DNA of 64,000 nucleotides from Sphaerolaimus hirsutus. Lineage: Eukaryota; Nematoda; Chromadorea; Monhysterida; Sphaerolaimidae. Both the position numbers and the translations under genes were made by a program. The notes beneath the pieces were generated by a model. The model had not been told where the DNA came from. It ran no database searches and saw only the letters and a program-made list of their open reading frames with translations. Positions 1 through 64,000 of this stretch are shown piece by piece (the first letter of the stretch is position 1; every line of letters begins with the position of its first letter). The stretch is from assembly GCA_964036195.1 (NCBI GenBank), contig CAXIWS010000520.1, forward strand, positions 1-64,000, read 5' to 3'.

Positions 1-2185
1 GGGGTTTCGAGATTGTTTCAGGTACTTTATTCGATCAGATACAGCTTGAATACAAAAGTGCAAAGCCTAGCGAGCTTCCTAGTCGAAGTTTCTATCGCTA
101 GCCTATTTTCTGGGTCGGGACTGGGGTCATAAGACTGAAGTAAAAACTCCAAAAGTTGCCGAGACACGGAATTGTGTATAAAAACATAGCTACAATAATT
201 TTCCAAATACAAATGCACAAATAAGACACAAATGTAACAATAAGACACATTGAGCCGAAACAGTTGGCTGATACTGCACGTGCATACATTCAAATACTTA
301 TGGTAAAGAAATACCAAGTACAAATTGGGCTAATAGAAAAACTATTAAGCTTGTGAGGCGCGAAGTCGGCAAACTCGGCCGATTTACTAATCTGTTTCAA
401 TTTGTCAGAAAACATTGACACACTTTGGAAACTAATATAATAGTGTTTGGAATTGTAAATAGTAATGTAAATGTTCCTAATGACATAAGTAGAACAGGGT
501 ACATTTAATCATAATAATAATCACCTCCTGAAAACGTATATTTGATGATTGGCAAATTGGGACTTATTCAAGGTAAATGGGTATATTAATTGAGCAGGGT
601 TTAATATAATATATCTGATATAATTTGAGTAGAGTATTTATCATAAATGTCAAAGTAATATAATTATAAAAGCATTGCAAAGCTAATATAAATATGCCTA
701 CACGAAGGGCTTGGTAAATGCGTACAGTAATTGCTAGTCACACAGGGCACCATTTCTCTTTTAGGACGCTGGCCTAGATTGTTACGCTGAATGTAAATAT
801 TTATAAGATTTGAATTTTCTAAATTGCAAGTAAACCATGTAAATGTATATATAATAATAATCAGAAAATTATGGCAAATCGAATGAGCCTAATTTTATGT
901 TCATAAACCTAATAATAACTTATTTGACCTTTTAACCTAAATATTCCACATAAACCTATCAATAACTTATAAAACACTTTCTTAATTGAATATTCTCCAT
1001 GGATAAATAATATAGTGCAGGAAATATAGTTTGCGTGGTAAATTAATATAGTGCATGAAATAAATAAAGTGTGTGAACATAAATATTGAACAAAATGAAC
1101 CTAATTATCAATTCTCTGTATTTCTTTATCCATCCATCTTGCCATGGTCAACACACCCTTATAAGGGCTGCTGGAAATGGCCCTTACAGACAAAAGAATA
1201 TATGACTGAAAAGAAAACAAACATAACATATATTTTTTCAATGAATGTTTTCACAGACATCAATTGGATGGGAGTTTTACAAGGGAATGGGTTTATTTAG
1301 AGGGAGCAGGTATTTTTCTTTTTTCTACACTCAACTAACAGGGGCGGGGGGGGGGGGGGGTTAAAGAAGGATAAAATGGCGTAAATGCAGTAGCTCCATC
1401 AATTTTGGCAAAGAGAGATGTAAGTTACAACTTCTTTGCACTATCTGCAAGTACCACACAGGAATCGTGGACAAAATAAACCAACCAAGAACTAATCAAT
1501 CTCAATCACATCTTACTCAAGGAAGGAATTACTTAATGAGGAGGGATTGCTTCAAGGGGTTTTAATCAAGGTTCAGTTTTTTGAATGGGTGGGGGTATTC
1601 AAGGTGGGAATTATTCAATGTGAACTATTTTATCTAAGGGAGGGATTTATTCAAGGGGCATTATTCAAGGCCAACTTTATAGAGGAGTTATTTGAGGGTA
1701 GTTATTCAATGTTCAGTTTTCAAGTGGGGGTGGGGGTATTCAAAGTGCAATTTATTGAGGGCTCAATAGAGTAGCTGTTTCAATTTGGACAATGAAACAT
1801 GTAGGTTACAAGTTTTCTGCATATTGTAAAAGTACCATGCAGAAACCATGTGCTTATTGTGTTGGAGCAGAGTAAAACACATGCAAACATCAAATGATCC
1901 ACTTGATTAATCGAACATTGGCTACTCAATCACATCAATGTGAACTTTTTTCAATTTACAAATGTGTCCCATTGCAAAGTACACTATATGCCACAAAAAA
2001 TACTCATTGTAAAAAACAATTGAAAGAATAATCTGTCACTGATATAGCCATTCAAAGTAATTATTGCTCTACACCACAGATCATCATAAATCACAATCTC
2101 CACCATTTGGAGATCAAAAGATGTTGCTGCAGGCCATATGGAAAATAATAATAGTGTGTAAACTAGAAAGGGCATAGACCACATG
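1..2185. other. AT-rich stretch without a recognisable gene
   Basis: No exon with splice signals and family similarity was found. From about 1318 to 1770 the DNA is G-rich, with degenerate blocks such as TTATTCAAGGGG that resemble decayed copies of the TACCGTATTT-ended transposon family seen elsewhere in the window. The rest is plain AT-rich sequence, and its short open frames have the size expected by chance. Confidence 0.4.
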
Positions 2186-2551
2186 CTGGGGGCACTCCCA
2201 TACCCTCTAAAAGACCCTGTAAAGTGTCAAAGACCCTGTAAAATGTCATGTGTCATGTAAAAGACCCTGTAAAATGTCATGTGTCATGTAAAAGACCCTG
2301 TCAATTGTCAAATGCCATGTAAAAGACCGTGTAAAGTGTATCCAAATCTTATTTTATCATATCCAAATCTTATGTTTTTGTATCCAAATCTTATGTAAAA
2401 AGTAAGATTTGGATACAAAAGCATAAGATTTGGATATGATAAAATAGGATTTGGATACACATGACACTTTACAGGGTATTTTACATGACACATGACATTT
2501 ACAGGGTCTTTGACACTTTTCAGGGTCTTTTACAGGATCTAGGAGTAGCAG
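2186..2551. mobile_element. Fold-back MITE, family A
   Basis: Long imperfect palindrome. The outer ends read CTGGGGGCACTCCCA and (inverted) a decayed match, followed by many short blocks of TGTAAAATGTCATG and its complement. The centre is inverted TATCCAAATCTTATG against CATAAGATTTGGATA. Related copies lie near 4537, 6792, 10918 and 45548. No coding capacity. No convincing target-site duplication was found. Confidence 0.7.
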
Positions 2552-2905
2552 CTCATAATCAGAACATAAATATGGAAGCTCCAGGTGATTCTGATCATTT
2601 TAAGTGTTTATTGGTGAAAATCGGTTGAGAAATGGCTGATATATTGAGTTCTGAAATTACATGCATTTTCATTAAACCGGTTCAAATCAGCATTTCAAAT
2701 ATACACATCACTAATCCGACCACAAAAATTGAATCTGCCTGCTGTCCTGATCATTTTAACTGTCTATTGATCCAAAACAGCCCATAAATAACCAATTTAT
2801 TAAGCATCTAAATCTATGTCCAGATATGGCATAAAAAATAAACACCTTTGTATAGACCCCCCCTTATCTCAGGACTGGGGGATTATTTGAGCAAACAGTC
2901 CTGGT
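2552..2905. repeat. Remnant of element G-like repeat
   Basis: Contains GATCATTTTAAGTG, AGAAATGGC and TATCTC..GGACTGGGGGATTATTTGAG blocks. These match the arms of the large inverted-repeat element at 20760-22779 in order and spacing, so this looks like a decayed single arm of the same family. Confidence 0.5.
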
Positions 2906-3154
2906 CAGGTCATGTTCATCTTTTGGACTGGATGAGTTACCACCTGCGTTGCAGAATGAAACTTTAAAACTACTCAAATGTGGCACTTTCCACTGGGAAA
3001 TGAAACATTATGAGAAATACCGACCTAAGTGGGGCTTTCCCTGTCGCTGATCCTTGAGTGTGTCCTAGACTCGACTAGTTCTAGTTGTGTAGCTCTTGGA
3101 TGAAAAGGGGCAAAAAATAACTTAGTGTCACATGGATTTCAACGTCTGGGGGGG

Positions 3155-3418
3155 TAGTGATGTTAAAGGCACTGGGAAAAATGGCACCGCACCGCACACC
3201 GGCACCCCTCTCATCGCGTGAAAAGGGCACATCGCACCCTGGGGCACCGGCAAAAAATGGCACCGCTCCGCACCGGCAGCGGTGCCATTCTGATAAAAAT
3301 AGCACCGGCACCGGCAGGGCACCTCTCAAAATCGAAAGGGCACCGCACCAGCACCGGTGCTGGTGCCCTTCGGTGCCTAGCACCGGGGCACCGGTGCCCC
3401 GGTGCCTTTTCATCACTA
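3155..3418. mobile_element. hAT-like MITE with GGCACCGG motif arrays (family V)
   Basis: Ends read TAGTGATGTTAAAGGCAC and, inverted, GTGCCTTTTCATCACTA. The interior is almost entirely repeats of GCACCGGCACC/GGTGCCGGTGC. The flanks are G-runs (CTGGGGGG on both sides, offset by one), consistent with an 8-bp duplication but ambiguous in a homopolymer. The TAGTGATG end is shared with the GGCGCC family at 12534, 31515, 50913 and 54248, while the repeated motif differs. Confidence 0.75.
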
Positions 3419-3525
3419 CTGGGGGGCGTTCATACGTTCATAGTTAAATGTCACTTTAAAGGTGTGGATCGGTCGCATCGGGTATTTGTACTATGAGGAG
3501 ATTTTACCTATGTGTTTGCATCCAA

Positions 3526-4320
3526 CTCGTGCCAGTCCCGGACCCTGTAACATGTCCTGTAAAATGTCAATTGTCATGCAGAGTGTCAAACGTCATGGAA
3601 AATGCCCTGCAAAATGGCAACCGAGTTGTTCATTTCCAGGGCAGTTTCGATGACTTTTGCCACTTTGCATGACATTTTGACATTTGACATTTGCCATAAA
3701 TTTTCGTGTGGTACTGGGGCCAAACAGCCCCGGTCGGGGACCAAAATTTGTTGTATACCGAAAAAAAATTTTCTCACCGGGGTCGTTTGACCCCGACCGG
3801 GGACAATAACCACAAAGCATCAAAAAGTGCCATAAATTTTCGTGTGGTACCGGGGCCAAACGACCCCGGTCGGGGACCAAACTTTGTTGAATACTGAAAA
3901 AAAAAATTTCTCACCGGGGTCGTTTGGCCCCGACCGGGGACATTTCGATATTGCTGGGGACCGGACCCGGGCAAGATTACATGCACTATAAAAAAATACA
4001 GCGATTGACAAAAATAATAATGTAAAAAAAATGACAACCGCTGATCGCTCTGAGCCGCACAAAAATTTTTGCATGCACACTCACTACATGCCGGAGTACA
4101 CGCATGCAAAAATTCAGACAAATCCAACAAAAATTTTACACTCCCCCAAAGAAAATACATCAGAGCATGTAACCATCTTGCGAAAATTTTGTGCATGCTA
4201 ATTTGGTGATAATTCACCTAATTCACATGCAATTAACTGATAGACACCAATTATCAATTTTTGTAAAAATTTATTTTTTGCCGGGTACCGGTCCCCGGCC
4301 GGGACCTGTGTAAATAGCCA
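3526..4320. repeat. Repeat block with CCCCGACCGGGG motif and about 125-bp tandem unit
   Basis: Begins with a family-A-like end (CAGTCCCGGACCCTG). Two tandem copies of a unit of about 125 bp follow (roughly 3690-3820 and 3828-3945). Each contains CATAAATTTTCGTGTGGTAC, GGGGCCAAAC and the inverted pair CCCCGGTCGGGGACC / CCCCGACCGGGGAC. Further GTCCCCGG blocks lie near 3955 and 4290. Mobile-element boundaries are not clear. Confidence 0.5.
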
Positions 4321-5233
4321 ATAAAATGACACCATTTTACAAAAATTGTTAAAAAATTTTACAAAAAATCTAAATCATGCATGCAAGGCCAGACAAATGT
4401 TATAATTAGACCTGTACATGAAAAACCTGTGGCAAATTTTTCCATTATCTTTCAAAAGTTGCATGCAGTAGGTATTGTTAGCTAGCTGCAAGTGTAAAGT
4501 TACAATTATTGTCAGTAGGACTACTGGAGTGTGCTGGGCACATTTGTAAAATGTCAAGCAAAGTGTCAATTGTCATGCAAAATATCAAGTGTCATGACAA
4601 ATTTCAAGCAAAGTGGCAATTGTTATGACAAATGTCATGCAAAGTGTAAATTGTGTATCCGTATCTTGTGTTTTTGTATCCATGGTGTCTCTTGTATCCA
4701 AATCTTATGTTTTTGTTTCCAAATGTTCACATAAGATTTGGATTCAACAACAACATAATTTGGATACAAAACATAAGATTTAAAAATAACCCATAAGATT
4801 TGGATACAATTTGCTTGACAATTGACAATTTAGTTTATATTTGTCATGCCAATTGACAGTTTACTTTACATTGTCATGACAATTGACACTTTCCATGACA
4901 TATTACGTGACATTTGACACTTTACAAACTTTGGGACTGTTCCCAGATTTATGAATAAACAGGTAGAGACTCAAGCAATGATATAAAATTTTACAAAAAA
5001 ATACAAATTTTTATACAATTTTACAAAAATACAAATTTTTATACAATTTTACAAAAATTTTTACAAAAATTCAAATTTTTATACAATTTTACAAAAATAC
5101 GAATCTTTATACAATTTAACAAAAATTTTACAAAAATTCAAATTTTTATACAATTTTTATTTTTATTCTAAAATTTTTCCATTTTATTTTTATTTTATTT
5201 TTTTTTTTTTCCGAGATTTTGCCAACCCTGTTC
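4321..5233. mobile_element. Repeat with embedded family-A MITE and TACAAAAATT low-complexity tract
   Basis: 4321-4536 is closely similar to 45340-45547, including ATCATGCATGCAAGGCC and ACTACTGGAGTGTGCTGGG. A family-A palindrome follows at about 4537-4938, with CATGACAAATGTCATG blocks and TCTTATGTTTTTG against its complement. From about 4985 to 5220 there is a tandem low-complexity tract of TTTTACAAAAATACAAATTTTTATA. The block ends in GCCAACCCTG at 5233, the terminus type also seen at 8564-8724. Confidence 0.5.
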
Positions 5234-5644
5234 GTGTCAATATTTCCACTCTTTTGGTGCTTCTTCATTTGCTTGTCATATTGTCATATTATCAGGTTGT
5301 GTTGAATTTGCGACGTACTCCCGGAGTTTACTTTTCCATCAGCATTCTTCACATAATGAATCGAAAAATGACTTATTATGAATTCTGACGTCATAGGTTT
5401 GATTGAAACAATTTACGTCCATCCATTGAAAACTATTTCACCCCCGAAAGTCCTAAGTATGACATGATGTATTTTGAGGGGGGGGGTAATTCAGCTTGTT
5501 AAATTAGCTTGTTAAATTTTACCATGTACAATTTCAAATCCTCTTCTGATACACGCCACTTGAAAACGCAGAGACAGACATTAACAAAGGTGCAGTGCTG
5601 TATTATAATCCTGCGGTGTTTTTCTTTTCTCATTGTAACGTAGT

Positions 5645-6009
5645 TACCGTAAATGCTCTATTAAGGCGACTGTCGCTTTATTGTTTTAAGCACATTTTTG
5701 GGGGTCGCAGTATTGGAAGGGTCGCTTTATTGGAGGGGGTCGTATTGTATTTTTCAAAAACTCAACTATTCATGTAACTCTAGTATGAGCATGGCATTGT
5801 AGAGCAATGATACCCACAATGCGACCAAATTTGCCAAATTAGCCGCATCCGAAGATTGCGACATCATTCTCATATGCCCGCTTTTTTTTCTTTGGGGGTC
5901 GCATTAATGGAGAGGGTCGCATTATACTTACACAACGTGCCAAAGGGGGTTGCACTATTGGAGGGGTCGCTTTTTTGGAGGGGGTCGCACTAATAGAGCA
6001 TTTACGGTA
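5645..6009. mobile_element. TA-flanked MITE with GTCGCTTTATTG motif
   Basis: Ends are TACCGTAAATGCTCTATTA and its complement TAATAGAGCATTTACGGTA. The interior repeats GGGGGTCGC(A/T)TTATTGGAG in both orientations. The structure is the same as the TACCGTATTTCC family, with a different internal motif. It could be a sister family. Confidence 0.75.
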
Positions 6010-6093
6010 TACCCTCGACGTTGAACGACAGTAGTGATATCTTAAATAAAATGAAAAGTGCCGCCAACAGTGCGCATGGCTGCCATCAAGGAT

Positions 6094-6285
6094 GCGCGTT
6101 GTCACCAACGATGGAAAAAACACAGAAATTGAACACAGAAACTCATCGAGTTTCTGTTTTTTTTTGTGTTACACAGAAACACGGAAACTGAAAAAATTTG
6201 AAAGACTCAAAACTCAAATGAGTTTTTGATTGGAGAACACGGAAACACAGAAACACGGAACACAGAAAAGTTTTTTGAGTTTTTT
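6094..6285. repeat. Solo end of the CAACGATGG (family L) element
   Basis: CAACGATGGAAAAAACACAG followed by ACACAGAAACACGGAAAC and AACTCAAATGAG blocks, closely similar to 35027-35215. The matching inverted end was not found nearby, so this is a truncated or solo end. Confidence 0.55.
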
Positions 6286-6791
6286 CTTTGGACCTGAGGA
6301 ATAATACTGTGCTGTTTTTGCCCGAACACTAAAAGGAATGCGCATTTGATCAGGGATAGCCAGGGATTTTGACACTCGCTGGGGCTCGATAGATTTGCAA
6401 TATGCAATTTGCAATAAACAGTTATTGATAAATATATTATACTCCGGTTACACCCTGCACGCGTGGTTCCCGCTGGAAGTGTGCCAACGATGGTTAACGC
6501 GTCCGAGTTTCATCAAAAGATGAAAAAATTGATTGTTGTTAGAATTTTTTTCATTAACATATCCACATCGATGGATTTTTTTCATATTTTTACGGAAATT
6601 GCATGATTTAATAATCATTGGCACGCTTCCAACACGAGACATAAATCGGTGCGAGGGCAGAGTATCACGTACGCCGAGTATACTGGCCAATTTGTTGGGC
6701 TACACCCAGCGCCCCATTGGATTGTGGTGCTTTTTCCTACATTTTAATGATAGGTGGGTTGGTACAGTGATGTTTATATGGTATCAATAAC

Positions 6792-7207
6792 AGTTCCTGT
6801 AAAATTTCATGTGCAGTGTAAACAGTAACGTAAAATGTCATTAAAATGCCAAATATCCAGTTAAAAGACATTTTACATGTCTGTTTACATTTTTCAGCAC
6901 ATCTTATGGGGTGTTTGAGTGACCCCTGAACATGAACAAACCAGTTTTACATGAGAAAACCACCATTTCTGCCTTGAAACACTGTATTTGGGTAAAATCT
7001 TGCATCAACCTTGAAACACTGTATTTGGGTAAAAATGTTAAGTCAAATGTAAAGTTAAGTGTCAATTGTGTATCCAAATCTTATTTTATTTTTCCATATA
7101 AGATTTTGATTCCAAAAATAAGATTTGGATACACAATTGACACTTTTCTTTGCATTTGACTTTACATTTGACACTTTACTTTACACTTTACAGGGCTTGG
7201 GACTGCC
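6792..7207. mobile_element. Fold-back MITE, family A
   Basis: Palindromic: CCTGTAAAATTTCATG at the left is inverted against CTTTACAGGGCTTGGGACTGCCCCC at the right. The centre has TATCCAAATCTTAT against ATAAGATTTGGATACA. A duplicated CTTGAAACACTGTATTTGGG (about 46 bp apart) lies in the left arm. No open frame of interest. Confidence 0.65.
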
Positions 7208-7590
7208 CCCTTGGGAGTTATTATTTGGTCAGACATTTTGGAAGTTGAGTTATTTGAGGGGGGATGTTATTCACGGGGGATTATTTTTTTTCTCAGAAGT
7301 TACACTTTTTCATTGTATGAATGCATTCCATCAACTGTAATCTAAATGTAAATGTAATCCAGGTATTTAACAGTTCAACAACAACAAAAACAAGGTATTC
7401 ATGCTCAAATTCAGGTTGATCTGCATCTGAATCATTCAAATACACATTGTGGAATCAAATGTCAAATACCCAGAGGGAGGTTATTTAAGAGGGGCGTTAT
7501 TCAAGGGGAGAAGTTATTTTTTTCCTCACCTGAACTACAGGAGGGGGAGTTATTCAAGTGGGAGAGGTCTTATTCAAGGATATACATTAA

Positions 7591-7793
7591 TGTGGCCACA
7601 CAAGCTAGTTTTCAACCGAAATTTTGAAAACTCATAAATCAGCATTGAACGGATTTGAGTTTTCTACAATGAGGTGCCCGTCATCTACAGTTGACGGAGA
7701 GTAAAAATGACACATTCTAGAAAACTCAAATGCGTTCAATGCTGATTTACGAGTTTTCAAAATTTCGGTTGAAAACTAGCTTGTGTGGCCACA
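7591..7793. mobile_element. Fold-back element with GTTGAC core (family N)
   Basis: Nearly perfect palindrome. TGTGGCCACACAAGCTAGTT at the left is mirrored at the right, with AACTCATAAATCAGCATTGAAC inside each arm. The core is GTCATCTACAGTTGACGG. The same core sits in the palindromes at 11614-11830 and 11930-12130, although the arms differ. Confidence 0.7.
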
Positions 7794-7887
7794 ATTATTT
7801 ATTGCATAGTACGTTCACATCTCTCAATATAAAATACAGACTTACACAAACACACATATAGCAGATACTGTGAAGATAAATAGCATA

Positions 7888-7982
7888 TTTCCTCGAATAA
7901 ACCCCCCTCTCAAAATACCCCCAGACCTGCATGCGCTGGTGAAAAAATAAACTCCCTGGGGATAATTCAAGGAAATATGGTA
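7888..7982. mobile_element. Small copy of the TACCGTATTT family
   Basis: CATATTTCCTCGAATAAACCCCC at the left and AATTCAAGGAAATATGGTA at the right form the diagnostic inverted ends. The interior has CCCTCTC and CCCCAGACC runs. Short, internally deleted copy downstream of the two-span protein gene. Confidence 0.55.
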
Positions 7983-8073
7983 GATCTACCTATATAAATA
8001 TGGGTACATATTATATCTCCCATAAATTATCTAAAAGCCGACTATCTACACATTTTCAATCACTCTCAAACAG

Positions 8074-8357
8074 CTACCCGATAAACGTAAGAAGAACATA
8101 ATAATAAGCCACAATAACTAAAATGGTCAACAATAAAAATCCGATCACAGCGTAAGCGTTCCATTGCATAGCATTTGAAATTTGGTTTCCAGAAAAGGGA
8201 TCTGGGGTATTAATGACCAAGTTGTCACTAGTGGCAGTATTTGGGTCAAATGGCTTCTTTTGGACATCTCGCACTGCATTGGGATGTGCATTGTGGTAGA
8301 TTGAACGAACAAATTGACCCATGTGGATTGCGCCGGGGTTTAGTTGACCTTCGGCGT
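8074..8357 (-). CDS. Two-span protein, last exon
   Basis: The acceptor is TTTCCCAG at 8358, and the frame runs to TAG at 8076-8074. It encodes the polar loop (HNAHPNAVRDVQKKPFDPN) and a C-terminal membrane span ending VLLTFIG. The clear hydrophobic profile and the acceptor make this the best-supported exon of the gene. Confidence 0.6.
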
Positions 8358-10833
8358 CTGGGAAAGTGGGATATATTTGTATTTCACCGTATTTACTGGA
8401 AAACTAATTACCCCTTGAATAGTTCCCCCTCAACCATGTCTGATGGAGAAATAATTTCCTGGGATATTATTCAAGTAAATATGGTAGTTACATAGCCAAG
8501 GTTCTTTGGCGGAGTTGTTGTGAAGTGCTTTGCCCACAGTGTCAAATGTGGTGGTATGATAACCAGGGTTGGCAAAATCTCAGAAAAAATAAAAATAAAA
8601 TGGAAAATTGAAGAATAAAATAAAAATAAAATGGAATATTGAAGAATAAGATAGAAATAAAATACAATTTTTATACAATTTTGCTAAAATTTTAGTAAAA
8701 TGAATTTTACTAAAACCAACCCTGGTTGTAACTACCAAAAGTTATTGGTACAAGGCGCAAAAATGTACAAAAACCTGTCGTTCTATTGGAAGTGCCGTTC
8801 TATTGGCGGTATGCCATTCTATTAGGAGAAATACGGTATCTATTTTATTATATTAAACACCCCAGGACCCAACTAAACCAACTTCTAACCAAAGATGCCT
8901 CAAAAACAGTCTGAAATCTCTGTTTGCCCCTCTCCAATTTGTCGCCATTTTTAATGCCATCCGCCCCATTCAATTTTTCCACGGCATTTTCATTCATGCA
9001 ATTGAAAATACCAACGGACAAAATCGCATACACTCCGGAAATTGTGAGCAGACAAATGTGAGGCCATAGTGAACTGATCAGCGCCTGAAATTTGGTGTGG
9101 ATTCAGTTACAGCAAATCCTCGAATAAGACCCCCTCTAACCCCCCCCTTGAATAACTCCCCCCTGCTTGCGAGGTGAGGAAAAAATACCCCCCCTTGAAT
9201 AACGCCCGCCTCTGGATGAAAACGATACAGTACAAAAATACAGAGCCTAGATAGCCTAGAGCAGCGACAGCAGATACATTATGTGTATGCAGTGTATACA
9301 CATCTTTTTATTGTTGTTCGACACTTGAATACCTGAATTACATCAGTTTACAGTCTTCCATAAAAAATAAACCCCCTGGGGGTATTTCGAGGAAATACAG
9401 TAGTATATGTGTAGCTGAGTTGCAAACTGCGACCAATATATACATAATGTACATTGCATACATGGTGTACATAATTCCAGACGGTGGTATTTCGAGGGGG
9501 GTTTATTTTTTCCCCAGCTCAAAAACACCTGGGGGTATTTCGAGGGGGGGGCGGTTAATTCAAGGGGGGGGGGGATATTTCGAGGAAAAACGGTGTGTAC
9601 TTATATTGAGCTTATAGTGAACATACATATAGTGAACTTTATACAAGAATGTTATTGTATTTTGATGAATAAAGGTACTACCGTATATTCTCGAATACGT
9701 CCTCCCCCAGGGAAGGAAAGGCATAACATGTAACAAGGTTTTTATGATGTGGAAAAACGGTTACCCCCTCCCCCTCGAATGCCACCCTCCCCTCAAAAAC
9801 TTGTGAAGAAAAAATAACTCCCCGAGGACTTATTCGAGGATACACGGTAAATTGTGCAAAGATTGTGCACCAAATAATCCAATACACATTTCTGTGATTG
9901 GGAAGAAGGAAAGAATTTTTTATTGAAATGGGATATTATAGATTTCGTTGTTGTCAGTGAACTTTTTGAAACATTTCGGCGTCTGGGAAACTGTCTACTA
10001 CCGTATTTCTTCTAATAGAACGGCATACCTCCAATAGAAGTGGACCTCAAATAGAACGGCAGGTTTTGGCACTTTTTCACCCACGAAAAAATAGGACGGC
10101 AGGTAAAACAATTGACAAAAAATAGGACGGCGCTATTTTATTATAATAAATACGGTATATTTTTGCTATTGTGCAAAATACCATGCTGAAATATCTTCAA
10201 TTACTCATACATACCATGATTATGAGATTTATGTGTCCAACAGTTTTAAATTTTATTGAAATGATAACCCATCCACCCGCGAAAGGCTAAGGCTGCGTTC
10301 ATTCAACTTTTATGAGATCACAAAAAAAAATTAAAAATTGTTCGCATGGAAATGGAATATTTTTTATGCCTAAGCCTTGATCAATGATCATGTGATCATG
10401 TGCCCAGAACAAACATAAAATTCCATAATTATTTAATCATGCAGACTAGATTACATGTTTTGTTGTTGTCTGTGTTTGTGGGGGGGGGGGGTGGGGATTT
10501 GTTCCAAAGCTGCAGCCGCTTTATGCAGCATTGTTAACTGGGGTACATAAATATCTACAACAAATACTCCCGACAACAATAGAAATATGTGATCCAGTGT
10601 GCATGATTACGTATGATATGAAATTGTATCTCTATCATAGACAATGTTCCATTTTCGTGAATTTGTTGGGGAAATAATAACCCCCCTGAAAATTTGCACC
10701 CTGAAAAATAAACCCCGGGGGTATTTCGAGACAATACGGTAATTAAATCTCTACAAAACTTGAATCTTTTTGACATTTTCTAATAAAAAAAATCTCTTAC
10801 CATTTTTTCAACGCCATCCAATTCATAAATCAT
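8074..10833 (-). CDS. Small two-transmembrane protein, function unknown (three exons)
   Basis: Reconstructed as join(8074-8357, 8883-9084, 10801-10833) on the minus strand, 172 codons plus stop. The start is ATG at 10833, giving MIYELDGVEKM before a GTAAGA donor. Residues about 13-38 form one hydrophobic span (LLTISGVYAILSVGIF) and the last 28 residues form another (AVIGFLLLTILVIVAYYYVLL). Between them lies a polar region of roughly 100 residues, rich in Asn, Asp and Lys. Exon phases agree (0, then 1), but exon 2 needs a weak AGAA|GTTGGT donor to join in frame, and a missing small exon is possible. I do not recognise the family. The two-span layout fits an integral membrane protein with a large loop. 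The introns hold several TACCGTATTT-type MITEs. Confidence 0.5.
8564..8724. mobile_element. CAGGGTTGGC-ended MITE in an intron
   Basis: Ends are CAGGGTTGGCAAAATC and, inverted, CCAACCCTG. The interior repeats AAAATAAAATGGAA and ATACAATTTTTATAC. The flanking 8-mers ATGATAAC and GTTGTAAC agree at only 5 of 8 positions. It lies in the second intron of the two-span protein gene. Confidence 0.55.
8883..9084 (-). CDS. Two-span protein, middle exon
   Basis: The acceptor AAATTTCAG precedes 9084 and the reading begins ALISSLWPHICLL, a membrane span. Two donors are possible: TTTG|GTTAGA (phase 0, ending 8890) or AGAA|GTTGGT (phase 1, ending 8883). Only the second joins the next exon in frame. Confidence 0.5.
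9111..10157. mobile_element. Cluster of TACCGTATTT-family MITEs in an intron
   Basis: At least four copies lie side by side: about 9111-9403, 9478-9592, 9679-9849 and 9999-10157. Each has TACCGTAT(A/T)TTC..-type inverted ends and CCCCC/GGGGG interiors. The last uses AATAGAACGGC in place of the CCCC motif, as does a fragment at 8758-8837. All fall within the first intron of the two-span protein gene. Confidence 0.65.
10801..10833 (-). CDS. Two-span protein, putative first exon
   Basis: An ATG followed by ten codons (IYELDGVEKM) up to a consensus GTAAGA donor at 10800, in phase 0 with the next exon. It is very short, so the call rests on the donor and the matching phase. Confidence 0.4.
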
Positions 10834-10917
10834 AAAAAAGGCTCAAAAATATTTACCCCCACACTCACACTGCCCTCTGTGTTTCGATTTTGATCATTCG
10901 TATATTCCACCCGATCA

Positions 10918-11383
10918 GGGGGCACTCCCAGACCCTGTAAAATACCATGTAAAGTGTAAAACACCCTGTATAATGTGTCATGTAAAACACCTTGTAACGT
11001 GTTAACTGTCATGTAAAATACCCTGTAATGTGTCAAATTTCATGTAAATACCCCTGTAAAGTGTCATTTGTATCGAAATATTATTTTATCTTATCCAAAT
11101 CTTATGTTTTTGTATCCAAATATTACTTTTTGGCATAATATTAGATTTGGATATGGTAAAATGAAATTTGGATACACATGACACTTTACATGACCTTTTA
11201 CATGATATTTGACATTTTACGGGGGTTACATGACACATGACATTTCACAGGGTCTTTTGAGACACATGACATTTCACTGGGTCTTTTACATGACATTTTA
11301 CAGGGTCTTTTCCATGACACACACCATTTTACAGGGTATTTTACACTTTACACGATCTTTTACAGGGTCTGGGAGTGGCACCA
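10918..11383. mobile_element. Fold-back MITE, family A, abutting a possible exon
   Basis: Ends CAGGGGGCACTCCCAGACCC (left) and, inverted, GGGTCTGGGAGTGGCACCAG (right). Arms are full of TGTAAAATGTCATG blocks. The inner TTTTACAG|GG and CCCT|GTAAAA of the inverted repeat look like splice acceptor and donor sites. Minus-strand coding-like sequence abuts it on both sides (ELTDAVP at 11382 and PDRVEYTND from 10917). Confidence 0.7.
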
Positions 11384-11505
11384 GGAACTGCATCCGTAAG
11401 TTCTTCATCTTCCGGAATCGTAGCGTGAATTGAACTGGCGAAAAATGAGCCAGGGTTTAGCAATTTTCTTTTTCTGGCGGCCGATTTTGTTCGCAGAAGG
11501 TTCAT
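11382..11505 (-). CDS. Possible first exon, unknown protein
   Basis: The open frame starts with ATG at 11505 (MNLLRTKSAARKRKLLNPGS) and runs through HATIPEDEELTDAVP to the edge of the family-A MITE, where CTG|GTGCCA could serve as a weak donor. It is basic at the N-terminus and acidic after. No family recognised. It may belong to the two-span protein transcript or be non-coding. Confidence 0.25.
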
Positions 11506-11613
11506 GCTTCATTTAAATATTATATTCAGATGCTGTAATTAAATTTTGTGGGTTCCACATTCACTCAACACATTTAACACGGTATGGGGGTTATTCAAGT
11601 GTACACTTATTGG

Positions 11614-11830
11614 CGCTGCACACACTAGTATAATAACGGTAAACTAGGAATTTGGTAAAGTCATTTTTCAGCTTTTGAGCGAATCTGAATTTACCGAAAT
11701 GAGCTGTTCGTCAACTACAGTTGACAGAGATCAAAAATAACACATTCCGGTAAACTCAGATGCGCTCAGAAGCTAAAAAATTATTTTACCAAATACTTAG
11801 TTTTCCGTTAGTAAACTAGTGTGTGCAGCG
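11614..11830. mobile_element. Fold-back element with GTTGAC core (family N)
   Basis: Palindrome with GCTGCACACACTAGT at the left and ACTAGTGTGTGCAGC at the right. The core is GTCAACTACAGTTGAC at about 11710-11726. The arms contain GAGCGAATCTGAATTTACCG and its mirror. Confidence 0.7.
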
Positions 11831-11929
11831 ACATTCAGTGTTTATTCAAGTGTTCAAGGATACACTAAGTGGGCAACAGGCTACACGGAATGCTATTATA
11901 ATTTAATCAATAGTCATGTGATAAATTGT

Positions 11930-12130
11930 GCCTGCGCACACTAGTTTTCACACCAAATTTCGAACACTCATAAATGAGCTTAGAACGCACTTGAGTTTTC
12001 TACTATGAGGTGGCCGTCAACTACAGTTGACGGATATTAAAAATGACTCATTGTGGAAAACTCAAATACGTTCAAAGCTCATTTATGAGTTCTCGAAATT
12101 TCGTGTGAAAACAGTAGTGTGCGCAGGGCC
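11930..12130. mobile_element. Fold-back element with GTTGAC core (family N)
   Basis: Left CTGCGCACACTAGTTTTCAC is mirrored by GTGAAAACAGTAGTGTGCGCAG at the right. The core GTCAACTACAGTTGACGG at about 12016 is identical to that of the neighbouring palindrome. It lies only 100 bp from that element. Confidence 0.7.
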
Positions 12131-12176
12131 ATTGTGTCAGTGGAAGTGATGTAAATATTCTGATGAAAAATCAATG

Positions 12177-12421
12177 TACCGTATTTCCTCGAATTACCCC
12201 CCGGGGGTTTATTTTTTCAGAGTTAAAATTTTGAGAGATAAACGTGAAAAATGCAACAATAACCACCATTTATTAGTTTTTACAGCCTTATATAAGGATG
12301 TAGATGGTATAAACGATGTTCTAACGTAACACAGTAAGTGTTTTGAACGTCTGTTATGCATTTCCCAGACCACAAATTCATAGTGCCCATTTTGAGGGGG
12401 GTATTTCGAGGAAATACGGTA
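12177..12421. mobile_element. TACCGTATTT-family MITE
   Basis: Perfect inverted ends TACCGTATTTCCTCGAA and TTTCGAGGAAATACGGTA, with CCCCCGGGGG next to the left end and GGGGGGTATTTCGAGG at the right. The interior CGTGAAAAATGCAAC is shared with the longer copies at 33474 and 41791. Confidence 0.8.
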
Positions 12422-12533
12422 TGTTGTGTTCTATTCAAATGGAAAATGGTAGAGCATAATCAGCATAAATACGATACTATTGGGTTTCACCAATGGTTTC
12501 ACTGTGGGTAATTTAGCGCAAATGTGTCATGTC

Positions 12534-13826
12534 TAGTGATGGAATGGCGCCATGGCGCTGGCGCCATTTGAGGGCGCCAAAGGGCGCCGCGCCATGGCGC
12601 CATTGGCGCTTGGCGCCTGGCGCCCACTTTCTGAAAGGCGCCATGGCGCCCTTGGCGCTTGGCGCCCTTTCTCCGTGGCGCCATTGGCGCCTGGCGCCCT
12701 GCCCTAAAAGGGCGCCAAAATGGCGCCAGCATGGTTTCAAGGTGAGTGCTGCGTGAATGAATAAAAAAGAACAAAACGGGTCTGTGAATGATCAAAATTC
12801 ACTGGAAAATAGACAAAGTGGTGTGAGTGGATGTATATGTTTCATCCAATTTTTATGAGATGCGTGTAACGGATCAGAAGCTGAGCATGATAGACCGGTG
12901 AACTTGCAAACTCGTAAATCAACGGATTGAAATTATCAAAATTCCGTTGTCGTCCGCTTCAAGAAAACATATATTGGAAAATCTATTTGATGTGCATTCA
13001 TTGTTTTGTCGAATGAGAATTTTCAAATACCGCAAATCCTCGAATAAGACCCCCCCTCGAATAACTCCCCCCCTTGAATAAGTCCCCCCTGCTGGCGGGG
13101 TGAGGAAAAAATATCTCCCCCCTTGAATAACTCCCCCCTCTTAAAAACTCCTCCCTCGGATGAAAAGAATACAATACAAAGCTATAAAAGAATAGTAGCC
13201 TATGACAGCGACAGCAGATACATAATGTGTATGCAGTGTATACACATTGTTTTGTTGTTATTGGACGGTGAAATACCTGAATTTAACGAGGTTACATACT
13301 GCATCCATACAATGAATTAAGTCCAAGTTTCCTGAGGAAATAATAACTCCCCCCCCCTCGAATAACTCCCCGCTTGAATAACTCCCCCCTCCAAAACGTC
13401 TGAGGAAAAAATAACTCCCCTGGGGTCTTTTTCGAGGATTTAGGGTAAGTGTTTGAATTGAATATCACGTGTGAGTACGGTTTTTGCACAAAAGGTTGTT
13501 GCTAGTCTCATTTTTGCTGATTACATCCTGGAGAACATGAATAAAGAAGTGAATGTGTGCACTACAGTGCTGGAGAAGCTTTTTTAGCACACGCAGGGTA
13601 TTCTACTCGCTTTTTATTCTGGCGCCATTGGCGCCTGGCGCCCTTCTTTTTAATTGGCGCCATGGCGCCCTCTTTCCGTGGCGCCTGGCGCCCACTTTCC
13701 GAATGGCGCCATGGCGCTTGGCGCCCTTTTTCTGTGGCGCCCTTGGCGCTTGGCGCCCAGTTTCCGAATGGCGCCATGCCGCCATTGGCGCCTGGCGCCC
13801 TTTTTTCTGGCGCTTTTCCATCACTA
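12534..13826. mobile_element. hAT-like element with GGCGCC arrays, copy C1
   Basis: Ends TAGTGATGGAATGGCGCC and, inverted, TTTTCCATCACTA, flanked by the perfect 8-bp duplication GTCATGTC (12526-12533 and 13827-13834). Both arms are arrays of GGCGCCATGGCGC and GGCGCCTGGCGCC. The middle is about 850 bp of unique sequence, nearly identical to copy C2 (50913-51826) apart from a TACCG-family insertion at 13028-13447. The Ala/Arg/Trp-rich open frames over the arrays are a by-product of the motif. Confidence 0.9.
13028..13447. mobile_element. TACCG-family MITE nested in C1
   Basis: Ends TACCGCAAATCCTCGAATAAG and, inverted, TTTTTCGAGGATTTAGGGTA. The interior has several CCCCCC runs and GAATAACTCCCCCC units. 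Copy C2 lacks the insertion and reads TTTTCAAAGTGTTTG at this point, so C2 serves as the empty site. Confidence 0.85.
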
Positions 13827-13834
13827 GTCATGTC

Positions 13835-14907
13835 ACTTTATTCATCAAATTATTGTAGCATTCTAGGCAAAGCATGTGGTTCACTTAATTTTATACTTAT
13901 TTTTGATTTCTACAAGACAGAAGTGAGGCTTTGGTATCAGAATTTGAAAACCCTTACTTTTGCTCAATTTTGATTTTGACGGCTGGGGATTCATGACTGG
14001 ATTTTAATTTATCGGAATCAGACCGGATAATCCCGACATCCCGATTAGTGTTCCAAAAATGGTTCTTTCAGAAAATATAATCTCGAAAAATTATCAAAAA
14101 TTAAAAAAATTGTTGAATCTTTCTGAAAAAGACGCTGAGAAAATATCAATAAATACAAATTGTTTTCCATACTTACATCCTTCTAATAAAACAAGTAAAA
14201 TAAAATCTTCAAAAAAAACTGAAGAAAAAACACTCTTTTGTTTCCTCAAATTTATTCAAAATATCACAAATCCCCCCAAAAAGCACAAATCCCTCTTCAA
14301 ATCGGGTCCACTTCCCAACGCTATCACATGAACTAGGTAAAGTGCGGTCGAAGTATCTTCAATTCAACTGCACTCTTGCGCTCGTCTTGGCAGCGAAAAT
14401 CCCAAAGGGATACCGGCTACGATGCGCATTGGCGGGAAATGGTCGATTTTGTGAAAAAAAGTGAAAGGTTGCGTTTGAAGTTGCAGATTTACACGCAACT
14501 TTGTGAAGGTGTAGAGCAGTTTTAAGGGTGAATGTGAATAGTATTTAGAGTAGGGAGAAAAAAACGTTTTGATATTGAAAAAGTTCAAGACCGATATTCG
14601 ATATCGATATTGCTTCAGAATTTTCAGGTGTTTGAAAAGGAATTCAGGTATTTGATTTAAATATCGCCCCGACCCCAAAATTGCCATAGGGAAGTTGAAA
14701 ACTGTCAATATCGACACGAAAACTGTCAATATTAAATATCAACAATCGAATCGACAAAAATCGTCTAAATTTCCCTATCAACATAAAAAAAATCAAACAT
14801 CAAACTTGAGAAGCAACACATAATCAACCAGAGAAACCAGTTGCAAAAACGTGTACGCGCAAATTCTGCACCCATGCGCCAGCTTGCAGCGCAGCACAAC
14901 AGGCAAA
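13835..14907. other. Region without a recognisable gene; O-like low-complexity tract
   Basis: 13835-14035 shows nothing. 14036-14330 has AAAATATAATCTC, TCTGAAAAAGACGCTGAG and related blocks, like the TAGCATTG family at 50047 and 51976. 14570-14760 has scattered TTCGATATCGATATT units resembling decayed family-D arrays. Confidence 0.35.
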
Positions 14908-15414
14908 CAGAGTTGTTAAAAAGTACCCAACTTATTTTAAATTACAGATAAACGTAAAGTATTCCTTTTTACGCACCGCTGAGTACAGAAAACGTGGAGT
15001 AAATTTTCTTAATTTTATTAGTAAAATGAGGAAAATACTTCGTTTCACGGAAAACGTAAAAGTATTTAAGTCTTTTTGCAAGAAATTTTTTCCACCATTT
15101 TAACCTTCAAATTGAATATTTCATGCGCTTTTTGTCTATTTTCAGCTAGTTCTCGCTATGTATACACTCACATCGGCATTTTTGTCTACGTTACCCCATT
15201 TTTAGCGTTTTCTTCCAATTTTCCCTTTCTGTCTTGAAAGAGCCTAAATAAAAGCCTATCTAAACTACGTTTTCAGCACTCTAAGTACTGTCAAAAAGTA
15301 TACATAAAAGTGAGTACATGTACTTTTTCAGTGGAAATGTAACTCGAGTACTTGTACACAGTACTCGAGTATACGTATTTTCGTAGAAAACGTAAATACG
15401 TTTTAACAACTATG
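14908..15414. mobile_element. hAT-like element with AAACGTAAAGTA motif, copy Q1
   Basis: Ends CAGAGTTGTTAAAAAG and, inverted, TTTTAACAACTATG. The flanks CAGGCAAA and TAGGCAAC match at 6 of 8 positions. Arms repeat AAACGTAAAGTATT and GAGTACTTGTACACAGTACT. It shares its terminal sequence with the elements at 43009, 57324 and 62487. Confidence 0.7.
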
Positions 15415-15623
15415 TAGGCAACACGGTAAAGGGGGGGGCAGCGGAAATTTCATACCGCCGCGCATGACATTTGGGCAAGCTTCCATCTATTTCTTGCGAA
15501 TGTGCATGCAAAATAAATAGGAGCCAAGATTGAATTGTAGGTGGATTTACATATATAAGAAAGTACTCTGGTTGCGGCGTTTTAATGCCGCTGTTTGAAA
15601 GTGAATGTTTGACTTTTGACTGT

Positions 15624-15875
15624 TTGGGCCTCCATTCGCTAGTTGACATCGCAAATTTTTGTCAACTGAATGCCAACTTATGTCAACTAAATAATACAAA
15701 TTTTAAGGCACACACTTTTTTGAGTGTATTTTTTAATCACACTTAACAGAAACAATGAAAACTTAGGGTCACTATTAATTAATTATGCTCTAACACAAAG
15801 GAAAGTTGAAATCACATTATTAACCCAAATTGAGTTGACATGAAATCAGTTGACGTCCAGCTAGTGGGGGCCCTT
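15624..15875. mobile_element. CTAGTTGACAT-ended element
   Basis: CGCTAGTTGACATCGC at the left pairs with GTTGACGTCCAGCTAG at the right, and TTTTTGTCAACTG and AGTTGACATGAAATC lie just inside. Similar termini occur at 20340-20545 and 32880-34703. No duplication was identified. Confidence 0.5.
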
Positions 15876-16193
15876 TGTGAATTATTCAGTGGGATATTCT
15901 AGATTTTGTCGTGTTTCAAATCTTGTTTGGTACTTTTTATTCGAAATTGTTTGTTTAAGAGTTGGGAATCCTACAAAACAATTCAACATTGAATGTGAAC
16001 AAACAAAATAACAAACAACCAGTTATCATCACACGATACATTTCCATTTCATGATATCCTAAATACAAAATGGGTTGTATGACCTTCGATATTTTTTCAC
16101 AAAAGATCAACTTTCTGAATACGATTTTCAATTTGAAAAAGTGTCTAAAAAGCGATATTTTGTACGATATCCAAGTGATATCGATGATATTAT

Positions 16194-16508
16194 TACCGTA
16201 TTTGCTTGAATAGTTCACCCTGGAATAATTCTCCCCTCGAATAATCAACCCCCCCTGTAAGACAAGTGAGGAAAAAATAATACCCCCTTGAATAATCCCC
16301 CCGCAAGAGATTTGATCAATTTGTTGTGCCCTTTTTTGGCCGTAAAATGGCCCGTTATTGTGTTAATAAAGCATATTTCGTGAAATGAGTTGATAGAAAC
16401 ATGCTTGAAAAATTTGACGAAAAAATAATTCCCGCCTCGAATTGTTCCCCTCAAAAAAGTCCGACGATATAATAGTTCTCCAGGATACTTACTCAAGCAA
16501 ATACGGTA
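16194..16508. mobile_element. TACCGTATTT-family MITE just downstream of SAE1
   Basis: Inverted ends TACCGTATTTGCTTGAA and TACTCAAGCAAATACGGTA, with CCCCTCGAATAATCAACCCC-type interior. It lies 100 bp beyond the SAE1 stop codon and may fall within the 3' untranslated region or the polyadenylation zone. No AATAAA is visible between. Confidence 0.75.
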
Positions 16509-16608
16509 TCTCAAAATATCAAATATCAAGTTATCAATACCTTTACAACCCTACCACAAGAACGAAATCACCGACACCGCAAAATTTCACCCTAAAAATT
16601 GAAAAATT

Positions 16609-16710
16609 TCAATTAAGCGCCGGCGGCAAGCGACACACGCGTCCACTAGTTGATTCGGTCCCGTCATAGAAAAACGCATTTTCTAATGGCTTGTCTTGTT
16701 GTGACACCGC
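16609..16710 (-). CDS. SAE1: SAE1 exon 9
   Basis: Acceptor TTTTTTAG at 16711. Encodes AVSQQDKPLENAFFYDGTES and a short basic tail ending PPALN before TGA. FFYDG corresponds to the FFFFDG stretch near the C-terminus of SAE1. Confidence 0.92.
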   Translation of the reverse strand, partial: AVSQQDKPLENAFFYDGTESTSGRVCRLPPALN

Positions 16711-19700
16711 CTAAAAAATTTGGCTTATGTACATTCTGAAAGCGACAAAAGTGTGCCGAAATAAAGTGACTCACCTTTATAATTTCCTGCGCTAAAATGC
16801 CTCCAATTATAGCGCAGACCGGACTTAGCTCCCCCTGACAATACCTGTGGAAATGGAAAAAAATTGGATGCCAAAACTGATGAAAATAGTTTCAAATTTC
16901 AAAAAGTGGAATTTTTTCAATCGACCTAATAATTTTCGCCCGAAAATATACATAGCCGAAAAATACAATCATACCCGTTTCTAATAAGAAAAAAAGTCAA
17001 ACAGACGTGACGAAGTGCTCTGGTCCGAATGCAATATCTTTTGGTTGCAAATGACACTGTTCTATGCCGTCAGCCCAAATTTGGTTAAAAGTGTCCGTAT
17101 CTTCGGGTGTTGGCAGCTTGCCAAAAGCGGATTTGTAGCGCGCCAGAGCTGCAAAGAAACTTTATGTAATCATGAACAGTTCACTCTGGATTATTACTTG
17201 CAAGTAGTCTTCCCTTTGGCACCCATTTCAGATGCAATGGAGGCACCTAATTATAAAAGTCGATAAGTTCAAAAACATAGACTTTGCGCAAAATGCACTT
17301 GGACCGAAAAAGGATGTCGTTAACCAAGTGGACTTTTTGACTTGTTGTCCAAAACACAATTTCTGAAATCAGCATCCACGATGGACATTCGACTTTCTTT
17401 CTTCGATTTTTCTCCACAAAAAGACCCCGGCAAAACAGAACTTATCGACTTAAATCGACTCAAATAAGCAACAGATCAAACTATTTATCTATAGCAATTT
17501 ATGATCTCGCAATTTAAATATATAAAATGCTGGCCAAATAATGGTTTGATGTCCCAGCTCGACTAACAAACATACAAAACAACAAACGAACCTTTTATCG
17601 CGTGATAAACGGGTGGGACGACTTTTTTGCAAGCATTTGTGTCGATTTTGCTGCTCCACGTTTTGCGGAATGCTTCTTTATACGATGGAAAAGACATCGT
17701 CTGCGTGTTATTTCGAATATATAAAATTGCAAACATATTTTTTTTAAATCAAAAATGACGAGTGTAGTAAAATTTGGTCGGTGTAGACGTAGAATTGAAT
17801 GGAATAAGATGTTTAGTGAGCAGTCATAGACAGTCAAAACACAGCACATGGTATAACTAAGCCGCATGTCGAATGCGGCCCGCATCATATGAAGGGTGTG
17901 CTTCTAAAAGTACCGATCTACAAAAAAACGATTTTGAGATAATCGCAATTGAAAGTTTGGAGTATGCAATACCCATACATGGGTATTGGATATGGGAATT
18001 TTGGGTATGGGTATTTCGGCCTTATTGTTGGGTATCAACATGCATGGGTATAATCATTGATTATACACATAACACTAGCTAAATACAATTTAGTGAATTA
18101 TATTTTTGTAGTACAGAAAATTTTAAAGGAACAAATTGGTAATAGCATGTAGATCGGTATTTTTTAAAGCACAAAATCAGACAGCTGTAGATCGGTACTT
18201 TTACCCATAATAAAAAGCACAAAATGAGTTTTTGCTGAATCGGACGCCGATCTGACATCGGTACTTTTAGAAGCACAAAAAATAATGTGCAGATCGGTAC
18301 ATTTAAAAGAACAATTTTGAAAAAAGTGTGTAGATCGGTACTTTTAAAGACACAAAAGCTGAAAAAGCTTGTAGATCGGTACTTTTAAAATTTCAAAAAC
18401 CGTATTTTGCTATTTTTTTTTGCTTTTTTCGACCCCCCATATCTCAAAATTGAATTTCGCACCCCCCACATATTTTATATATTTTTGAAGTGCATGTTTA
18501 TGGGAACCCCAAAAATGGTCCTAACTCAAATTTGAAAAATTTGTAGATCGGTACTTTTAGAAGCACACCCTTCATATGCAACAGCTGCAAATTTTCGATA
18601 TCAACATTCTAAATACAGTAAAAACACTTTGTATCCGATAGCTATTGACAATGCAACCACAAAAACTTCAAAATTCAAAACAAATTTCCCCCACCAAAAA
18701 ACCGAACGCTTTTCAAGTGCGAAATCTCTTCAGCCACAGCCTCATTTCTCTCAGCCATTTTCCTTCTTTTCTCAGCGGGCCCGTCCAATTGTATAGCAGA
18801 GTCCGCGTCGGTGCCGTCGTTCAGTTCCAACTCGGAGCCCCTGGTCGCGTCCGGCTTCGTTTTCGAGTCGTTCGACGATGTGTTACCGGTGGAGCTCCTG
18901 TGTTTACGGTGGAATTGTGCGAATTAATTACGATCTTTGGTTAGCATTAGGGTTCAAACGATATATCGTATCGAATATCGAATATCGGATATCGACCATT
19001 TTTTTATATCGAATATCGATATCGAAAATTTTGAAAAAATATCGAATATCGATATCGAAAATTTTGAAAAAATATCGAATATCGATATCGAAAATTTTGA
19101 AAAAATATCGAATATCGATATCGAATATCGACCATTTTTTCGATATATCGAACCTGTATTGTGTCCCCAAATTTACTTTTCATTTTCATTTTGAGATGTT
19201 TATGGTTGATCTGATGTGCTTATAGTATTGTATTTGATGAGTAAAAGTACAGTATTTATAATGTCATTGTTGTTGGAGTGCCTAAATTTGAAGCCAGAAA
19301 ACGCTGATATACTTTTTTTGCAACATGCCCTTAAGCAATTAGGTTAGGATGAACTGTAATATCTACCAATTGTCATTTGTCTGATACACTTTGATTCATC
19401 ATGCTTTTCTTCTATTTTCTACCATTGAGTGATGTAAAGCTTGTTAAAATAACTTGTACCATTCAAATTTCAGTAAAGAGATGATTAAACATGTGTGCAA
19501 CCAGATGAAAATACAATATGCCACTTGAAATATGCCTTGCTATACCAAAAGCATATCGCAATATCGAATATCGAAATATTGAATATCGAATATCGACCAT
19601 GTTTCAATATCGAAAATCGAATATCGATATCGAGGTTCCATATCGTATCGATATCGAATATCGAGTTTCAGAAAAAAATATCGAATATCAATATCGAAAA

Positions 19701-22700
19701 TTTTGAAAAAATATCGAATATCGATATCGAATATCGACCATTTTTTCGATATATCGAACCTGTATTGTGTCCCCAAATTTACTTTTCATTTTCATTTTGA
19801 GATGTTTATGGTTGATCTGATGTGCTTATAGTATTGTATTTGATGAGTAAAAGTACAGTATTTATAATGTCATTGTTGTTGGAGTGCCTAAATTTGAAGC
19901 CAGAAAACGCTGATATACTTTTTTTGCAACATGCCCTTAAGCAATTAGGTTAGGATGAACTGTAATATCTACCAATTGTCATTTGTCTGATACACTTTGA
20001 TTCATCATGCTTTTCTTCTATTTTCTACCATTGAGTGATGTAAAGCTTGTTAAAATAACTTGTACCATTCAAATTTCAGTAAAGAGATGATTAAACATGT
20101 GTGCAACCAGATGAAAATACAATATGCCACTTGAAATATGCCTTGCTATACCAAAAGCATATCGCAATATCGAATATCGAAATATTGAATATCGAATATC
20201 GACCATGTTTCAATATCGAAAATCGAATATCGATATCGAGGTTCCATATCGTATCGATATCGAATATCGAGTTTCAGAAAAAAATATCGAATATCGATAT
20301 CGAAAAGTCATATCGTTTGAACCCTAGTTAGCATGGGTATACACACACTAGTTGACATCAAAATTAGTGTCAAGTAAATTTTCCTCAATTATGTGATTTC
20401 AACTCTCCTGTGATAGAGCATAGTTAATTTGATAACGTGACACTTGATTTTCATTGTTTGTGTGCTGCGTGATGTTTTAATTTTTTGTGTTATTTAGTTG
20501 AAATTCAGTTGACATTTATTTGCGATGTAAACTAGTGTGTGAGCCCCATGAAAGGATAAACGAAAAATTAGTGTATACGAAGGTGTGGAATTCTAATGTA
20601 TTGTTTAAAAAAGTCACTCAAAAATGTAATTATCTCGAGTCATTTGTGCAATTAACATGCGGCCCAATTTTTCCGCAGCTAACCGGTGTTTTTCCTTGTT
20701 CCAATCACTTTTCCCAGAGAGATAAATACATATTAGGTTGATTACCCATGGACCCCACCCATAGCCGGAATCGAGGGTGGCATTTTAGGGGGGGGGTCTC
20801 CAAAGTTTCGTGCCATCCCACTCTGGTGTACGTCGGCCGATTAAGATGCCCTTCGAGTATGTTGGGGTTTGGGGTCGGGGCTAAGACCAAATTTTTTTGT
20901 TTCCTCGAATAATCCCCCAGTCTCGAGATAAGGGGTGTCTATAAAAACATGGTCATTTTGCATTGCCGATATGACCTATTGACTTCGAAGCTCAAGAACT
21001 CGGACATTTCTAGGCCGATTTGTACCATTCAACACTGTAAATGATCGCGACAACCTGTAGATTCCATTTCCATGGTCGGCTTAGCGATGTCTATATTTCT
21101 TATGCCGATTTGACCCGGTTTTAAAACAAAATTTTTCTGAACATGCTATCGTATACGTTAGACAACGACAATTCATATAAAACAAAAAATGAGTTCAATA
21201 TCTTGTTCCGATCAAAAGTTATGGCACTTAAAACTTTCTCCTCCCAACCACATAAAACACGGCATGGAGAACGATATATGCAACTTCAAAACTCCATATC
21301 TCTATCATTTCTCAGCCGATTTTCACCAATGAACACTTCAAATGATCAGAAAAACCTGAAGATACCATTCCTATGTTCAGGTTATCTCTATGCATTCTCA
21401 TAACGATAATTTCATACAAAAGTTCACATTATATGATTGTATAGGAAAACTAAAAGAAGAAACAGATAATCTGAGCATAGAAATGATATCATCAGGATCC
21501 CTGAAAATATGGCTGCGATAGAATCACTCGTTCTCAAGTTATTTATGCAAACACAAAAAAATTCGCTTTACTGCCACCTTGCTTTACAACCAATTACGCA
21601 AGCGACTGCAGATTTCCTTATCGGTAATGCGGTTTGTGGTGCGCAAGCACGCATTTTGGCATGCCGCTGCGAATAAAAAGAGATGAAAAACTGAAAAAAC
21701 AATCCCAATCCCGACCCGGGTCCTGAAAAGTGAATCCCGTTTGAAACCTATCACGGGGTGGTGGTAAAGTGACAATACGCGTTTGCATGAATAACTTGAG
21801 AATGAGTAGAGCTATCGCAGCCATATCTTCAGGGCTTCTTTCCTATTTAGTTGTTAATGTTGACCTAAAATTTGACGTTGATCCGACTACCCAGTGACAA
21901 GTTATTCGAAAGTTTATGGGGTCCGTATAAATTGCCGCACCCTGTATATATGACAGCATGTTCAGAAAAATTTCTTTTTCGTGCTTGAAAACCGGGTCAC
22001 ATCACTCAGCCGACCATGAAAATCAAATCTACAGGTTGTTGCGATCATTTTAAGTTTTGAACGGTCCAAATCGTCCCAGAAATGGCCGAGATTTTGATCT
22101 CCAAATTCGATCGACAAGATCGGCCATGTAAAATGACCCTGTTTTTATAGACACCCTTTATCTCGGGACCGGGGGATTATTCGAGAAAACAAAAAATTTG
22201 GTTGTAGCCACCAGGGACGTATCCAGGATTTTTGAGCGGGGGGGGGCGCTGCTTGTTTACGGGGGCCGGCGAACGGGGGGGGGCTCAGCCCCCCCCTCAA
22301 TTTTTCCCTATATAGGGACGGAAAAGCGTTTTGGCGCTAGCGCCATACAAAGCCGCCACGCCATGGCGCTATTGGCGTTGGCGCCAGCGCCAGGAACCGC
22401 TTTATATGTGTTTAAATATGCATACATAGGCAGCGAAAATCGCAAAAGTGTGTTCATTTACAAGGACATTTGTTAACAGGGATCGATCTGCTGAAAATAA
22501 AATGCATGGGGAAGAAATTGCGCGCTTGCGCGCAAAATATTTAAGGAACAACGAAAAATATGTAGGAAAAGTGGCATTTTCCCGGACTTTTTAGGTTCCA
22601 CCCCGAGAAGGGGGGGGGGCTGCAGCCCCCCCCCCCCCCCGCCCCCCCCCCCTGGATACGTCCTTGGTAGCCACGACCCCAAACCCCAACGTCAAAATCG

Positions 22701-25700
22701 GCTGACGTACACCAGCATGGGAAGGCGCCACTCTTTAGAGACCCCCCACCCCTAAAATGCACCCCCGATTCCAGCTATGCCCCCACCAAATCCGCGCAAA
22801 AAAGGAAAAGACAAAAACCCACTGAACAAATTCGAAACCGGTGCCAAAATCGGAAAACGCGTAGCCGATCCATCCAAAAACGGCACCGGTGGCGAAGCGC
22901 ACCTCGGCGGATCTGCAGCGCGCGTCCAAGTCGGACAGACTCGACTCGTCTGGGGGGNNNNNNNNNNNNNNNNNNNNNNNNNNNNNNNNNNNNNNNNNNN
23001 NNNNNNNNNNNNNNNNNNNNNNNNNNNNNNNNNNNNNNNNNNNNNNNNNNNNNNNNNNNNNNNNNNNNNNNNNNNNNNNNNNNNNNNNNNNNNNNNNNNN
23101 NNNNNNNNNNNNNNNNNNNNNNNNNNNNNNNNNNNNNNNNNNNNNNNNNNNNNNNNNTGCACATTTCAAAACAACATTAAAATCACTGCAATACAACATG
23201 ATCTCAGATGATCACCAAAAACATCCATCACAGTTCCCACGTTTCTTGCACATCACCCTGATCTGCATATTAATTTTACCTTAATAGCAATGATGTTGAT
23301 GAAAGTGTTGAATACTATCAGCACATTGCCAGCACTGGTGGCTTACACTAGCCAAAGTTTCATGATCACAACTTAAAGCAGCGTTGAGCTAGAGCACCAT
23401 TTGTACATCAGTACAAAATGACCGAAATTGTAACCCCCACAGTTCCGCAGTGGGTGGAGCTAGAGAGGTGAAATTTTGGGTGAAAACTCAAAACACCTGA
23501 TATATTAATGTGTTGAAATTTTATAACTGTAGCGTACCCCTAGCGCGAATGGCGAGCACTGCCCGGGGACTTTTCAGCCCGACCATGTATATCAATCTTT
23601 GTGGAGCGAATTTGGTGAAATTTTGCCGCAATTATGGCTCTAAATTATTTGTTTTCATACCTTTGTATACTTTTTCACATTCAAAATCACTATTCGTTAT
23701 TTTGAAGTCTTGCATGAATTTATTTTCGGATTTTGAAAACTTTTTGCACACTTTTTTTCAACAATCATTGGCGCACCGCACACTCAAAATTTTCAAGTGC
23801 ACTTCGAACGTTTTTGAGTTCTGCCAAGGCGGAACTCCAAGTGCAGTTCGAACGATTTTTTAAAGGATTTTTAGGGCATTTTTTTGGACATTCGAACGGA
23901 GTCCAGACGAATCCGTACACTTTTCGCTTATTTGCGTGTCATAACATTTCCACGCAGCAAGTTTCAAAATGATTGGGACACTTTCAATTCCGCCCTGACT
24001 TTCAATTCCACCCATTAGAGAAGGTTGTTGTGAGAAACACATCTCACTTATCTTGCCAAATATATTTGTGGAAAAAATTTTATAGGTAGATCTAGGCTTC
24101 TTCAAAAATGAATAGCGAATTTTTTTAGTAATATCCACTTGTTTTAAAGATATTGAAGTTCACCGTGGCATATTTGTGTAAACTTAAACCGAATTCCACC
24201 CTCTAGAAAGTGTCCCAATGTTGTCTTGCCTAGATGGCAAACCGCACACTCAAAAGAGTGCGGACATTGTTCAAACGCTTCACGCTTTCCGAATTAATTT
24301 GGCCCGTGCACAATTTGAGGCAAGTCCGCCATGCATAAAAAGAGTGCGGACATTGTGCAAACACTTTGCGCTTTCCGCCCTTTCCGAATTAATTCTGCCC
24401 CTGCACAATTCGAGGCAATTCCGCCATCGTCAAAGTGTTCGAACGTTTCATGTGCGGAATTGAAATCGAGGGCGGTTCGGACGTTTTTGAATTCCACCCC
24501 CGATTTTAATTCCGCCCTTGAAAAAGTGTTTGAACTGCAACTGAAAATTTGAGTGTGCCATGCAACATACAGTATTTTTTTGCCAGAACCCTTACATATA
24601 AATTTGCCACCAATATGGAACCCCTTTATAAAAAATGATGATTGGGAATATGAAAAATGCTGCCAAAATGCTTACCACGCTTCAATTTCAGATTCCGTTT
24701 TTTACAAGTGGAACTCATCAAAAAACCGACCATAATCTCCACAAACACAGATCAGATCGTAATTCTTCAACTCATCATCCGTCAACTCGGAAACTTTCTT
24801 ATTTTCTGCGTTCATCTTGACCATAGGATTTAGTTGTTGGCAACGATCCAAAGAAGCCTCGGCGCGATTTTTTCCCACAGAGTCAACTGGAGCCAAAAAC
24901 TGGCTGAATTTCGTGTTTCCATCAACCTGTATTGAAATTGAAATTTTGGATGGATTTAAAACTAAACGGTGTAGGATTTGGGACTGGTATAAATATAGGG
25001 TTCAAACGATATATCGTATCGAATATCGAATATCGGATATCGATCATTTTTTAATATCGAATATCGAATATCGATATCGAAAATTTTGAAAAAATATCGA
25101 ATATCGATATCGAAAATTTTGAAATATATCGAATATCGATATCAAATATCGACCATTTTTTCAATATATCGAACCTGTATTGTGTCCCCAAATTTACTTT
25201 TCATTTTCATTTTGAGATGTTTATGGTTGATCTGATGTGCTTATAGTATTGTATTTGATGAGTAAAAGTACAGTATTTATAATGTCATTGTTGTTAGAGT
25301 GCCAAATTTGAAGCCAGAAAACGCTGATATACTTTTTTTGCAACATGCCCTTTAGCAACAAGCAATTAGGTTAAGATGAACTGTAATATCTACCAATTGT
25401 TATTTGTCTGATACACTTTGATTCATCATGTTTTTCTTCATTTTCTACCATTGAGTGATGTAAAGCTTGTTAAAATCACTTGTACCATTCAAATTTCAGT
25501 GAAGAGATGATTAAACATGTGTGCAACCACATGAAAATACAATATGCCACTTGAAATATGCCTTGCTATACCAAAAGCATATCGCAATATCAAATATCGG
25601 AAATATCGAATATTGACCATTTTTCAATATCGAATATCGATATCGAGGTTCCATATCGTATCGATATCGAATATCGAGTTTCAGAAAAAAATATCGAATA

Positions 25701-28700
25701 TCGAATATCGATATCGAAAATTTTGAAAAATATCGAATATCGATATCTAAAAGTCATATCGTTTGAACCCTATATAAATACACGATTGATATCAAGAAAA
25801 TGGCTAATACACAGCACCCTTGAAATATAATCGTTGCATCTCGGCCTTTTTCATTTATTCACAATTCTAAAAACCTGGCCCAACTTCAAAATAAAAACAA
25901 CCAACATTGACATGATCCATCAAAGTGAGTTGCTTCAATCCGGCCAGGGCTAAATTTTTCGCAACTTCTGCGCCCAGCCCGCCGACGCCAGCCAAAATCA
26001 CGGACGCATTCCGCAGACTGAAAATATATTTAGGTTTTGAAGGCGTTCCATTGTAAACACCTTCCCGGTCACGTCCGGCACCCGATTATTGCTTTTACTT
26101 GTGACATCCTATCTAAAGTTCTATGGCGCGCCAGAAGCTGAAACTTGGGGGAGATATTGGCGCAAGCCCCCTCTACTTCGCATAAATTGGGGGCGTCGCG
26201 GCGACCCCTTACAGGGTGCGGCGCGCTAAGTGCAAAATTTTTATTGGCTTTTTTGGTGTCCCACACAGGTCCGACACCCACTTATTTCTGAGCTGTGGGA
26301 GGGGTATAAATCTAAAATTTTGGGAATGTGTTACCGACACCCCTCCCCTACTATACACTAGTCAATAATGTGAGATTAGTGTGAAAAAGTTTCTAAAAAA
26401 TTATATTATTCTCTAAACACCACCCCCCCCCCCAATAGATGAATGACAAAAAATTCACTTTTTGGAACTTTTTTATTAGACATGTGAAAAGCTGGTTTAC
26501 GATACTTTTAAGGGAAGGGTTTCATGTTTAAAGTTATGTAAAGAACATTACCTCTAAAATGCCTGCATTGCAAAATTTACTTGGGGGGAATTTCAAAGTG
26601 TAAATTTTGTAAATTTTTGTTCCTGCAATGATGTCATTATGATGGCATTAAATTCCCCCCAAGTAAATTTGGAAATGCAGGCATTTTAGAGGTATTGTTC
26701 TTTACATAACTTTAAACATCAAACCCTTCCCTTTAAAGTATTGTAAACCAGCTATTAAAGTGTCTTATAAAAAACACACTTAAAGTGTCTTATAATGCAC
26801 TTAGCGCGACACACCCTGTAAGGGGTCGCCGCGACGCCCGCAATTCAATCAAGTTAGAGGGGGGTTGCGCCAATATCTCCGGCAGCTGCACTGCCAGTCT
26901 GGAAACTACTCGGAGGCCAAGGACGTATCCAGGGGGGGGGAGCGGGGGGGGGGGCTGCAGCCCCCCCCCCCTTCCCGGGGTGAGACCTAAAAAGTCCCGG
27001 AAAATGCAACTTTTCATGTATATTATTCTATGTTTCTCAAAAATTTTGCGCGCAAGCGCGCAATGTCTTCCCCATGCATTGTATTTTCAGCGGATCGGTC
27101 CCTGTAAACAAAGACCCTCGGAAATGAGCATATTTTTGCGACTTTCGCTGTATATGTATGCATATTTACATACATATAAAGCGGTTCCTGGCGCTGGCGC
27201 CAACGCCAATAACGCCATGCTGTGGCGCCTTTGTATGGCGCTAGCGCCAAAACGCCTTTCCGTCCCTGGCTGAGCCCCCCCCCCGTTCGCCGGGCTCCGT
27301 AAACAAGCAGCCCCCCCGCTCAAAAATCCTGGATACGTCCCTGTCGGAGGCTGGTGCCAAATTCAGAATTGGTCCAGGAGGGAGGGAGGCTCAGGGAGGA
27401 AGGATGGTCCCGTGGATTGAACCCAGGACCTCTTGCGCGTTAAGCGCAATCACTTCCACCCGAGCCACTGCTCAGTTAACAGACATTTAACTGAGCTTCA
27501 GTAATGAAACCGCATAATCTTAATTACGTGACTGCCGCGCGCGCAAGTGCGTCACTGCTAGGGTTGGCTGATGTTTTTTTTTAAACGTTTTTTTTTAAAA
27601 AAAAACGTTTTTTTTTAAAAAAAAACATGACGTCCGAAATGTTTTTTTTTAAAAAAAAACATCGGCCGAAATTTTTAGTACTAAGCACTAGGTATTTTGC
27701 AAAATTTTTGCGCGCAAGCGCGCAATTTCACACACAAATTGACATTGGTGGTTGTTTTCATTGGTTTTGTTGCATTTTTAGTATCAAAACATCCATTTCT
27801 ATGTGCTACCATGGGTGAATAAGCCGACATATGGTGCTGTAATATATAATATTGAGGTAATGTGCTTCCATGTACCTCCACAGTGTGTAACTTCACTCCC
27901 AAAGTAACAACCTCCTTTTATAACCTTGTTTGATCACCATTCCGTGCCAAACTTTACCTGATGTCACGAACATTCGACTATAAGGCGATATACGAACGAT
28001 ATGTCGACAAAAAATGGATATTTTTGACACAAATCACCACTTATAATGCTATCCCATGGCTCCACAGCCATTATATGGTCATATTTAACATCACAGAGTA
28101 TTGCCAGTGTCTGATATACCTATATATGTTGACACTAGGTCATATCTAGGAGCTTTTAAAAAAAAACGTTTTTTTTTAAAAAAAAACGTTTTTTTTTAAA
28201 AAAAAACGTTTTTTTTTAAAAAAAAACATCGAGTTAAAAAAAAACGTTTTTTTTCCAACCCTAGTCACTGCATACGGATTTCCCCCCAGATAATATTTTC
28301 TGTAAAAAATTCCATAAAGTAAGGAAACGCAGCGACCTATGGTGTGGTTCTATGCTGGAACAATTCCCCCGGATTCTAATTTCCTATCCCGGATGTTCTG
28401 TAAATAAATTCATTAAAGTAACAAAAGTCAGCGACCTGTGGCGTGTTTCTATGCACGAACAACCCACCCCCCCCCCCACCCCCGGATTCTAATTCCCCCT
28501 CCCGGATTGTATTTTCTGTGAACGGATTGTATATCATACGGAAATGTTTTAAAATCGACGACTCTAAAATCGAGATCAACGAATGCGTACACCATGTGCA
28601 CAATTGTCAGCCTCCCGCGTGAAAAAGAAAAAAATCCACGCCAACGAGGACCGAATTTGGTTTGAGCTGGCAGTGCAGTCGCCAATATCTCCTCCAAGTT

Positions 28701-30088
28701 CCAGCTTCTGGCGCGCCCTAGAACTGGAGATACGATGTCACAAGTAAAATCAAAAATCGTGTGCCGGACATGACCGGGAAGGTGTTTAGATACTATCGAT
28801 AATAGATAAATTTTTGATATTTAATATACTAATCAACGGCAGGGTGAAAATTTGAAGCGCACGGTAGAATGAAGCGTAGAATGTGTTTGAACGTTTTTAA
28901 ATGACGGGTTATAAATGAAGATTAAATAATCTATCGAACGAAACGCGTTTGTGCGGTAACAAAGTTGGGCCCGGAAAACGGTTACGCCACAAATTGTGTG
29001 AAAAGTATCGAATTCATTTGACATTTCGCGATGGGCGCCGCCTTAGTGTTATTATTGCCTTCTCATAAGAATTTATGGCGCTTTATTTCAAAAAATCAGA
29101 TTTAAAAATACCCACTTCCGCGCTTGGGGACTTTCATTCTAAAAGTTAACATACCCAGATTTTTCGATTTTTCAAAATCGCATTTTAAAGTTTGGCGCTG
29201 GCCCGGCAGCGCCATGTTTGGGCGACAAAGCTTGCCTTGCACTTTTGTCTACAATTTTTGTGTCCCTAAATTTTGTCGGCTAGCAAATATTTTGGGAGCT
29301 AAATATGTCATATTTTGTAAACCACCCAAAATAAGGTATAAATTTGAAAATTTGAACTTGAAATGTAAATAACTTCCTAACGGTGCATCGCAGGACAAAA
29401 CTAATCACACCACTGAAAAGCCCTTTTCGAAAAGTACCCAAACCTAAATTTTCAGATCTATATTTATACCCGTACTCGATTTATAGAGCAAAATATTTTT
29501 GGAAATTCACGCATGAAACTTTATTTTGTATGGGAATTCCAGCCGGCTCTTCGCGAGCGATCCGGAGCACGCGTGAACTTTTGGAAATGAAACTATTTTT
29601 TGGACTTGTGAACTTATGAAATGAAACTCCTGTGGTCTGGGATGGATATGTGAACTTTCGACGTGAAACTTCTGTTTTTCATAGGGGATTTGAGATGGAT
29701 ATGTGAACTTTCGATATGAAAATTGTAATTTTTCTAAAAATCGGTACCACTGTATCTCAGGAACGAAATGGACTATAATGCTGGGTTTTTTTTCTCCAAA
29801 ATGTGCAAAACTATACGTGGAGGTCAAATCCACGCTTAACTCGATTTTTCTGGATTTGGCGCTTATAAACTTTTGGAACGGAAGTCCCCACTTGCACATC
29901 CAAAACTTTCAGAGCACAGACCCAGATGGACTCCCAACGTCGAGATCAAGTTTGGCACTCTGCCAAAACGTCGCCAGTCAAACTAACCGATTCTGAGCGT
30001 CCAGTCCCCACAATCTAATTTGCCTGTCGTATAGTGCCGCTTCATCTTCGCCGATTTGCGCGGCGCTATCGCCTTTTTCGGACACCAT
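16609..30088 (-). CDS. SAE1: SUMO-activating enzyme subunit 1 (AOS1), complete gene
   Basis: Nine exons: join(16609-16710, 16775-16844, 17007-17148, 17592-17700, 18708-18897, 22823-22949, 24731-24926, 25906-26017, 29988-30088), minus strand, 382 codons plus TGA. SAE1 pairs with SAE2/UBA2 in the nucleus to adenylate SUMO. The catalytic Cys belongs to SAE2. Visible hallmarks: YDRQIRLWG (residues 20-28), nucleotide loop GVGGLG (44-49) with LMDH (66-69), NRAEAS (91-96), FATGAVFGWIGYAF (155-168), and SPVCAIIGGILAQEIIK (333-349). A hydrophilic linker lies at about 180-242. Human SAE1 is 346 residues, and this linker is longer. Every junction keeps frame with GT-AG borders. Introns range from 64 bp to 4 kb and house at least seven transposons and the assembly gap. 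No other gene in the window belongs to the SUMO pathway. Confidence 0.95.
16775..16844 (-). CDS. SAE1: SAE1 exon 8
   Basis: Acceptor TTCCACAG at 16845. Encodes YCQGELSPVCAIIGGILAQE, the most conserved C-terminal block of E1-like subunits. Consensus donor AAG|GTGAGT, phase 0. Confidence 0.95.
17007..17148 (-). CDS. SAE1: SAE1 exon 7
   Basis: Acceptor TTTGCAG at 17149. Encodes ALARYKSAFGKLPTPED, FNQIWADGIEQCHL and AFGPEHFV. The donor AC|GTCTGT leaves phase 2. Confidence 0.92.
17592..17700 (-). CDS. SAE1: SAE1 exon 6
   Basis: Acceptor ACACGCAG at 17701. Encodes TMSFPSYKEAFRKTWSSKID and PPVYHAIK, corresponding to the segment after the linker in the family. The donor AAAG|GTTCGT leaves phase 1. 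Confidence 0.9.
17892..18572. mobile_element. Element with AGATCGGTACTTTTA arrays in SAE1 intron 5
   Basis: Ends AAGGGTGTGCTTCTAAAAGT and its inverse, each next to CATATG (a 6-bp duplication or part of the ends). About nine copies of TAGATCGGTACTTTTAAAAG are scattered between 18120 and 18572 and once, inverted, at the left end. No open frame beyond chance. Confidence 0.75.
18708..18897 (-). CDS. SAE1: SAE1 exon 5
   Basis: Acceptor AAACACAG at 18898. Encodes the Ser/Asp/Lys-rich linker (STGNTSSNDSKTKPD .. DGPAEKRRKMAERNEAV). The donor AGC|GTTCGG leaves phase 0. It is weak, but it resembles the exon 6 donor GTTCGT and is the only one keeping frame. Confidence 0.82.
18948..20326. mobile_element. 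hAT-like element with ATCGAATATCGAT arrays, copy D1
   Basis: Ends TAGGGTTCAAACGATAT and, inverted, ATATCGTTTGAACCCTA, flanked by the perfect 8-bp duplication GTTAGCAT (18940-18947 and 20327-20334). Subterminal arrays of ATATCGAATATCGATATCG lie in both arms. Inside, a unit of 606 bp is tandemly duplicated (for example CGATATATCGAACCTG at 19141 and again at 19747), making this copy longer than D2. It lies in SAE1 intron 4. Confidence 0.92.
20340..20545. mobile_element. ACACACACTAGTTGACAT-ended element
   Basis: TACACACACTAGTTGACATC at the left and GATGTAAACTAGTGTGTGAG at the right form inverted ends. It abuts the D1 target duplication. The interior has GTGATTTCAACTC and GTTGAAATTCAGTTGACATT. 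Confidence 0.5.
20760..22779. mobile_element. Large inverted-repeat element G in SAE1 intron 4
   Basis: Ends CATAGCCGGAATCGAGGGTG and, inverted, CGGGGGTGCATTTTAGGGG-type arms ending CCAGCTATG. The flanks ACCCCACC and CCCCCACC match at 7 of 8. Arms of several hundred bp are inverted copies, sharing GGTGTACGTC, GTTTGGGGTCG and TCGAATAATCCCCC. The right arm is interrupted by F1 (22212-22666). Weak open frames only. Confidence 0.8.
22212..22666. mobile_element. hAT-like MITE F1, nested in G
   Basis: Ends CAGGGACGTATCCAGG and, inverted, CCTGGATACGTCCTTG, with the perfect duplication GTAGCCAC (22204-22211 and 22667-22674). Subterminal blocks are poly-G/C, then GGCGCTAGCGCC and GCGCGCTTGCGCGC. Deleting it restores the inverted symmetry of element G. 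Confidence 0.92.
22823..22949 (-). CDS. SAE1: SAE1 exon 4
   Basis: Acceptor CCCCCAG at 22950, six bases from the assembly gap. Encodes DESSLSDLDARC, RFATGAVFGWIGYAFSDFG and FEFVQ. The donor CA|GTGGGT leaves phase 2. It is strikingly GC-rich compared with its surroundings. Confidence 0.9.
22958..23157. other. Assembly gap
   Basis: Run of 200 N, probably a placeholder size. It lies in SAE1 intron 3, a few bases upstream of exon 4, next to a poly-C acceptor tract that may be hard to sequence. Confidence 0.99.
23764..24560. repeat. GCACACTCAAA repeat region in SAE1 intron 3
   Basis: GCACACTCAAAATTTTC at the left and AAAATTTGAGTGTGC at the right are inverted. The interior repeats CATTGT(T/G)CAAAC, TTTCCGAATTAATT, GAGGCAA(G/T)TCCGCCAT and CGAACG(T/A)TTT. 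A duplicated inner unit of about 105 bp runs 24245-24450. Probably a mobile element, but no target duplication was found. Confidence 0.55.
24731..24926 (-). CDS. SAE1: SAE1 exon 3
   Basis: Acceptor AATACAG at 24927. Encodes VDGNTKFSQFLAP, KNRAEASLDRCQQLNP and KNYDLICVCGDY. The donor ATG|GTCGGT leaves phase 1. The region matches the adenylation-domain segment after the nucleotide loop in SAE1 proteins. Confidence 0.95.
24996..25772. mobile_element. hAT-like element with ATCGAATATCGAT arrays, copy D2
   Basis: Same ends as D1, with the perfect 8-bp duplication TATAAATA (24988-24995 and 25773-25780). It lacks the 606-bp internal duplication of D1 and so shows the basic layout: array, about 400 bp of unique sequence, array. 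It lies in SAE1 intron 2. Confidence 0.93.
25906..26017 (-). CDS. SAE1: SAE1 exon 2
   Basis: Acceptor TTTTCAG at 26018. Encodes the Rossmann-type nucleotide loop: VILAGVGGLGAEVAKNLALA, then LTLMDHVN. The donor AAT|GTTGGT leaves phase 0. Confidence 0.95.
26918..27343. mobile_element. hAT-like MITE F2, nested in J1
   Basis: Ends CAAGGACGTATCCAGG and, inverted, CCTGGATACGTCCCTG, with the perfect duplication TCGGAGGC (26910-26917 and 27344-27351). The layout is like F1 in opposite orientation, including GCGCGCAAGCGCGC and GGCGCTAGCGCC. Confidence 0.92.
27405..27472 (-). repeat. tRNA-like SINE head remnant
   Basis: Read on the minus strand: TGGCTCGGGTGGAAG resembles a pol III A box, TTGCG-CTTAACG-CGCAA forms an anticodon-like arm, and GGGTTCAATCC matches the B box. 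The T arm is imperfect and the acceptor stem is not closed, so this is a tRNA-derived SINE fragment rather than a working tRNA gene. Confidence 0.5.
27559..28263. mobile_element. hAT-like element with AAACGTTTTTTTT arrays, copy E1
   Basis: Ends TAGGGTTGGCTGATGTTTTT and, inverted, TTTTCCAACCCTA, with the perfect duplication GTCACTGC (27551-27558 and 28264-28271). Both arms are arrays of TTTTTTTTAAAAAAAAACG. The middle of about 480 bp is shared with E2 (37331-37982). Nested in J1. Confidence 0.93.
28789..29987. other. Remainder of SAE1 intron 1
   Basis: Mostly unique sequence. A short direct repeat of about 56 bp (GATGGATATGTGAACTTTCG at about 29642 and 29695) is present. A 130-codon minus-strand open frame at 29507-29899 has no recognisable features. 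Confidence 0.4.
29988..30088 (-). CDS. SAE1: SAE1 exon 1
   Basis: ATG at 30088 is followed by an acidic lead and YDRQIRLWGLDAQNR. The donor is CG|GTTAGT, leaving two bases of an Arg codon completed by exon 2. The start is chosen because this ATG is the only one ahead of the conserved motif at a length typical of the family. Confidence 0.92.
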
Positions 30089-30426
30089 TTCGCGTTTTTT
30101 GGACAGGAATTCGAATTTGAAAAGTTGCCAAGTTTTGTTTTTTACTTTTTTTTATTTTTTGGATAGAAGAGGATACCAATTGGGCAAGCGATCGGGATTC
30201 GGGAAAATATACAGTATGCCCTTGCCTCCCCTATCCCGCCCCAAAATATTTTTACAGCTATACGGAGGAGCGATTCACCAATGGTGAATCACCATCTATA
30301 TGAACCCGTCGAAATCTACAAAACCCCTGTCCATGCTACTACAACATCTACTACTACCCGTCCATCTACAAAATCCATGCTATCTGGGTCCAGATGCCAA
30401 GCGGGTTTAGATGCTGAGAGGCACAG
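30089..30426 (-). promoter_or_regulatory. Probable SAE1 upstream region
   Basis: Only about 340 bp separate the SAE1 start codon from transposon I1, so a promoter or 5' untranslated region likely lies here. Poly-T/A tracts occur near 30130-30160. No certain TATA box or initiator is visible. Confidence 0.3.
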
Positions 30427-30998
30427 TAGGGTGTCAACAAAAACTTTTTGGCGGAAAACGGAAACGGAAACGGAAAAAATTTACACTTGCCGGAAAACGG
30501 AAACGGAAACGGATAAAAATTTGCACCTGCCGGAAAACGGAAAACGGAAAAATGAAAGGCCGGAAAACGGAAACGGAAACAGAAAAATTTGCTGAAATTA
30601 TGCCGGAAATGGAAAAAAATTGCTGAAATTTTGCTGGAAACGGAATAAAAATTGCAGAAATTTAACCAGAAATCAAAAAATTTGCAGAAATCTTGCTATA
30701 AATAGTAACAATTCACATAATTGAGAACATGCATGCATGTTTACCAGTTTGGCTGAAACAGAAAACAGATAATTGAGTCAGAAAATGGAAAAAAAGTTGG
30801 AAAAACAGACAATTGAGCCGGAAAACGGAAGAAAGCCGGAAAAACTGAACTTTTAGCCGGAAAACGGAAAATGAGCCGGAAAAACGGAAACGGACACGGA
30901 AAAAAATTTAAGCGGCCGGAAAACGGAAACGGAATCGGAAAAAAATTTGCCTGCGGAAAGCGGAAACGGAAAACGGAAAACGGAAAGTTGACACCCTA
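30427..30998. mobile_element. TAGGGTGTCAAC element with GGAAAACGGAAA arrays, copy I1
   Basis: Ends TAGGGTGTCAACAAAAACTT and, inverted, AAAGTTGACACCCTA, with GCACAG on both sides (6-bp duplication). The whole body is repeats of GCCGGAAAACGGAAACGG. The inverted-orientation relative I2 is at 42491-42967. Confidence 0.85.
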
Positions 30999-31514
30999 GC
31001 ACAGACCCGTCTGGACCGGGGTCCTATCTGGACCGGGGAACGGATGTGTCTGAGACGTGTGGACAAAAATTCCGGATGCCGCTATTTATTATGGCATCGA
31101 TGTCGTCTATCTGTACTGTTGCACATTTTCTGGCTACTATACCTTGAACCACCCCCCCCCCCCCCCCGCCAAAAAAATCGACTGGCCATGGTAAATACTA
31201 CCTCCAATATAAGGTATACCCTTTGGCTTTTTTGAATGTGACAAAATAAGTATAAGACATACCTCCAATGGAAGATATACATCTAATATGAGGCACAGCT
31301 GGCTGCATGCCAAAACGTGTAAAATCTCAAGAAAACAGTTGACAAACATGGTGGACAAAACGATAAAAATTGTGCCTAAGTGCACCGAGAAAACTTGTAA
31401 ATATGTGTGTGCGTCAAATGTGACAGTCAACTTGTACTAGGCCTACGGTAGTTAATTTTGTTACATTCCAGTTTGAAAAAATGAATTGCGTTGCTGTTCA
31501 CTGTTGGTTAAATG

Positions 31515-32460
31515 TAGTGATGTGAAAAGCGCCAGAGTTTTGGCGCCAAGCGCCAAAAGCGCCATGGCGCTTTTCCAGACCGTAGCCCCAAGCGCCAATG
31601 GCGCCAGAGGACAATGGCGCCAAGCGCCAATAGCGCCAGCGCCAAAATTTTTAATCCGATTTACAATTAGCCATGTACATCAATGTTTAAAGTTACATGG
31701 AACGTTGTATTTATATGGATAGAACTGGATGCTCAATACACAAAGCTGTCCCTCTACTTGATGAATGAAACTGCGTGAAAATTAGTGCAAAAAAATTACT
31801 CGCAGTGTGATGCAAGTGCCGTATATCCCCAAGTTGGGACAAAATACCTCAAAAATCGCTTCGAGTTAGATAGCTGCCGATTTGGGAGGGATAGATAGAA
31901 AGCTGGAGGTTTTGGGGCGGGGGGGGGGGGGTTACCGTGGGGAAAAATAGTTGTGATATGATAGTCATGATATGATGTTTTTAACGTGTACATTCAGCAT
32001 GCTATATAGGTAGTTTTATTCCGAATGGAAAAAGTTTCAGTAGGTTACTCTTTTAAAGCATATGAAGTTGTGCTATTTATATTAAAATTATTAAATTTTG
32101 ATGTGTGAACCATAATTGTTAGGTGATGGAAAAATCGGATGGAACAAAAAAACCAAACATCTCTTATTTTGATGGCATTTTTGATGCCACCTATCGAAAT
32201 CCATACCATTTCCACCCAGTGGATACCCAACAGATGGTATGGCGCTTTTTTGGCGTTTTTTAAAGTGTGAGCGCCAAGCGCCAATGGCGCCACGGCATTA
32301 TAGCGCCAAGCGCCAAAAGCGCCATGGCGCTTTTGGAGGTCTCGGCGCCAAGCGCCAATGGCGCCACTGCAAAAAAGGCGCCAAGCGCCAAAAGCGCCAT
32401 GGCGCTTTTTGGTTTGGCGCTAGCGCCAGGCGCCAGCGCCATGGCGCTTTTACATCACTA
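31515..32460. mobile_element. hAT-like element with GGCGCC arrays, copy C3
   Basis: Ends TAGTGATGTGAAAAGCGCC and, inverted, GGCGCTTTTACATCACTA, with the perfect duplication GTTAAATG (31507-31514 and 32461-32468). Arms repeat GCGCCAAGCGCCAATGGCGC. The middle of about 590 bp differs from C1/C2, so this is a separate subfamily. Confidence 0.92.
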
Positions 32461-32679
32461 GTTAAATGTTTGTAAAATCTGCCGAAAATACGTGAAAGAT
32501 TGCCCCACAGCCTGTTCATTTTCAACCATATAAAAACGTAGCAATTCGCAAGCATTCATAATAAGATCTTTTTCATTAGCTAACTGTATATTTCAATAGA
32601 TAAAAGCAATCATTGATCCATTTCAATAGCCGCAGTAATTCTAAAACATTGAAAACACCATTTAATTCTCAATCGCTCA

Positions 32680-32766
32680 CTACCAATCTGAAATAGCCAT
32701 AACGTCTAGCCCGGACACCTGATCATTGACCACATCACCAACATAATTTGTATCGCCAAGGAATTT
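32680..32766 (-). CDS. Crystallin-like gene, last exon
   Basis: Acceptor GACCTACAG at 32767. Encodes KFLGDTNYVGDVVNDQVSG, then LDVMAISDW and TAG. This is the second half of Greek-key motif 2. ATTAAA follows the stop closely at about 32664 and could be a variant polyadenylation signal. Confidence 0.82.
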   Translation of the reverse strand, partial: KFLGDTNYVGDVVNDQVSGLDVMAISDW

Positions 32767-35700
32767 CTGTAGGTCAGGTGAAAAAGGTGAATTACTGCAA
32801 GTGCACTGAGCTGATAACTAAATCTCTATTATTTCAATATCTAAAAAAATCCTAAAAATTGAACATAATGGCAGCCCGCACACTAGTTGACACAGTGACA
32901 TGATTGTTTGTGTGTCAACTGAACATTGATTTCACACATTTGGTGAATTTTGGGTTGGTGAGCGGATTGTAGGCTGCTATTTGCATTTTTTGCTAGAACA
33001 AACATTTGCAAAAGCATTTGTCAAATACAAAAATGTGATGAATACAAGTTAAAAATGATGCAGGATGTTTGTTATTTGCCGAGCTTCGCATTTGATCCGT
33101 GCAAAAGACCATATATACAATATACCATAAGTTGTAGCATTATTTTCATTTGACACAAATAAAATGTAACATGAGCATTACACAGCATTACATGTTACTG
33201 TGTAAGCACAAACACTACACACGTGTTGTCAACTAAAAATTTACTGACAAAATAATTGTGTCAACTAACAATTTTGCGAATTCAGCCATGGCAATTTACA
33301 GTTTTATGCCAAACTCATGTCTTCCCCCACTTTGGTATATCAAAATTTGAAGAATAAAATTGAAAATAAATTTGGAAGTAAGTGCCACTACCATTGTATA
33401 TGTCTGAAATTACTATGTTTTTATCGACAATTTGATATCTGAAACTTAAACTTTTGAAATTTTGTTCACAACCTACCGTATTTCCTCGAAATACCCCCGG
33501 GGGGTTTATTGTTTCAGAGTGAGAATTTTGAGGGGGGGTTAAACGAGGGGGGGGGGGGTATTTCGAGGGGGGGTTTATTATTTCGCCAGAAATTTTTTGA
33601 AAACCAAGTACTAAATTGTCGTCTGAAACATACGCAGACGTCGAAAATGCAACAAAAATCGCCATTTATAAGACTCTAAAGACTTGTATAAGTGTGTAGA
33701 CGTATAATCACTGTTCTCACATAACAGAGTCATCGTTTTTAACGTGTGTTTTGCATTACCCAGATGACAAACCGCAGCCTTTGTCATTTACGTTCACTAT
33801 ACACTAAATTTGGGGGGGGGGGGTATTTCGAGGGGGGGGTTTATAAGTTCATAGTGTCCATTTTGAGGGGGGGTATTTCGAGGGGGGGGGGGTATTTCGA
33901 GGAAATACGGTAAATTCATTTGTGTCTATCACATTTGTAAAATAACAAAAAACTGTGTGTCAATTCCATCAGTGCACGCTACTTATAAATTTTTTTTGGA
34001 ACTATCAACCAATTTCTAGCAGTGTGTGACCCAAAAAATGTGCCATCATTTACTTCACATGTAGTCCAAAAATAATCAAATAGCATCATTTTCCATCAAA
34101 TAATACTATTTTCAAATTGGTGGTTGAAAATATGGTTACTCAGGAAAAGCACCAAAAATGTAACATTTTGCATGTGTGTCAATTGTGCACACATTTGTCA
34201 CTGAAATGTTACAAAATTTGGTCAGTTGACACATTCATATGTTCAATGTGTCAACTGAAACAGTAGACACAAGATTAAATGTAATATGTGTACAAGCAAC
34301 AGTAGCAGTGTGATTAGCATTCCAAAAATGGGTGATTTTCAAAAAATATATAATAAAATAAAATCTCAGAAAATCTCTCAAAATAAAACATAATTAAATC
34401 TCTCTGAAAAAACGCTGAGAAAATATAAATGAGAGATTTAATTATATATTTTTCTCATAAATAAAATATAATTAAATCTCACTGGAAAAATCTGGAGAAA
34501 ATGTAATTAAATAAAAGATTTTTTATTTTTAATGATATTTTTTAAATATAAAACTCCCAGATATTTTTGAAACTCTAAGTGTGATGCACGCATGGCGTTA
34601 CCTTCCCTGATTTAATATTTAGTGTTTGATTTATGTGACGTTCAGTAACCTATAAGCGCAAATGTTTTATGGAAAAAATTTCCGCTGTGTCAACTAATGT
34701 GCAGGGCTCTAATAACTGAAAACTTACCCATATAGTACCTTCGTAGTACGCAAACTGGTACAGAAAGACTACGCATCCTGTATCGAGTTTGAGTGAAGAA
34801 ATCTTGTCATTCCACTCCGAGCCAATCCAGGCAACAAACCCGCAGTATTGTTTCGACTCACCTAAAATGTGCATCAATTGAAAGTGTTTTTTATTATTAC
34901 CCCGAAAAAAGGATACTGCTTCATATGATTATTGTCAAATGGTGAACACCCGTTGAAAACAATGATGCCCCCTTTTTACACTTTAGAAATTTTTTATTCT
35001 TGTAAAGTAATACTGCTTGTTGTAACCAACGATGGAAAGAACACAGAAATTGAACACAGAAACTCATTGAGTTTCTGTGTTTTGTTTTACACAGAAACAC
35101 GTAAACTCACAAATTTTGAAAAACTCAAAACTCAAATGAGTTTTTTTTGGAGAACACAGAAACACAGAAACACGGAAACACAGAAAAGTTTTTTGAGTTT
35201 TTTCAGCGAAGTGGTTGAATTCACATGAATTCAGCTAAACTAATTCAACAAGATAAGATATGCATGTATAGTATATGTGAATAATATGTACATAAATGTA
35301 TTCATATTTTATCTCCACCTATACAATTGCGAAAGAACTGCACGCTAAGCATGCTTCAATGCAAAAGATAGGAGGCACAATCAGAGGCCTCAACGCCCTC
35401 ATTTTTAGCCTGGTTCGCGTGTGTTTTTGCACACAATGCAGTCACTTTTTATCAGTACAAAATGCCCTTTAAATTCATAAACTTTCATTCTGTCTGATTC
35501 GTGTGCTGTTCACACAGTAAGAAGCCACTTTTTATTTTCACACAGAAATGTACTAAAAAAAATAAAAATGAGGGGGCGGTTGTGGCACGACTGCGCGTGA
35601 ATTCGGCGCTCAACGTCAGAATGTCACGCCACCGCAATGACCGCAGGATGAATGAATCCCCCTGAAAACTGTTTCACGTTGAGGCAGATCGCTTTTAAGG

Positions 35701-38700
35701 AGGTGTGTTTTTTTCGGTGGAAAACTCCCCAACATTCACGTTAAACATTGTCACTTCTATCGCTGCTTTCTCATTTGGCATTGTTCCAACTTTATCGTTT
35801 TTAATCCCTAATCTTGGTAGTGAATGGAAAACAGCGTAAACATTAGGGTTGACGATCATCCGCTGTGACGCAGATTACTTCGTTTGCTTTTGGTTGTTCA
35901 TACGCGCGGTTGGCTTACTTGGCATTCGCCCGCGATTTGTTATAGTTCAGTGATTGGCGAACACTTTCTGGCGCATCTGTGGACAACGTATCCTGCAATA
36001 GCTTGTCGCGATTTGCATTTATTTTCGCCTGGTTCTACTATTTACATTAGTTTCGTTTTGTATGAACGGTGACAAAGCAAGCGAATCAAACGGAAAAAAG
36101 TGAAGAAATCTGTCATGGTTAGTTTTAGTTTTGGAAATTCTGCTTGCGTAAGCAGTATACCTTGCACGCAAGATTACACTTCGCAAATTTTTCTCCTATT
36201 TCAGGCACACTGTGCACTTTTTTTTCCAGTTCCCAGCAAATTTCAGCCTTTTTTGTTTTCTGGCAAAATAGCTGCACTTTTGTCGGTTCCTCGACGAACG
36301 TTCAGGAGTATCTTGAATTTTGACCCTCCGAGTGGTTGGATAGATAGCAAATGGCTCCTCCGGAGGGATAGATAGCTTTAAAATTTTCTGGGGGGGGGGT
36401 GTGATGGTTCCATATATAGGCTTTTTCGGGGTGTAGAAGGGAGAAAAATCGCTAAAAGTAGGTGTAAAATGGGTCAAAATGGGTATACAAGACTACAAGA
36501 GCATATAAATAGTACTAAATATAGCTGAAAATAGGAGAATAGGAACCAGAACTATGATTTTGGAAGTGAAAATATATAAAAAGGTATGAAAAATAGCGAT
36601 TTTGAGTGAAAATTGGGGTAAAGTTTCGCAAAAATTGCTCCAGATAGGTAGATAGCTAAGCGATTAGGGGGGGGGGGGTTTAGGGGGTAGTAGCCCAAAG
36701 TTTTGCCTCCGGGATAGATAGATAGCTGAGCGGCCTCCGGGATAGATAGATAGCTGGGCAGTAGGGTTCAAACGATATATCATATCGAATATCGGATATC
36801 GACCATTTATACATATTGAATATCGATATCGAAAATTTTGAAAAAATATCGAATATCGATATTGAAAATTTTGAAAAAATATCGAATATCAATATCGAAT
36901 ATCGACCATTTTTTCGATATATCAAACCTGTATTGTGTCCCTAATTAAAGTCATTATTTTCATTTTGAGATATTTGTGATTGAACTAATTTACTTAAAGT
37001 ATTTCATTTGATGAGTAAAAGTACAATATTTATGTTGTCATTACTGTTGGTGCGCTGAATTTGAGGCCTGAAAATGCTGATATGCTATTTTTTGCAACAT
37101 ACATCAAGCAATTTGGTTATAAGTATGAACTGTAATATTCACTAATTGTTGTTTGCCTGATACACTTTGATTCATCATGTTTTTCTTTCATTTTCTCCTT
37201 TTGACTGATGTAAACCTTTTAAAATCACTTGTACTATTCACATTTCAGTAAAGAAATGATTAACCAACATTAATCATGTGTGCAACCACATGAAAATACA
37301 ATATGCCGCTTGAAATTTGCCTTGCTATACTAGGGTTGGCCGATGTTTTTTTAAACGTTTTTTAAAAAAACAAAACATGACGTCCGAAATGTTTAAAAAA
37401 AAAAAACATCAGCCAAAATTTTTAGTACTAAGTACTAGGTATTTTGCAAAATTTTTCCATGCAAGCGCGCAATTTCACACACAAATTGACATTGGTGGTT
37501 GTTTTCATTGGTTTTGTGGCATTTTTAGTATCAAAGTATCCATTTCTATGTGCGACCATGGGTTAATAAGCCGTGATATGTTGCTTTAGTATATAATATT
37601 GAGATAATGTGCTTCCATGTACCTCCACAGTGTGTAAAATCACTCCCAAAGTAACAACCTCCTTTTAAAACCTTGTTTCATCACTATTCCGTGCCAAACT
37701 TTACCTGAAGTCATGAACATTCGACTATAAGGCGATATACGAACGATATGTCGACGAAAAATGGATATTTTTGACACAAATCACCACTTATAATGCTATC
37801 CCATGGCTCCACAGACATTATATGGTCATATATAACATCACAGAGTATTGCCACTGTATGATATACCTATATATGTTGACACAAGGTCATATCTGGGAGC
37901 TTTAAAAAAAAAACGTTTTTTATTTAAAAAAAACGTTTAAAAAAAAACATCGAGTTAAAAAAACGTTTTTTTTCCAACCCTATGCTATACCAAAAACAAA
38001 TTGCAATATCGAATATCGAAATATTGAATGTCGACCATTTTTTCATATCGAATATCAAATATCGATATCGAGGTTCCATATCGTATCAATATTGAATATC
38101 GAGTTTCAGAAAAAAATATTGAATATTGAATATCGATATCGAAAAGTCATATCGTTCGAGCCCTACTGGGCAGTTTGGGGCCCCCGACCCCCCCATTCGA
38201 GACCCCTGAGAACGTTTCTTTTTACTGTTTCTGTGCAAGTTTTGCTATCTGTTTGTCATTTTCCAGCATATCATTTGTCTGTTTTCCATTTTCTGGTAAC
38301 GCAAAAGTTTTTCCGTTTGTGGTATACTCGGCGGACAGCACACCTAGTATGAGATCCTACCATAATTTGATGAATTAAATCTTGTGATAAATTTCGTAAT
38401 TAATTATTCCACAGTAGAAACAAAATACAATTTACGATGAAGAGACTGTATAATTTTTATTTCATTATTCAGATGGGTTATCGTAAATTTTCATACAAAG
38501 TTTGATGTCCGCCGAGTATACCTGTTCCATTTTCCACCTGGACATCCCAGATGCAAGTTGCACCGTGCAACCGGGACCCCTGGGACTAATAAATTAGAAA
38601 TTGTGAAATGATGCATTTGTGGCTTTTTGATTGCCTTGATTTGAAATATGCACTTCATTTTGACACTACATTACCATAACCCTGAAAATGAACCTCCAGG

Positions 38701-41665
38701 GCCAAAAATTTTCAAATCATTAAATGATGCATTTGTGGGTTTCTGATTGTAGCGATTTCAAATATGCACTCCATTTTGACACCGCATTACTAAAACCCTG
38801 ATAATGAACCCCTGGGCCCAAAAACTTTCAATTTGTGAAATGATGCATTTGTGGGTTTTTTATTGCAGTGATTTGAGATGTGCACTCCATTTTTATTCTA
38901 CATTACCATAACCTTTAAGTCTAACCCCCAGGGCTAAAAAATTGAAAATTGTGAATTGATGCATTTGTGGATTGATGATAGCGATGATTTGAAATATTCA
39001 TTCAATTTTGACACTACATTACCATAAACCTGAAAATGAGTTTACAGGGGTTTCCAAATTAGGGACTGAGTTTATGGGAGTTTCCAAATTAGGGGCTGAG
39101 TTTGTGGTAGTTTCCAAATTAGGGGCTGAGTTTAAGGGAGTTTCCAAGTTAGGGGCTGAGTTTATGGGAGTTTGCAAGTTAGGGGCTGAGTTTACAGGGG
39201 TTTCCAAATTAGGGGCTCAGTTTATGGAAGTTTCCAAATTAGGGGCTGAGTTTATGGGAGTTTCCAAATTAGGGGCTGAGTTTACAGGAGTTTCCAAACT
39301 AGGGGCTGCATTTACAGGATTTAGAGGGGGTCCCCATGGGGTGCTATTTTTTGGGTGGTCCCCATGGGGACCATTACTTGGTGTTCCTCAGGGGGTGCTA
39401 TATATTTTTTTTTTGGGGGGGGGGTCAATTGGGGGTGCCATTTGGGAGGGGTCCCCAGGGGGGTGCCATTTTTTGGAGAGTCCCCAGGGGGGGCCATCTT
39501 TGGGTGGGTACCCAGGGGGTGCCATTTTTGTGGGGATTCCAAGGGGGTGCCATGTTTGGGGGGTCCCCAGGGGGTGCCATTTTTTGGGGGGTCCCTAGGG
39601 GGGTGCCATTTTTTGGGGGTCCCTAAGGGTTGCCATTTTTTGGTGGTCCTCAGGGGGTGCCATTTCTGTGGGGTCCCTAGGGGGTCCCATTTTTGGGCAG
39701 TTCCCAGGGTCTGCCATTTTTGGGGGTTCCCCGGGGGGTGCCATTTGGAGGGTCTCCCCACTGGGGTGTCAGTTTTTGCAAGCCTCTGAGAAGTGGGTTT
39801 TGTGGTTCTCTACAATTAATACCACAAGGATTTACAAACACAAAAAGAACAGCAAAGCACAAATGTAACCAATTTAAGATTACAACAAAGTTTGACACCT
39901 TGCATAAACCACACTATCATATCACAAAACCTATACCACACAGAATGCACACTGCACACCATCATACCAAATCGCAAACTGTCCACATTTTACTACCGAG
40001 TTTCATGCCCAACCAAGTTTACAAAAATCCATTCCAAAACATTGCATCTTTGGTATTGGTCTTGTTATTGTTGGTACATTACATACTGCATTTCGAAACA
40101 CATGCCTAGCATGTGGGCAAACTTAACTAAAGTATCATATTTCCTCCAATGACAGAGGACCCATATATGTTTTCACCAACTTTTTACCCACCTTTCCATT
40201 GAAGACACCAGTCTAGACTTTAAGCCATATTATAGGAAATACACCACTCTAATTAAGGTTGCCCACATACTAGCCATGTATTTTGTTATGTGGTATGTAA
40301 TGTAAATACCAACAATAACCAGACCAATACCAAAGATGCAATATTTTGGAATAGGTTTTTGTATAGTTCCTTAAAATGGTTGGGCATGAAACTCGATGGT
40401 AAAATGTGGACAGTTTGCAATTTGGTATGATGGTGTGCAGTGTGCATTCTGTGTGGTATAGGTTTTGTGATATGATAGTGCGGTTTATGCAAGGTGTTAA
40501 ACTTTGTAATTTTAATTGGTTATGTTTATGTTTTGCTGTTCTTTATGTGTTTGTAAATCCTTGTGGTATTAATTGTAGAGAACCACAAAACCCGACCGAA
40601 GGTCGGAGAGAATCCTGCTAGTTATAGAACAAAGAAGAAATAAAAGATGGCATGCACAATTGCACATATCCTGGTGGAATTGACAATTTAGTTTCAACAT
40701 GTTTCAGTATATTTACCATATTACCTCTAAAATCAATTCTGTAGCCTTCCATACAGTGCACATCCATTGAAGAATTTTGGAGTACTGCGTAAATTGTCAC
40801 TTCTGGGCATTTTGTTGATGTGGATGTCCTCATTGTGGACATTTTTATGGACTTTTTCGACACTTGATTGGATACACAGATGTTATGTGGTGCTAAAACA
40901 TGTGCAAAACCAATATTTTATAAGAAAACCACTGTTTCCACATCGAAATGCCGTAAATCATAATTTTTTGGAAAAACTCGAGTTTTTTCCAGAAAAACTC
41001 GAGTTTTTTAGTAAAAAACTCAAAAAACTCGAGTTTTTACAAAAAAACACAGAAATAAAAACAGAGTTACTCAAGTTTTTTCCGAGGAAAAAACTCAAAA
41101 CACAGGTATTCATTTTTGAAAAACTCAAAACACAGAAAGTGTTTTTTTGGAGAACTTACCCATCGTTGGTTGTAACTTCCATTTTTGTCGTCACAGAAGA
41201 TTATTATTAAGGTTTCAGGATGCAGTTCCAGTTTGGAGAAACCACAACATGTTCAGACAATAGTAGCAAAGGTTTGAATATAAAATCTGCTTATTTATGT
41301 CTATGCATTTGTAATCTTCCCCTTTTTGAAGGGTATATTTTTGTGATTATTTAGGTAAGTATTTCTCCTATAAAAATCTAAAACTGAGCCCAGGGGAGCA
41401 TATCCGAGTAATGGTCAATGATAACATGTCTTATGTGGGTATGCAATACAACACACAGAATATACATAAGTAACTCACCCTCATAGTTCATGTGCTGGAA
41501 AACTGTTACACAACATATCTTCTGTTTGCTGTCTGTAAACAGTTATATTTACATTATATTTATGATAACATACAAATGAAAATTTGATGCTCATTGCATG
41601 GATGATTGAAACAGACTGTGTAAATATTTTTGTGTAAGTATTACTGAAGTCATTTCATTTTTCAT
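32680..41665 (-). CDS. Single-domain beta/gamma-crystallin-like protein
   Basis: Exons: join(32680-32766, 34728-34861, 41479-41521) plus a doubtful first exon at 41645-41665, giving about 94 residues, the size of the single-domain crystallins known from tunicates. Two Greek-key motifs are readable: VTVFQHMNYEG .. VAWIGSEWNDKISSLKL, then CVVFLYQFAYYEGTIW .. NYVGDVVNDQVSGLDV. Each holds the Ca-site signature of the superfamily: NDKISS (canonical N/D-N/D-X-X-S/T-S) and NDQVSG (last Ser replaced by Gly). No signal peptide is seen. Phases agree at both certain junctions (1 and 0). The large intron contains the 6.1-kb element L. The gene lies downstream of, and on the same strand as, the protease. 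Function is probably Ca-binding or structural and is not determined here. Confidence 0.8.
32880..34703. mobile_element. GCACACTAGTTGACAC-ended element
   Basis: CCCGCACACTAGTTGACAC at the left and GTGTCAACTAATGTGCAGGG at the right are inverted. The interior has many TGTGTCAACTGA blocks, a TACCG-family insertion at 33474-33912 and an O-like low-complexity tract at about 34318-34565. It ends about 25 bp from the central crystallin exon. Confidence 0.6.
33474..33912. mobile_element. TACCGTATTT-family MITE, full-length type
   Basis: Ends TACCGTATTTCCTCGAAATA and its inverse. G-runs separated by TATTTCGAGG flank a 250-bp core containing CGCAGACGTCGAAAATGCAAC and ACAAACCGCAGCCTTTGTCA. Very similar to 41791-42251 in the opposite orientation. 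Confidence 0.85.
34728..34861 (-). CDS. Crystallin-like gene, central exon
   Basis: Acceptor CATTTTAG at 34862, consensus donor TGG|GTAAGT. Encodes GESKQYCGFVAWIGSEWNDK, ISSLKLDTGCVVFLY and QFAYYEGTIW, covering the end of motif 1 and the start of motif 2. Confidence 0.85.
36762..38165. mobile_element. hAT-like element with ATCGAATATCGAT arrays, copy D3
   Basis: Same ends as D1/D2 (right end decayed to TCGAGCCCTA), with the perfect duplication CTGGGCAG (36754-36761 and 38166-38173). The core is more diverged than D1/D2. Interrupted by E2. Confidence 0.92.
37331..37982. mobile_element. hAT-like element with AAACGTTTTTT arrays, copy E2, nested in D3
   Basis: Ends TAGGGTTGGCCGATG and, inverted, TTTTCCAACCCTA, with the perfect duplication TGCTATAC (37323-37330 and 37983-37990). 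D2 carries the uninterrupted target, reading CCTTGCTATACCAAAAG. Confidence 0.95.
38322..38527. mobile_element. ACTCGGCGGAC-ended fold-back element
   Basis: GTATACTCGGCGGACAGC at the left and TGTCCGCCGAGTATACC at the right are inverted. Related ends occur at 50735, 59340 and 59890. Confidence 0.55.
38575..39044. repeat. Tandem repeat, unit about 125 bp
   Basis: About 3.5 units, each with GAAATGATGCATTTGTGG, TTGAAATATGCACT(C/T)CATTTT, GACAC(T/C)ACATTACCATAA and GAAC..CC(A/T)GGGCC. The sequence drifts between units. Confidence 0.8.
39045..39325. repeat. Tandem repeat, unit 30 bp, about nine copies
   Basis: The unit contains GGGAGTTTCCAAATTAGGGG and CTGAGTTTA. Because 30 is divisible by three, all frames stay open and encode GVSKLGAEFM-like repeats on the plus strand. 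This explains the long open frame, and no promoter or splice sites point to a gene. Confidence 0.9.
39326..39776. repeat. G-rich tandem repeat, unit about 29-30 bp
   Basis: About 14 units of GGGGGTGCCATTTTTTGGG followed by GGTCCC(C/T)AG, with scattered substitutions. Directly adjoins the 30-bp array and has nearly the same period, so they may share an origin. Confidence 0.85.
39795..40593. mobile_element. Long inverted repeat (about 800 bp)
   Basis: GGGTTTTGTGGTTCTCTAC at the left end is mirrored at the right end. The arms share TTTACAAACAC, CATTCTGTGTGGTATAGG (mirrored) and AAAACTCGGTAG-like blocks across at least 250 bp. The right end is followed by GACCGAAGGTC. No target duplication found. 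Confidence 0.75.
41479..41532 (-). CDS. Crystallin-like gene, motif-1 exon
   Basis: Encodes KICCVTVFQHMNYEG, the first strand pair of a Greek-key motif. The donor GAGG|GTGAGT leaves phase 1, exactly what the central exon needs. Two acceptors fit: TTTACAG (start 41532, phase 1) or AAACAG (start 41521, phase 0). The latter joins the candidate first exon. Confidence 0.7.
41645..41665 (-). CDS. Possible first exon of the crystallin-like gene
   Basis: ATG then KNEMTS to a TCA|GTAATA donor, phase 0. It would supply a start codon about 100 bp upstream of the next exon. Only seven codons, so weak support. Confidence 0.3.
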
Positions 41666-41790
41666 CCACACGAGGTTTTCACTACTGTATTACCTCGAAT
41701 AACTCCCCCTTGAATTGACCCCTCGAAATAACCCGCAGGTCAGTCTGAGCGAACGGAGGAAAAAAGATCCCCCCTCTCGAAATACCCGAA

Positions 41791-42251
41791 TACCGTATTT
41801 CCTCGAAACCCCCCCCCTCGAAATACCCCCCCCCCCCCCCTCGAAATACACCCCCTCAAAATGGTCACTATGAACTTATAAACCCCCCCCCCCTCGAAAT
41901 ACCCCCCCCCCAAATTTAGTGTATAGAGAACGTAAATGACAAAGGCTGCGGTTTGTCATCCCGGCAATGCAGAAGACACGTTAAAAACTATGACTCTGTT
42001 ATGTGAGAACAGTGTTTGTACGTCTACACACTTATAAATGTCTTTAGAGTCTTATAAAAGGCGATTTTCGTTGCATTTTTCGACGTCTGCGTACGTTTCC
42101 GACGACATTTTAGTACTGGGATTTCAAAATATTTCTGGCGAAATAATAAACCCCCCCTCGAAATACCCCCCCCCCCCCCTCGTTTAACCCCCCTCAAAAT
42201 TCTCACTTTGAAAAAATAAACCCCCCGGGGGTATTTCGAGGAAATACGGTA
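41791..42251. mobile_element. TACCGTATTT-family MITE, full-length type
   Basis: Ends TACCGTATTTCCTCGAAACC and GGTATTTCGAGGAAATACGGTA in inverted orientation. The core GGCGATTTTCGTTGCATTTTTCG is shared with 33474-33912. Long C-runs are interrupted by TCGAAATA. A decayed fragment of the same family lies at about 41683-41780. Confidence 0.85.
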
Positions 42252-42490
42252 TGTGTACTGTATTTCCTTGAAATACCCCCAGGGGGTTTATTTTGTCAGA
42301 GTGAGATTTTTGAGGGGGGGGGGGGGGTTAAACGAGGGGGGGGGGCGGATTTCGAGGGGGGGGTTATTATTTAGCCAGAAATTTTTTCGAAATCCCAGTA
42401 CGAAATTGTCGTTTGTAACGTACACAGATGTAGATAAATGCAACAAAAACTGCCATTTATAAGACTCTATAGACTTATATAAGTACGTAG

Positions 42491-42967
42491 TAGGGTGTCA
42501 ACTTTCTGTTTTCCATTTTCCATTTTCCGTTTTCCGTTTTCCATTTTCCATTTCCGTTTTCCACAGGCAAATTTTTTCCGTTTTCCGGCTGCTGAATTTT
42601 TTCTCTCCGTTTTCCATTCCGTTTTCCGGCCCTTTTTTCCGTTTCCAGGTTTCTGGCTCATTTTCCGTTTTCTGGCTCAATTTTCAGTTTTTCCGCCTTT
42701 TTCCCGTTTTCCGGCTCAATTTCCAGTTTTTCCACCTTTTTTCCGTTTTCCACCTCAATTTTCTCTTTTTCCGCCACATTTCCATGCTAATTTCATTTTT
42801 CTGCCCCGTTTTCCGTTTTCCAGCCACAGAATTTTTTTTTCCGTTTCCGTTTCCGTTTTCTGCCAAGTGCAAATTTTTTTCCGTTTTCCGTTCCGTTTTC
42901 CCGCCGCTGAAATTTTTTTTACCGTTCCCGTTTCCGTTTTCTGTAAAAAAATTGTTTTGACACCCTA
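42491..42967. mobile_element. TAGGGTGTCAAC element with TTTTCCGTTTTCC arrays, copy I2
   Basis: Ends TAGGGTGTCAACTTTCTG and, inverted, TTTTGACACCCTA. The body is repeats of CCGTTTTCCGTTTTCC. Only GTAG is shared at the flanks, so the target duplication is uncertain or eroded. The 157-codon Phe-rich frame over it is a motif artefact. Confidence 0.8.
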
Positions 42968-43008
42968 GTAGTTCATTCATAGTGTCCATTTTGTGGGGGG
43001 GTATTTCG

Positions 43009-43782
43009 CAGAGTTGTTAAAATACCGGTATTTTTGGAAAGTGTAAGTGTAAATACACTTTCCAAATTTTGAGTATGGATACCAAAAGTGTAAGGTATTT
43101 TAAAAATACCTAGGAAAGTCTAAAAAAAGTGTAAGTGTAAAAAATTTTTTTTAGAAAGAGCTCTCACTGTTGAGCATTAGAATACATCACTGTTTTCACC
43201 TTTAGATCAATATATTTGTCATTTATTGCATCATCTCACATTTTACTGCCTTTTATGAAACATTTCAGACTGTAGCAAATATTGTAGTGGTATGAAGTTC
43301 ACTAATAATGGCACTTTTTCAGTGTTGATATTTACTGATTAAGTAATGCGATACACACTGCTTAAATGCAAAATTGGACATGCAGCAAATATCAATGCAA
43401 AAGCCAGTTGACTTTGTGTCCAGCTGGTCAATTTCCATTGATCTTGTCCTTTTTACAAAAGTATGATGAAACTGTAGAATACCATGAGTACTGATCAAAA
43501 GTTGGAGATCAAAGGCCAGTTTGTACATTTGCCATATTTTCTACATTCAATGCATAACTGCATGTGCGCACTGTGCAGTTATTTTTTGTACATGACCCTA
43601 TTTTATGCTTTTTCAAAAGCATAAAACAGGGCCATCTGAAAAAAAAAATACACTTTCTGTACCCGGGTATTTTGCTCAGGAAAGTGTAAAAAAAGTGTAT
43701 GGGTATTTTATGAAAGTGTAAGTGTAACTGTAAATATAAATACCCATTTACCCGGGTATTTTGGGTAAGTGTAAATACTCTG
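43009..43782. mobile_element. hAT-like element with GTGTAAGTGTAAA arrays, copy H1
   Basis: Ends CAGAGTTGTTAAAATACCGG and a decayed inverse ending AATACTCTG, with the perfect duplication GTATTTCG (43001-43008 and 43783-43790). The subterminal motif is AAGTGTAAGTGTAAATA with TACCCGGGTATTTT. The middle is shared with H2. Confidence 0.9.
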
Positions 43783-43854
43783 GTATTTCGAGGAAATACA
43801 GTAGCTGCAATCTAAACTGCGGCCATAATATATCATGATGTACATTGCATACAT

Positions 43855-43977
43855 GATGTACATAATTCCAGATGGGGGTATTTCGAGGGGGGTATTTTTT
43901 CCCAGCTCAAAAACACCTCGGGGTATTTCGAGGGGGGAAGGTTAATTCAAGGGGGGGTATTTCGTGGAAATACGGTA
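43855..43977. mobile_element. TACCGTATTT-family fragment
   Basis: GGGGGTATTTCGAGGGGGGTA blocks ending TTTCGTGGAAATACGGTA. Similar to 9478-9592, including GTACATAATTCCAGA upstream. It abuts the last identified protease exon region. Confidence 0.6.
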
Positions 43978-44013
43978 GCACCAAAAAATAACCCAAAACC
44001 ATATGGCTCACCC

Positions 44014-44199
44014 AGATATGCGGGAAGCACCTGCTCTGTGGTATACTGAAAGTTTGCGTCATAGCCTACTGGCATGCTTGTTGACAGGGTCGGCTGAACA
44101 GCCACCTCACCCCAATTGCAGTAGCGCTGGTCGTAGGTGGTGGTGCCGCCCAAACGCCGCACGCGGAAGTAACCCTTTTCGCCCCAGTCATAGCCCCAG
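44014..44199 (-). CDS. C1 protease exon with NSWG block
   Basis: Acceptor CCCCCCCAG at 44200. Completes SWGYDWGEKGYFRVRR, then LGGTTTYDQRYCNWGEVAV and a tail to LPAYLG. The donor CTGG|GTGAGC is chosen because the frame otherwise runs into a TACCGTATTT-type MITE. The tail is longer than in most cathepsins. Confidence 0.85.
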
Positions 44200-47100
44200 C
44201 TGGGGGGGGGGGTGTTTCGAGCCGTGGTGCCTCATTGAATCATGTTCAAAAACATCTACTTTTATACCAATTTTTAAAACGTTTTTTAAAAATTATGCGC
44301 GCAAGCTTTTATTTCTAGCATATGTTTTGAATTATGACTTACAGTATTACCTCGAATTACCCCCATGGGGGTTGATTATTTCGTCAACAAAATTTGAGAG
44401 AGGTTTATACGAAGGGGGAATTATTCGAGGGGGGGGGGGTTGCTATTTCGTCAGAAATTTTAGTGACATTCATAGTACAGGTTACACTTTTTCATAATTA
44501 AACCGGTAACAGACGTGACCAAATATAATAAATTGAGACATATTATCGCAGTTCAATCATAAACTAGTGTATTAATATGTGTGACTGCGATGCTAACTGG
44601 CATGAGGTGGAGTTTTGTTCCTCAGCTTGAAAAGACCTGAGGGTATTTCGATGGGGGTTAATTCAAGCGGGGGTTAGGTAATCCGCGGTAATACGGTAAC
44701 TGTGTCTTATTGCCACAGTATTTTACAGAATGAACGAGTCTAATTAAGCACACACACCATCGTTGACACGCACACACGACCTCAAATACATTGCATTTCT
44801 TCACTTGTTTGTAAACAAAGACTCCCATTCAAAAGTACAGGATAAATCCCTGATTAAGCTGATATCATTGTGAGGAAAAGAGGCCGCTAAAAGTCAGAGT
44901 TGATAGAATTACTGAGCTTATTTCAATGTATATGTAAACGTAAAGTTTTTTTTACTCATCACAAAGTATAGAAAACGTAAAATACTTTTTTTACATACTT
45001 ACACGTAAATGTGGGTACTTTTCTTGTGAGTGTAGAAATGACTACTTTTCCTCAGAGAATATGTAAAAGTAGCACTTTTTCATACATTTATGGCACAACA
45101 TATGTTTTTCTATAAGCAAATGATAGATAAAATAGTTTTCACGGTCTCTTTATTCTAGGCGATAAAAATCGTCGCTCTCCCACTTGTTTTGGCTTCTATT
45201 GTCCATTTCGATTGTGTTGCGATCAGGGTTGGTTTTATAAAAATTATTTGTATACAAATTGTATAAAAATTGTATTTTATTTTAATTTTATTCTTGTTTC
45301 ATTTTATTTTATTCCCAAAAGTCATTAATAAAATAAAATGCCACCATTTTACAAAATTTTTACACAAAATCGGAATCATGCATGCAAGGCCGGAAAAATG
45401 TTACCATTAGACCTTTACAAGAAAAACCTGTGACAATTTTTTTAGTTACTTTACAAAATTTGCATGCAGTAGGTGTTGTTAGCTAACTGCAAGTGTAAAC
45501 TCACAATTATTGATAACAATGGTTTGCATTTTCAGTAGGACTACTGGAGTGTGCTGGGGGCATTTGTAAAATGTCATGACAAACGTAAAGCAGTGTCAAT
45601 TGTCATGCAAAATGTCAAGTGTCATGTCAACGGTCAAGCAGAGCGGCAATTGTCATGACAAATGCCATGCAATTGTAAATTGTGTATCCAAATGTTATGT
45701 TTTTGTATCCAAAGCTTGTTTTATATCCAATCTTATATTTTTTACCCAAATGTTCACATAAGATTTGGATTACAAAACAACAATATTTGGACACAAAACA
45801 GAAGATTTGGATACAAAACATAAGATTTGGATACAAAACATAAGATTTGGATAAAATTTGCTTGACAATTGACACTTTTATTTGTATTTGTCATGACAAT
45901 TGACAGTTTACATTATGTTGACCATGACAATTGACACTTTGCATGACATTTTTCATGACATTTGACACTTTACAGAGCTTGGGACAGCCCCCAGTTCAGC
46001 AAATATAAGCAAGCAACAAGAAAACTTTCCCCACATTGAATTATATGTCCCACATTGAATTTTTGGAAATACATTTTCCATACGCATATGCTTTGAAAAT
46101 GTACACGTACAAGTGTGTACAGTATTTAAAAAAAAGTATATGTAAAGTCGGCAGATGTATCGCCCTACAAACATTTGCGTCAATCTCTCCAGTGGAGAGT
46201 GCATGATGGCATTAGGTATTGTGACGCAATATTTTAACGATTGGAATAGATCGGGTCATGTATGAAAACTTGGCCCTTATCCCAGTTACCAGTTGCGTAT
46301 TATACAAATGAGAGTGAAAACTGAAAGTTAACTAAAAATCGTTAAAATTTGCTTCGCTTTGCCAATTTCCACCTTCATAATCGGTATTTTTGTTTATTTA
46401 CATGGTGTTATAGCTATTGTGAGCCTATTTTATTCATATTAATAACGGATTTCGAAATTTTGGCTGGCTGCCAAGTTCTCTTCTGTTGGAACGGAGCCAA
46501 CGAATGAAAAATAAAATAAAAACAAAAACGGTAGTTTGAACGGTAAAACGGTAGTTTGAACGGTCAAATTCTTTACAAGCAACGTTGAAAATGTAGATGA
46601 CTAGGGCGTGGCATGGACAGACGCAGTGAAACGTCCATTTTTCTTTTAATATGATTTTCTTTTTCAATTTCTAGCGTCCGCGTGGGACACAAGTTTCGTT
46701 GTTCGCTCTATTCACAAGCGAATTCTAACTCTCCGATTTTGTAGGGTGAAATGTCCGCCGACTTTAAATGTATTGCTAAAAATATGAATAACAATTGTAT
46801 CTTAAAAAGGGAAATTGATTTCCATTCCTTTGCTGAAATGGGATAGGTATAAATGCAGGATTTTCTGCACCCATGCTTGTAGCTCGCATTCACAGATTTT
46901 TGCTTTCACACGCAAGTCAACACAAAAAATTCACACACACCCATATTATGCTGAAATGTGACGGAACAGTGTTTAACACACTATGTAACTGTGTGTTGCA
47001 ATGTGTTAATTTGTATTATAGCAATTAACACAAAGCAGACGGTAAATATTTAGGTGACCTCTGCACACTGAAAACTATAGTGCCCATCACATGCAGTGTC

Positions 47101-50100
47101 TGTCAAATAGTAATGTGTGAGCATGTGTTACATTGTGTACCTAATGTAATGAGAGTCTTAAAAAATTGGTTTTATTTGGATGGGATATGGTAGATTTCAT
47201 TGTGAACCATGAATCAAAATTCTGAGTTCAAATCCAATTTTATTGTATATGTAAAGTGCTGTATAACCACATCTATACAATGAATTAGAAATGAAATTTA
47301 AAACACAATTAGAAAAATCCCATTCTAAGTTAAATAATGCCTACATTAATAAATGAGTATATCAAATGCATTTTATTGAAGATGCAATTTCAGTTTGCAT
47401 TTTCAATGTGGGCCACCCTTCTTTTGACCCATTTGTATTGATGGCTATGTAACATGATACGTAACAGATGCATTCACACATACAATATAATTATAGTAAT
47501 AAAATAAACGCAGTGTTTCAAGTTAACACATGTTTTATGTGTATTTTTTTGGCAGTGTAACAGTCCAAAAAAATCAACACGCTCCCAAATTCACACAATT
47601 TTTCGCACACCGAAAACGGGAGCTGCACACCGGGTGTGCGTCATTAAGACAAAAGCGCTTTAAGACAACAGTAGCTTTAATAGAACAAAAGTGCACATGG
47701 AGACAAAAGTTCTGGGTCATGTCATGTTCCAGGTCGAAAAATATAAATAGACTTTCATAATTATGATAAAAAATATAAATAGATTTTGTAACTTTTTGGT
47801 GATGCAATTAGGCTGGAAGTATAGTAGTTAAGTAAAATTGACACAATGAACTTTCACATGAACCTCACTACCTATCTTCAAACACTACAGCGCTTTTGTT
47901 CTATTAAAGCTACTGTTGTCTTAAAGCGCTTTTGTCTTAATGGGATACCCCCCTGCACACCTTGTTTCAAGCCCTACCGGTTCAATGCTTGTGAGGCATT
48001 CCAATAAATATGTATGTCACAATGGTGATAAAAAGTCAACCTGTTTTTGACAATGAAATAATCCACACCATCCTCAGATCCATAGCCAACAACAGCAACT
48101 GCATGTTTGGCCTCAGATATACAGGATTCACCTCTTTCCAGGATGCCTGTTAGAGTACTTATGTGAAAAATTCAATTTGGGCTAGAATATTCTTTGTGAC
48201 ACCAGTCACAAGAACCCTGTGAATATTTGATCAAACATTTCTAGTTACCGTATTTACTTGAAATACCTCCCCCCTCTCGAAATACCCCCCTCAAAATGGA
48301 CACTATGAATTTATTAGCCCCCCCTTGAAATACCCCCCAAATTGACTGTGAACAGAACATACATGACAAAAGCTACTGTTTGTGATGCAGAACAGATGTT
48401 AAAAACAATGACTTAAACCTGTTTTACACCATCTACATACTTATTTAGGTCTATAGACTCTTATACATGGTACTTTTTGTTGCATGTTTCGACGTCAGCG
48501 TACGTTAAGCCGGAATTACAGCTCAGCGGCGTTTGACATGAAATGATGACGTCGTAAAATTGATAACATCAAAATAGACAAAGGTACAGCATTGAAATTT
48601 CAGAATTAGATAGTTCTAGTAATTGTGTGTAATGTCCCAAATTTTTTTTAACCAAATAATCATTATTTAAGTAGTTATTAATTGAACGTCAAAATTTTTT
48701 GGTGACGTAGAATGTTTAACGTGAAATGTTGATGTAGAATGTGTAAATTTCGACGTAAAATAAATAACTTATTAAATAATAATTTTTTTCTTAATTTTTT
48801 TGGGACATAACACACAATTACTAGAACTATCGAATTCTGAAATTTCAACGCTGTACCTATGTCTATTTTGATGTACCGTATTACCTCGAATTAACCCCCC
48901 CCCCTTGAATTAACCCCCCCTCGAAATACCCCCCCTAAATTTCGGCTGAGGAAATAATAAACCCCCCCCCCCCTTGAAATACCCCCCCTAAAATTGAGTG
49001 TAACGTGAACGTACATGACAAATACCGCAGTTTGTTATCTGTACAATGCAGAACACACGTTAAAACTGATGATTAAGCGACGTTAGGGAAGGGTTTTTGT
49101 GTATATACAGTTATATATGCCTATAAACACATATACATCTACGTAAATGTTTGATTTTTCTACGTCTGCGTATGGGGAATTTCCGAAAATTTCTGGCGAA
49201 ATAATAGACCCCCCCCCTCGAATAAACCCCCCCCCCCCCTCGAATTATCCCCCCCTCAAATTTTGCTGGCGAAATAATAAACCCCCTGGGGGTATTTCGA
49301 GGTAATATGGTAATCAATTTTACGACATCATCATTTCACGTCAAATGCCGCTGAGCTGTAATTCCGGCTTTACAAACAACATTTTGGTAATGGGAGTTCA
49401 AAAAATTTCTGGCGAAATAATAAGCCCCCCCCCCTCGAAATACCCCCCCCCTCTCGTTGAACCCCCCTCAAAATTCTTACTCTGAAACAATCACCCCCGG
49501 GGGGTATTTCGAGGAAATACTGTATTGTCATGCCTTCAGCAGCCGCACTACTTGAATATTACTCATCAAAATGAAACAGTACCCAACAGTAAAATAAAGT
49601 GACTGTACCTTGGCTGAGGAAGAACTGAAAGCTGTCCATAACATCCAACCCAGTGAGCACTGGTCCCTTTTGCAGCAGCTCCACAAGCAAGTCATCAGTT
49701 ACTTGTCCACCGGTATAATACACTTGATTGATCACAAATGCACCTGTCGTAGGTTTGGCACACTCCCCTGGCTGGGAAGTTTGGGAAGTGGCAGGAATTA
49801 TAAAAGTTGATGGTGATTTTCAGATAGTTTTTCAGTTTGGCTATAAATGAAATGGCTTGAATTTTGTGACTGAAATTAATGAAAATGCTGTGTGTCTAAC
49901 AATTCACAGTGTCATTGTTTTTTGTACATTTGAATAATTTTGCTAGCACTCGCTTTTTAGGAGCACACTAAGTCAAGGCAGTTTACAGGATTCCACCCCC
50001 CCCAAAAAAAAAATCTTAAAAAAACTTTATAGACTCATATCACAACTAGCATTATTGAAAAAATCTCTGGGAGATTTATATTAATAAAATCTCAGAAAAT

Positions 50101-50667
50101 TTCAGAAAATATAAGATTTTTATTTTTTCATGATTTTCTAGAAAGATTTAATTATATTTTCTTTTTGAGAGATTTTCTGAGATTTTTAAAAATATCTGAA
50201 AATCTCTCAAATTTTGATATTTATATTTATTTATATTTTTGCAGGTTTTATGTGAGAGATTTAATTATATTTTTTTCTTTGGGAGATTTTCTGAGATAAT
50301 ATTTAATTATATTTTCTGAAAATTGACGATTTTTTCAATGCTAATCACAACTCACAGGCAACGTGTATGGGGCGTACGCATTCTTAACTACAGGTGTGTG
50401 TGATTTGAGCCATTCAAACCCCTCGAGCGGCGTAAGACCCAAGCAATCAAAATTGTCACCTCCAACATCCCAGCAGTCCAGCATCCACTTTTCACTCAGG
50501 GGGATGGGGTTGCCACCATTGGTTATGCCCAGGAAGCCATTGAGCACGTGCAGCTGCGATTTTGAATTTTTTATTGTTGCATATTTGGGCGTAATTGATC
50601 AAAGTTTTTGTTCAACTCACTGAAGCCCACATAACACAGCTGCCACAGCCCTGCGAATTTTGAACAA
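44014..50667 (-). CDS. Papain-family (C1) cysteine protease, catalytic domain
   Basis: Five exons: join(44014-44199, 48041-48146, 49609-49771, 50356-50553, 50621-50667), minus strand, all phases consistent. The full catalytic set is readable: the Cys segment VQNSQGCGSC, the His segment KHAVAVVGYGSEDGVDYFIV, and Asn in KNSWGYDWGEKGYFRVRR, with PLSEKWMLDCWDV and EYVTGG-type QVYYTGGQVTDDLLVELLQK between. Cys-to-His spacing is about 140 residues, normal for cathepsins. Oddities: Cys is followed by VMW rather than the near-invariant W, and the CGSC block is one residue closer to its upstream Gln than usual. An extension beyond the domain (WGEVAVQPTLSTSMP .. LPAYLG) ends at a GTGAGC donor, so at least one more exon is missing. 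Signal peptide and propeptide exons were not found with certainty. It would act in lysosomes or be secreted (inference). Confidence 0.88.
44340..44698. mobile_element. TACAGTATTACC-type MITE in protease intron
   Basis: TACAGTATTACCTCGAATTA at the left and CGCGGTAATACGGTA at the right are inverted. The interior has GAATTATTCGAGGGGG and GCTATTTCGTCAGAAATTTT. A variant subfamily with TACC in place of TTCC. Confidence 0.7.
44699..45225. other. Intron stretch, partly Q-like repeat
   Basis: 44880-45080 has AGAGTTGATAGAATTACTGAG and GTAAACGTAAAGT blocks, like the start of Q2 (57324). A matching right end was not located. Otherwise nothing recognised. Confidence 0.4.
45226..45985. mobile_element. 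CAGGGTTGG repeat with family-A fold-back MITE
   Basis: 45226-45547 starts CAGGGTTGG and contains sequence shared with 4321-4536. The family-A palindrome at about 45548-45985 has GGGCATTTGTAAAATGTCATG at the left and the inverse at the right, with four ACATAAGATTTGGATAC units near the centre. Located in the last protease intron. Confidence 0.6.
46000..47641. other. Intron stretch without a recognised gene
   Basis: AT-rich, with no exon supported by family similarity. GTAACAGTGTG-type AC/GT blocks near 46920-47130 and 47500 (ACACACAC..TGTGTTAAC) look like a decayed repeat. Open frames on the minus strand at 46434-46893 lack features. Confidence 0.35.
47642..47942. mobile_element. Fold-back element with AAAGCGCTTTTGTC ends
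   Basis: CATTAAGACAAAAGCGCTTT and TAAGACAACAGTAGCTTTAA at the left are perfectly mirrored at the right. About 200 bp of loop. It lies 100 bp from the His exon of the protease. Confidence 0.75.
48041..48146 (-). CDS. C1 protease exon with catalytic His
   Basis: Acceptor TCTAACAG at 48147, donor ACAG|GTTGAC. Encodes GILERGESCISEAKHAVAVV, GYGSEDGVDYFIVKN. The Ser codon of KNSWG is split across the next intron (AG|C). Confidence 0.92.
48508..49369. mobile_element. Harbinger-like palindromic element T with TTA duplication
   Basis: Ends AGCCGGAATTACAGCTCAGC and its inverse, flanked by TTA on both sides (48505-48507 and 49370-49372). Palindromic arms include GTTTGACATGAAATGATGAC and TTGAAATTTCAGAATT. 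A TACCG-family copy is inserted at 48874-49312 within the right arm. Confidence 0.8.
48874..49312. mobile_element. TACCGTATTACC MITE nested in T
   Basis: Ends TACCGTATTACCTCGAATTA and CGAGGTAATATGGTA. The palindromic partner arm of T gives the empty site: GATGTTATCAA expected, GATG-TA-ATCAA after removal with one TA kept. This supports a TA target duplication for the family. Nearly the same core recurs at 53110-53540. Confidence 0.88.
49609..49771 (-). CDS. C1 protease exon
   Basis: Acceptor CTTCCCAG at 49772, donor AAG|GTACAG. Encodes PGECAKPTTGAFVINQVYYT, DDLLVELLQKGPVLTGLDVM and SFQFFLSQ. It matches the region leading to the GPV..DA and SFQFY..G blocks of cathepsins. Confidence 0.9.
50047..50343. 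mobile_element. hAT-like MITE with AAAATCTCTGAGA motif, copy O1
   Basis: Ends TAGCATTATTGAAAAAATC and, inverted, GATTTTTTCAATGCTA, with the perfect duplication ATCACAAC (50039-50046 and 50344-50351). The body repeats AGATTTTCTGAGA and ATATAATTAAATCTC. It is inserted only about 10 bp inside the protease intron from the GTGAGT donor at 50355. Confidence 0.92.
50356..50553 (-). CDS. C1 protease exon
   Basis: Acceptor AATCGCAG at 50554, consensus donor CCT|GTGAGT. Encodes LHVLNGFLGITNGG, PIPLSEKWMLDCWDV and GFEWLKSHTPVVKNAYAPYT, the helix and loop region after the active-site Cys. Confidence 0.9.
50621..50667 (-). CDS. C1 protease exon with catalytic Cys
   Basis: Acceptor TTCACAG at 50668, consensus donor TTCA|GTGAGT. 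Encodes VQNSQGCGSCVMWAS. It starts in phase 1, so an upstream exon ending with one spare base must exist. Confidence 0.85.
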
Positions 50668-50912
50668 CTGTGAATGCAAAGAAAATAACTGTTCTTCCGT
50701 TATGGGTGGTTTTGCTAAGTGTAATTTATCCTAAAACTCGGCAGACATGAAACGAGTCAGTGATCAGACAGTTACGTACAAAATAACGTACGTATCTAAT
50801 TCAAATTTAAATGGATGGATTCAATTCGGTTGACGGAATTCAATTTAATTCATTTCATCCAATTATACTTTTTAATGCAAGAATAAAATTAATCAGACAG
50901 ACATGCGGTTAT

Positions 50913-51826
50913 TAGTGATGGAATGGCGCCATGGCGCTGGCGCCATTTGAGGGCGCCAAAGGGCGCCGCGCCATGGCGCCATTGGCGCTTGGCGCCCTTT
51001 TTCTGTGGCGCCCTTGGCGCCTGGCGCCCACCTTCTGAAAGGCGCCATGGCTCCCTTGGCGCTTGGCGCCCTTTCTCCGTGGCGCCCTTGGCGCCTGGCG
51101 CCCTGCCCTAAAAGGGCGCCAAAATGGCGCCAGCATGGTTTCAAGGTAAGTGCTGCGTGAATGAATAAAAAAGAAAAAAACGGGTCTGTGAATGATAAAA
51201 TTCACTGGAAAATAGACAAAGTGGTGTGAGTGGATGTATATGTTTCATCCAATTTTTATCAGATGCGTGTAACGGATCAGAAGCTGAGCATGATAGACCG
51301 GTGATGAACTTGCAAACTCGTAAATCAACGGATTGAAATTATCGGAATTCCGTTGTCGTCCGCTTCAAGAAAACATATATTGGAAAATCTAAACGTATGT
51401 GCATTCATTGTTTTGTCGAATGAGAATTTTCAAAGTGTTTGAATTGAATATCACGTGTGAGTACGGTTTTTCCACAAAAGTTTGTTGCTCACTTTTGCTG
51501 ATTACATCCTGGAGAACATGAATAAAGAAGTGAATGTGTGCACTACAGTGCTGGAGAAGCATTTTTAGCACACGCAGGGTATTCTACTCGCTTTTCTATT
51601 CTGGCGCCATTGGCGCCTGGGGCCCTTCTTTTCAATTGGCGCCATGGCGCCCTCTTTCCGTGGCGCCCTTGGCGCCTGGCGCCCACTTTCCGAATGGCGC
51701 CATGGCGCCCTTGGCGCTTGGCGCCCTTTTTCTGTGGCGCCCTTGGCGCTTGGCGCCCAGTTTCCGAATGGCGCCATGGCGCCATTGGCGCCTGGCGCCC
51801 TTTTTTCTGGCGCTTTTCCATCACTA
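50913..51826. mobile_element. hAT-like element with GGCGCC arrays, copy C2
   Basis: Same ends and core as C1, with the perfect duplication GCGGTTAT (50905-50912 and 51827-51834). It lacks the TACCG insertion of C1, but the arms differ in number of GGCGCC units, showing array turnover between near-identical copies. Confidence 0.94.
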
Positions 51827-51975
51827 GCGGTTATACAAAATTGAAATCGTTAGAGATATTACTTTAACACTGCGGACGAATTCGAACAGGGTGGTTGCAT
51901 TATGCGGAGTTGCCTTACTATTTACTGTCAAAAAGAAAATTTACCATACTGTATGGTTTACTACAAAGCCATGCC

Positions 51976-53609
51976 TAGCATTGAAAAAAATAACCGATTT
52001 TGAGAAAATATAATTAAATATTATCTCAGAAAATCTCTCAAGAAAAAACTATAATTAAATGTCTTGGTTAATTTTCGAAAATATAACTTAATCTCTGAGA
52101 AAATCTCTTGCAGTTCAAAAAAATCTCATAAAATCTCTCAACTTAAAGTATGATTACATCGATATTTCAAGGTTTTTTAACCATTGAGAGTAGAAATTAA
52201 GCACATTATGTGTTGTTAAACTTTTGTCACAATGACATATGATAACAGCATATTGTCTACTGACAGCATTTTGTACTACCATGTAGTATCTGAATAATGA
52301 ACAAAAATATGATTCAGGTACATTTTTCCTCGTAGAAGAATACATTGCTTTCACGTGTGACGATCCCACAGAAATTATCAGATGACTTTTTCACCAAAAT
52401 TTGGTAAAATTTCCAAAGCATGCTGTCAACTCTTTCGTTGTTAAAATAGCTAGAAGCCAGTGCACAAATTTACCCGGTGCACAAGTAAACAGCAATCTCC
52501 AGTGCCAATGTAGACCTCCGGTAGAGCCCCCGTACTTTTGAGTACTGGGTCTTCATGGGACTGCAGGGATTCAGTATGGTTCAGGAGGGGTTAAAACATA
52601 TTTACATTACACAAAAATACATATACTTGAGTACTAAGTAAATACATCTAAATTTCCTCTGAAAAAGTACCAGTACTCTCTTTTGTGTATAAAAGTGTGT
52701 GTCTTTTGTTTCAAATAATTTAACTCTAATGTGTCTTTTGTTTGAAAGTACTTGAGTACAGAAATTGTATTTCGGATTGACTTTTTTATTGGCGCTTTCA
52801 TGCCATAGAACAGAAAAAGGGGAGGAAAAACTACAAATAGTGGGGAAAATAGCCAAAAATGGGTAATAAACATAGTATGTTGAATTATCCCCCTTGAATT
52901 AACCCCACCCCTAAAATTAACCTCATATACCCCCGTGGGGGTATTTTGAGATAATATGGTAGTTAAAAATAAATGAAAATTCGCAAAAAAGCACATGAAC
53001 TAGTGAATTTGAAGGCGAAAATGAGCAAATATAGAGAGATTTTCTCGAGAGATTTTATCAATCAGAAAAAAATATAATCAAATCTCTCTGGAAAATCATG
53101 GAAAAAATATACCGTATTACCTCGAATTAACCCCCCCCTTGAATTAACCCCCCCCCCTCGAAATACCCCCCCTAAATTTCGGCTGAGGAAATAATAAACC
53201 CCCCCCTCGAAATACCCCCCCCCCTAAAATTGAGTGGAACGTGAACGTACATGACAAATACCCCAGTTTGTGATCTATACAATGCAGAACACACGTTAAA
53301 ACTGATGATTAAGTGACGTTAGGGAAGGGTTTTTGTGCATATACAGTTATATATGCCTATAAACACATGTACATCTATGTAATTGTTCGATTTTTCTACG
53401 TCTGCGTATGGGGAATTTCCGAAAATTTCTGGCGAAATAATAGACCCCCCCCTCGAATAAACCCCCCCTCGAATTATCCCCCCTCAAATTTTGCTGGCGA
53501 AATAATAAACCCCCTGGGGGTATTTCGAGGGTATACGGTAAATCTCAGAAAATCTTATATTTTCTGAGATTTGTTAAATATAAATCTCCCAGAGATTTTT
53601 TCAATGCTA
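51976..53609. mobile_element. hAT-like element with AAAATCTCTGAGA motif, copy O2
   Basis: Ends TAGCATTGAAAAAAAT and, inverted, TTTTTTCAATGCTA. The flanks GCCATGCC and GCCATACC match 7 of 8. It has a longer interior than O1 (52140-53030 unrelated), including a decayed TATATACTTGAGTACT Q-like patch, and a nested TACCG copy at 53110-53540. Confidence 0.82.
53110..53540. mobile_element. TACCGTATTACC MITE nested in O2
   Basis: TACCGTATTACCTCGAATTA at the left, CGAGGGTATACGGTA at the right. Close relative of 48874-49312 along its whole length, including GATTAAG(T/C)GACGTTAGGG. Confidence 0.88.
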
Positions 53610-54043
53610 GCCATACCATCTGCCACCATATTAATAGAAGTAATTTACAGGAATGAATGTTCTTTCAGTTCTTGTCATTGTAACAAAATGGCTATTTCAA
53701 ACGTGAACCAACAAAACTGATAAAAACAATGTCAAATAAAGACCCCGTCAATTTAATGTAGATTTTGATGAAAAATTTGTTTTTAAAGTATTTGTCAACC
53801 CCAGAAAAAGATTGGGACAAGCCAATTGGATCGTTGGATAGCCCGATAATTTCTCTATATGAACACCCGGGGCCCGGGGGGGGACCTGTGGCTGCACCCC
53901 CGCGGGCACCGGGCGCCTCCTGTAATTTTTTCATTTTTAGGTTGGCCATATAATCTAGATTTTTTCGGATTTAACTTACTCAGATTAATTTATTAAGAAG
54001 CAATGAAAATGTCCTAAATATAAAATACATGAAAATTTACAAC

Positions 54044-54211
54044 CTGTTGGTCTCCTACATCACCAGATGGGTAAAACTTGCTGTCAGATACGTCCCTTTT
54101 TGACAATATCCTCTCTAATTCATTTCCAGTGGGTGTTGAACTTCCCCCATCTGGTTCTGGCCCTGGTCCCATTTCTAGAAGACCGAGGTAGTCTTTTAGC
54201 TCTTCGTCTTC
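54044..54211 (-). CDS. Possible upstream exon of the C1 protease
   Basis: Acceptor AAAATGCAG at 54212 (or ATG at 54217 as start), donor CAG|GTTGTA, 56 codons in phase 0. Encodes the acidic EDEELKDYLGLLEMGPGPEP, then TGNELERILSKRDVSD and FYPSGDVGDQQ. Composition and borders look coding. The link to the protease is positional only: same strand, 3.4 kb upstream. An intermediate exon supplying phase 1 would be needed. Confidence 0.45.
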
Positions 54212-55200
54212 CTGCATTTTTTATATTTTATAATTTAGCCTAATGTGTAGTGATGTAAAAGCGCCATGGCGCTGGCGCCAAAGCAAAAAGCGCGATGGTG
54301 CTTTTGGCGCTTGGCGCTATTTTGCTGTGGGCCAATGGCGCTTGGCGCCTTGCTCATAAAAAGCGCTATGGTGATTTTGGCGCTTGGCACCATTTTTCAC
54401 CAGGAACAAAATGACTGGCACTGGCGCTTGGCGCTAGCGCCAAACCAAAAAGGGCTATGACCATTATGGCGCCTGGCGCCATTTTGCTCTAGCGCCATTG
54501 GCACTTGGCGCTGGGGGTCGAAAAAGCGACATGGCGCTTTTTCGCTTGGCGCTATCATGCTGCGGGCCAATGGCGCTTGGCGCCTTGCCCATGACAAGCG
54601 CCATGCCGCTTCTGGCGCTTGGCGCCATTTTTCCCAAATGCCAGGAACAAACATTTTGTGCTCAGGTACAATTTATGGAGGGTGCACTGTTTCGCACATA
54701 AGCCCGTTTCGCACATACGCCCGTTTCGCACATGAATGAAACCCGTTTCGCACAGAGGGCTGTTTCGTACATAATTGATGCTGTGTGAGAAACAGGCCTA
54801 TGTGCGAAACAGGTGTATGTGCCACATGGGCGTATTTGCAAAACAGGCCATCTCCAATGCAACATCTCCAATAGTGCGACACCCTTGGGCACATTGTGTG
54901 AGTATTAAATAAAAATACTGAAATCGGCTGAGATTTTTATAATCTTTATGATGCAACATTTTCCAATAATGGGACCCTCTCCAATAATGCAACACTATTC
55001 AATAATGCGACACTCTCCAATAAAGTTGCCAAATCTCACCCTTTTTTTGAGTGCATGTTGGGTGCAACCACGTGTAATTATAATAATTGTGGTCAGCGCC
55101 AAATTCACCCACTTTAATTACCCTAGTTTTCCCGCCACAAAATACCAGTGCAATAATCTCATAATTGCCCATAATGTTTGCCTCAACCAGTGCTGTGCAC

Positions 55201-55586
55201 GGGGGTGCACTGATACGCACATGTGCCCGATACGCACATGTGCCCGTTTTTTTCACTTGACACTTTTTCAAGTGATTTTCGGATGAGTAAAGTGAAAAAA
55301 AGTTGCGCAATGACATTAGTGAACTTTTACCACTTCACTCATATCTGAAAATCACTTGAAAATGTGTCAAATAAAAAAAAAGAGTGAAAAATAGCCATTT
55401 TTCACTGTTTTTCACTTGACACATTTTCAAGTGATTTTCAGATATGAGTGAAGTGAAAAAAGTTCACTAATGTCATTGCGCAACTTTTTTCACTTTACTC
55501 ATATCTGAAAATCACTTGAAAAAGTGTCAAGTGAAAAAAACGGGCATGTGTGCCTATCGGGCAGATGTGCGTATCAGGCCTGCCCC
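55201..55586. mobile_element. Element R2 with GATACGCACATGTGCCC motif, nested in R
   Basis: Starts GGGGGTGCACTGATACGC and ends GCGTATCAGGCCTGCCCC, flanked by GCTGTGCAC on both sides (8-9 bp). The interior is palindromic TTCACTTGACACTTTTTCAA and TGATTTTC(A/G)GATATGAG. Its outer 12 bases match R while its inner motif differs. Confidence 0.88.
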
Positions 55587-55656
55587 GCTGTGCACACCCC
55601 CCCCCCCTAATCACCCGCCCGCACCTAGGCCTGTTTCGCACATACGCCCGTCTCAC

Positions 55657-56514
55657 TAACTATGGCAAAAAAAGATTCGAAAATTCGAAAATATTTTTGA
55701 ATTTTCGAATTTTTTCACAATTTTCGAATTTTTATTTCACCCCTGGAAAAAACACTTAAAAATCGATTTATTTTTTAAAAAATTCGAAAATTCAAAAATT
55801 CAAAAATTCAAAAATAGTTTTTGAATTTTTCAGGTAATTCAAGGCTACAAAATGCAGTCTTAAGTTCAGCGTGCTGAATAAAGCGACAATTGATATGCGA
55901 TGGGTCTGAAAAAGTTTCATGTAATGAAAAAAAAACATTAGAAAAACATTGAAATGGCGTCTATGGCGCAGCGTGGACCCCATCAATACCGTTTAGGAGT
56001 GCACGGAGCCACCCGAACAAAGAACCGCGGCGCTCTACTTCCGCGTATACAAATGCCGGTTCATCCAAAAAATCGCTCGCGGGTCTTCCGAGGGGCTTTC
56101 ACACAAACGTTTTTGGAAGACATTCAGCCCCAAATGGTGCCCCCCCTCGTTTAACCCCCTCTGAAAAAATATACTCCCCGGGGGTAATTCGTGGAAATAC
56201 GGTAATTGTTTCTACCATTTGTCATGTTAAAGTGAAGTGAAACTGTCATGTCATGCTTCATTTACTGTGAAATTAAGGTTAAAAGGGGCTCCAAACATGA
56301 AAACAGACCAAATACTGTGTTTTAAGCTTCAAATTCAATACTTTTCTAAAAAAATTCGAAAATTGCCAAAAAAGATTCGAAAATTCGAAAATTCGAAAAT
56401 TAAATTCGAAATTTGAAAATTAATTTGAGAAAAAATTCGAAAATTCGAAAATTCATTTCAGAAAAAACACTTAAAAAATTTAAATACTTTTTTCTGGGAG
56501 GTTTGCCATCGTTA
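55657..56514. mobile_element. hAT-like element with GATTCGAAAATTCG arrays (S), nested in R
   Basis: Starts TAACTATGGCAAAAAAAG and ends GGTTTGCCATCGTTA, with the perfect duplication CGTCTCAC (55649-55656 and 56515-56522). Arms repeat AAATTCGAAAATTCG. The middle includes a GC-rich patch (55950-56140) and a TACCG-family fragment ending at 56204. Confidence 0.88.
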
Positions 56515-57004
56515 CGTCTCACACATATGCCCGTTGCGCACATAGTATCAGTTATGTGCGAAACGGGCCTTTGTGCAAAACGGGTTTCATCCATGTGCGA
56601 AACGGGCGTATGTGCAAAACAGGCTTATGTGCGAAATAGGCCTGGCCCCAATTTATGTGCTTCCCAAAACACCCTATTACGTGAACCAGAGAGACATATT
56701 TTCCGTTTTTTTTTTGAAAACCCTGGTTTTGAATGAAAAAATACGCGCAAGTTAAACTGGAAAACGCTTATACTTGATGCGAGGTGCTAGCCACACCGTT
56801 TTTTGTTATGCCAAAATTCATTTCGACCGTGAACTTACGGCTAGGCGACAAAGGCTTGGCGTTAGCGCCAAACCAAAAAGCGCCATGGCGCTTCTGACGC
56901 TTGGCGCCATTCTGCTCTGTTTACACACGGGGTCGAAAAAGTGCCATGGCGCATTTGGCACTTGGCGCCAAAATCCTGGCACTTTTTACATCACTACTAA
57001 TGGG

Positions 57005-57323
57005 CCTGGAATTGGGTCCAAAACTTAAAATGCTTTTTACTCAAAATCACATTTTGTGAACTTGTCAAATTTAGAAGTAGAGGCCTCAATTAAAAACATC
57101 ATAAGATTGGCATTTTCGTGGGCGTTTTTTGTATTTGTTTGCAATTTTCTGTGTGACAAACCATGGTTGCGAACTTGTTGAGCCTGAGGCAAAATTTGCC
57201 CCCATTCTTCTTGTTTTCCTGGGTTATCTCCTTTGCGCGTTTGCGGAACAAATTTCTCCTGTGCGCTTCTTCCGCTTTTTTACCGCCGAAGTCCCTGCCG
57301 CGTTTTTCTGTGCGTTTGCCAAG
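57005..57323. other. Stretch without a recognised gene
   Basis: Unique sequence between C4 and Q2. No supported exon. Confidence 0.3.
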
Positions 57324-58266
57324 CAGAGTTGTTAGAATTACTGAACTTTTTTCAAAAGTATATGTAAATGTGAGTATTTTATGTTTACTCACCACAAAGT
57401 ATAGAAAATGTAAAATACCTTTTTTACTCGTACTCATGCGTAAATGTGAGTAAAATACATTTTCCCCAGGAAAATGTAAAAGCGAGTACTTACAAGCTCC
57501 CCTGGAAAACCTATTTTTACACTACTTTTTACATGTGAGAGTGAGTTTTACACTGAAAGACACAATATATGATTTTTTATATATAGTCATTTTTTAGTGA
57601 TTATTTAGTATTTTTTAGAAAAATGATATGATTTCTTCAAAACTGCTTTATTTTAGCAACAGAAAATTGTGATTTTAGCATCAAAAATTACATTTTCTCT
57701 GTACGCGTGTACTTTTAAAATGTACGCATAAAATTAAGTACATTACTTTTTGAAAACATACCGTATTTACTCGAATAATTCCCCCGGGGAATTATTTTTT
57801 CGTCAGACATTTTTGAGGGGGGAACTATTCAAGGGGGGGAATTATTCAAGTGGGGGAATTATTATTTCCTCAAAATTTTCAAGTATGTTTCTGTCACACA
57901 AAATACACATGTACGTCCAATTTCCATTCGTAGTGCACATTCCTTTGCATCCTTACACACCGAATGTGCTGCATTTGTATTCAATGTATCAAAAGAGGCA
58001 CTGCTATTTTGCTTGCTTTGATTTCATCGATTGTCTTTTTTATAAATGTGCATTATTTATTCTCCATCATTGTGGAGGGGGGATTATTCAAGTGGGGGAA
58101 TTATTTTTTCCTCACTCGTCTAGCAGGGGGGAATTATTCGAGGGGGGGAATTATTCAAGTGGGGGGAATTATTCGAGTAAATACGGTATGTGTATATGTA
58201 TTTACCGTGTACTCACGTACGCGTATTTTTCGAGTAAATGTACGTAAATACATTTTAACAACTGTG
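57324..58266. mobile_element. hAT-like element with GTAAATGTGAGTA arrays, copy Q2
   Basis: Ends CAGAGTTGTTAGAATTAC and, inverted, TTTTAACAACTGTG, with the perfect duplication TTGCCAAG (57316-57323 and 58267-58274). The arms repeat AATGTGAGTAAAATAC and TACTCACGTACGCG. Contains a TACCG copy at 57759-58188. Confidence 0.92.
57759..58188. mobile_element. TACCGTATTTACTCG MITE nested in Q2
   Basis: TACCGTATTTACTCGAATAA at the left and TATTCGAGTAAATACGGTA at the right. The internal motif is GGGGAATTATTCAAGTGGGG. The core contains CACTCGTCTAGCAGG and a 150-bp unique section. Confidence 0.9.
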
Positions 58267-58274
58267 TTGCCAAG

Positions 58275-59339
58275 TTACCAGTTAGCTTTGGTTGGCAAAT
58301 GCATGTGAGAGGTTTTTAGATAATCAATTTGTAGACGTTGTCTGCAATGTTGTTGCACCATGTAAAATGTCAGCAAAAATTGTTCAATGTGACATTTCAC
58401 CTAAAATTTTTTTCGCGTTTCACCGGGCATTTTACATCACATTTGAGAAAAACTTTTCTGACATTACAATTTTACATGCCCCTATTCTGCATTTTTCATG
58501 GGACCAATCCTGTTAATTGAAGCGAGGGGAGAGGTCTCATAGTGGGGGAGGAGTGTACTTAAAGTTGCCAACGGGGGTAGCCCCCCCCCCCATCGACAAG
58601 CTATCTATCTATGCCGGAGGGCGCTCTGTTTATCTATCTATCCCATACCCATAGCAAATGTTTTGGCTACTTCCCCCCTAAATGGCTCAGCTAGCATATT
58701 TCTTCTCATAGAAGGCCAGGTCTCTAATAGAAGGGCATCTTTTATAGAAGGTAGACCTTTCGACTTTTTTTGGGGCGATGAAATAAATAGAAGGGTAGTC
58801 TCCAATAGAAGGGTCAAAACTACATACTGTATATCCTTGAATAAGTCCCCGGGAAGTTATTTTTTCGTCTGAATTTTTGAGGGGGGACTTATTCAAGGGG
58901 GAGGAGTTATTCGGGGGGAGTTATTTGTTTGTCAGAATTTCCAGTAAAATGTATGATTAATTGACTGCACAAAAGGGGTAAGTTTGGTAATAAAAATCAC
59001 TTGTAGGAATACAAACTTCACAATTCAAGCAGTGAAATGAATGTTAGTGAACTCTAGCTGCAAGATAATACATATATTTCCAAAATAAATACATAGATCG
59101 TTTTTTGTAAATGTGAAATGTTGTGAAATATTTTCTACCCATAAAGTGGGGGGGGTATTCGAGGGGAGGGGGGGTACTCGAGGGGGGGGGGGGGGTATTC
59201 GAGGGGGGGGGAATTTTTTCCTCACAACCAAGGGAGGACTTATGTATTTACACATTTACAAGGGTTAAAATGGGAGGGTGAAAATATATTTACCACGTTT
59301 ACTGAATAAATGGATATTCGAGTACTGCGTAAATGTGCC
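58275..59339. repeat. Mixed decayed repeats
   Basis: 58340-58515 has family-A-like TGTAAAATGTCAGC and ACATTACAATTTTACATG blocks. 58600-58640 has CTATCTATC/GATAGATAG, also seen at 36700-36760. 58690-58815 has AATAGAAGGG. 58827-58930 and 59150-59235 are TACTGTATAT- and GGGGTATTCGAGGG-type fragments of the TACCG family. No gene seen. Confidence 0.45.
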
Positions 59340-59906
59340 TAAACTCGGCGGACTTTTTGGAAGTCATTGTTCTACGGGATTTTTGTACGAGTGAGAATAC
59401 ACAAACTTGGCACATGTCCAATTTTCTTGCATTTCGTGCAAACAAGTTTAAAGACGCACGATTTCTCTTCGCGTCTCCAATAATCGCCGCGGAATCCAAT
59501 TAAGCGACTGCAAATGGTCGCTAATGGCGACCCATTTACTAGTTGACACTTGTGTTGACTTAAATGCATTGCGCGGCCATTATCGTTGACGCGAACAGAA
59601 ATCCTGTGTCTTTAATGTTGTTGGTATAAAACGCAAGGAATTTGGACGTGTGCCAAATTCATATACGTTCGTTTTTACAGGAATTTGTCGGGGCTGCGAC
59701 GATGAGATCCTACCTAAGACCTTACAATCCGACTTTCTAAAACGATTTGTCGATCAAACTCATATTGTTCTTGCATAAAAAGTCGGATTGAATCAAATCT
59801 ATTGTGAACCGAATGGAATCCGTCCATTCAAGTTAAAATTAAAAAAACATACGTCATTGGTAACAAAGGGCCGAGTCACTGATTCGTTTCATGTCCGCCG
59901 AGTTTA
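59340..59906. mobile_element. TAAACTCGGCGGAC-ended element
   Basis: TAAACTCGGCGGACTTT at the left and ATGTCCGCCGAGTTTA at the right are inverted and TA-flanked. The interior contains a minus-strand frame with a CCHC zinc-knuckle pattern (59372-59569) and AATCCGACTTTC / AAAGTCGGATTG inverted blocks. Confidence 0.6.
59372..59560 (-). CDS. Possible exon or captured fragment with CCHC zinc knuckle
   Basis: The minus-strand frame ends KLVCTKCKKIGHVPSLCILT. CTKCKKIGHVPSLC fits C-X2-C-X4-H-X4-C exactly, the zinc-knuckle spacing of retroelement Gag and RNA-binding proteins. It is preceded by FRGDYWRREEKSCVF. It lies inside an inverted-repeat element, so it may be a fragment carried by that element, a Gag remnant, or chance. 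Confidence 0.3.
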   Translation of the reverse strand, partial: SQHKCQLVNGSPLATICSRLIGFRGDYWRREEKSCVFKLVCTKCKKIGHVPSLCILTRTKIP

Positions 59907-61603
59907 CACACACTAGTTTTCACCATGACTTCGTGTGAAAACTGAAAATTTTTTAAATGCAAATAATTAAACACGGTCGAACGATTTAATGTAAATTAAA
60001 TTTTAATTTTAATCAATAAAGGTTAAAATTTGAAAATTTGAAAACTAAAACACATATAAACACCTTCCCGGACAAGTTCACCACCCATTTTTTTATTTAA
60101 CTTCAGATGCAATATCTCTGGCTATGGGAACCGTATAAAGCTAATATTTGGTTGGTATATAGTCCTAACACTCCGCTACTCTGTATAAATGGGGGGAGGT
60201 GCGGCGACTCACTACAGAGTGGGTCGCCCTACATGCAAACATTTTTTTGGCTTTTTCGGTGTCCCAAACAAGTTCACCACTCCACTCACTTGATTGGCTA
60301 CACTACGAGGGCTATATCTCCAGCTGTGTGGGTGATAGAAAGCTGAAATTTGGGGGATGTCTTGCAAACAACCCCCTCTCACAATTCATCAGTGGGTGGC
60401 CGCCAACGACCCACTACAGGATGGGTCGCCGCATATAAAGTTGTTCATTTTTTAAAAACAACCTAAGTCTCCCAAACAAGTTCGCCATCCGTCTGCATTA
60501 TAAAAAAAATGTTGTGAGAATGTACCTGATATAAAATTGAATAAAATTTGAACCCTAGTTCTGCTCATTAAAAATTTTTTCAGTAGGGCACCGACCCCAT
60601 CCCATAAACAGCAGACAAAAAATTTCACTTTAAACCAATTTTTTGTTTCACACTTAAAAAGTTGGTTTACAAAGTTCACTAGGGAAGGGTTTTAGGTTCA
60701 AAGTTATGTCAACAACATAACCTCAAAAATGCCTGCATAAGGAAATTTATTTGGGGTGAATGAAAAAATGGGAATTTTGTCAAATTTTGTTCCTGTGATG
60801 ATGTCATTATGACACCATAATTTTCACCCCAGATAAATTTCCTTATGGAGGCATTTTAGAGGTCATGTTGTTTACATAACTTTGAACATTGGACCATTCC
60901 CTAATGAACTTTGTAAACCAACTTTTTAAGTGTGAAACAAAAAATTGGTTACAAGTGAAATTTTCGGCCTGCTGTTTATGGGACGGGGTGGGTGCCCTAC
61001 TGAAAAATTCTTAATGAGCCGAATTAGGGTTCAAATCTGACTCAATTTTATACCAGGTATGTTCTCACAACATTTTTTATAATGCAGTTTGATGGCAAAC
61101 TTGTTTGGGATGCTTGGGTTGTTTTGAAAAAAATGAACAACTGTACACGCAGCAATGCACACTGTAGTGGGTTGCTGGCAGGCAGCCCCACTGGGGTATT
61201 GTAAGGGGGGTTGTTGGCAAGACATCCCCCAAATTTCAGCGTCATACCAGCCTCAAAGCTGGATATACGACCCTCAAAGTGTAGCTAATCAAGTGGGTGG
61301 TGAACTTGTTTGGGACAGCAAAAAAGCCAAAAAAAATTGTTGCGTATAGGGCAACCCACCCTGCAGTGAGTCGCCCCACATCCCCCCATTGAAGCAGAGT
61401 AGGGGGTGTTACAACTTTATATATTCAAAGTTTCAGCTTTATAACACCCCCATAGAAGGGGATATTACATCCGAAGTGAAATAAAAAATTGGGTGGTGTA
61501 CTTGTCCGGGAAGGTGTTTAGTATACAATGAGAGTAGGCTGAACGTCGCCATGTCGCCATTTCAGTTTTCACACGTGTCACGGTGAAAACTAGTGTGTGT
61601 AGG
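59907..61603. mobile_element. ACACACTAGTTTTCAC-ended element containing J2
   Basis: CACACACTAGTTTTCACC at the left and GGTGAAAACTAGTGTGTG at the right are inverted, the terminus type of the fold-back elements at 11614 and 11930. Element J2 occupies most of its length. Confidence 0.65.
60057..61520. mobile_element. TA-flanked inverted-repeat element J2
   Basis: Ends TAAACACCTTCCCGGACAAG and its inverse. Long palindromic arms include CCCAAACAAGTTC, GCCCACCCTGCAGTGAGTCG-like blocks and GTTGTTTACATAACTTTGAA, and the axis is near 60810 (GATGTCATTATGACACC). Same architecture as J1, which is interrupted by later insertions. Confidence 0.8.
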
Positions 61604-62046
61604 GCCAATATGTTTACGTTTCCCCCCAAAAAATACCTGTACTCACACACTCGCATACTTTTTGAAAGTACGCGAGTACAGAAAACGTATTTTAAACAGG
61701 CTTTTTATAAGCTTTTTCAAGGTATAAAAAGGTGAAACATGCTATAGGGACAAAATATCCAAAATAGCACAAACATAGGCCAAAACACATCAACTAGTGT
61801 ATTTGATGGTGAAAAAGTTCGAAAATTGGTGATTTTGAGTGAAAATTCAGGCAATATTCCTTAAAAATACCCACTTTTACGTTTTTTGGGGGACAAAAGT
61901 AATTTACTCACATTTAAGTAAAAGTAAAAAAATGTGAGTAAAAGTAAAAATAAATACTTTACATTTTTTTGTACTCACCTGTGAGTAACAAATAAATACT
62001 TTACATTTTACGTTCGTAAAAGTTCAGTACCTTCAACAACTCTGCA
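61604..62046. repeat. Q-like repeat, right end only
   Basis: CACACACTCGCATACTTTTT, AAAGTACGCGAGTAC and AAAAGTAAAAATAAATAC blocks, ending TTCAACAACTCTG. The left terminus CAGAGTTGTTA is missing, so it is truncated. Confidence 0.5.
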
Positions 62047-62486
62047 AACTACTGGAATTGGGCCAAATGCATAAAAAATACAGAATGTCAGCGGGCGCTG
62101 ATATTTATTGGTATTGGTGGGCCATTTATTTCGCGCTATTTTAAGACTAAATGTTGAATGAACTGTATGAATCATCTGTTACATTACACTTTCAAAAGTC
62201 TTGGCTGAACTTGAAAAAATTGTTGAAAAAATAGTAAACTAGATAACAAACAATCTATCAAAAACAAACTGTTTGATCTGGCCCAATCCGCCTTCGCTTG
62301 GCCTTTCTCCATTTCGAAAAGTTTGTCTGCATCTTCCTGCGTGTACTCCGCGCACTCGTATTTTTTGGCTTCCAGCCAGGCAAAAGTGCCCAGCAGAACC
62401 TGTGTTTTTCGATTTTCAAATTGTGCGTTGCTATGCTGATAAATCTGTTTTATCCACGTTTGAGTACACCGGAACGTGGTGTAATC

Positions 62487-63710
62487 CAGAGTTGTTAAAA
62501 TACCGGTATTTTTGGAAAGTGTAAGTGTAAGTGTAAATACACTTTCCAAATTTTGAGTATGGATACCAAAAGTGTAAGGTATTTAAAAAATACCTAGGAA
62601 AGTGTAAAAAAGTGTAAGTGAAATTTTTTTTAGAAATAGCTCTCACTGTTGAGCATTAGAAAACACCGCTGTTCTCACCTTTATATCAATTTATTTATCA
62701 TTTTCATGTATTATTTCACATTTTACAGCCTTTTATGAAACATTTCAGACTGTAACAAATACTGTAGTGGTATGAAGTTCCCTAATAATGGCACTTTTTC
62801 AGTGTTGATATTTTACTGATTAAGCAATGCGATACACACAGTTTAAATGGAAGAATGGACATGCAGCAAATGTCAATGCAAAAGCCAGTTGACTTTGTGT
62901 CCAGCTGGTGAATTTCCATTGATCTTGTCCTTTTTACAAAAGTATGATGAAACTGCAGAATACCATGAGTACTGATCAAAGGTTGTACCGTATTTCCTCG
63001 AAATACCCCCCGGGGGGTGATTGTTTCATAGTGGTCCCGAGAGGGGGGGGGGTTAAACGAGGGGGGGGGGGGTATTTCGAGGGGGGGGGGTTATTATTTC
63101 ACAAGAAATTTTTTTTAAACCAAGTACAAAATTGTCGTCTGAAACGTACGCAGACGTCGAAAAATGCAACAAAAACCGCCATTTATAAGGTTCTGTAGAC
63201 TAATATTAGTATGTAGATGGTATGTACACTGTTCTAACGTGACACCGACATTGTTTTAAAGTGTGTTCTGCAGTACACTGAACACAAACTACAGTCATTG
63301 TCATGTACGTTCCCTTTACACTCAATTTGGGGGGGGGGGTATTTCGAGGGGGGGGGGGTGATTGTTTCATAGTGGTCTCGAGAGGGGGGGGGGTCAAACG
63401 AGGGGGGGGTATTTCAAGGGGGGGGGGGTATTTCGAGGAAATACGGTATATCAAATGCTAGTTTGTACATTTGCCATATTTTCTACATTCAATGCATTTT
63501 TTTGTACATGACCCTATTTTATGCTTTCTCAAAAGCATAAAACAGGGCCATCTGAAAGAAAAAAATACACTTTCTGTACCCGGGTATTTTGCCCAGGAAA
63601 GTGTAAAAAAAGTGTATGGGTATTTTATGAAAGTGTAAGTGTAAGTGTAAATATAAATACCCATTTACCTGGGTATTTCGGGTAAGTGTAAATACACTTT
63701 CGCAACTCTG
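62487..63710. mobile_element. hAT-like element with GTGTAAGTGTAAA arrays, copy H2
   Basis: Ends CAGAGTTGTTAAAATACCGG and, inverted, CACTTTCGCAACTCTG, with the perfect duplication GTGTAATC (62479-62486 and 63711-63718). The core is closely similar to H1. Contains a TACCG insertion at 62985-63448 absent from H1. It sits inside a coding exon. Confidence 0.94.
62985..63448. mobile_element. TACCGTATTT MITE nested in H2
   Basis: Ends TACCGTATTTCCTCGAAATA and its inverse. H1 gives the empty site: GTTGGAGATCAAAGGC against GTTG-TA-TATCAAATGC, equal in length after keeping one TA, supporting TA duplication. The core CGTACGCAGACGTCGAAAAA is shared with 33474 and 41791. Confidence 0.9.
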
Positions 63711-64000
63711 GTGTAATCAATTAATTTTGATGTAGATTGAAAATAATTCGTTCTGGTGGACTGAAATGTTGAAAACAGATTTATGAGTTTGGGAAATTTC
63801 GGTTGTCAACTGGTGTGTTTGTGGGCGCTGGGCACATAGTGGAGAACATTGTGGATTTTTCGTATTTTCGATTTCTTTGAACGAAATTAAAAAAAGTTGT
63901 TCCTACGATTAAATTTTGTTGCAAAACAAATGTCTGCCCGAAAATGCATCACATTCGGCAAATTGTCGCAATTTCGTGCATATACAGAACGGGAATATCG

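Follow-up and report, generated by a model that had tools for sequence, protein, structure and literature searches.

The 64-kb stretch of Sphaerolaimus hirsutus DNA analysed here (the window) probably holds MITE-like elements from about nine families of the hAT type (D, E, C, F, H, Q, L, O and S), whose transposases would be encoded elsewhere and would use arrays of short motifs near the element ends as docking sites. The elements (Table 1) have definable boundaries, target duplications of 8 bp with a common bias and, for some copies, insertion-free sites. The arrays start near both tips and are confined to the elements.

Table 1. Elements in the window (TSD, target-site duplication; TIR, terminal inverted repeat)
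Element	Positions	Strand	Tips or TIR	TSD	Arrays	Remarks
D1	18948..20326	+	TIR TAGGGTTCAAACGATAT	GTTAGCAT	ATATCGA	hAT-like
D2	24996..25772	+		TATAAATA	ATATCGA	flanked by two ThiF-matching ORFs
D3	36762..38165	+		CTGGGCAG		split by E2
E1	27559..28263	+	TIR TAGGGTTGG	GTCACTGC	AAAACGTTTT	
E2	37331..37982	+		TGCTATAC		within D3
C1	12534..13826	+	TIR TAGTGATGGAA	GTCATGTC	GGCGCC	
C2	50913..51826	+		GCGGTTAT	GGCGCC	
C3	31515..32460	+		GTTAAATG	GCGCCA	interior matches neither C1 nor C2
C4	54248..56996	+		CTAATGTG/CTAATGGG (7/8)		holds R, which holds S
F1	22212..22666	+	TIR CAGGGACGTATCCAGG	GTAGCCAC	G/C tracts	
F2	26918..27343	-		TCGGAGGC		reversed relative to F1
H1	43009..43782	+	left tip CAGAGTTGTT	GTATTTCG	AAGTGTAA	right end shortened
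H2	62487..63710	+		GTGTAATC	AAGTGTAA	M inserted within
Q1	14908..15414	+	H/Q-type	6/8 (by-eye comparison)	none at left end	
Q2	57324..58266	+	CAGAGTTGTTA / CACAGTTGTTA	TTGCCAAG		holds M copy
L	35027..41168	+	CAACGATGG	GTTGTAAC	ACACAGAAA and AAACTC(GAG)	D3 inside
O1	50047..50343	+	TAGCATT	ATCACAAC	AAATCTC	
O2	51976..53609	+		7/8 (by-eye comparison)		
R	54678..56649	+	weak TIR	AATTTATG (8 bp)	TTTCGCACATAAGCCCG-type	array mirrored at both ends
S	55657..56514	+	TAACTATGGCAAA / TAACGATGGCAAA	CGTCTCAC	ATTCGAA	within R
M	62986..63448	+		TA-flanked	C-tract/TCGAA	contrast, not hAT; inside H2
No superfamily given	30427-30998 and 42491-42968		TAGGGTGTCAAC		CGGAAAACGG	

An earlier note on this DNA quoted 17 8-mers as target duplications. 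All 17 lie on both sides of their element, and 16 adjoin recognizable inverted ends, with uninterrupted matches of 6 bp (H1), 7 bp (O1) and up to 17 bp (D1, D2); the remaining element, R, has no convincing TIR. A stringent pair test required both ends to be YARNG, the consensus for hAT tips, with a 9-bp TIR (one mismatch at most) and a spacing of 100-7000 bp; low-complexity words were excluded. Across the window it gave 424 candidate end pairs. Exact flanking duplications of 4, 5, 6, 7 and 8 bp occur at 3, 2, 1, 0 and 10 of these pairs, with none at 9, 10, 11 or 12 bp; about 0.01 would be expected at 8 bp by chance. The duplication length given in the earlier note therefore holds, and all ten 8-bp pairs were already on its list. 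Other elements from that list fail the stringent filters: D2 (its duplication has only two kinds of letter), D3, H1, O1, Q2, R and S. A cruder scan, with no YARNG requirement and a 12-bp TIR allowing two mismatches, found 23 matches at 8 bp, where three local shuffles gave 0, 0 and 1. It also returned 61, 28, 11, 6, 3 and 5 matches at 6, 7, 9, 10, 11 and 12 bp (2-6, 1-2 and 0 in the shuffles); we provisionally put these matches down to arrays and palindromes of the kind met among the 8-bp matches. Elements beyond the earlier list are O2 and C4 (7 of 8 duplication bases each) and Q1 (6 of 8). A candidate at 20929-22160 with a 7/8 duplication was dropped because its flanks are the arms of a larger inverted repeat.

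The target sites are not random. Leaving R out, 16 duplications show a Hermes-like bias toward GTnnnnAC: G1 and C8 account for 18 of 32 bases (p = 4e-6) and T2 and A7 for 20 of 32 (p = 2e-4), a bias of the Hermes type, nTnnnnAn. T4 and A5, the last of the three position pairs tested, show no bias (8 of 32, p = 0.81). As for the tips, YARNG stands at both ends in D, E, C, F, H and L. One end departs from it in Q2 (CACAG), Q1 (CATAG) and S (TAACT), and both ends of O1 read TAGCA; these departures count against the docking model. The tips of R are GAGGG and GGGGC. Because their tips are off YARNG, it is by duplication length alone that we call O and R hAT-like. Two other superfamilies, Merlin and P, also make 8-bp duplications, and it is conceivable, if very unlikely, that some elements belong to one of them. 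R, with its unusual tips and weak inverted repeat, is the prime candidate, and its superfamily membership is uncertain; the YARNG tips paired in six families and the bias of the 16 duplications other than R's argue against such a placement.

Insertion-free sites are exact for E2 and H1 and agree at 6 of 8 bases for F1 and S. The E2 site is uninterrupted in both internal copies of D1 and in D2. That of F1 lies within a local inverted repeat, in the arm opposite the element. H1 is inserted in a terminus of family M, and its right end is about 11 bp short relative to H2. On duplication length, target bias, tips and empty sites, the earlier description of these as non-autonomous hAT-type elements is supported, R apart.

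The earlier note also had each family built from one repeated motif of its own. This is true of many families but not all. Repetitiveness is clearly above shuffles in D, C, E, S, L, H, R and O1. The values for F, O2 and Q1 do not exceed 0.15, the 90th percentile among 196 control windows, which counts against docking; Q2 scores 0.14 at its left end, and its right-end value takes in the M copy. D, C, E, S, L, H and O1 have evident subterminal repeats near the TIR; those of F and O2 are weak. The possibility raised earlier that arrays run past the paired ends can be set aside: they end where the elements end, and in the 250-bp flanks the family motifs occur seldom or not at all, save where one listed element sits within or beside another. 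A matrix of motifs against families is mostly diagonal. The share of motif copies that falls within the motif's own family is 110/120 for D, 162/190 for C, 8/8 for R, 10/13 for E, 12/20 for S, 20/34 for H, 10/16 and 33/75 for the two L motifs, 19/39 for O and 23/162 for F; the F, H, O and AAACTC motifs are frequent elsewhere in the window. Within the window, then, D, C, E, S and R have motifs of their own, and those of H, L and O are less exclusive.

Are the arrays anything more than passengers? Simple motifs might have arisen near the ends of non-coding elements, grown by slippage and gap repair and been copied along with no binding role, a reading that we regard as doubtful. It would suit D1, in which an exact 605-bp internal tandem duplication spans from the left array to the right array and looks like the product of exchange between the element's own arrays. 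It would also suit F, whose arrays are hardly more than G/C tracts, the existence of array-bearing M outside hAT, and the arrays of D, H, C1-C3 and L, whose motifs have the same strand orientation at the left and right ends and do not mirror the tips; this last feature is a point against docking too. Passengers do not, however, account well for the position of the arrays: of the 36 ends scored, 30 have their first motif 11-33 bp in from the tip (Q1 and Q2 were not scored). Nor do they account for family C, in which C1/C2, C3 and C4 have only tips and arrays in common and interiors without a match; C2 carries up to 24 motif copies per 250 bp. Finally, D, E, C and S have an excess of CpG-centred palindromes that is not seen outside and is marginal in L, the palindromic forms being ATCGAT, GGCGCC, AACGTT, TTCGAA and CTCGAG.

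The CpG content bears on a further alternative, that the arrays serve not a transposase but a host factor, such as a silencing protein of the methyl-CpG or zinc-finger kind, or nucleosome positioning. CpG observed/expected is raised in D pieces (1.2-3.0), S (1.5) and E (1.1-1.3) relative to 0.85 outside the listed elements, and the non-hAT family M is similar in style. Yet C (0.91-1.02) is little above background and H1 (0.25) far below it, the motifs of H, O and R are not CpG palindromes, and a single host factor would favour a single motif, where the families have different ones. We consider a host factor improbable.

Family M deserves separate comment. H1 provides an M-free site: the length of H2 relative to H1 fits a 2-bp target, with GA in H1 where M has TA. 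Eleven hand-paired copies of M start and end with TA, and none has an 8-bp duplication. M, densest of the array-bearing families, thus appears to have a 2-bp TA target and is not a hAT. Its arrays count against docking by hAT transposases. Arrays are not a hAT-only trait, and in Q the tips are of the H type but the H array is missing. H and Q, sharing a tip, may be one family. For the family at 30427-30998 and 42491-42968, one copy has an exact 6-bp duplication and the other lacks a clean empty site, so its superfamily is left unassigned. Repeats with TGTCATG arrays near 2.2, 4.5, 11 and 45.7 kb have, by eye, no 8-bp duplication at their ends.

The subterminal motif of maize Ac/Ds is AAACGG, and in the window only the family at 30427-30998 resembles it. 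Like the elements described here, Ac/Ds has multiple subterminal repeats at both ends, several scattered copies being recognized cooperatively (PMC10368747). Tol2 of medaka has a short repeated subterminal motif whose mutation lowered excision, and a palindrome, AAGTACTT, directly after the TIR (PMC10368747); our motifs are likewise short and repeated, and in some families palindromic, but differ in sequence, and that of Tol2 is not CpG-centred. The transposase of Herves from Anopheles gambiae binds a short motif at both ends (PMC3143072), although Herves is autonomous and its left end has long-unit repeats. Hermes of Musca domestica shares the 8-bp target nTnnnnAn and subterminal repeats near the tip: two BED domains cooperatively bind a quasi-palindromic repeat pair within bp 11-27 of the left end (PMC10368747). 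Hermes is autonomous, however, and no BED domain is bound by its right end; putative left-end motifs past 50 bp are dispensable, though some unknown feature there is required (PMC10368747). The Hermes model, as given in that account, therefore does not predict long arrays at both ends such as those seen here, where no transposase was seen among the ORFs scanned. As short non-coding hAT derivatives, the elements also resemble Mar, a hAT MITE family of Drosophila (PMC3517528). These likenesses to Hermes, Tol2, Herves and Ac make docking plausible.

No match to a transposase or BED domain was found in the 202 distinct ORFs scanned against Pfam, from 361 ORFs of at least 60 aa in the window, so we infer rather than observe that the arrays are transposase addresses. 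The bulk scan took in 198 of the 244 ORFs of at least 70 aa (most of the other 46 derive from arrays or overlap); 30 selected ORFs were also scanned singly, four of them shorter and outside the bulk sets. The matches were to ThiF (two ORFs), Peptidase_C1 (three, one below Pfam's cut-off), I29 (one) and I36 (one ORF, E = 1.8e-4); an ORF with a papain-family protease match adjoins O1. Rfam at gathering thresholds gave no match. Exact tip matches in viral contigs (five for D, one for C, none for M) look like chance: the five D loci lack ATATCGA, and the C locus is 60% GC with a single GGCGCC. Literature searches covering repeats or arrays near the ends of hAT elements or MITEs listed no paper that, judged by its title and the opening of its abstract, deals with CpG-palindromic hAT-MITE arrays; this does not show that none have been described, as similar arrays are present in repeat libraries.

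At issue is how a hAT transposase, with many relatives present in the same nucleus, distinguishes its own ends from theirs. In the docking model, hAT transposases from elsewhere would move the elements, duplicating 8 bp of a GTnnnnAC-like target at each insertion. A multimeric transposase would use its BED zinc fingers to bind the array motif cooperatively, pairwise if the motif is palindromic, and its catalytic core would read the short, fairly generic tip. Slippage or unequal exchange would expand and contract the arrays, so that each family would drift to its own motif and copy number. A bolder version, which we think unlikely, is a modular code: a generic hAT tip would be joined to an interchangeable, often same-strand CpG-palindrome array that chooses the transposase, recognition being sensitive to CpG methylation. 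Exchange between direct arrays would then duplicate or delete the interior, and arrays would both address the element and yield array-only MITEs.

The kind of element is a known one; it is the presence of many array-bearing families side by side that makes a good test bed for end recognition. About nine hAT-type families within 64 kb, some with near-identical tips but different subterminal motifs (H and Q; L and S), lend themselves to natural comparisons. Were the arrays addresses, the motif of a family and the BED domain of its transposase would be expected to co-vary between families.

The elements integrate in the manner of hAT transposons. All 17 of the 8-bp target-site duplications quoted in the earlier note were found as flanking pairs, and the duplication length it gave was upheld. 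When both tips had to fit YARNG and carry a 9-bp inverted repeat with no more than one mismatch, 424 pairs remained. Of these, 10 are flanked by an exact 8-bp duplication, against about 0.01 expected by chance; none has one of 7, 9, 10, 11 or 12 bp, and exact duplications of 4, 5 and 6 bp flank 3, 2 and 1 pairs. Seven listed elements (D2, D3, H1, O1, Q2, R and S) fail these filters. A looser scan gave 23 matches at 8 bp (0, 0 and 1 in shuffles), 28 at 7 bp (1-2 in shuffles) and 11 at 9 bp (0 in shuffles); the 7- and 9-bp matches are probably pairings inside arrays and palindromes. In 16 duplications, leaving out R (an element with a weak terminal inverted repeat and of uncertain superfamily), G1 and C8 account for 18/32 and T2 and A7 for 20/32. 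T4 and A5, the target bias of the Buster type, reach only 8/32. PMC10368747 gives the Hermes preference as nTnnnnAn.

What do sites without an insertion look like? E2 lies within D3 at TGCTATAC, where D2 and both internal copies of D1 are uninterrupted, with a single TGCTATAC. H1 was inserted at GTATTTCG in a terminus of M, a contrast family, whose other termini carry GTATTTCG once at that point. A local inverted repeat hosts F1 in one arm and, in the other, a single uninterrupted site alike at 6 of 8 bases. S interrupts a repeat unit of R: with S and one copy of the duplication taken out, what remains resembles an R unit by eye, also alike at 6 of 8 bases.

The earlier note had assigned each family its own subterminal motif array. 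The arrays are confined to the elements. With motifs counted in 250 bp at each end and in 250-bp flanks, the matrix of motifs and elements is mostly diagonal. ATATCGA occurs 21 and 15 times at the ends of D1 and 16 and 16 times in D2; GCGCCA, 23 and 21 times in C1 and 23 and 24 in C2; AAGTGTAA, 5 and 4 times in H1 and 6 and 5 in H2; the flanks of all six copies have none. The E motif is sparser (1 to 4 per end), and one F end holds six off-diagonal copies of GCGCCA. Larger flank counts arise because elements nest or adjoin (E2 in D3, S in R, R in C4, O2 beside C2). At 30 of the 36 ends scored, with ACACAGAAA as the motif for L, the tip and the first motif are 11-33 bp apart; the outliers are S right (65 bp), F2 right (59), O2 left (55), O1 right (54), R right (46) and H1 right (8).

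The claim that each motif is the family's own survives in part. Across the window, the fraction of a motif's copies inside its own family is 110/120 for D, 162/190 for C, 8/8 for R, 10/13 for E, 12/20 for S, 20/34 for H, 19/39 for O, 23/162 for F, and 10/16 and 33/75 for two L motifs. Exclusiveness is therefore strong in D, C and R and weak in F, O and for AAACTC. Nor does every family show a clear array. Repetitiveness scored with no motif assumed is 0.33-0.75 in D, 0.16-0.50 in C, 0.19-0.43 in E, 0.36-0.44 in S and L, 0.20-0.26 in H, 0.12-0.24 in R and 0.14-0.23 in O1; Q2 scores 0.14 at left, its right-end value taking in an M copy. In 196 control windows outside the listed elements the median is 0.02 and the 90th percentile 0.15. 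D, C, E, S, L and H exceed that percentile, whereas F (0.06-0.14), O2 (0.08-0.11) and Q1 (0.02-0.07) fall below it. High flank scores on one or both sides of H1, S, R and E2 arise because these elements sit inside other repeats. Seven controls reach 0.3, six of them from two other array families (~2.2, 11.2 and 45.8 kb; 30.4, 30.8 and 42.8 kb) and one from a repeat at 5.0 kb with no family assigned.

Array-bearing ends are not exclusive to hAT elements, since M has them with an apparent TA target. M is very dense, with 41 tip matches (at most 3 mismatches) from 7881 to 63448. Its tips are TACCGTATTTCCTCGAA, each end shows TA, and it carries C-tract/TCGAA repeats; 7 of 11 hand-paired copies measure 420-463 bp. 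It holds 8.9 TCGA per kb against 4.8 for the whole window. By length (H1 versus H2) its target is 2 bp; its TA reads GA in H1. Several other repeats are tabulated. The CGGAAAACGG unit of the nearly array-only elements resembles AAACGG, the subterminal motif of Ac. No exact 8-bp duplication was found for the two CAGGGTTGGCAAAATCTC-tipped repeats.

Positions of features in the window
Feature	Positions	Strand	Basis or remark
ThiF-matching ORFs	24705-25001, 25870-26085	minus	ORF match
I29 propeptide ORF	57102-57521	minus	ORF match
Papain-family protease ORFs	50344-50598, 47977-48171	minus	ORF match
Papain-family protease ORF	43950-44231	minus	ORF match below cut-off
Region around O1	50040-50400
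D1 tandem repeat	19085-19689, 19691-20295		exact, 605 bp
Larger inverted repeat	20850-22740		hosts F1 in one arm
Tandem arrays in L interior	38576-39746		tandem arrays, units of 116, 30 and 27 bp
Nested stack	54248-56996		S in R in C4; M-type terminus at 56204 within S
M, example copies	33474-33912, 62986-63448
Two nearly array-only elements	30427-30998, 42491-42968		CGGAAAACGG units, tips TAGGGTGTCAAC
Repeat, four copies	2186-2534, 4531-4925, 10930-11380, 45555-45990		inverted TGTCATGTAAA-type arrays, G-rich tips
Repeats with tips CAGGGTTGGCAAAATCTC	4976-5230, 8564-8724

Three properties of the arrays are additions to the earlier note: an excess of CpG-centred palindromes, arrays on one strand and an exchange-like repeat in D1. 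Palindromic hexamers centred on CpG number 23 against 5.4 expected in D, 14 against 2.8 in E, 83 against 14.6 in C, 15 against 1.8 in S and, in small numbers, 3 against 1.1 in L. The excess is smaller in F (6 against 4.1), H (6 against 3.1), O (2 against 1.3), Q (4 against 1.9) and R (4 against 3.3); outside the elements 106 are observed against 125.3 expected. GATATC (23) and ATCGAT (22) lead among D palindromes. H arrays have 11 plus and 0 minus motifs at left ends and 9 and 0 at right ends, in two related copies. D, C1-C3 and L arrays lean to the same strand at both ends; R and F1 are mirrored, and S, O, C4 and F2 mixed. The tandem repeat in D1 extends from the left array across the interior into the right one. 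Unequal exchange between direct arrays would leave such a repeat; an assembly error could also have produced it.

Tips and arrays appear in varied combinations. C1 and C2 are 92% identical over shared parts, interiors included, whereas matches with C3, with C4 and between those two are confined to tips and arrays (matches of at least 40 bp, E up to 1e-6). H and Q have the tip CAGAGTTGTT in common and not the array: scored with H's motif alone, Q has no copy. L and one S end share AACGATGG and differ in their arrays. Divergence among copies of a family is about 8-18% in D, C, E, F, H, L and O, which suggests that the periods of activity of several families may have roughly coincided.

Protein matches in the surroundings suggest eukaryotic and probably animal DNA. 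Minus-strand ORFs with protein matches are scattered across kilobases with exon-like spacing, and transposons lie in between. By eye, O1 sits ~12 bp into an inferred intron of a papain-family gene, and the GTGAGT-like splice donor immediately before it remains intact.

What might the arrays do? They would be docking sites for the BED fingers of a multimeric transposase. A quasi-palindromic repeat pair of Hermes is bound cooperatively by two BED domains, and in Tol2 a palindrome immediately follows the terminal inverted repeat (PMC10368747); the Herves transposase binds a short motif at both ends (PMC3143072). In Hermes, however, no BED domain is bound at the right end and putative motifs beyond 50 bp are dispensable (PMC10368747); long arrays stand at both ends here, which disfavours a simple transfer of that model. 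The claim is weakened by the array-bearing ends of M and by the absence of a transposase match among 202 ORFs scanned of the 361 in the window: a recognition code read from tips and arrays is a testable idea, only partly supported. We rate the elements as a rich set of additional hAT-type non-autonomous elements, of a kind already known.
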